From NCBI GenBank assembly GCA_903868035.1, contig CAIPTQ010000185.1:1-32852 (forward strand): a stretch of 32,852 nucleotides of DNA. The letters run 5' to 3'. This DNA comes from an uncultured Phycisphaerales bacterium (GTDB lineage Bacteria; Planctomycetota; Phycisphaerae; WQYP01). Made by a program: the position numbers and the translations under genes. Shown piece by piece: positions 1-32,852 of this stretch (positions are counted from its first letter, which is position 1; each line of letters starts with the position of its first letter). The notes below the pieces were generated by a model that was given only the letters and a program-made list of their open reading frames with translations, was not told the origin of the DNA and ran no database searches.

Positions 1-1
1 A

Positions 2-631
2 GTCAGCGCCTTCATCGACCAACTCCTCACCCAGCTCGTCGGCGAAAAAGAAGTCGCCGCCTCGCTCTCCCGCACCGGCGGCCAGGCCAACAACTCGCTG
101 GCCCGCTATTTCTTCGACAAGCAAACCAACCAATCCATCATCGTTGACTGGCGCGACAACCGCCCCGGCGACAAGCAATTCCACTGGGAACAGCGCGGCA
201 TCCCCTTCCGCGTCGAAGTCGGCCCCCGCGATGTGGACGCGCCGGGGGGGGGCGCCTTCGTCCTCAAAAAACGCCTCGACCGCTCCAAGGAAATCGTCAC
301 CCTCACCCCCGCCATCACCGCCGCCTGGCTCCGCACCCAGCTCGACGCCGTCCAAACAGCCATGTTCGAAAAAGCCCGCGCCTTCCGCGACGCCAACATC
401 CGCACCGCCGCCACCTACGACGAACTCAAAAAACTCATCGCCGAAACTCCGGGATTTGTGCGTTGCCACTTCACCCCCAGCCGCGAAATCGAAGCCAAAA
501 TCAAGGAAGAAACCAAAGCCACCGTCCGCTGCATCCCCTTCGACTACAACGGCCCCAACGCCACCCCCGGCAAGGACATCTACACCGGCCAGGAGACGAG
601 CACCCAGGTGCTGTTTGCCCAGTCGTATTGA
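2..631 (+). CDS. proS: Prolyl-tRNA synthetase, C-terminal part (5' end outside window)
   Basis: Cytoplasmic class II aminoacyl-tRNA synthetase that charges tRNA-Pro with proline. The frame is open from the first bases of the window, so about 209 C-terminal residues are seen and the catalytic core lies off the left edge. Visible are the anticodon-binding domain, with GIPFRVEVGPRDV followed by FVLKKRLDRSKE, and the C-terminal region, with ETKATVRCIPFDYNGP and the ending YTGQETSTQVLFAQSY. This layout, with a terminal Tyr, is that of the archaeal/eukaryotic-like bacterial ProRS (type without the editing insertion), as I know the family. The gene converges on the toxin gene whose stop lies only 7 bp downstream. 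A diverged copy of its last 64 bp lies at 1292-1355, which suggests this 3' end was duplicated or replaced when the neighbouring toxin-antitoxin module arrived. The internal ATG at 233 is not a start. Confidence 0.88.
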   Translation, partial: VSAFIDQLLTQLVGEKEVAASLSRTGGQANNSLARYFFDKQTNQSIIVDWRDNRPGDKQFHWEQRGIPFRVEVGPRDVDAPGGGAFVLKKRLDRSKEIVTLTPAITAAWLRTQLDAVQTAMFEKARAFRDANIRTAATYDELKKLIAETPGFVRCHFTPSREIEAKIKEETKATVRCIPFDYNGPNATPGKDIYTGQETSTQVLFAQSY

Positions 632-638
632 GCGGCAT

Positions 639-956
639 TCAGCGGAATCGATGCGGCTGCCGTTGGGCACCATGGAGAATGGAAAGTATGCGAACGGCCC
701 TGTTCTTTTCGTAAACACGGTAGTAAACAATGTATGGCGGCACTGACATCGCATGGACCGTGGACTGACGTTTACGAGTCTTTCCGATACGCCGAAACCG
801 GTTGGGCATGAGGCCAAGCGAATCGATCGCATCCACGATCATCTTCGCGATGACTGGCGCATTTTGCGGTGAATCCGTGCGAATATGATGGGCCAGTCGC
901 TGGAGATCGCCCAGGGCCTCGTCCATGATTATCACATGATATATATTTTCCAACAT
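639..956 (-). CDS. Type II toxin, RelE/ParE family
   Basis: A 105-residue basic protein of the RelE/ParE toxin fold. Family members are either ribosome-dependent mRNA endonucleases (RelE) or gyrase poisons (ParE); the sequence alone does not decide which. Visible are the N-terminal helix DEALGDLQRLAHHI, the basic central strand FRRIGKTRKRQS and the C-terminal strand pair YIVYYRVYEKNRAVRILSI followed by LHGAQRQ. Length and layout are normal for the family. It starts 3 nt after the stop of the ParD-like antitoxin gene, so the two are translationally linked, antitoxin first. The local DNA around 920-960 is much more AT-rich than the flanks, which fits acquired DNA. The stop lies 7 bp from the convergent proS stop. 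Confidence 0.86.
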   Translation of the reverse strand: MLENIYHVIIMDEALGDLQRLAHHIRTDSPQNAPVIAKMIVDAIDSLGLMPNRFRRIGKTRKRQSTVHAMSVPPYIVYYRVYEKNRAVRILSILHGAQRQPHRFR

Positions 957-959
957 ATA

Positions 960-1202
960 TCACTTTGTGAACATATCTAGTACCTGTTGGCGCACGTCCT
1001 TCCAGTCGTGCTCCTCGCCGCGTTCGATTTGGTCTTCCGCGCGATCGAGTGCGTCGAGGGTGGCTTCATCGAGCAATCCCCCCGAAGCCCAATCCAAGGC
1101 CTCCAGCGCGGCATGAAGCACCTCGTCGGCAGAGCCGTATTCGCCGCTCTTAAGCCTCTGATCCAGGAGTTTTTGCGTTTCGGAACTCAGCACAATAGTC
1201 AT
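960..1202 (-). CDS. ParD-like antitoxin (ribbon-helix-helix)
   Basis: An 80-residue acidic partner of the toxin gene at 639-956. The N-terminus MTIVLSSETQKLLDQRLKSG followed by a YGSADEVLHAALEAL segment is the typical ParD/CopG-like ribbon-helix-helix start. The C-terminal half is acidic and amphipathic (DRAEDQIERGEEHDW), as expected for the toxin-wrapping tail. The frame stays open upstream to 1397, but the added residues are Cys/Arg-rich and unlike any antitoxin. The ATG at 1202 has a GGGAG ribosome-binding site 10 nt upstream and matches the family N-terminus, so I chose it. In this family the antitoxin also binds the operon's own promoter. Confidence 0.87.
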   Translation of the reverse strand: MTIVLSSETQKLLDQRLKSGEYGSADEVLHAALEALDWASGGLLDEATLDALDRAEDQIERGEEHDWKDVRQQVLDMFTK

Positions 1203-1244
1203 GGGGATTGACTCCCAAATGGTCCAACCACATCTGACCTCCAC

Positions 1245-1250
1245 ATTGTA
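1245..1250 (-). promoter_or_regulatory. Candidate -10 box of the ParD/ParE module
   Basis: On the minus strand a TACAAT hexamer (5/6 to consensus) lies 42 bp upstream of the antitoxin ATG. I see no good -35 box at 16-18 nt, so this is weak. The VapC module has the same hexamer in its much better promoter. Confidence 0.3.
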
Positions 1251-1291
1251 GCAACTGAACCGCTGAATTGCATGCGTAACTGATCCCGAGT

Positions 1292-1384
1292 CCCGGCGCG
1301 AACATCTACACCGGCCAGAAAACCACCACGCAGGTGCTTTTCGCCCAGTCGTATTGCCCTGTGCCGCCGCGCGGCACCGGCTGA
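1292..1384 (+). pseudogene. Second, decayed copy of the proS 3' end
   Basis: In the + frame this reads PGANIYTGQKTTTQVLFAQS then YC, against PGKDIYTGQETSTQVLFAQS then Y-stop at the end of proS. By hand alignment 54 of 64 bases match (567-630 against 1292-1355). The position of the proS stop TGA reads TGC here, so the frame runs on for nine more codons to a TGA at 1382-1384. Nothing upstream of 1292 resembles proS, so this is only a tail. It sits 725 bp from the functional copy, with the ParE/ParD module between them. It is either the original proS end, displaced when the module inserted, or a leftover of a tandem duplication. Confidence 0.8.
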
Positions 1385-1387
1385 ACG

Positions 1388-1807
1388 CTATTTCCACGGA
1401 TTAAGAACCTTCACCCCGGCCTGGGCGAAATCCGCCTCATTGCGCGTGACCACCGTAAGATCATGCACGAGGGCGGTGGCGGCGATCAGGGAATCGACAA
1501 GAGGCATGCTCTTGCCACGCGTGATAAGTGCCGCAACCATCTTCCCCCATGGCTGTACGACGATGGCGTCGAAGGGCAGAATTCGCCCCTCGAACCGTAC
1601 CCGCAGATCCTTCTCAAACCATTCCACCAGACCGGTTCGGCGCTTGGAGTGCGGCAGCAACTCAATGCCCTTCCATATCTCCGCCAGGGCCACCGCGCTG
1701 ACGAACGCGTCCACCTGCCTGAGTTCCCGCATGAATTCCACCACCCCGGGATGGGGCGACTTTTGGGTCGGCTCGGAAAGCGCACAAGTATCCAGCAGAA
1801 AGGCCAT
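1388..1807 (-). CDS. vapC: VapC-type PIN-domain toxin (FitB-like)
   Basis: A 139-residue PIN-domain ribonuclease, the toxin of a VapBC-type module; such toxins cut tRNA or rRNA with bound Mg/Mn. The N-terminal LLDTCALSE motif is typical of the FitB/VapC branch. The expected acidic residues are present: Asp6, Glu43 (in LAEIWKGIE), Asp105 (in PLVDSLIAATAL) and Asp126 (in TRNEADF). Length is normal. The start ATG at 1807 lies 2 nt after the stop of the Phd-like antitoxin gene. The longer open frame, reaching 2221, only reads through the antitoxin gene in another frame. Followed by 185 bp holding the proS tail remnant and the upstream region of the ParD gene. Confidence 0.9.
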   Translation of the reverse strand: MAFLLDTCALSEPTQKSPHPGVVEFMRELRQVDAFVSAVALAEIWKGIELLPHSKRRTGLVEWFEKDLRVRFEGRILPFDAIVVQPWGKMVAALITRGKSMPLVDSLIAATALVHDLTVVTRNEADFAQAGVKVLNPWK

Positions 1808-1809
1808 AC

Positions 1810-2103
1810 TCACTCCGCAAAAATGGAGTGGGTGGAAATCGGGGTTCGGTCGCGCTGCAGGTCCAAAGCGCCCAGCGGATAGGGGCAACGACGCAGCGTC
1901 TCCAAAAGGCCGCCCTTCCGCTCCTTGGCGGCACGATCCGCCGCCAGCACGTGCGGCAGATCGGCGATGGGAATAATCGCCGCCACATCTTCGCCATGCA
2001 GGGTAATGATTTGCGGCCCGATGGTGCGCGCTTCTTTCACCACGCGCGAGAGTCGCGCTTTGGCGTCCTGCATCTGCCAGCGGCGTGTGGTTTTGGTGTG
2101 CAT
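1810..2103 (-). CDS. Phd/YefM-type antitoxin
   Basis: A 97-residue antitoxin partnering the PIN toxin at 1388-1807. The Phd/YefM signature is clear: RRWQMQDAKARLSRVVKEAR, then GPQIITLHGEDVAAIIPIAD. The C-terminal third (LLETLRRCPYPLGALDLQRD) is the toxin-neutralising tail. The ATG at 2103 has a GGAG ribosome-binding site 8 nt upstream. The family's N-terminal domain binds the operon's own operator; a candidate promoter and operator lie just upstream at 2170-2211. Pairing a Phd-type antitoxin with a PIN toxin is common in VapBC modules. Confidence 0.9.
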   Translation of the reverse strand: MHTKTTRRWQMQDAKARLSRVVKEARTIGPQIITLHGEDVAAIIPIADLPHVLAADRAAKERKGGLLETLRRCPYPLGALDLQRDRTPISTHSIFAE

Positions 2104-2169
2104 CGATAACTCCAGCTTCCAGGCCCGGCGGTATTTTACGGCGTGTGCGAAACGACACCACGCTCCTGA

Positions 2170-2211
2170 CTAGTCTGACTAGATTGTATCGGTCGCTACC
2201 CGTCAAGGCAA
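2170..2211 (-). promoter_or_regulatory. Promoter and operator of the VapC/Phd module
   Basis: On the minus strand a -35 box TTGCCT (2206-2211) and a -10 box TACAAT (2183-2188) are separated by 17 bp. Immediately downstream of the -10 is a perfect inverted repeat, CTAGTCaGACTAG on the minus strand (2170-2182), with a 1-bp centre. An inverted repeat abutting the -10 is where a Phd-type antitoxin is expected to bind to repress its own operon. The distance to the antitoxin ATG is about 70 bp. The bases are read directly; operator function is inferred. Confidence 0.65.
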
Positions 2212-2229
2212 TAGCTGGCACCCGCCCCC

Positions 2230-3606
2230 CTACTCCCGCTCCGCATAAAAAATCGTCACATGCGCCTCGATCAACGCCGCCTCCTTCTGGATCCCCGCGG
2301 CATCCTTCCGCAACGCCTTGGCAATGGCCCCCTGAATCTCCCCCTTGAACTCCTCCGGATTGTTCAAAAACCGCCCCACATTCGAATCATACAGCAACTG
2401 CAAAAATTCCTTCCGCGCCTCCTTCAACTCCGCCGACCGCTCCCGCAGCGCCGCCATATACGCCTTCTCCGCCCGCGCCACCAGGTACGGATGAACCGAC
2501 GGCGCCTCGTACGGCAGCGCCGCCTCCGCCTGCTCCACCGGCACCGCTGGCGCCGCCGCCGCCTTGCGCTTCAGCCGCGACAGAAAGCTCTCGCTCTTCT
2601 CCGCCGGCGCCGCCGCCACCACCGGCATCACGCCCGTGAAATCGGGCGCCGCCTGGTCCAGCGTCCGCCACACCAGGGCCTCCTGCCCCACGAACAGCAC
2701 CGCATAGATGTGCCGGTTGTCGATGTATATTTCCTCCACCGGAAACTCCAACTCGCCCGTGAAGGACTTCAGCGCCAGCAGCCGGTCCTTCTGCTCGTGC
2801 GGCATCCGCACCAGCTTCCCCATGTTCAGCCCGTAGAACGTCCCGCCCCACCATTCCGGCTCCACCGCGTCGATCATCCGCCGGATGCGCCCGCCGTGCA
2901 TCCGCCGGGCCACCACGATGCACGTGTGCCCGTGTGCCGAAAAGTACGCCACCTCCTGCGCCCGCGGCAGCAGCAGTTCCGCGAACCGCAGGTACTGCAG
3001 GTCGATCCGGTCCCGCTCCCGCTTGAGCCACGTCTTGATGATCGGCGAAACCTGGTCGGTGCCCCGCCGCGTGGTGTTGGTGGCGATAAGCTCCTGCCAT
3101 ATATCCCGCAGTTCGTATTCGCTCTTGCCGGTCAGTTGCTCCACCGCCCGAAAAACCTCCGCCTCCGCATCGTCATCCACCTCCAGCGCATACGACACCG
3201 AACCCGTCGGCATCCCCGGGCTGGACGTGGGATACGACTCCTTCAGGAACACCACCGGGTCGATCCGCTTGGTCGCGTGAAAACGCAGCACGTCGCCCTT
3301 GCGCACCTCGTTGAGCAGCGCCTCGCCCTGGTATTTGATGACGATCCCCGTCTGCTTGACCGCCTCGCCCATGAAAAACAGGCTGAACGTCAGCTCGCAC
3401 GGATGGTCCGCGATCCGGCACCGGATGATCCGCACCACGCCCATTTCCCCCTTGTCCTCCCAGTTTTTCTGGTACTGCTCGGGGAACTCCGACCGCAAAT
3501 CGGGCCGGGCCACCATTTTCAGGAACCGCTTCACCGTCGGGTGCAGCGCGGCGTGTACGGCCCCCCGGCGCTCGGTTTCGTCGTTCTCGAAGATGTCTGA
3601 GTCCAC
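2230..3606 (-). CDS. Hypothetical protein, about 458 aa
   Basis: I do not recognise this family. No signal peptide or membrane segment is visible, so it is probably cytoplasmic. The N-terminal half is rich in strands (IIRCRIADHPCELTFSLFF, TGIVIKYQGEALLNEV). The middle has ERDRIDLQYLRFAELLLP, then a THACIVVARRM-like strand at HTCIVVARRMHGGRIRRM. An Ala/Pro-rich linker (APAEKSESFLSRLKRKAAAA) leads to a charged helical C-terminus that may form a coiled coil (RAEKAYMAALRERSAELKEA). The frame allows an ATG at 3642, but its first 12 residues look like translated intergenic DNA. GTG at 3606 has a GAGG ribosome-binding site 8 nt upstream and starts a sensible VDSDIFENDETERRG sequence, so I chose it. 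It is divergent from the PL4 lyase. Codon use (G/C third positions) is native-looking. The opposite-strand frame of similar length is His/Arg/Leu-rich and not real. Confidence 0.72.
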   Translation of the reverse strand: MDSDIFENDETERRGAVHAALHPTVKRFLKMVARPDLRSEFPEQYQKNWEDKGEMGVVRIIRCRIADHPCELTFSLFFMGEAVKQTGIVIKYQGEALLNEVRKGDVLRFHATKRIDPVVFLKESYPTSSPGMPTGSVSYALEVDDDAEAEVFRAVEQLTGKSEYELRDIWQELIATNTTRRGTDQVSPIIKTWLKRERDRIDLQYLRFAELLLPRAQEVAYFSAHGHTCIVVARRMHGGRIRRMIDAVEPEWWGGTFYGLNMGKLVRMPHEQKDRLLALKSFTGELEFPVEEIYIDNRHIYAVLFVGQEALVWRTLDQAAPDFTGVMPVVAAAPAEKSESFLSRLKRKAAAAPAVPVEQAEAALPYEAPSVHPYLVARAEKAYMAALRERSAELKEARKEFLQLLYDSNVGRFLNNPEEFKGEIQGAIAKALRKDAAGIQKEAALIEAHVTIFYAERE

Positions 3607-3719
3607 GATCCACCTCGCTCGCCGGCTGCCGCCGCATCCCATGGCCTGCCGCCGTCATTTCACCATGCAGCCGGGTGCGAGTCAATGCGCCCCGCCGGTC
3701 GCCCCCGTCGCCCCCGCTG

Positions 3720-3733
3720 CCGCAAGCTTGCGG
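3720..3733. repeat. Perfect 14-bp palindrome in the divergent intergenic region
   Basis: CCGCAAGCTTGCGG is its own reverse complement. It lies in the 3607-3807 gap between the divergent hypothetical gene and the PL4 lyase, about 75 bp before the lyase ATG. It could be a regulator site or a member of a dispersed palindromic family. I see no strong -35/-10 pair in this gap. Confidence 0.4.
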
Positions 3734-3807
3734 TATTCCCGCCGTTGATCCATATTACACACATCACACGGCCACTTTTCCCTACAGATCCGCGATAGGA
3801 GCCGATT

Positions 3808-5835
3808 ATGACCCCCAAAACCAACGTCTCTCTTCTTGCCGCCGCATGCCTTCTGGCCGTCGCGCCGCTGGCTTATGCCGCCGCCGGCGACGCCTCCCTC
3901 ATCCTCAACGGCCAGCCCGCCAAGCCCGGCGACTACAAACCCCAGAACATTGATTCCCTCGTCATCTCTTCGGGCAACGTCCAGATCACCTTCGCCAAAG
4001 ACCCCGCCCGCGACAACTTGCCCAACCCCCGCGGCGGCGCCGGCGGCGCGGGACGCAACTCCGCCCAGGACTTCTCCGCCACCTCCATCCTCGTCGCCGG
4101 CAAGGAGATCGGCCACAACATCCACGGCGTCGAACCCCGCGACGTCAACGCCCGCCGCACCTTCTACCTCGACTCCTACACCGGCACCGACCTGCTCTGC
4201 GACACCGTCAAGGTCATCAAGAACACCCCGGAGATGGCCCACTTCGCCGTCTGCAACGCCGCCAACGCCGCCCAACACCTCGAACACCACTTCGTCATGC
4301 TCAAGGGCGAGAACGGCATCCACCCCTACGTCATCATCTCCGGCACCCAGGGCGGCGAAATGCGCACCATGTACAAGTTCGACATGAACATCCTCGACTG
4401 GGCCTGGACCAACGAACTCACCGGCAAGCAGCCCAGCTATGGCGCACTCCAGGCCATCTCCACCGCCGGCAACGTCGGCGATGAAACCTGGCGCCTCGCC
4501 GACGGCACGGTCTACACCAAGTACAACTATGTCTCCTTCTATTACCAAACCCCCATGTGGGGCCACTACGGCCACAACGTCGGCGCCTGGTTCATCCCCA
4601 CCTCCGCCGAATCCTATGCCAGCGGCCCCCTCCGCCAGGACCTCGACGTCCACCAGGACGCCCTCATCCTCAATTACCTCGGCGGCGGACACCTCAGCAG
4701 CGGCGGCACCGCCGCAGGCACCGGCGGCCGGCCCAAAATCCACGGCCCCTGGTATCTTTATTTCAACACCGCCGACTCCAACGATGCCCTCATCCAGGAC
4801 GCCCTGAAAACCTCCGCCGCCGAAAAGGCCAAGTGGCCTTACCTGTGGGTCGAGGAACCCACCTACCCCCTCAACCGCACCACCGTCACGGGCACCATTA
4901 AAATCTCCCATAATCGCTCCGCCGCCAACGCCTGGGTCATCCTCGGCCAACCGGGGGGCGGCGGCGGTGGACGCGGACGCGGCGGCGCGGCTCCGGCCCC
5001 CACGCCCGCTGGCGCCCCCGGCCCTGCTCTCCCCATGGGCCCCATGTTCGATGCCGGCGACACCTACTATGTCGCAGCTCCTGCGGGCGGCGCCGCCGGT
5101 CGCGGCGGTCGCGCTGGTGGTGGTGGTGGTGGCGGTGCCGCCGCCGAAGCCGATCGCGCCACTTCCCTCCTCAGCCAGGCCGGCGATTACATCTTCTTCG
5201 TCCATGCCGACGCCAATGGCAAATTCTCCATCCCCGGCGTCCGCCCCAACACCTACACCCTCTACGCCTGGCAGGACCAGGGCCCCATCTGCCAGTCCCT
5301 CGCCGTCGATAACATCACCATCAAGGGCGACAAAACCCAGGACCTCGGCGATGTCGCCTGGGATCCCCCCTACCACCCCAACCTCCTCTTCCAGATCGGC
5401 AAGCCCGACCGCATGGCCGGCGAATATAAACTCGGCAATGGCCCCCGCGCCTATGACCTCCTCCGCCAGGTCCCCAACGCCGTCAACTTCACCATTGGCC
5501 AGTCCAAGGAAGCCACCGACTGGTACTTCGCCCAGAACGGCGGCACCTGGACCATCAACTTCAACGTCGATAAAGTCCCCACCGGCAACTGCTACCTCAC
5601 CATCCCCCTCGCCGGCGGCGGCGGCAACTGCGCCCTGGCCGTCAACGGCACCGCCATCGGCAGCGTCTCCAAAGGCGACGACCAGACCCTCCGCCGCCAG
5701 GCCAACCGCGCCGGCGTCTACGTCCGCCCCGCCCCGCTGACCTTCCCCGCCACCAACCTCAAGCCAGGTGCCAATGTGATCACCCTCCAGGGCAGCGGGA
5801 TCATGTATGACACCGTCGTGTTGGAAGCGGACTAA
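3808..5835 (+). CDS. Secreted rhamnogalacturonan lyase, polysaccharide lyase family 4
   Basis: Predicted to cleave the rhamnose-galacturonate backbone of rhamnogalacturonan I (pectin) by beta-elimination, outside the cytoplasm. The 675-residue product starts with a clear signal peptide (SLLAAACLLAVAPLAYA, cut near residue 25). Three PL4 parts can be seen. The first is a catalytic beta-sandwich at about 30-340, with VYTKYNYVSFYYQTPMWGHY and then ASGPLRQDLDVHQDALILNY. The second is an FnIII-like domain starting near TVTGTIKISHN (about 358). The third is a C-terminal carbohydrate-binding-like domain starting at LLFQIGKPDRMAGEY (about 528). The catalytic Lys and His of the family probably lie in the Tyr/His-rich segment, but I cannot assign them by eye. 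A Gly/Ala/Pro-rich insert of about 65 residues (382-448) interrupts the FnIII-like domain. AGGAG ends 6 nt before the ATG. Codons end mostly in C. Confidence 0.85.
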   Translation: MTPKTNVSLLAAACLLAVAPLAYAAAGDASLILNGQPAKPGDYKPQNIDSLVISSGNVQITFAKDPARDNLPNPRGGAGGAGRNSAQDFSATSILVAGKEIGHNIHGVEPRDVNARRTFYLDSYTGTDLLCDTVKVIKNTPEMAHFAVCNAANAAQHLEHHFVMLKGENGIHPYVIISGTQGGEMRTMYKFDMNILDWAWTNELTGKQPSYGALQAISTAGNVGDETWRLADGTVYTKYNYVSFYYQTPMWGHYGHNVGAWFIPTSAESYASGPLRQDLDVHQDALILNYLGGGHLSSGGTAAGTGGRPKIHGPWYLYFNTADSNDALIQDALKTSAAEKAKWPYLWVEEPTYPLNRTTVTGTIKISHNRSAANAWVILGQPGGGGGGRGRGGAAPAPTPAGAPGPALPMGPMFDAGDTYYVAAPAGGAAGRGGRAGGGGGGGAAAEADRATSLLSQAGDYIFFVHADANGKFSIPGVRPNTYTLYAWQDQGPICQSLAVDNITIKGDKTQDLGDVAWDPPYHPNLLFQIGKPDRMAGEYKLGNGPRAYDLLRQVPNAVNFTIGQSKEATDWYFAQNGGTWTINFNVDKVPTGNCYLTIPLAGGGGNCALAVNGTAIGSVSKGDDQTLRRQANRAGVYVRPAPLTFPATNLKPGANVITLQGSGIMYDTVVLEAD

Positions 5836-5858
5836 AGTTTGTGGTTTGTAGAAGGTTT

Positions 5859-5906
5859 GTAGTACAGCCTTTAGGCGGAATTGTTCGTAGTACAGCCTTT
5901 AGGCTG
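5859..5906. repeat. Two 18-bp direct repeats with a stem-loop
   Basis: GTAGTACAGCCTTTAGGC occurs exactly at 5859-5876 and 5887-5904, with a 28-bp period. The second copy extends to a perfect hairpin, CAGCC-TTTA-GGCTG (5893-5906). In the first copy the outer pair is broken. The pair fills the gap between the PL4 lyase stop and the TPR gene ribosome-binding site. It could act as a weak terminator or be a REP-like dispersed element; there is no T-tract. Confidence 0.55.
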
Positions 5907-5935
5907 TCGTCTATCGATCATGGCAGGAGACCCAG

Positions 5936-7090
5936 ATGGCATTCCACCGACCGGCCCATCGCTTGGCGGCATGCATCGTCTGCATAGCCACTTCCGCTTT
6001 CGGTCAAGCTTTCTATCCCGGCGCCACATCCCAGGAAAGTGCCGAACTGGCGCGTTTTCTAGGATTCGACTTGGGCGCCAACCATCGCGCGCCGGAGAAA
6101 CTCCAGTTTTTATCCGACCTTCTGCAGCGCGCGCCGGACAATCGTCCCGTGCGGCTTCGGCGGGCCGAGCTGTTGCTGGACCTGGGCCAACCGGCGGATG
6201 CCGCCGCGGATCTCAAGCTTTTGGCGGCGAATAATCAGGATTTTCCCGGCGTGCGGCAGGCCCAGGTTGAACTCGCCCGCATCACGGGCGCCACGGCCGA
6301 TGAACTCGCCGGATACCAGGCTTGGTCGCGGATGCCCCGCAATCCCGATCGCAATCTCGATCTGTGGATACCCCAGCCCCAATTGCTCGCGGCGCACATC
6401 GCGGAACTCAATGGGGACATGAAGGCCGCCGACGCGGCCTGGCAGCAGTTCCTTCAGCCGCGTGGTGCGGGTTCCGCGTACTATATGGAATACGGTGAAT
6501 TCCATGATCGCATCGGCCAATATGCCGCCGCCGTCAAGGATTACCAGAGCCTGCTCGATAATCCCAAAATCGACGCGGAATTCTCGACTCAGGCGCGCAT
6601 CCACCTGGCCCGGTCCTTGTGGGCGCTGGGCCGGATCGACGAGGCGGAAAAGCAGGCCATGACCGCTCTCTCGCGCATCCAGGAGAATCAGGATCAAACC
6701 CTGCGGGTCCTCCTGCCGCCCGCCGTGCTGGCGGCCTATACCCTCACCATGCCGGGGTTGGGCCTGGCTGACGAGACCGTCCGGGTAAAAGACCGGGCCC
6801 AGGCCAGGTCCGCTTTGGTCGCCCTGGCCCAGGGTCTGCCCCATGACACGCTGTGTGGCCATGAAATTGCCGCCGCGGCGCTCGCCGACAACCAACCCCT
6901 CGCCCAGTCCGCCGGGCAGTTGTCCAAAATTGTCAAGGACTCGCCCCACCTGGAATGGGCGCTATGGTCGGAAGTGTTTCTTGGATATGCCGCCCCCGGA
7001 GAAGGCCGGCGCATGCTCAAGGAAATCCCCGAGTTGTCGATCCAACATGCGATTCTGGCCCGGCAATTCAAAGCCCCGCCCCCCCCATGA
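5936..7090 (+). CDS. Exported TPR-like repeat protein
   Basis: A 384-residue protein with an N-terminal signal peptide (LAACIVCIATSAFGQ, cut near residue 24). The rest is Ala-rich amphipathic helices with TPR spacing: RAPDNRPVRLRRAELLLDLG then ADAAADLKLLAANN, later YYMEYGEFHDRIGQYAAAVK, and QARIHLARSLWALGRIDEAE. Such proteins are usually scaffolds for complexes in the periplasm or at the envelope; no enzyme motif is seen. AGGAG ends 6 nt before the ATG. It lies about 100 bp downstream of the PL4 lyase in the same direction and could be co-transcribed with it, although the stem-loop repeats lie between them. Its stop converges on the PEP-CTERM gene with a 25-bp gap. Confidence 0.75.
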   Translation: MAFHRPAHRLAACIVCIATSAFGQAFYPGATSQESAELARFLGFDLGANHRAPEKLQFLSDLLQRAPDNRPVRLRRAELLLDLGQPADAAADLKLLAANNQDFPGVRQAQVELARITGATADELAGYQAWSRMPRNPDRNLDLWIPQPQLLAAHIAELNGDMKAADAAWQQFLQPRGAGSAYYMEYGEFHDRIGQYAAAVKDYQSLLDNPKIDAEFSTQARIHLARSLWALGRIDEAEKQAMTALSRIQENQDQTLRVLLPPAVLAAYTLTMPGLGLADETVRVKDRAQARSALVALAQGLPHDTLCGHEIAAAALADNQPLAQSAGQLSKIVKDSPHLEWALWSEVFLGYAAPGEGRRMLKEIPELSIQHAILARQFKAPPPP

Positions 7091-7115
7091 TGCGCTGCGG
7101 ATGCAATGCGTATAA

Positions 7116-7847
7116 TCAAGTACGGCGGTTCCGCCGCATGCCCAATACCACCAGCGCCGCACCCAGCCCCCAAATCGCCGCCGGCTCCGGCACGATCGTC
7201 AACGTGACCTCGGACGAATACATCAGCCCGTTATTGCCCAGCGTCTCATACGTGAAATTAGGCCCGTAATACGCATCCCATGTGGCCGCGTCCGACAGGC
7301 TGCCGATCATCGTCGCCTGGAAAGTGGAACTGTCCCCCGCATTGCCTATTGCCGAGAATTCAAACGTGCCGATCAGCACACGCCACGTGCCCGAACCCGG
7401 GGCCGTTTCGGTGGGCATGATCCCGTGAGTTGTGGGCGTGCCGCCCTGCGGCGTGAGGATCGGGTCCAACATGGTTTCGTAAAGTGATGCCGTATCCACG
7501 GAAAACGGGGGGACAGGATCGGGCGTGGTATTGACCGGGCCGTCAAACAAACTGTTGGGCGTGATGCCCGTGATTCGCACCGCCGTGTCCGAAGTCGTCT
7601 TCTGCAGCAGCACGCCGACGAGCGCCAGCCCATTCTGGCTGTTCAGCCGCGACGTGTCCGCCTCCGTGACCGTCTCCTCAAAATACACCGGCACGCTCAC
7701 CGGAACGCCCGGTGTGATCTCGTAGCCCGCCGCGTCCAGCGTGAAGCTGTAGATGAGCGCGGCGGGTGCGCGCCCGGCGCACGCGGCCAGCGCCGCCGCT
7801 CCGAGTAGACCGCCCAGCCATTGCTTCATGCCCATCGTGTCACCCAT
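7116..7847 (-). CDS. PEP-CTERM sorting-signal protein
   Basis: A secreted protein of about 240 residues. The N-terminus has a signal peptide (WLGGLLGAAALAACAGRAPA). The C-terminus has the tripartite PEP-CTERM signal: VPEP, the hydrophobic stretch AAIWGLGAALVVLGM and the basic tail RRNRRT. In bacteria with exosortase this directs processing and surface sorting, usually alongside exopolysaccharide. The middle is a beta-rich domain with no family I recognise (ITPGVPVSVPVYFEETV, SSTFQATMIGSLSDAATWDA). The first ATG (7847) is 3 nt after the stop of the giant gene. ATGs at 7835 and 7829 are also possible, and the last gives the most usual signal peptide (MKQWLGG). The tight spacing suggests co-transcription with the giant gene. 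No exosortase gene is in the window. Confidence 0.82.
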   Translation of the reverse strand: MGDTMGMKQWLGGLLGAAALAACAGRAPAALIYSFTLDAAGYEITPGVPVSVPVYFEETVTEADTSRLNSQNGLALVGVLLQKTTSDTAVRITGITPNSLFDGPVNTTPDPVPPFSVDTASLYETMLDPILTPQGGTPTTHGIMPTETAPGSGTWRVLIGTFEFSAIGNAGDSSTFQATMIGSLSDAATWDAYYGPNFTYETLGNNGLMYSSEVTLTIVPEPAAIWGLGAALVVLGMRRNRRT

Positions 7848-7850
7848 GCC

Positions 7851-10800
7851 TCAGATACGCTTGCCCAAACGCTTCGTGAACTGCACGTAATCGACAATTG
7901 TGATGACGCCGTCGCCGTCAAAGTCGAACCCGGCCACAAAGCCCGTCTCGCCGTAGTGCTTGTTGAGCGCCTTGCGGAATGCCGCCAGGTCGTTGCTGCC
8001 CACGTAGCCGTCGCCGTCGATGTCCCCAAACAGCCGGTGGAAGACGCTCGTCGTGTCGCCGCCGGCCATGGTCTGGGTGCCCGTGACGAAGACCAGGTTC
8101 GCGTGCAGAACCAGGGTGTAGCTGCCGTCCATCAGCGAGGCGCCCCGCGTGATCGATGCGCCCTCCGTACCGGCGCCCGAGAACGCCAGTACAAACGTCT
8201 TGTGGTCGCCGGAGGGGTTCGTCACCGTCGTGTGTATCGCATCGCCCTTGGAATTGACCAGCGTCACGGCATTGTCCGCCAGGTGGTCGATCGGCGCGCT
8301 GAACGTGTAGGTGACACTCGTCACCTCGGAGCGCTGGGCCGTGCCGTCGTCGATCTGCACCGCCACGTTGACGTTGACCGCGGAGACCGTGACCGTCGTG
8401 CTGGCCACGCCCACGCCGCGCAGGTTGTCCATCACGCGGATCGTGATCTTGTACGTGCCCGCCAGGGCGTAATTGTGGCTCAACGCGAAGGTCTTGTTGG
8501 CATCGCTCACCGTCAGCACCGCGAAGCCCGCCCCGTCGCCATAATCCACCAGCCCCGTATGCGTCTCATTCGCGCCCGGATCGGCAAACGCACCCGTGGC
8601 ATTCATATCCTGGCCCGCCGTGGCCGCCAGCGCGGGCGCCACGCTCACGGTCGGCGGAGCGTTGGTCACCACGACGAACGACGTATACAACCGCGAGCCG
8701 CCATCCTTGTCGAAGATACGCGCCCGCACATTTTTCACGCCCGGGGTGCCCAGGTACGCCGCGGGAATGACCGCCGTGGGCGACGTGCTGCCGGTGATCT
8801 CGAACGTGCCGTCGCCGTTGAAGTCATAGCTGTAGGTGAATCCCGCAGCCAGGTCGGCCGGCGAGGGATCATTCTGCTGGCTGACGGTGATATACGAGGT
8901 GGAGCCTTCCTGGCACGTGCCGCCGGTGACCACATGCGCCGTGGGCGCGACGTTGGTCACCGTCACCTGGAACCCTGCGGACTTCGATGCCTGCTGGCTG
9001 TCGGTCACGGTGACGGTAACCGTAAACGAGCCGTTGTCCCGATACATATGCCCCAGCGAAATCGTCTGATCCACATTCACGCCCACGGCCTGCGCCCCGC
9101 CGCCGTCGCCGTAATCCACCGTGGCCGTCCACGAATCCCCCACGTCCGGATCGATCACGGTCACTGTCCGGGTCAGCCAACTGCCTTCCCGCACGCTGGC
9201 GCTGTCGCCCACCGCCAGGTCCGGCGCGGTGTTGAACACCGGCACGACAATCTGCGCCTGGGCCGCCGTGGGTGTCTGCTGGACGTTGCCCGACGCATCC
9301 GTGGCCATGCTATAGAAGCCGTAGGTGTGCCCTTGTGCGCCCTGATAGGTCGCCGTCACCTGCGTGGTCGCCCCCAGCCACAACCCAAACGCCCCGCCAT
9401 CAACGGACACGTAAATATCAAAGAACGCCAATCCCGTGCCGCCCACATTATCCTGCCCGGACCAGGCAACCGGAATCTGCGTGCTGGTGGCCGTCGCCGG
9501 CAGCGGCTGAACGCTGCTGCTGGGCGGTGTGGAATCGACATTGAGGTCGAAGTTGGCAATCTTGGTGAGTTCCGCATTGCCGACATTATCCGTGGCGCGG
9601 TAAGTGAGCCGTACATGGCCGTTGTTGGCGATGGTGAAGGCTTGCGTATACGTCATCCATGCCCCGCCGTTGACGGCATACTGAATCAGGGAAATGCCCG
9701 AAGCACCAGCCTGATCGGTGGCCGTCAGCGTGATGACCACCGGCGTCTGATACACGCCGCCGGCATCGGTCGTACCGGCATAAGTCGCCTCGGTCAGCGG
9801 CGCAATCACATCCACTTCAAAGGCCAGATCCAGCACATTGGAGAATGCCGAGGCGTTGTTCGTGGCATCCACGGAACGCGCCTTGATGCTGTGATGCCCC
9901 TGCGTGAAGTACATGCCGTCATACGTGAACGCCCCGGCATCATCAGTCGTGGTATCGCCGACCAGGACATCATCCACATACAGCTCAATGCGGGTATTGG
10001 CATCGCACGTGCCGGTGATGTTGATCGAGCGGCCCGTCGTGACCGGATTGGCCGAGGCCGCGATCTGCGGCACCGCCGGCGGAGTGCGATCAATGTGGAA
10101 CGCAACCTGAATCGTGTGCGCCAGCGGATCGCCGGTGATCGCATCCGTGCCGGTTACCGTCAGTAGCCCCGTGTAATCGCCCTCCAGCGCCTCCGCCTCC
10201 ACCGTGAAGTGTACCGCGATGTTGCTCGACTGCCCGGGGTTCAGGGCCCCATGGGCCAGGCTTGTGGTCAGGCCGCTGATCGGCAGCACGTTGCCGGCCG
10301 AATCCGTCAGCGTCCCCAGCGTGGCCTGCATATTGTTGATCCCCACGATGCCGCCCCATTCCAGGGCATCCAGCGTAAAGGCCTGCTCGCCCGAGCCGGT
10401 CGTGATATCAATGCTCTCAGTGGAAGTCGCCAGCAGCGCCGGCCGGTAGGGAATTTCCAGCAGCGCCACATTAAACAGATCCGTCGCCAGAGCGGCATTG
10501 ACTTTCGCCACAATGCGATACCGACCCGCGGCCAGCGAAGTAAGCGTAATCACCTGCCGCGCCCCGGCGGCACCCGAGTAGGTCGCCCCCGGAATGCCGA
10601 CTTCATCCGCGGCCCCGTTCAACCCGACATGCCGACCCTGCGCGTCATACAAGTGCAGATCGATATCCGCGCCGTCCGCCTGGGTAAGCAAAATCCGAAT
10701 CGCGGAAATATTCGAACCAATATCCACATAGCGCTCAAAGCTGGTGTCCTGCCCGACCGGCCCGCCCAGCGGCTGCGTGGCCGTCTGCCCGCGATACTGG

Positions 10801-13800
10801 GCCAGTTCCCCAGCGGTGCCGGCATACATATGCGCGTAATACGGACCCGCAAACCCGCGCGACAGCGATACCGGATCATACGCGTCAAACGTGATATCCA
10901 GGTCATAACCGCTGTTGCCGAAGAACGCCGACCGCGGCAGCGTCAGCATCACCTTCGAAGTCCCCGTCGCGCCGGCCGCCAGCGATGCCACCGTGCCCGT
11001 GAACGACGCGATCAACAGCTCGCCGGCATACACATTCACCGTCGGCGTGATCTGCAGGCTGATGCTGCTGGTGTTGGTGATATTCATCTCCCCGATCGAC
11101 AACGCAATGGGATCGGCGGCATTGGCCACCGCATCCTTAAAGGTCAACGACTGAATCGCCAGCGTCACCGCCGGGTCGATCGCGCGGTGGGCAATGATGT
11201 AATCGATATGGTTCTGGATGTCGAAGAACATCCGCCAGATGCCGTTGGTTTCTTCCTGATGCTGCTGCAGGTACTTGGCCGCGGAACGGAAAAGATTCAA
11301 ATTCATGGACCATTCGGCGTTCTGCATCGTGTTCAGAGCATCGATCCACGCCGCCACGGCATCGCTGCTCACTTTCGCAAAGTACTGCATGAACGGATCG
11401 CCCATCGGCCCGGCCAGGCCGCCAATCGCGTTGGCGGAAGTGGCCATGAAGCTCACCAGCAACGCGGTGCCCACGGCGTTCCAGTGCATGGCGAAGTTGT
11501 CCCACTGCATGACTTCCAGACGGTTCATGGTGCGCCAGTTGATGAATATGTTGCCGAAATCCCACGTCTGCTGATATACCGGCCGCCAGCCGGTGCCGTC
11601 TAGGGTGTTCTCGCCGGCGGCGAACCACCAGGTTTGCAGGGTGGCGATGAGGTTCTGCGTGCCGCCCGCGCCCGTGCCCAGCCGCTGCATCGTCGTGGTG
11701 AGGGCCGTGAATTCCTTATAAAGTGTGTCGATCGGGAACAGCGCCGAGGGCTTGTCCCACAGCAGTTGCTGCTTGGTATAGCTGACCATCTGGTCCAGTT
11801 CGCTCTCCAGGTCCGCGATGCCCATGATGTTCGCCCCGCCCCGGGCAATAACCGCATCCAGCATCGCTGTGACCTGGTCCGACGTGGGATCGTCCGGCAA
11901 CGCCGCAAAATCGTCCCACGCCAGGTCGGAACGGATCCGCGTGTACGTCACCTGCGTTTCCAGATAGCCCTCATACTCGGCCACCGATGTCGTGTTATCC
12001 TGAAGCAGTTCGCCCAGCTTCTTATAGAGCAGTTCGATGGCGGACTGGCTGGCGCGCTGGGACAGGGCGGCATCCAGAACACTGTTGAACTGTCCGCCAA
12101 ACTTGTTCATGTTGGCGGTGAATTTCTGGATGTTCTTGACCATCTCGCGCACGGCCGTGAATTGCAACAGAATGTTCTCTCCCGGAACCCCGCCGGCCAC
12201 AACCCATTTCGTGATGCCCTTGGCTAGGCTCTTGGCGCCCATGACCAGCGAGACCCCGGTCCGCAGCATTTGGCCGAACATGTTATACAGCTGCACGCCC
12301 AGGTCCATGTTCACCAGCGTCTTGGACTCCCGCAGGATCCGTGCGAAACCTACATAGAACTCCGCCAGGAAGTGGATTTCGTTTTGTATCTTGTCCTTGG
12401 CGGCAACCAAAAGCTGATCCAGGGCCGTGGCCAGGTCCGCCATCGAACGTGAGCCGACAAACTGCTGCACCACCGGAGCATCAAACGTCAGGCCGCTATC
12501 CGTGCCCACCTGGGCGTTGCCGGAGGTCAGCGTCGAGGTGATGGCGGAGATATCGACAACGTTCGCGAAACGCAGGATCCAGACATTGTACGCCGTCTGC
12601 GTCGCGCCCATTGGCAGATCCACAAATATGGCCGACTGCGGGTAATCCAGCGTAAAGGCTCCGCCGCCAACTGAAGGCGGGGCAATCTCGACCCGCTGGG
12701 CCGTCCCCGGACCCAGGTTCGTCACGATCACCGTGATACCCACCGCATGGTCATCCCCGTTGAACGACTGGTTCACTTCATACCGAATCACCAGTTGCGC
12801 CTCGGGCTTCACTGTAAATGTCTGCGGCGCAAACGTCCGCGTATCCACCTGCCCGTTGATCTGATACGTCAGCTCCAGCGCCACGCGATACTGCAATCCC
12901 GCCGCCTCCGTCCCGCCCAGGTTGTTCCCCCGAATCGGCCGGATCGTCCACGATGTCGTCAGCGCCGCCCCCGCCGCCAGCGAACCCGGCAGCGTCCCGG
13001 CCGTCACCTCAAATAACGCCGTCACATCCGCTCCCGCGCCGTTGGTGATGATCAGCCGCGCGCCGGTGATCCCGATCGTCTGGGTGATCACGTTCGTCAG
13101 GTCCAACTTCAGCGCCACCGCTTCGCCGTCCAGCAGCACATCCTGCGTCAATTGCGTCCGGCCCACATCGTGCCCCGTCGCGCCCGTGCCCGTCAGGTTC
13201 ACCTGACTGAACCACTGATCGATGAAGCGCTCGCCGTACAGAATCGGTCCCGTCGGCCACGGCCCGGAATAGGGCACATAGTTATACGGCTGCCCATCCT
13301 GCATATTGGCGTCATCTACCACCCGCACGCGGATCGGGAAGAACAACTCCGTATACGCTTCCCCGCCCAGCAGCGACCCCGCCGTGATATGCAGGCTGCC
13401 GTCAATGATCTGGTCGCCCGCCGGCAGTGCCGACACATCCACCACGATCCGGTACGACAGCACCACCGACGAATGCGCCGGTATCTTCTCGAGTTGCAGC
13501 GACTGGAGGCTGATGAACCCCGCGATCGCACCGCTGGCCGTGATCGAAATATTATGAATGTCCGACGTCGTCACGTTGTTCAGCGAGAACGCCGTGTTAT
13601 CCGGGAATTCGCGATTCAATTCGAGGCTCAGGTACGAAAGCCGTTGCTCCAGGAATCCCGTCCGCTGGATCACATATTCGGCGCCCGGACGATCCGTGAT
13701 CAGCCGCGTGTCCGCATTCGTGGCCATCACCAGTCCCAGTTGCGTCTGCCCCAGGTTCAGCGGATCAGTCGAGGTGGACTGCGACACGTTCAGCGCGAAC

Positions 13801-16800
13801 GGATTCAGGTTCATCGTCACGGCCTTGGCCGCCGTGCCGCTCGTCGGCGTCAAATCCCAGATTTCCGAAATCGTATCGCAATTGGCCGCGCGGATTTCCA
13901 CCTGATACCGCCCCGCCAGCATCCCCATGAATGTGTAGACGCCCGCCGACGTGGTCGTCCCCGTCAGATGCTGCGAGGCCGCCACCACCGCCGGATTCGC
14001 CTTGTATCTGTAGATGCTCGACACCAGCGTCAGGCTGATCGTCGCCCCCGCGATTGGCGTGTCGAACCGGCTCGCCAGCGTCACCTGCAAGTTCAGCGTG
14101 CTCGACCGCGTCACTTCCACATGGATCGGCACCACCCGCGCGCCGGCGTTCGAATTGATCGTGAATCCGTCCGCATAACCCGTCATGTCCGCATCCGCCG
14201 GCGGGGTGAACAGCACGCGCACCGTCGCGGTGTCGCCCGGATGCAGCAGCGTCACCGCCGGTTGATACACCGTGATCCACGGTATTTCCGGATTGACAAA
14301 CGCCAGGTCGGTCAGGTCCGCATACCCGTCGTTCCGCAGCACCAGAATGTGTTCCCACACCTGCCCGCGCAACAGGCCCACGTCCAGTTCCTCGGTGCCA
14401 ATCACCGTCAGCGACGCCAAGGGCGGATTCGACACCACCCGGATCGCACGCTCCACCGTCGCGCCCACCCCGGAAACGCTCGAGGCGACCGCCACCGTGA
14501 ATTCCGCCGATCCCACATAATCGCCGGGGCTGAACGTCACCGTGAACGTCGTCGAAGCCCCCGCCGCCAGCGTCACCGGCACCGCCGAGGCCCCCGCCGT
14601 GCCCGCCGCGCCCGCCGTCCGCGTGATGGTGACCAGCAGGCTCTCCTGCGCCAGCGTCCCGAGGTTCAACAGCGTAAATGTCCGCTGGGCCGCCGCATGT
14701 GCCGACACCGACACATCCGCAGAGTCCACCGTCAGCAGCAATCCCTGGATTGCAAAGTCCGCCGACGCCGACCGCGTCAGAGCGTCCACATTCGCCGACG
14801 CCGTCACCGTGAACGCCCCGGCATCATTGGGCAGCGGGGCAAACACATACGTATACGAGCCATCCGCCGCCGTGGTCGCCGTAAACCGCCGCGTCGATCC
14901 GTCATGCGTCACGTCCAGCGTCACCGCGGCCCCCGCCACCGGCGTGCTGTCTACTCGGAGTACGGTGCCGGAGATCAATAGGCCGTCCGAAGTCGTCAGG
15001 ATCGACCGCCCCGGATCGCCCACCGGCGATACGCCAGTTGTCACGGCATAATCCTGCGCCACGGTCAGCGTCAGCGTCCGCTGCACCGTCTGCCGCGGGC
15101 CGGTGATCACCACGACCGCACGGTAATTCCCCGCCGGCAGCGCCCCGCCCGCCAGCACAAACGCCGCCCCGTCAAACGTCATCGGCGTGGATGACAGCAG
15201 CGTATTGGACGCGTCATACAGCCGCACCATCGCCGTCACCCCGCTCGTGTCGCCCAGCGCCTGCCCCGGATTCGTCGAGTCATGCACCCCCAGCGTAATG
15301 TGCAGCGGATCGGTCGTCAGCAGCGCCGGCACCGCCGGCAGCGTCAGCAGATACGACGGCTGAATCGCGAATGCCGCCTCGCGCACGTTGTTGGCCGTAG
15401 CGCTCTCGGCCAGTTCCCCATTGGCGTCGGCCACCACGCGCACCGCGAACTGCGCCGGATTCGTGCCCGCCACCGTCCACGTCGGGCTCCAATTGTAGAA
15501 TCGCCCGCCCAGTATGTTCTGCGTCACCCGCACCGTATTCACCAGCACTTCGTTGACATACAGCCGCACGTTGAAGGGATTGCCCGTCTGGCCCGTCCCC
15601 ACGTTCGCCAGACGGATGTTCAGCGTCACATCCTCGCCCATCCGCGCCGCGCCGGTGATCGTGATCGGCTGCACCGCAAGGTCCGGCGCCAGCCGCTGGA
15701 TCACCATCCCGAGTTGGCCCATGGAATTGTTGTTCGTGGCCGTCTCCGGAATCAAGCCGTCCGGATTCGCCGTCGCCCGCAGGTTGTACGTCCCCGCCTC
15801 CGCGTTCCAGTACAGCGTCACCGTCGTGGAAGCCCCGGCCGCAAGGTTCGGCACGTTCGCCGTGGCCACCTGCACGTTGTTGGCGAACAGCGTCACCGGG
15901 AATTCCACCGGCACATTCACCGTGGAGTTGTTGCTCACCGTGACATACGCCACCAGGGGCTGACCCGCCTCCAGCCGCCCGTCCGCCGGCCAGAATTGCA
16001 GCGCCGTCACCGCCAGGTCCGCATACGTCAGGTTCAGTGCCGGAGCCGCATAGTCCAGCGTGTTGTTCGTCTTGTCCATTTCCGCGATGTACGCGAACGG
16101 GTGGTCCGCGAGGGCCGTGATCTTGTGCGCGCCCGGCGTGGGCGTCCAGGTGACGCTGGCCGTCGTCGTATTGGCCCCGTCGGCATAATCCAGCCCGTTA
16201 ACCGTGGCGTAACCCACGTACTGGTCATCCACCAGGAAGTCCACGCGGAACCGTCCCGCCTGGCCCGTGCCGCTGTTCTTGATCTCCGCGTTCAACGTGA
16301 TGGGCGTGCCCCAGGCCAAAGCCGTGCTCGGTGCTGCCGATTCGGTGATCGCATTCACCAGCAGATCCGGGAAGTAAATCTGGTTGGGATTCAGTGCCGT
16401 CGAGCGCACGTTGTTGAGCAGGTCGGGCTCATCGAAGCCGCCCATGTCGTTGGCCACCATCTTGAAAATATGGTTGCCCGTCGTGGCCGTCCAGTGGAAG
16501 TTCACATCCACATAGGCCGTCGGCACGATTGGCGCGGTGACCTGCACCAGCCCCGCGTATGCATTGTCCACGTAGAGCCCAACGTAGAAACTCTCCGACG
16601 CCGACGCCCCCACGTTGCGGATGCGCCCGGTGATTGTCACGTCCTGCCCCTCGTCCGGCGTCGTCGGACTGGCGTACAACGCCTCGGCAAACAGGTCCGG
16701 ACGCGTCTCGTTGACCGTGATCTGCATCACGTCTTCCGTCATCGCGCCGTTGTCGTCCTTGACGATCATGTGTACGCGATACGTGCCCGAATGCGTGTAA

Positions 16801-19800
16801 GTATGCGTCGGACGCGGACCGTTTGACCAGATCGTGTTGTCGCCGAAATCCCACATAAACAGCCGGACATAGCCGTTTTCGTCCGACGAACGGGTGCCGT
16901 CAAACGTGGCCGTCGTATCAACATCCGCGAAGAAGTCCGCCCCCGCGTCCGCGAACGGCTTGGCGTTGACCGTAACCGTCTGCTCCATCTGGTAGCCCGG
17001 CGAATCCGAATTCCGGACGCGCGCCCGCAGTGTATGCTGGCCGGCCACCGTCGGCGTCCAGTCGATAACCGCCGTCTGCACATGCAAACCCTTGAGCGCC
17101 GTGATGTCCACCGACCCGATCAGCGTCTCCACCCCGCCGTCCGCCTGGTCATAGAAGTCCAGCACGCCCGTTTCTGGATCGACCCCGTCATTGCGTATCT
17201 TGGCCTGGATCGCCGCCTTCTGCCCGGCCGTCATCGGCGTGGGTATGTAGAAGATCGGCTTCTTCAATTCATACGTCGCCAACTGCGAGTTGGAACCTTC
17301 CGGCGGCAAATGCAGAATGTATTCGGCGATATTGTTCGTCTCGACCAAACTGTCGGTGTCCACCGCGATAATGTTGAATTCGATCGGCGCCGACACCAGT
17401 TCCTTCACGGCCAGCGCCGAGCGGAAGTCCAGCGTATACAGCCCCGCCGTCGCATGGCTGTAGCCGTCCGCATCGATGTACCCCAGCTTGTCCACAAAAT
17501 AAATCTTCCCGTCCTTCTTCCAGAAGTTGTTCCCCGACAGCGTCGTCTCCGTGCCGTCGGCATTGTGCCGCGTGATCGACCGCAGGTTCGACGTGGGCAT
17601 CGCGTCCGGCAATATCACGCACACGTACCCGTCCGTCGCCGCCACCGTCATGTCCATCGTCCGGCTGTCCGGCGTCGGCGACTTCGTCACCGTCACATCG
17701 CTGGGCACGATGATCGGCAGGTGCAGGCCGCTCGTCAGGTTGATCAGGTAATCCGGGAATCCGTCCCCGTCCCGGTCGATCATCGTGAAGCAGTTGTTCG
17801 GATCGCGGGCGTCCGCGAACAGGTAGTCGCGCTCGATGATCTCCGTCGTCAGCCCCAGGATCAGCGGGTTGATTTCGATGCCCTTGTACGCCAGGTGCTT
17901 GATCGTCGCCGTGAACTCCACAAACCGCCCGTCCAGCGACGACGTCATGATCCAGTAGCCGTTTACGTCCATGTGCGGCTGCACATCGCCCATCACCAGC
18001 GTGATCACGTCGCCCGTCTGCGAGCCAAACGAACACCCGACAATCTCAAACTTGATCAGCAGCCCCGAATCATTCTCCGTGATCTTCGGTTGCCCCGAGG
18101 CGATCGTCAGGTTCCGCGCGATCCCATCCCCCACGTTCTCCACCAACAGCCCCAGTTTGAACGGCTCATCCGCCAGCACGTTCTGCGGGATGTAATAGTG
18201 GAAGTACAGCTTCGGCTGCGGGTGGATGACGATCGCCACCTCGTTGGTGATCACCTGGTGATACCCCTCGCCCACAAAGTACGACATCACCGCCTTCACA
18301 TAATATGTCTTGCCCGCCAGATCCGTCCCGCCCAGCCCGTCACCCGGTATCAGGGTCCACCGCCCCGTCATCCGGCCATACGCATCCAGGTTCGCCGACC
18401 CGTCAATCGCCCCAATCCCCGTCACCTCCGGCGGCACAATGTAGAACCGGTCCGTCACGTCCCGCCCCAGTTCATCCGTCACCCGTGGCGCGATCGACAG
18501 CCCCACCAGCGGCTGGTTGATCCCGCTCGTCAGCTCCAACTGCGCGTCAAATCCCTCCCGCTCCATCGTCGCCGTCTGGTTGATCTGCAGCTTCACCAAC
18601 TCCGTCACCGTCCCGCCCATGCCCCCGCCGCCGCCCCCGCCGCCGTCGGGCAGCTTATCCAGGCCATCCCCCTGCATGTCATCCAGGTTCGGCAGCTTCA
18701 AATCCACCGAATCATCCCCCATCGTCACGTGTACCACATCGTTCGTCGCCCGTGGATTCACCAGCGGTATGTTCCCCGCCAGCGCCATCTCCTCATCCAG
18801 CGGCAGCAGCGTCTGCGGATCAAACGCCACATACGTCCCCGTGATGTGCAAGTACGTGTCCCGCCCGTTCAAATACCCGTAATCCCCCGGCATGATCCCC
18901 AGCGCCAACACCACCGAAGACTGCGGCAGCAGCGTCCCGATCAATCCCCCCGACGACAGCGTCATCCCCCCGTGTACCCCCACCGTCACCACCTGCACAT
19001 CGTGCAGCTCCACCAAACTCGGATTGACGATGATCACTTCCTCGTACATGTCCGTCACGACCACCTGCGGCACGCACACCCACGGCGGCAGGAACGCGAA
19101 CTGCGGCTTGGGTATGTCCACCGCAAACGTCAGGTTCAATGTTATCTCATACCGGTCCTCGATCGTGATCGGCGTCACCGTCCACTTGTACGACAGCGGC
19201 ACCGCCGTCAGCACCACCGTTACGATCTTCGCCTCCGACCCCGGCTCCACCGCCACATTTCCCGTGTACCGGTCGTGCCCCGGCGCCGCCACCGCATAGT
19301 CATACGTGTCCAGCACCATCTCCGCCGCCGTCGCGATCCCCGCCGCATTCGTCGTCACGTAATACCGATTGTAATAATACGACTCCGCCCCCGACGCCGA
19401 CACCGCGTGTACCGGCGTCTGCCCGATCAGCGTGATCTCCGCGTTGGCCACCACCTGCCCCGCGTCATTGCTCACCACAAACGACAGCGCCCCGCGCGTC
19501 GCCGACGTCACCTCCACTGACAGCCCCGTATACGCCGTCCGCGTCCCGTCCGTCACCCCCACCCGGTCCACATACAGCCCCAGCGGCGTGTCCGCCGGCG
19601 GCGCGATCACCACGTTGAACGTCGTCGATGCCCCCGGTGCCAGCGTCGTAACCGTCAGCCCCGAGAAGCTCACCCACGGCAGTATCGACGGCGGAATCAA
19701 ATCCACCGCCGTCATCGTCCCCATCCCGCCGTTCGTCAGCGTGATCGTCCGCACCACCGTGTCCCCCGGATGCAGCGCCAGCGACGTGTCCCCCGGATTC

Positions 19801-22800
19801 AGCCGCGGTGAAGCCGTCGGCGTCCGCAGCGTATACCGCACCGTGCTCGTCGCCGTCAGCCCCTCCGCCGTCGTCACCGTGATCCGGAACGCCGCGCTGT
19901 CCGGCGCGCTCTCCGGGAAGTTCGCCGCCACCGTCAGCGGTATGCTCGCCCCCGGCTCCAGCACATTGGGCACATTCCCGATCAGCGTCGCCGTCACATT
20001 GTCATTCGGATCCAAATCCTCAAACGTCACCCGCACGTTCGTCAGCGGATCGTCCGACGGATTCCCCAGCGTCACCACCGTGTTCCGCGACGAATTCTTC
20101 AGCGCCTCCACCGCGTAATTCCGCGGCGTCAGGTCCATCCCGATGATCCCATACCCGCACTGCCCCGACGTCCCGTACAAATGCGAGTAAATGTACGCGT
20201 TCACCGCATAATGCCCCACGTCTCCCCACAGCGGATAGTTGACCACCGAGAACTTCCCGTCCGCGTCCGTGTACGTCGTCATCTTCTTTGTGTTCTGGTC
20301 GAAGAAATTCTGCGTCGCCAGGTACTCCGAGAACTCCGCCTCCCCCTTCGATATCATGATGAACACCTTCGCCCCTACGATCGCATTGCCCCCCAGCGTC
20401 GTCACCTCCCCCGTGATCGTCACCGGCTGCGCCCGCAGATACACCGGCTTGTCCGTCGTCAGCGTGAAATTCACCTCCTCAATCACCGAGAAGTTCTTGT
20501 TCGCCGCCGCCGCGTTCACCCCGTCGTCCGCCGTCACCCGCACCGCATAATTCCCCGTCCCGAACGTGATCAAGTCCACCGTCCCGCCAAACGTCTGCTC
20601 CACCGGATTCCACGTCATATCCCGGTTCGGCACGATCTCCTCATCCGGATGCCGCTGCGTGTTGCCCTGCTCATCCACGTACGCTTCGCCGAACTTGATC
20701 ACCGTCCACTTCACGCTCACCCCGTCCGCCGGCGTCACCGCGATGTTCGCGTTCGACCCCCGCGCCACTTTCGCCGTGAACTGCGCCACCTGCGTGTTCG
20801 TATACAACAGCCCGCCCAGTTCATCCGCCGCCCCGCCCCCGGCATCCAGCGAAATCACAAAGTTGTCCGATACCTGGAACCCCGCCACGCTCACATACGT
20901 GTTGTTCTCCTTCGTCTCCTCATGGATCGCCCCGCCAATGTCCACCACCCCCTTGATCGTGTGTACGTTCGGATGCCCCAGCGTCGCCGGTGCCGTCACC
21001 GCACTCCACTGCATCACGAAACTCACCGATGAATGCCCCGTGATCCGCGGCAACTCCTGCCGCCCGATCTCCCCGTTGTCCAGATACAACGCAAAGATGC
21101 AGTGATCCAGCGTCGAGACCACCGTCAAATCCGACACCGTCACCGTGAAGTACACCGTCTGCCCATACCCCGGCGTCACCGGCAGCCACGTGATGTTCGT
21201 CACCGTCAGGTCCGCATACATCATCGTCAGCGCCGCCGTCGTCACCGTCTGCTCGTTGTTCCCCCGGTTGCTCTCATCAATCGCCTGCGCCTCGTCCACC
21301 ACCGCCCTCAGGTTGTGCGTTCCCGGTGTCGCCGGCGTCTGCAGCGCCACCGTCGCCGTCGCCCCCGCCGCCAGGTACGTAATATCCCGCGACCCCACAT
21401 ACGCCCCGTCCGCATAGAACGTCACCGTGAACCGCTTCTCCACCGCCACCGTCCCGCCGTTTCGCACCACCGCCGACATGTCCAGCGACGTCCCGTCCGA
21501 CAACACCGTCTCCCGCGGCAGCACATTCAAACTCTCCAGCACCAAATCCGGATAATTCAGCGTCAGCGCCGGCAACTGCAAGCTCGCCGCGTTGTTCCCC
21601 CGCCCGTTCGCCCCTTCGTTCACCACCGCCACCGGATCATCCGCCATCACCCGCAGCGTGTGTACCCCGCCCACCGGTGTGAAGTTGAACGTCAGCGTCT
21701 GCTGCGCCCCCACCACCAGCGTGTTCACATGCTGCCGCGCCGCCTGCTGGCCGTCCAAATACAGCGTCACCCAGAAGTCCTGTGCGTCCGCATCGCCCAG
21801 ATTATGAATCACCGCCGTCGCCACCAGCGCCTGCTGGCTCGACACCACCCCATCCGCCGGTATCACGCACGCCAGATCCGTCATCGCCAGATCCGGGAAG
21901 TAAATCTGCTGCAGCGTCAGGTTCGTCGTCAGGTCGTTATTATTCTCATTCGTCTCCGCCACGTTGTTCTGTATGTCATCCGCCGCCACCCGCACCGTAT
22001 GCAACCCCTTCGTCGCCGTCCAGTGGAACGTCGCCGTCGTCGTGCCGTCCTTCGCCAGCAGCCCGTTCACCCGTTGATACCCCGCATACTGCCCGTCGAT
22101 GTAATACGTCGCGAAGAACCCAAACAGCGTCGGCCCATTGCCCACGTTGGCAATCGTCGCCGTGATCGTCACATCGTCCCGCTCCTGCGGCTCCACCGGA
22201 TTCCACGCCAGGTTCGATACCACCAGGTCCGCCCGCGTGTCCCGTATCGTCACCTGCGCCGTGTCCGTCGCCGTCGCCCCACGGTCATCCGTCACCGTCA
22301 GCGTCGCCGTGTACACCCCCGGCAGCATATACGCATGCGTCGTCACGCCCTGCAGCGCCGACTGCCCGTCCCCAAAGTCCCAGTGATATCCCACAATCAG
22401 CCCGTCGGCATCCGTCGATTGCGCCCCGCTGAAGTCCACCGCCGTATTCCAGTCCCCAGTCCGGCTCCCGCCCGCCACCGCCACCGGCGGCACGTTCACC
22501 ACCACCAGTGCCGTCTCACTGTCATTGCTGCTGTCCGTGTCCGTCGGCGTGATCCCGCCCAATGCCGCCAGCAGCGTATGCGCCCCCGCCGTCGCCGGCG
22601 TCCACGCCACATTCACCGTCGTCCACACGCCGGCCCCCGCCGCAAACGTCGCCGTGCCAATCAGATTCCCCGCCTCTGCCGCCCCGTCATACAGCCTCAC
22701 GCTCCCCGAAGCATTCGCCGGCCCCGCGTTGGCCAGCGTGATCACCACCGTCCCCTGCCGGTTGATCACCGGGTTCGCCGGGCTGAATGCCATGCCCTGC

Positions 22801-25800
22801 ACCGCCACGTCGCACTCCGCCGTCGGCGCGCCCGATACCGCCGCCGGCATCGCCGATTCATTCCCCACCCGGTCCCATACGGTAATCGTATAGTAATACG
22901 TCGTTCCGTTCGTCAGCCCCGAGTCCTCATACGACAACTGCGGCGTCGTCGTCAGCCGCACAAACGGCCCGTTTTCATTCTCGCTCCGATACACCCCATA
23001 CCCCGCCCAATCGCCCGCGGTGGTCGCTTCCCACGAAATATCCAGCCGCCCGCCTGACAGCAGATTATCCACCACCATCATGCCCGGCATATCCGGGGCC
23101 GTCCGGTCCACCTGGCAGCCCCGCAGCATCTCCGACGTGTTCCCGCCCGGATCGACCGCCACCACCCGCACCGTATACATCCCCTCCGCCACACTCCTGG
23201 TATCCCACGCATACTGCCCCGTCCACGTCGCCCCGATGATCGTCGGCACGCTGTCCGTGCCAATGGCATTCCACGGCAGCGTCCCCACCAGCCGGTAATA
23301 GAACGCGAACGACGCCACCCGCACATTGTCCGTCGCCGCCCCCTGGATGTTCAAAATCCCGTTCGTTGCCGTCCCCTCCGCCGGGCTGACCGCCCGCATC
23401 ACCGGTGCCGTAACATCCAGCAGCGGCGACCCCGATGCCGCCGCCGACGCCGCCGACACATTCCCCAGGTCGTCCACCGACACCACCTGATACGCGTACG
23501 TCCCGCCCGCCGTCACCGCCCCATCAATGTACACCGTCGAAGTCGTATTCAGCAGGAACGTCATCGCCCCGCCGTTCACCGACTTGTACAGCCCGTAATA
23601 CCGGAAGTCCGACGCCACCACCGAATCCCACGCCACCACCAGCGCCAACTGCGCCGCCGACACCCGCAGGTTCGCCGGCACGCCCGGCGCATCGTGATCC
23701 ACTGTGTAGCTGCGCGTCATCACCGAGAAATTCCCCGCCGCGTCGTATACGCTCGCCCGCACCTGGTACACGTTCGTCCCCAGCCCCCGCACATTCCACG
23801 CCACCGCCGCCGCCGCGCCCCCCGCGATCCGCGCCCACGTCTGCCCGTCCGTCGAATAATCAAACACGTACGACGCCACCCCCACATTATCCGTCGCCTG
23901 CACGCTCAGCATGATGTCCGTCGCCCACCGCGTCCCGCTCGCCGGATTGAACCCGCTGATCGCCGGAGCCGTCACATCCCCCAGCGGCACCGCCGTCACC
24001 TCATTCGAATACGCCCCCACATTCCCCACCTGGTCGATCGCCGCCAGCACATAGTAATACCGCTGCCCCACCAGCACGCTCGTGTCGCGGAACGTCGTCC
24101 CCGTCATCGCCCCGTTGATCGCCCCATACCCGTGCCCCGCCGTCGTCGAACGATACAACCGGTAATAGGCAAAGTCCGTCTCCGCCGCCGCGCTCCACGA
24201 CAAATCCACGCCAAATTCCCGCTCCGTCGCCGCCAGCACCCGCGCCGCCGGTGCCGTGTTGTCGATCACATACGTCTGCGCCAGCGTCGAGGCGTTCCCC
24301 GCCGCATCCGCCGCCGTCACGCGAATCTGATAACTGCCGTCGGCATAACCCGTCGTCACCAGCGACCACGACCCGCTCGCGTTGCTCCCCAGTGTCGTCC
24401 AATTCCCCCCCGCCGGCATGATCGCAAACTCGTACGCCGCCACCCCCACATTGTCCGTCGCCGTCGCCTGCAACAGCACGCTCGCCCGCACCCGCTTCTG
24501 ATCCTGCGGCATCAATGCCGTGATCACCGGGGCCGTCTCATCCGCCACCGTCGGCAACGCCGCCGTCCGGCTGTTATTCGTCTCATCGATCTCCCCTGCC
24601 TGATTGTTTTCATCCGCCACCACCCGCACGCTGTGCGTCCCCGGCATCACCGTCCACGCTTGCGTCACCGTCACGCTCCCGCCGCCGGCCACCAGCGTCG
24701 CGACGGTCTGCCGCCCGAGGAACTGTCCATCCACCTCGAACCGCACCAGGAAGCTCCCCACCGTCGCGCCCTCGCCCACGTTGTCAATCCGGGCGCTGAA
24801 CGTAACCTGCTGCCCATCCCGCAGCGTCACCGGCAGCCACGTGATCTCCCCCACCGTCAGGTCTGGTGCCGTAATGGTGATCGGCGCGGATACCAGATTG
24901 TCCGTCTTGTCCGTCTCAATCTGCGCCCCGTTCTTGTCCGTCACCACCACCAAATACCGCGCCCCGCGCACCGCGTCCGCCGGCACCGTGTAGGTCCGTC
25001 TGATCGAATAATATGCCCCCGGTGCCAGCGGCGTCTGGGCCGTAATCGCCTCGTCCGCAAACCCGCTCGCATCCGCCGTCACGCTCGTGGCGCTCCCCGA
25101 CAGATACACCTTGTCAATCCAGTCCGCATTCGCATACCCCGTCCCGTGGTTCGTCACCGTCCATGTGACCGTGATCTCCTGCCCCCATGCCGCCGCTACC
25201 GTTGAGACGTCAATCGTCGGCGCCAGGTTGGCGATCTTCAACTCCACTGTCCGCACATACGCGTCATCCGTCTCGCCGTTGATCAGGTTGCCGTTCTGGT
25301 TCATCAGGTTGCCGGCCCGGTCCGTGACGCTCGGCCCCACCGTCAGCGTATACACCCCGCCCTGCACTTGCGTCGCAAACCCGACCCGCCACGTGTTCCC
25401 CGCCATATGCTGCACGCTCGTGAGCGCCACCACCCCGTTCGGCCCCGTCAAGGTCGCCGCACTCGTCGTGAACGTCGCCGGATTGATCGGCTCGTTGAAC
25501 GTCACATCCATCGAATTAAACGGATCGTACACTATCGCCGCCGGTGCCGTCCCGATCACCGATGGCCCAAACCGCTCAATCGTAAACGACTCCGACTCGT
25601 TCCCGCCGCCCGCGCCGCTCAGGTACACCTTCACGTTGTCCAGGCCCCACCCCTCGTTCCACGCCCCTTCCAGGTTGCGCCCGTAGAAGCCCACCTGCAA
25701 CTGCGTGCCGCCGTCCATCATCCCGTACGTCACGTTGCGATAGACATCATCGACCCAGTCGCCGTTGTAGAAGTTCAGCGCCGCATCCGGCGTCCGCGGG

Positions 25801-28800
25801 AACGACTGCGCCGCGTAGTTGTATACGCAGAACGAATAGTCGAATTCCGACGCCGGCCGCCCCGTGACCGAGAACCCGAACCGGTCGCTGTAGCCGTCCC
25901 ACGAATCAATGATGTACAGATCCCACACCAGTTCCACGCCGCTGTGTGCCGGCAGGCCCGCCAGCGTCAGCGTCGCCGTGTCGTTCGAGAACTCGCCCAG
26001 GAACGTCGTCGAATAATCGCTGATGCCCGTCAAACCCGTGGACCACCCCGGACCCGCGCCGGCCTCAAAATCATTCGCATACGCCAGCCGCGCCAGCGGA
26101 TTGCCCGCCACATCCCGTATCGCCGGCAGGAACGTCAGCGTGTACGTCCCATCCGCCGTCTGCAGCGGGAAGCTCACGTCAAACGTCTTCTCATCCACCG
26201 CCGTCACCGTGACCAGGCTGCTGTCCACCGTCCCCGACGGCGTCGTCACCTGCACCGCCGCATTGGTAAAGCTCCCCGCCGCAATCGCCTCGTTGAACAC
26301 CACCCGCACGCTGCTCACCGTGTAGTTGATCTGCCCGTTGGGCGTCATCGTCATCACCCGCGGCCCCAGCCGATCCTCAATCACCACCGCCGCCGACCCC
26401 GCATTGTTCCCTTCATTCAACTCCGGCAGCGCCGCCCCGCCGTCCGCCACCACATGGAAATACAACGTGTCTCCAGCGGAGACGCGACCGTAAGGGAGCG
26501 TTAAAACCTGCGGCACCACCACATCCAAACTCGCCGCATAAGTCGCACCCGCCGCCAGCGTGCTCATCCCCGCCGCGCGCGTCCCCAGCAACACCGCCGT
26601 CCCATCGAACGTCGGACTACTAGATATGTACACATAATCCGTCCACGCCCACAACGCCGCCCCGTCCCCGTCATTGTGCCCCGTCCACGTCACGTGTACG
26701 ACCTGCCCCACGCCGGTCGTAATGACCTGCGGATTCACATCCGTGATCGTCAGGTCCGGCGCCAGCATGTGTATCGCCGCGCTCCCCAGGTTGTCCGTGC
26801 CGTCCGTCTCCGGCTGCGCGCTGTTGCTGTTCACCTTCACAACAATGTAAGAAAGCCCATGGAGCGTGGGGGTCGGAAGTGTTAAGGCGAGGTGCGCGGT
26901 GTAAGCGTTTAGTGCATCCGGAGCCGAGCGAGGGCCGCTCGGGACCGAGGTTTGAGCGCGCGAGGAAGAGGTTACGTTAGTCAAAAAGACGTAATTGCCG
27001 TGCAAATCAGGGGTGTCGGACAGGTATATTGCATCCACCCAGTTCGCCAGCGCATCGCCCGCCAGATTATTCTCCACCTGATAATCCACTTGGACCGCCT
27101 GCCCCCACGTCGCCACCGCATCCACGGAAACACTTGTCACCACAAGGTTTACCGGCAGCAGTGTGATCGCCTGTACAAACGTATTGTTCGTATTGTCCGT
27201 TTCCGGCTGCGTCCCATCCGCATCCGTCACAAACACCAGATACCGCGTCCCAAATCCCATGTCCATCGGGATCGTTATTGACTTCCCGGAAGTCGTATAA
27301 GTGTTTGCCGGTGAACCACTTACAGCAGCCAGTCCGCTGTGTGCCGCCTGGTCCTGCCACGTCAACTGCCGGTAATGTGACGTCTGCCCCACATCATCCG
27401 TAATATACACCCGGTCCACCCACGTCCCTAAAGCCTTGCCCAGACCGGAGTTAGACGTCGTCCAGCCCACCGTGATCGTCTCCCCCACGCTCCCCGTCAC
27501 CGGTGCCGTCACCCCCGTCACCGCCAAATCCGGACCCGGCAAATCAATTCCTATCGCCCATAAATTATTGCTTTCGTCCCCTTCATAAATCTGGCTGTTG
27601 GCGTCACTTACGAACAGCAGGTAATACATCCCCGCCGCCCGATCCAGCGGAATCGTCACATCCCGCGTGACCGTATACGTTCCGTTATGCGCCAGCGGCA
27701 AATACGCGCCCGTCCCCACCGTCACCAGCGGAATCGCCGCGCTGGTCAGATGATCGACCGGCGCGAGATAAACCGTGTCAAACCAAGCACTTAAGGCTGT
27801 CGCTGGCCCGATGTTCTGCACATCCCACGAGACCGTAATCGTCTGGCCCCAGTCCGCCGCCGGTGGTGCCCGCGCCGCCGTCGTCGTTAAGTCCGGCAAC
27901 TGCCCGGAGATAACGCTGAAATCAAACGGATATACATTGTTTGTTTCGTCCGTCTCCGCCTGCGTGTCCCACCGATCTGTCACCACCAGCAGATAGTAGT
28001 GTCCGGCGGCCACGGTGGGTATCGCTAAGTCAAGGCTGCCACTGTAGTTATCACCCGCCGCCAGGGAGCTGGCATGCGCCAGTTCGCCCAGGAACAGCGC
28101 CGAGTTATCCAGGAAATTCTTGGTCGACAGGAACACCGCATCCGTCCACCCGTCGGACGCCGCGCCCAGACCCTGGTTAAGCACATTCCAATTCACCGTA
28201 ACTGTCTGTCCTGAAAGTGCTTGCGCCGGTGTCGCACTGCCGGAATCCACCTGCAAATCCGCCCCGCTGATCGGGGCCGTGGACAGCACCCGTGTCGGCA
28301 TGTTGGGCTCGGCCCCGAACGTAAGTCTTTGATCCGCAAGGGTTTGATCGAAGCAAGTATTTCCATACGTCTCATCAAACCTAAACGCATACACCAGCCC
28401 CGCTTCCGCCCCGGAATACGTGCGATCCAGACCCGCATTGATCTGCTCGACGCTCCGCGCCGTGTTCCAAATCCGCACCTCATCGATGGTCCCGGCAAAG
28501 AACCGCGTCGTTCCCAAACCCGTGTCATTATTGAACTTACCGACGAAGAAGGAAGTGGCATCCGTCCCCGCCACCGGCGTATACGCAAAGTCATCCACCA
28601 GCACGCCATTAAGATATGTACTTACGTGATCCGCCGTATACGCCACCGCCACGTGATACCACTGCCCCGCCACGAGACTCAAGCCATTGAGCTTGCGGAA
28701 CCCATCTCTATATTCCACCGTGAGTTGCGCTCCCTCCGCCCATACGTTGACGCCAAATCCCACCCCATGCCCGCCGCCCACATCCGCCGACATCACATTC

Positions 28801-31800
28801 GACGGGAAGTCCGTCCCATCCGCCCGCAAAACCGGCTGCACCCACGCCTCAATCGTCAGCGGCAACACCCCCGTACCCGCCGCGCCGCTGATGACATAAT
28901 CCCCTGTGCCATCAAAACTTAACGCATAACCCGCCGGATGCGCCGGCGACTTGAGGAAGAACCCCAACGTGCCCGCCTGGGCCGCATAAGCACTGGCACC
29001 GCCCGCCACGCTCGAGCCCGCAAACCCGGTGTAACCCGACGCATCATTGAAGTACACCGCCACCCGTCCGCCGCCGCCGCCGACACCGTATCCGCCGTAG
29101 CGCCAGTTACCACCGTTCGCCTGATAAGTCCCTGCGCCAGCAAGAGTTGCAACCGTCACCCAAATCGATCCCCCCGCCCCGCCCGACCCGCCCGGAGAAC
29201 CACCCACAGCGCCATTGGCGGAAATAGTTCCGTTAAGTGTAAGCGTGCCGGCAATCACCAGGCGGATCGCGCCACCGCCAGCGCCGCCGAAGTCTTCACT
29301 GTGGTCATCACAAGACCCGCCGGAGCCCAGGTCCGTGGGATAAACCGCTGAGCCATAAGGACTTCCGCCCGTCCCGCCGTAGGCTTCGTGGCCGCCGGCA
29401 CCGCCGTAACCACCGCCCGCACCCCGCCACCCGCCCCCATAGGCAATGCCGCCGCCCGGACCGCTTCCAACTGCATACGGACTACCACCGCCCGCATAAC
29501 CAAAACCGTCTGCCGAGATACTAGAACCAGCGTCCACCACACCCTCGGCAGCATACAACGCCACTCCCGCTCCAGCCCAGACACCAGAAATCTGGGTATT
29601 TGTGTTCTTTCCCAAACAGTAAATCGTGGAATTGCCGGTGATCGTCAGCGCGCCATCAATCCGCAAAACCGAACCACCGCCAAGCGTCAGAGTGGCGGCA
29701 TCCGCAAGTGTGAGCGCGCCAACATGCAGTTCGGTATCCTGACCCAGGACCAGATTTTCAAATATGCACAGATAATTGCCCGAAACCGAAGTATCAAAGA
29801 ATACAACCGACCCGAACTGCGCGGCACCAGCACTTGCACCAGGAGCAGCAGTGGAAGCCGTGAATCCGGTGAAGCCGCCGCCATCGTGGTAATAGACGGC
29901 AATGCGTCCGCCGCCGCCACCGGCACCATAGCCGCCATAACGCCAGTCGCCGCCGCGGGCTTCCAAATGGCCCGCGCCGGTGAGTACGGAAGTGGTGACC
30001 CAGATGGAACCGCCGGAACCGCCGGAGCCCGCGGGCCAGCCGCCGGCCGTGCCGTTGGCGGAGATGACGCCATCAAGTGAAAGCTGTCCAAGAACGACGA
30101 GGCGGATGGCCCCGCCGCCGTTGCCGCCCCAGTCTTCAGAATGATCATCAGATGAGCCGCCGGAACCAAGGTCCGTGGGCTGCGTCCAAGAGCCGTAAGC
30201 TGCGCCGCCGGTGCCGCCGTAGGCTTCGGTGCCGCCGACACCGCCATAACCGCCGCCCGCGCCATGCCACCCGCCGCCATAGGCGATGCCACCACCGGGT
30301 CCATTGCCAGCCTGGTATGCCACCGATCCACCGGTGTAGCCCTGGCTGTCAGCGCTGATGCGCGACCAGGCGTCAACAACCATGTTGCCGACGTTGAAGG
30401 TCACGCCCTGACCGTTCCAGCCAGTGGTTCCATCAGGCAGGAGGACTTGGGCGGTGGTGTTGAGGCTCTGGCAGATGATGTAGGTCGCGTGGGCGGAACT
30501 GCCGGTGATGGAGACACTGGCGGCGGAGATGATTGAGCCGCCGCCGATGGTCAGCGTCGCGCCGTTGCGGATGATAAGATTCTGGACCACGGTGAGGGTG
30601 GTGCCAGCGGCAAGGGTGAGCGTGGCGCCAGACAGCGCCGGATCGCCGAGAGTCACGCTCAAGAAGGAATATGCGCCCGTGGGCAGGGCGAGATTTTCGT
30701 GGACGAACAGGCGCATCTGGCCGTCGCCGGTGCCGGCGGAAGTGTCAAAGAAGGCGACGGTGCCGCGAGTACCGGACTGCCAACCGGAGCCGGCGGCCGT
30801 GGTGGAGGCCAGGTAACCGGAGAATCCGGAACCGTCATGGTAATAGATCGCGATGCGTCCACCACCGCCGCCGCCGCCAGCCCAATTACCAGAGGAACCG
30901 CCGGAGGCCGCGAAATGGCCAGTGCCCGACAGCGTACCAGTGGTCACCCAGATCGAACCGCCCGAACCGCCCGCGGCATGGCTGGGGCCGTTGGTGCCGT
31001 TGGCGGAGATCAGGCCGTTGAGGGCCAACGTGCCGGCCACAATGATGCGGATGGCCCCGCCGCCGGCGCCGCTGGGGTTGCTTTCGTAGGAGGATCCGCT
31101 GGAGCCCAGATCAACCGGCTGAAGAGCGGAACCGTAAGTGGAACCGGCACCGTTGACCCAGTCATTGCCCGAGCCACCGACGCCGCCATAGCCGCCGCCA
31201 CCCGAGCCATTGCCGTTGTTGTTAATGCGCGACGGTCCTCCCGGTCCGATGCCGCCGCTGCGCCAAGCGGTTTGGGTGGCGTAACCCTGGCCATCGGCAT
31301 TGATGTAGGAACCGCTTTCGAGAGTGAGGTTGCTGGCGATGAGTGTAACGCCGACACCGGCCCAACTGGTGGAACCGTCCGGATTGGTGATCAGGCCGGT
31401 GTTGTTCCTGGAGAGAGTGTAGAGGGTGGAGTTGCCGCGGATGGAGAGCAGACCATCGACGGTGAGAGTCGAACCGCCGCCGAGGGTAACGGTGGCGGCA
31501 TCATCAAGGGTGACGGAAGCAAAATGCAAGGCGGAGTCATTGGGGAAGACGACATTTTCGTAGATGAAGAGCCGATTGGGCGTGATGCTGGTATCCAGGA
31601 AGACGACCGAACCGGTGGCACCGTAACGTCCGCCCCAGCCCCAGCCACCGGCGGCCGTGGTAGTGGTGAAACCAGTAAACGTGGAAGCCTCATCGAAATA
31701 GACGGCGATGCGTCCGCCGCCGCCGCCGCCGCCGGCATAGGCGCTGGCCGAGCCGCCGCAGGCTTCCAAATGGCCGCTGCCGGCCAACGTGCCGGTGGTG

Positions 31801-32852
31801 ACATAGAGGGAACCCCCGGAACCGCCGCCGGAATGGGCGGAGCTGTTGTTGCCGTTGGAGGAAATGACGCCGTCGAGGAGCAGCAGACTCGAGACGTTGA
31901 GCGTGATGGCCCCGCCGCCGGCACCGGAGGCAGCGCCTTCCCAAGTCGAGCCGCTGGAGCCCAGATCGGTAGGCGTCATGAGGGTGCCGTAGGTGGTGCC
32001 GCCGGGATTGACCCAATCCTGGCCATAAGAACCGGCACCGCCATAACCGCCGCCGCCGCCGCCGTTACCGTTGGCGTTGGGTCGAATCGACGCGCCGGGT
32101 CCGATGCCGCTGGTGCGGTAGGCGGTCTGGCTGGCGTACCCCTGGCCATCGGCGGAGATGCGCGAACCGGCATCGACGGCCAGGTTCAACACATTCAGGG
32201 TCACGCCGCTGCCGGCCCAACTGGTGGAACCGTCGGGATTGGTTAACTGGCCAGTGTTGTTCTTGGACAGGGTGATCAAAGTGGAACTGCCGGTGATCCG
32301 GAGGAGGCCATCGGTGGTGAGGGTGGTGCCGCCACCGAGCGTGACACTGGCCTTGTCATCGAGGGTGACATTGGTGAAATGGAGCGTGGAATCGGCGGGG
32401 AAGATGGCGTTTTCGTAAACCGAGAGGCTCATGGGTGCGGTGCTGGTGTCCAGGAAGAGGACCGATCCGACGGCACCATAGTAGCCGTTCCAGCCCCAAC
32501 CGCCGACAGTAGTGGAGAAGACAAATCCGCTGAATGCCGGCGCGGCCGCGTAGTAGACCGCGATGCGTCCGCCACCGCCGCCGCCGGCATAGGCGCTGGC
32601 CGAACCGCCGCAGGCTTCCAAGTGGCCGCTACCGGCCAGGGTGCCGGTGGTGACATGGAGGGAACCGCCGGAGCCGCCGCCGGAATGGGCGGAGCTGTTG
32701 TTGCCGTTGGAGGAGATGACGCCATCGAGGAGCAGCAGACCCGAGACGTTGAGCGTGATGGCCCCGCCGCCGGCACCGGAGGCAGCGCCTTCCCAAGTCG
32801 AGCCGCTGGAGCCCAGATCGGTGGGCGTCATGAGCGTGCCGTAGGTGGTGCC
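7851..32852 (-). CDS. Giant secreted multidomain protein (at least 8333 aa, N-terminus outside window)
   Basis: One uninterrupted frame of 25 kb, of the order of 0.8 MDa as seen, with its 5' end beyond the right edge. The ATG at 32831 is not the start. The 21 bases before it continue in frame and encode GTTYGTL, the same residues that precede the matching Met one repeat later. Order from N to C: five glycine-rich units; LamG-like domain; five CARDB; SbsA-type Ig, lectin-like module, SbsA-type Ig; two CARDB; three Ig/FN3 pairs; CARDB; two homologous superblocks, each PKD plus four CARDB plus unnamed beta modules; a helical segment of about 450 residues; Ig, PPC-like and PKD-like modules; and a dockerin-like Ca-binding pair at the end. 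No enzyme domain is seen. It is most likely an extracellular adhesin, matrix or fibre protein. The export signal would be off-window. The block features below divide it up. Confidence 0.93.
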   Translation of the reverse strand, partial: GTTYGTLMTPTDLGSSGSTWEGAASGAGGGAITLNVSGLLLLDGVISSNGNNSSAHSGGGSGGSLHVTTGTLAGSGHLEACGGSASAYAGGGGGGRIAVYYAAAPAFSGFVFSTTVGGWGWNGYYGAVGSVLFLDTSTAPMSLSVYENAIFPADSTLHFTNVTLDDKASVTLGGGTTLTTDGLLRITGSSTLITLSKNNTGQLTNPDGSTSWAGSGVTLNVLNLAVDAGSRISADGQGYASQTAYRTSGIGPGASIRPNANGNGGGGGGYGGAGSYGQDWVNPGGTTYGTLMTPTDLGSSGSTWEGAASGAGGGAITLNVSSLLLLDGVISSNGNNSSAHSGGGSGGSLYVTTGTLAGSGHLEACGGSASAYAGGGGGGGRIAVYFDEASTFTGFTTTTAAGGWGWGGRYGATGSVVFLDTSITPNRLFIYENVVFPNDSALHFASVTLDDAATVTLGGGSTLTVDGLLSIRGNSTLYTLSRNNTGLITNPDGSTSWAGVGVTLIASNLTLESGSYINADGQGYATQTAWRSGGIGPGGPSRINNNGNGSGGGGYGGVGGSGNDWVNGAGSTYGSALQPVDLGSSGSSYESNPSGAGGGAIRIIVAGTLALNGLISANGTNGPSHAAGGSGGSIWVTTGTLSGTGHFAASGGSSGNWAGGGGGGGRIAIYYHDGSGFSGYLASTTAAGSGWQSGTRGTVAFFDTSAGTGDGQMRLFVHENLALPTGAYSFLSVTLGDPALSGATLTLAAGTTLTVVQNLIIRNGATLTIGGGSIISAASVSITGSSAHATYIICQSLNTTAQVLLPDGTTGWNGQGVTFNVGNMVVDAWSRISADSQGYTGGSVAYQAGNGPGGGIAYGGGWHGAGGGYGGVGGTEAYGGTGGAAYGSWTQPTDLGSGGSSDDHSEDWGGNGGGAIRLVVLGQLSLDGVISANGTAGGWPAGSGGSGGSIWVTTSVLTGAGHLEARGGDWRYGGYGAGGGGGRIAVYYHDGGGFTGFTASTAAPGASAGAAQFGSVVFFDTSVSGNYLCIFENLVLGQDTELHVGALTLADAATLTLGGGSVLRIDGALTITGNSTIYCLGKNTNTQISGVWAGAGVALYAAEGVVDAGSSISADGFGYAGGGSPYAVGSGPGGGIAYGGGWRGAGGGYGGAGGHEAYGGTGGSPYGSAVYPTDLGSGGSCDDHSEDFGGAGGGAIRLVIAGTLTLNGTISANGAVGGSPGGSGGAGGSIWVTVATLAGAGTYQANGGNWRYGGYGVGGGGGRVAVYFNDASGYTGFAGSSVAGGASAYAAQAGTLGFFLKSPAHPAGYALSFDGTGDYVISGAAGTGVLPLTIEAWVQPVLRADGTDFPSNVMSADVGGGHGVGFGVNVWAEGAQLTVEYRDGFRKLNGLSLVAGQWYHVAVAYTADHVSTYLNGVLVDDFAYTPVAGTDATSFFVGKFNNDTGLGTTRFFAGTIDEVRIWNTARSVEQINAGLDRTYSGAEAGLVYAFRFDETYGNTCFDQTLADQRLTFGAEPNMPTRVLSTAPISGADLQVDSGSATPAQALSGQTVTVNWNVLNQGLGAASDGWTDAVFLSTKNFLDNSALFLGELAHASSLAAGDNYSGSLDLAIPTVAAGHYYLLVVTDRWDTQAETDETNNVYPFDFSVISGQLPDLTTTAARAPPAADWGQTITVSWDVQNIGPATALSAWFDTVYLAPVDHLTSAAIPLVTVGTGAYLPLAHNGTYTVTRDVTIPLDRAAGMYYLLFVSDANSQIYEGDESNNLWAIGIDLPGPDLAVTGVTAPVTGSVGETITVGWTTSNSGLGKALGTWVDRVYITDDVGQTSHYRQLTWQDQAAHSGLAAVSGSPANTYTTSGKSITIPMDMGFGTRYLVFVTDADGTQPETDNTNNTFVQAITLLPVNLVVTSVSVDAVATWGQAVQVDYQVENNLAGDALANWVDAIYLSDTPDLHGNYVFLTNVTSSSRAQTSVPSGPRSAPDALNAYTAHLALTLPTPTLHGLSYIVVKVNSNSAQPETDGTDNLGSAAIHMLAPDLTITDVNPQVITTGVGQVVHVTWTGHNDGDGAALWAWTDYVYISSSPTFDGTAVLLGTRAAGMSTLAAGATYAASLDVVVPQVLTLPYGRVSAGDTLYFHVVADGGAALPELNEGNNAGSAAVVIEDRLGPRVMTMTPNGQINYTVSSVRVVFNEAIAAGSFTNAAVQVTTPSGTVDSSLVTVTAVDEKTFDVSFPLQTADGTYTLTFLPAIRDVAGNPLARLAYANDFEAGAGPGWSTGLTGISDYSTTFLGEFSNDTATLTLAGLPAHSGVELVWDLYIIDSWDGYSDRFGFSVTGRPASEFDYSFCVYNYAAQSFPRTPDAALNFYNGDWVDDVYRNVTYGMMDGGTQLQVGFYGRNLEGAWNEGWGLDNVKVYLSGAGGGNESESFTIERFGPSVIGTAPAAIVYDPFNSMDVTFNEPINPATFTTSAATLTGPNGVVALTSVQHMAGNTWRVGFATQVQGGVYTLTVGPSVTDRAGNLMNQNGNLINGETDDAYVRTVELKIANLAPTIDVSTVAAAWGQEITVTWTVTNHGTGYANADWIDKVYLSGSATSVTADASGFADEAITAQTPLAPGAYYSIRRTYTVPADAVRGARYLVVVTDKNGAQIETDKTDNLVSAPITITAPDLTVGEITWLPVTLRDGQQVTFSARIDNVGEGATVGSFLVRFEVDGQFLGRQTVATLVAGGGSVTVTQAWTVMPGTHSVRVVADENNQAGEIDETNNSRTAALPTVADETAPVITALMPQDQKRVRASVLLQATATDNVGVAAYEFAIMPAGGNWTTLGSNASGSWSLVTTGYADGSYQIRVTAADAAGNASTLAQTYVIDNTAPAARVLAATEREFGVDLSWSAAAETDFAYYRLYRSTTAGHGYGAINGAMTGTTFRDTSVLVGQRYYYVLAAIDQVGNVGAYSNEVTAVPLGDVTAPAISGFNPASGTRWATDIMLSVQATDNVGVASYVFDYSTDGQTWARIAGGAAAAVAWNVRGLGTNVYQVRASVYDAAGNFSVMTRSYTVDHDAPGVPANLRVSAAQLALVVAWDSVVASDFRYYGLYKSVNGGAMTFLLNTTSTVYIDGAVTAGGTYAYQVVSVDDLGNVSAASAAASGSPLLDVTAPVMRAVSPAEGTATNGILNIQGAATDNVRVASFAFYYRLVGTLPWNAIGTDSVPTIIGATWTGQYAWDTRSVAEGMYTVRVVAVDPGGNTSEMLRGCQVDRTAPDMPGMMVVDNLLSGGRLDISWEATTAGDWAGYGVYRSENENGPFVRLTTTPQLSYEDSGLTNGTTYYYTITVWDRVGNESAMPAAVSGAPTAECDVAVQGMAFSPANPVINRQGTVVITLANAGPANASGSVRLYDGAAEAGNLIGTATFAAGAGVWTTVNVAWTPATAGAHTLLAALGGITPTDTDSSNDSETALVVVNVPPVAVAGGSRTGDWNTAVDFSGAQSTDADGLIVGYHWDFGDGQSALQGVTTHAYMLPGVYTATLTVTDDRGATATDTAQVTIRDTRADLVVSNLAWNPVEPQERDDVTITATIANVGNGPTLFGFFATYYIDGQYAGYQRVNGLLAKDGTTTATFHWTATKGLHTVRVAADDIQNNVAETNENNNDLTTNLTLQQIYFPDLAMTDLACVIPADGVVSSQQALVATAVIHNLGDADAQDFWVTLYLDGQQAARQHVNTLVVGAQQTLTFNFTPVGGVHTLRVMADDPVAVVNEGANGRGNNAASLQLPALTLNYPDLVLESLNVLPRETVLSDGTSLDMSAVVRNGGTVAVEKRFTVTFYADGAYVGSRDITYLAAGATATVALQTPATPGTHNLRAVVDEAQAIDESNRGNNEQTVTTAALTMMYADLTVTNITWLPVTPGYGQTVYFTVTVSDLTVVSTLDHCIFALYLDNGEIGRQELPRITGHSSVSFVMQWSAVTAPATLGHPNVHTIKGVVDIGGAIHEETKENNTYVSVAGFQVSDNFVISLDAGGGAADELGGLLYTNTQVAQFTAKVARGSNANIAVTPADGVSVKWTVIKFGEAYVDEQGNTQRHPDEEIVPNRDMTWNPVEQTFGGTVDLITFGTGNYAVRVTADDGVNAAAANKNFSVIEEVNFTLTTDKPVYLRAQPVTITGEVTTLGGNAIVGAKVFIMISKGEAEFSEYLATQNFFDQNTKKMTTYTDADGKFSVVNYPLWGDVGHYAVNAYIYSHLYGTSGQCGYGIIGMDLTPRNYAVEALKNSSRNTVVTLGNPSDDPLTNVRVTFEDLDPNDNVTATLIGNVPNVLEPGASIPLTVAANFPESAPDSAAFRITVTTAEGLTATSTVRYTLRTPTASPRLNPGDTSLALHPGDTVVRTITLTNGGMGTMTAVDLIPPSILPWVSFSGLTVTTLAPGASTTFNVVIAPPADTPLGLYVDRVGVTDGTRTAYTGLSVEVTSATRGALSFVVSNDAGQVVANAEITLIGQTPVHAVSASGAESYYYNRYYVTTNAAGIATAAEMVLDTYDYAVAAPGHDRYTGNVAVEPGSEAKIVTVVLTAVPLSYKWTVTPITIEDRYEITLNLTFAVDIPKPQFAFLPPWVCVPQVVVTDMYEEVIIVNPSLVELHDVQVVTVGVHGGMTLSSGGLIGTLLPQSSVVLALGIMPGDYGYLNGRDTYLHITGTYVAFDPQTLLPLDEEMALAGNIPLVNPRATNDVVHVTMGDDSVDLKLPNLDDMQGDGLDKLPDGGGGGGGGMGGTVTELVKLQINQTATMEREGFDAQLELTSGINQPLVGLSIAPRVTDELGRDVTDRFYIVPPEVTGIGAIDGSANLDAYGRMTGRWTLIPGDGLGGTDLAGKTYYVKAVMSYFVGEGYHQVITNEVAIVIHPQPKLYFHYYIPQNVLADEPFKLGLLVENVGDGIARNLTIASGQPKITENDSGLLIKFEIVGCSFGSQTGDVITLVMGDVQPHMDVNGYWIMTSSLDGRFVEFTATIKHLAYKGIEINPLILGLTTEIIERDYLFADARDPNNCFTMIDRDGDGFPDYLINLTSGLHLPIIVPSDVTVTKSPTPDSRTMDMTVAATDGYVCVILPDAMPTSNLRSITRHNADGTETTLSGNNFWKKDGKIYFVDKLGYIDADGYSHATAGLYTLDFRSALAVKELVSAPIEFNIIAVDTDSLVETNNIAEYILHLPPEGSNSQLATYELKKPIFYIPTPMTAGQKAAIQAKIRNDGVDPETGVLDFYDQADGGVETLIGSVDITALKGLHVQTAVIDWTPTVAGQHTLRARVRNSDSPGYQMEQTVTVNAKPFADAGADFFADVDTTATFDGTRSSDENGYVRLFMWDFGDNTIWSNGPRPTHTYTHSGTYRVHMIVKDDNGAMTEDVMQITVNETRPDLFAEALYASPTTPDEGQDVTITGRIRNVGASASESFYVGLYVDNAYAGLVQVTAPIVPTAYVDVNFHWTATTGNHIFKMVANDMGGFDEPDLLNNVRSTALNPNQIYFPDLLVNAITESAAPSTALAWGTPITLNAEIKNSGTGQAGRFRVDFLVDDQYVGYATVNGLDYADGANTTTASVTWTPTPGAHKITALADHPFAYIAEMDKTNNTLDYAAPALNLTYADLAVTALQFWPADGRLEAGQPLVAYVTVSNNSTVNVPVEFPVTLFANNVQVATANVPNLAAGASTTVTLYWNAEAGTYNLRATANPDGLIPETATNNNSMGQLGMVIQRLAPDLAVQPITITGAARMGEDVTLNIRLANVGTGQTGNPFNVRLYVNEVLVNTVRVTQNILGGRFYNWSPTWTVAGTNPAQFAVRVVADANGELAESATANNVREAAFAIQPSYLLTLPAVPALLTTDPLHITLGVHDSTNPGQALGDTSGVTAMVRLYDASNTLLSSTPMTFDGAAFVLAGGALPAGNYRAVVVITGPRQTVQRTLTLTVAQDYAVTTGVSPVGDPGRSILTTSDGLLISGTVLRVDSTPVAGAAVTLDVTHDGSTRRFTATTAADGSYTYVFAPLPNDAGAFTVTASANVDALTRSASADFAIQGLLLTVDSADVSVSAHAAAQRTFTLLNLGTLAQESLLVTITRTAGAAGTAGASAVPVTLAAGASTTFTVTFSPGDYVGSAEFTVAVASSVSGVGATVERAIRVVSNPPLASLTVIGTEELDVGLLRGQVWEHILVLRNDGYADLTDLAFVNPEIPWITVYQPAVTLLHPGDTATVRVLFTPPADADMTGYADGFTINSNAGARVVPIHVEVTRSSTLNLQVTLASRFDTPIAGATISLTLVSSIYRYKANPAVVAASQHLTGTTTSAGVYTFMGMLAGRYQVEIRAANCDTISEIWDLTPTSGTAAKAVTMNLNPFALNVSQSTSTDPLNLGQTQLGLVMATNADTRLITDRPGAEYVIQRTGFLEQRLSYLSLELNREFPDNTAFSLNNVTTSDIHNISITASGAIAGFISLQSLQLEKIPAHSSVVLSYRIVVDVSALPAGDQIIDGSLHITAGSLLGGEAYTELFFPIRVRVVDDANMQDGQPYNYVPYSGPWPTGPILYGERFIDQWFSQVNLTGTGATGHDVGRTQLTQDVLLDGEAVALKLDLTNVITQTIGITGARLIITNGAGADVTALFEVTAGTLPGSLAAGAALTTSWTIRPIRGNNLGGTEAAGLQYRVALELTYQINGQVDTRTFAPQTFTVKPEAQLVIRYEVNQSFNGDDHAVGITVIVTNLGPGTAQRVEIAPPSVGGGAFTLDYPQSAIFVDLPMGATQTAYNVWILRFANVVDISAITSTLTSGNAQVGTDSGLTFDAPVVQQFVGSRSMADLATALDQLLVAAKDKIQNEIHFLAEFYVGFARILRESKTLVNMDLGVQLYNMFGQMLRTGVSLVMGAKSLAKGITKWVVAGGVPGENILLQFTAVREMVKNIQKFTANMNKFGGQFNSVLDAALSQRASQSAIELLYKKLGELLQDNTTSVAEYEGYLETQVTYTRIRSDLAWDDFAALPDDPTSDQVTAMLDAVIARGGANIMGIADLESELDQMVSYTKQQLLWDKPSALFPIDTLYKEFTALTTTMQRLGTGAGGTQNLIATLQTWWFAAGENTLDGTGWRPVYQQTWDFGNIFINWRTMNRLEVMQWDNFAMHWNAVGTALLVSFMATSANAIGGLAGPMGDPFMQYFAKVSSDAVAAWIDALNTMQNAEWSMNLNLFRSAAKYLQQHQEETNGIWRMFFDIQNHIDYIIAHRAIDPAVTLAIQSLTFKDAVANAADPIALSIGEMNITNTSSISLQITPTVNVYAGELLIASFTGTVASLAAGATGTSKVMLTLPRSAFFGNSGYDLDITFDAYDPVSLSRGFAGPYYAHMYAGTAGELAQYRGQTATQPLGGPVGQDTSFERYVDIGSNISAIRILLTQADGADIDLHLYDAQGRHVGLNGAADEVGIPGATYSGAAGARQVITLTSLAAGRYRIVAKVNAALATDLFNVALLEIPYRPALLATSTESIDITTGSGEQAFTLDALEWGGIVGINNMQATLGTLTDSAGNVLPISGLTTSLAHGALNPGQSSNIAVHFTVEAEALEGDYTGLLTVTGTDAITGDPLAHTIQVAFHIDRTPPAVPQIAASANPVTTGRSINITGTCDANTRIELYVDDVLVGDTTTDDAGAFTYDGMYFTQGHHSIKARSVDATNNASAFSNVLDLAFEVDVIAPLTEATYAGTTDAGGVYQTPVVITLTATDQAGASGISLIQYAVNGGAWMTYTQAFTIANNGHVRLTYRATDNVGNAELTKIANFDLNVDSTPPSSSVQPLPATATSTQIPVAWSGQDNVGGTGLAFFDIYVSVDGGAFGLWLGATTQVTATYQGAQGHTYGFYSMATDASGNVQQTPTAAQAQIVVPVFNTAPDLAVGDSASVREGSWLTRTVTVIDPDVGDSWTATVDYGDGGGAQAVGVNVDQTISLGHMYRDNGSFTVTVTVTDSQQASKSAGFQVTVTNVAPTAHVVTGGTCQEGSTSYITVSQQNDPSPADLAAGFTYSYDFNGDGTFEITGSTSPTAVIPAAYLGTPGVKNVRARIFDKDGGSRLYTSFVVVTNAPPTVSVAPALAATAGQDMNATGAFADPGANETHTGLVDYGDGAGFAVLTVSDANKTFALSHNYALAGTYKITIRVMDNLRGVGVASTTVTVSAVNVNVAVQIDDGTAQRSEVTSVTYTFSAPIDHLADNAVTLVNSKGDAIHTTVTNPSGDHKTFVLAFSGAGTEGASITRGASLMDGSYTLVLHANLVFVTGTQTMAGGDTTSVFHRLFGDIDGDGYVGSNDLAAFRKALNKHYGETGFVAGFDFDGDGVITIVDYVQFTKRLGKRI
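7854..8030 (-). other. C-terminal dockerin type I-like domain
   Basis: The last 59 residues hold two Ca-binding loops of dockerin form, DIDGDGYVGSNDLAAF and DFDGDGVITIVDYVQF, 21 residues apart, followed by a basic tail (TKRLGKRI). In clostridia dockerins dock enzymes to cohesins of a cellulosome. In PVC bacteria they end many non-cellulosomal secreted proteins and the partner is often unknown. No cohesin domain is visible in this window. Confidence 0.85.
8031..11119 (-). other. C-terminal Ig-like, PPC-like and PKD-like modules
   Basis: In order: beta-rich modules; a PPC-like domain (ADIDLHLYDAQGRHVGLNGA, then LAAGRYRIVAKVN); an Ig-like domain (IELYVDDVLVGDTTTDDAGA, HSIKARSVDATNNAS); a domain with TATDQAGASGISLIQYAVNG (OmpL47-like pattern); an FN3-like domain; PKD-like domains (YGDGGGAQAVGVNV, FNGDGTFEITG, VDYGDGAGFAVLTV); and an Ig-like domain with VQIDDGTAQRSEVTSVTYTF just before the dockerin. 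That last arrangement is one I associate with large planctomycete proteins. Confidence 0.65.
11120..12475 (-). other. Helical segment of about 450 residues, family not recognised
   Basis: From about VVQQFVGSRSMADLATALDQ to HRAIDPAVTLAIQSLTFKDA. Unlike everything around it, this stretch is rich in Leu, Met, Gln, Asn, Lys and Trp in helical patterns: LVAAKDKIQNEIHFLAEFY, NMFGQMLRTGVSLVMGAKSL, VREMVKNIQKFTANMNKFGG, ALNTMQNAEWSMNLNLFRSA. One segment (AVGTALLVSFMATSANAIGG) is hydrophobic but carries polar residues and is not a clear membrane helix. There is no motif I can name. Codons are mixed, not G-biased as in the superblocks. Confidence 0.6.
12476..16965 (-). repeat. Superblock 2: PKD, four CARDB and unnamed beta modules
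   Basis: Second copy of the arrangement in superblock 1. It has PKD (VRLFMWDFGDNTIWSNG), four CARDB modules joined by QIYFPDL, LTYADL and LAPDL, two Ig or regulatory-like modules (ISGTVLRVDSTPVAGAAVTL), a module ending PWITVYQPAV and ADADMTGYADGFTI, a regulatory-like module (LASRFDTPIAGATISLTL), and a module with RPIRGNNLGGTEAAGLQYRV. Offsets of matching motifs from superblock 1 are about 5.4-5.5 kb throughout. It lacks the EF-hand-like linker and leads instead into the helical segment. Confidence 0.65.
16966..17999 (-). other. Linker region with an EF-hand-like loop
   Basis: About 345 residues between the superblocks. It contains a Ca-binding-type loop, IDRDGDGFPDYLINL (near 17740-17785), with the DxDxDG spacing of EF-hand or thrombospondin type 3 loops. 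It then has beta-rich sequence with CVILPDAMPTSNLRS, FWKKDGKIYFVDKLGYIDAD and NNIAEYILHLPPEG. I recognise no named domain over most of it. Confidence 0.5.
18000..22489 (-). repeat. Superblock 1: PKD, four CARDB and unnamed beta modules
   Basis: Starts with a PKD domain (STDADGLIVGYHWDFGDGQS). Four CARDB modules follow, joined by QIYFPDL, LNYPDL and MYADL. Next come a stretch with an MG2-like strand pattern (TTDKPVYLRAQPVTITGEV, then DADGKFSVVNYPL), an Ig-like module ending PWVSFSGLTV and ADTPLGLYVDRVGV, a carboxypeptidase-regulatory-like module (VVANAEITLIGQ), a Gly run (DGGGGGGGGMGG, near 18630) and a module with PGDGLGGTDLAGKTYYVK. The same order recurs about 5.4 kb further on in superblock 2, so the two arose by internal duplication. 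Coding third positions are strongly G-biased here. Confidence 0.65.
22490..22818 (-). other. Single CARDB domain of the giant protein
   Basis: CARDB-like module starting ECDVAVQGMAFSPANPVINR and ending DTDSSNDSETALVV, just before the first PKD domain. It is shorter than the N-terminal CARDB modules. Confidence 0.6.
22819..24545 (-). other. Three alternating Ig-like and FN3-like pairs
   Basis: Three similar units. Each has an Ig-like domain with DNVGVAAYEF, DNVGVASYVF or DNVRVASFAF, followed by an FN3-like domain with YYRLYRS, YYGLYKS or GYGVYRS and a Tyr-rich strand (RYYYVLAAIDQVGN, GTTYYYTITVWDRVGN). FN3 domains in bacterial secreted proteins act mostly as spacers or glycan contacts. The units are clearly related to each other, so this is an internal triplication. 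Confidence 0.75.
24546..25237 (-). other. Two CARDB domains of the giant protein
   Basis: CARDB modules six and seven, beginning at NLAPTIDVSTV and APDLTVGEITW and ending at ETDKTDN and EIDETNN. They link the SbsA-type Ig pair to the Ig/FN3 block. Confidence 0.8.
25238..26373 (-). other. SbsA-type Ig, lectin-like module, SbsA-type Ig
   Basis: Two Big_5/SbsA-like Ig domains, recognisable by VRVVFNEAIAAGSF and MDVTFNEPINPATF with GTYTLTF and RDVAGNPL-type ends, flank a module of about 170 residues (about 25590-26090). The module starts YANDFEAGAGPGWS and has WDLYIIDSWDGYSDRFGFSV and EGWGLDNVKVYL. It looks like a jelly-roll domain seen in other large secreted proteins; its ligand is unknown. 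Confidence 0.65.
26374..28262 (-). other. Five tandem CARDB domains of the giant protein
   Basis: Each module of about 120 residues starts with a PDLxV-type strand (ADLQV, PDLTT, PDLAV, VNLVV, PDLTI) and ends with the CARDB signature around an E-D/E-x-NN turn (ETDETNN, EGDESNN, ETDNTNN, ETDGTDN, ELNEGNN). CARDB is an Ig-like adhesion module of prokaryotic surface proteins. Modules three to five carry extra residues in loops, encoded by codons unlike the rest of the gene (see findings). Confidence 0.85.
28263..28949 (-). other. LamG-like concanavalin A-type domain of the giant protein
   Basis: Begins YALSFDGTGDYVI and continues LPLTIEAWVQP, GQWYHVAVAYTADHVSTYLN and FFAGTIDEVRIWNTARSVEQ, the standard order of a LamG/LamG_3 jelly roll of about 220 residues. 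Such domains bind glycans or proteins outside the cell, often with Ca. It separates the glycine-rich N-terminal array from the CARDB chain. Confidence 0.85.
28950..32852 (-). repeat. Five tandem glycine-rich repeat units
   Basis: N-terminal part of the giant protein. Unit starts, marked by the PTDLGSS-like motif, are at 32831, 31979, 31124, 30185 and 29345, giving periods of 852, 855, 939 and 840 nt; the last unit is cut short where LamG begins. Each unit has GAGGGAI, LLLDGVISSNGN, GGSGGS, GHLEA-GG, GGGGGRIAVYY, a V-FFDTS strand, TLGGGS-L and a closing Gly/Tyr-rich stretch (GGGYGGAGG). The pattern of short strands broken by Gly/Asn turns suggests a beta-helix or similar stacked fold. The first two units are nearly identical over their first third. 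Part of another unit runs off the right edge, so the true number is larger. Confidence 0.85.

Follow-up and report, generated by a model that had tools for sequence, protein, structure and literature searches.

Giant proteins are a known kind of product in PVC bacteria, and several of the described systems closest to the locus analysed here belong to this kind. According to the excerpts available of each source, giant genes have been noted in planctomycetes (PMC12288469), bacterial giant proteins reach up to 85,800 aa (PMC12057145) and that of Velamenicoccus has 39,678 aa (PMC10066038). The giants of Omnitrophota and Ca. Menyafoubacter, also PVC bacteria, are partly modular, some of them with LamG or dockerin domains (PMC10066038, PMC12057145), and a Menyafoubacter giant of ~6000 aa contains PL6 and Rhs-like parts (PMC12057145). 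In the same excerpts the Velamenicoccia giants appear with few annotated domains and as poorly conserved (PMC10066038), giant bacterial genes are called strain-specific in earlier work quoted in PMC11573180, Dockerin_1 is described as common in bacterial proteins longer than 5,000 aa, mainly from Planctomycetota (PMC11573180), and the LEPR-XLL domain is reported from a Vibrio giant of ~8,000 aa (PMC10868602).

The window (the whole 32,852-nt stretch of DNA that was analysed) encodes a further member of this known kind, whose conserved core deserves follow-up. The protein is giant and modular, as are the Omnitrophota and Menyafoubacter proteins, but it lacks an enzyme part such as those of the Menyafoubacter giant and, in contrast to the poorly conserved Velamenicoccia giants, it has a conserved core. 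An earlier note on this DNA had ranked it among the largest bacterial proteins, which is overstated in view of the two lengths reported above.

The giant reading frame and its modules

The giant ORF (7851..32852, minus strand) consists of 8333 sense codons followed by TGA, and its 5' end lies beyond the window. Translation of the minus strand over this stretch revealed exactly one stop, the terminal TGA at 7851, and the frames on the opposite strand reach at most 828 aa, a length to be anticipated on the complement of a coding strand with 63% GC. To judge from its length alone, an uninterrupted frame of 25 kb would hardly arise by chance. GC peaks at the third codon position in 16 of the 17 blocks of the frame (block 1001–1500 shows a tie with the first position), with GC3 values of 0.63–0.79 in residues 1–2000 and of 0.80–0.88 in later residues. 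Over the 284 nt that adjoin the window edge, the glycine-rich repeat has 95% identity with its neighbouring copy, and 11 of the 14 mismatches between these two copies fall at third codon positions (p=0.0007). The frame is regarded as coding because of this third-position bias in GC and in repeat mismatches, together with the alignment of its core with 14 other giants (see below). Since the window edge is placed inside a glycine-rich repeat, the true start is missing from the window; the protein most likely starts outside it, and 8,333 residues is a lower bound. The modules, from the N- to the C-terminal side, and the adjacent gene are as follows (residues of the giant protein in brackets):

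28953..32852, minus: glycine-rich repeat units of ~285 aa (1–1300), GGGG..RIAVY motif at 90, 375, 660, 978 and 1258
28437..28913, minus: LamG-like jelly-roll domain (1314–1472), PF13385, E 4e-21
26385..28259, minus: CARDB domains 1–5 (1532–2156), self-built profile
26100..26375, minus: SbsA-type Ig (Big_5) copy 1 (2160–2251), by Pfam, self-comparison and self-built profile
25308..25577, minus: SbsA-type Ig (Big_5) copy 2 (2426–2515), by Pfam, self-comparison and self-built profile
24555..25229, minus: CARDB 6–7 (2542–2766); in-order matches to other giants start about here
22812..24530, minus: three tandem pairs of Big_7 and FN3-like units (2775–3347), by Pfam slices, self-comparison and self-built profile
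22503..22811, minus: CARDB 8 (3348–3450), self-built profile
22245..22496, minus: PKD 1 (3453–3536), by Pfam and self-built profile
20883..22229, minus: CARDB 9–12 (3542–3990), self-built profile
18633..20855, minus: NEW3-like modules and CarboxypepD_reg-like ones, the latter below the Pfam cut-off (4000–4740), by Pfam
17373..18620, minus: highly conserved module (4745–5160), no Pfam or PHROGs match, EREGF and DGDGFPDY-type motifs
15369..17267, minus: second block with CARDB 13, PKD 2 (5296–5380) and CARDB 14–17, by self-comparison and self-built profile
12513..15365, minus: Ig/CarboxypepD_reg/NEW3-like stretch (5830–6780), by Pfam slices and self-comparison
11121..12512, minus: predicted all-helical island (6781–7244), no family match
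9549..9743, minus: OmpL47-type domain (7704–7768), NF047446, 72 bits against a cut-off of 40
9237..9536, minus: FN3-like copy 4 (7773–7872), self-built profile
8388..9233, minus: C-terminal PKD domains (~7874–7965 and ~8060–8155), the second placed by self-comparison
7866..8027, minus: type I dockerin (8276–8329), PF00404, E 2e-7, two motifs resembling calcium loops
7116..7847, minus: PEP-CTERM protein of 243 aa, TIGR02595 above cut-off, Pfam model below cut-off

Pfam searches of slices of the protein recognized CARDB in 16 stretches (4+2+5+1+4), one of them at E 0.0014 and thus below the Pfam cut-off, and an iterative profile made from the giant protein itself found 17 copies; the self-built profiles, for CARDB as for the FN3-like units, fit their own seeds by construction. 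LamG, two Big_5, three Big_7, PKD and Dockerin_1 were confirmed. For FN3 the Pfam match is weak (E 0.015), and the self-built profile groups four FN3-like units into one internal family. Every Pfam domain that passes its cut-off is of an Ig-like, lectin-like or docking kind. No catalytic Pfam match was seen at E<=0.01 over the whole giant protein, and the enzyme-named families that matched weakly in slices at E<=1 were all below cut-off. The picture given by the earlier note, i.e. a single frame of more than 8333 codons, open at the window edge and intact over 25 kb, with about 16 CARDB copies, glycine-rich, LamG, SbsA-Ig, FN3, PKD and dockerin modules and no catalytic domain, is thus borne out, with FN3 present as the four FN3-like units. 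Four features are absent from that note, namely a block order repeated within the protein, the helical island, the conserved module and the PEP-CTERM gene.

Self-comparison also showed that residues 3467–3888 are repeated in the same block order at 5310–5731, and residues 4294–4554 at 6091–6355. The series formed by CARDB, PKD and four CARDB domains, followed by NEW3-like modules, is present twice at a distance of ~1,800 residues (the second block is offset by ~1,843), an order that suggests a block duplication inside the protein.

A core shared with other giant proteins

Relatives were searched with residues 3440–4700 among proteins of comparable length, scoring the 602 candidates that shared most words. 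At least 17 database matches were found, 15 of which (P0001–P0007 and P0009–P0016) are giants of 6,000–7,767 aa that keep a common core order, corresponding to residues ~2,800–7,790 of the window protein. This core is spanned by 12 of the 15; P0003 and P0010 start inside it and P0011 ends inside it. Of the two other matches, P0008 has nothing but PKD-like stretches in common, and P0017 matches distantly and over a part. Identity to the window protein over the core is 28–47% overall in the 14 aligned members, with the best conserved bin at 3501–3600 (mean identity 65%); in P0013–P0016, local matches in order at E<=1e-3 are missing from parts of 5801–7200, which were placed by global alignment only. 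The uncharacterised members are like the window protein in the block order of the core, but they are shorter and carry other N- and C-terminal modules. The window protein is longer than all 17 matches (the longest has 7,767 aa). Among these 17, P0001, its neighbour in the tree, is alone in matching its N-terminal part in order, starting at about residue 800; this and the lower GC3 of residues 1–2000 are what accretion would produce. Since the core order is common to 15 giants and the ends vary, the core is inherited and the ends are exchanged.

Three of the 17 matches carry organism names (Planctomycetota, Phycisphaeraceae and Verrucomicrobiota), and therefore a PVC setting is likely. Product names are given to three relatives, two as 'PKD domain-containing protein' and one as 'CARDB domain-containing protein'. 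P0008, P0011 and P0017 are absent from the core alignment and from the tree, which has 15 rows; four of its 12 inner branches are well supported, seven are drawn open, and a false joining is possible for the long branches P0013/P0014 and P0015/P0016. The partner of the window protein in this tree is P0001 (100/100), a pairing that could be inflated since both are flagged for an amino-acid composition that departs from that of the other members; in identity over the tree columns the window protein is closest to P0003 (55%).

These relatives bear on further statements of the earlier note. Its claim of selection for length finds its counterpart in the constraint seen for a long core, given that 15 of the 17 matches are giants with the same core order, and the search that it proposed for the block order elsewhere recovered the order in these 15. 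The arrangement had also been called one not known as a described system, which is right insofar as no paper describing the core arrangement was found and wrong insofar as the arrangement recurs in 15 database proteins. No paper describing the giant-core family, nor one combining 'CARDB' with 'giant gene', was found in a literature search whose coverage leaves out preprints and most subscription journals.

Conserved module, helical island and glycine-rich repeat

The conserved module, with its EREGF and DGDGFPDY-type motifs, is a feature of the giant-core family. Mean identity in bins 4801–5100 is 59–63%, and the most distant aligned members, P0015 and P0016, still have 43–50% there (the module alignment, A2, holds the window protein and seven relatives). 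Against solved structures only matches with E>=0.14 were obtained, and the comparison of PHROGs with three unnamed stretches of the giant protein gave nothing. The scans of genome contigs and of viral contigs contained no relatives of the module. A profile search found remote copies in seven of the 13 genomes with glycine-repeat loci. The module is present in at least 10 of 392 genomes of the phylum of G007 (one close copy and nine remote ones, <=150 bits) and in at least 27 of 387 of the phylum of G009 (all remote, <=164 bits), both counts being lower bounds with at most six candidates scored per genome and remote matches taken at E<=1e-10. The close copy, in G124, scored 532 bits within an open frame of 6,233 aa that is probably the same protein as P0009; in the order of G124, the only genome of 151 with the module is G124 itself. 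Thus, close family members look rare in the genomes searched (none in the genome contigs scan, 1/392 and 0/387), and the module alone has remote relatives.

In the predicted helical island the mean identity drops to 18–31% in the core alignment. The piece 7001–7200 has a local match at E<=1e-3 in nine of the 15 core members (17 relatives searched), the island of P0012–P0016 was placed by global alignment only, and P0011 ends before it. Direct searches with the island returned nothing despite its presence in members, as the word-sampling search misses it. Solved structures gave weak matches of coiled-coil type (best E 0.001), and fold comparison, which took in the alpha-pore-forming toxins and the hydrophobic insertion segments of their fold, gave no trustworthy match. 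The helical alignment (A4) includes the window protein and nine relatives, P0006, P0013 (both with inserts), P0014, P0015 and P0016 having been left out. The insert of P0006 lies inside the island at about residue 6002 and is zinc-peptidase-like (HEICHALGFG), with a weak matrixin match below cut-off; that of P0013 is long and helical by eye.

The glycine-rich unit is predicted to be all-beta, and the window edge truncates the outermost of its copies. The repeat of the window protein has no Pfam model match and the unit no match to solved structures; for its model, the tapirin C-terminal domain and autotransporter passengers are the nearest matches, none of them significant. The repeat is more widespread, with at least 79 loci in many phyla, including Patescibacteria and archaea, where E-values are relative to the candidate stretches and glycine-rich sequence can match loosely; two Chloroflexi loci among them have a remote relative of the conserved module. 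Five of the 17 matches carry the repeat by motif, and P0006 does so by BLAST (the repeat alignment, A3, combines four units of the window protein with a single one from P0001 and another from P0011).

Ends, neighbouring genes and the role of the protein

Four N-termini of relatives, picked by eye from the 17, were tested for LEPR-XLL (NCBIfam NF012209) and all of them pass the cut-off. The described LEPR-XLL giants resemble the family in size class and share this domain with four of its members, but they are defined by the N-terminal domain, and the N-terminus of the window protein is beyond the window. At the other end, dockerin-like loops (own pattern) were detected near the C-terminus in six of the 17 matches, five of them core members, and are therefore not a core feature.

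Downstream of the giant gene, the first ATG of the PEP-CTERM gene is placed 3 nt past the TGA, and the two genes are therefore probably co-transcribed, to judge from their spacing. A polysaccharide-lyase-family-4-like protein with CBM-like and fn3_3 matches is encoded at 3808–5835 on the plus strand; it has weak matches in 2/246 and 7/240 genomes (9/486; 28–40% identity) and in none of five in another set. Between this gene and the PEP-CTERM gene there is a TPR protein (5936–7090, plus strand), and at 960–2221 on the minus strand a PIN-domain gene stands beside a ParD-like antitoxin match that is weak and fails the Pfam cut-off, the two being a likely toxin-antitoxin pair.

Three observations speak for an exported protein of a PVC-type bacterium: the module content, the LEPR-XLL domain at the N-terminus in four relatives and the adjacent PEP-CTERM gene. 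We consider it probable that the giant is a modular stalk or adhesin forming a long extracellular arm. From this evidence we infer export, a surface location, adhesion and the role of each module. Dozens of Ig-like beads (CARDB, PKD, FN3-like and Big) would form an elongated stalk, the glycine-rich all-beta repeats and LamG on the N-terminal side may bind surfaces or glycans, and the C-terminal dockerin would act as a docking or retention element. The core of ~5,000 residues, with the conserved module and the helical island, would be the inherited working unit, and the ends may be lineage-specific binding or anchoring modules gained by accretion. Against this reading, Ig-type modules are found in enzymes and toxins too, no anchor was identified in the protein, and the fold models made for unnamed parts reach middling confidence (pLDDT 69.9 and 61.5).

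Other explanations have to be weighed against the exported stalk. That the frame is an assembly chimera or an accident fusing several real genes is very improbable: the window does end inside a repeat, a usual place for contigs to break (14 mismatches in 284 nt), but 15 other database proteins have the core in a single frame and 12 of these span it, P0001 matches the N-terminal part in order and third-position GC is coding-like almost throughout. It is unlikely that the protein serves mainly as a scaffold for polysaccharide breakdown, holding partner enzymes through its dockerin and binding modules as in a cellulosome. The C-terminal dockerin and LamG, and the PL4-like gene nearby, would fit such a scaffold; however, there is a single dockerin, no cohesin was present among the Pfam matches within the window, dockerin-like loops occur in only those six matches, and the PL4-like gene runs in the other direction and is therefore outside the operon of the giant gene.

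The two conserved regions without known function imply that the giant may do more than adhere. A weapon acting between cells, in which the long arm carries an effector and the helical island is the membrane-active or effector part, seems unlikely. We regard as unlikely, too, that the core is an old inherited machine and not a passive stalk, with the unmatched module and the island as working head, the island as a slot for parts loaded by each lineage (such as the peptidase-like insert of P0006 and the insert of P0013) and the ends as exchangeable targeting modules; if true, PVC bacteria would have in this family a giant effector platform at their surface.

Against the strain-specificity reported for giant bacterial genes and the poor conservation reported for those of Velamenicoccia, this is a giant gene with a core of ~5,000 residues whose order is maintained in 15 further proteins of the database. 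It provides a clearly delimited family that can be aligned and could serve to test what giant surface proteins do, with the two conserved regions that match no family as targets.
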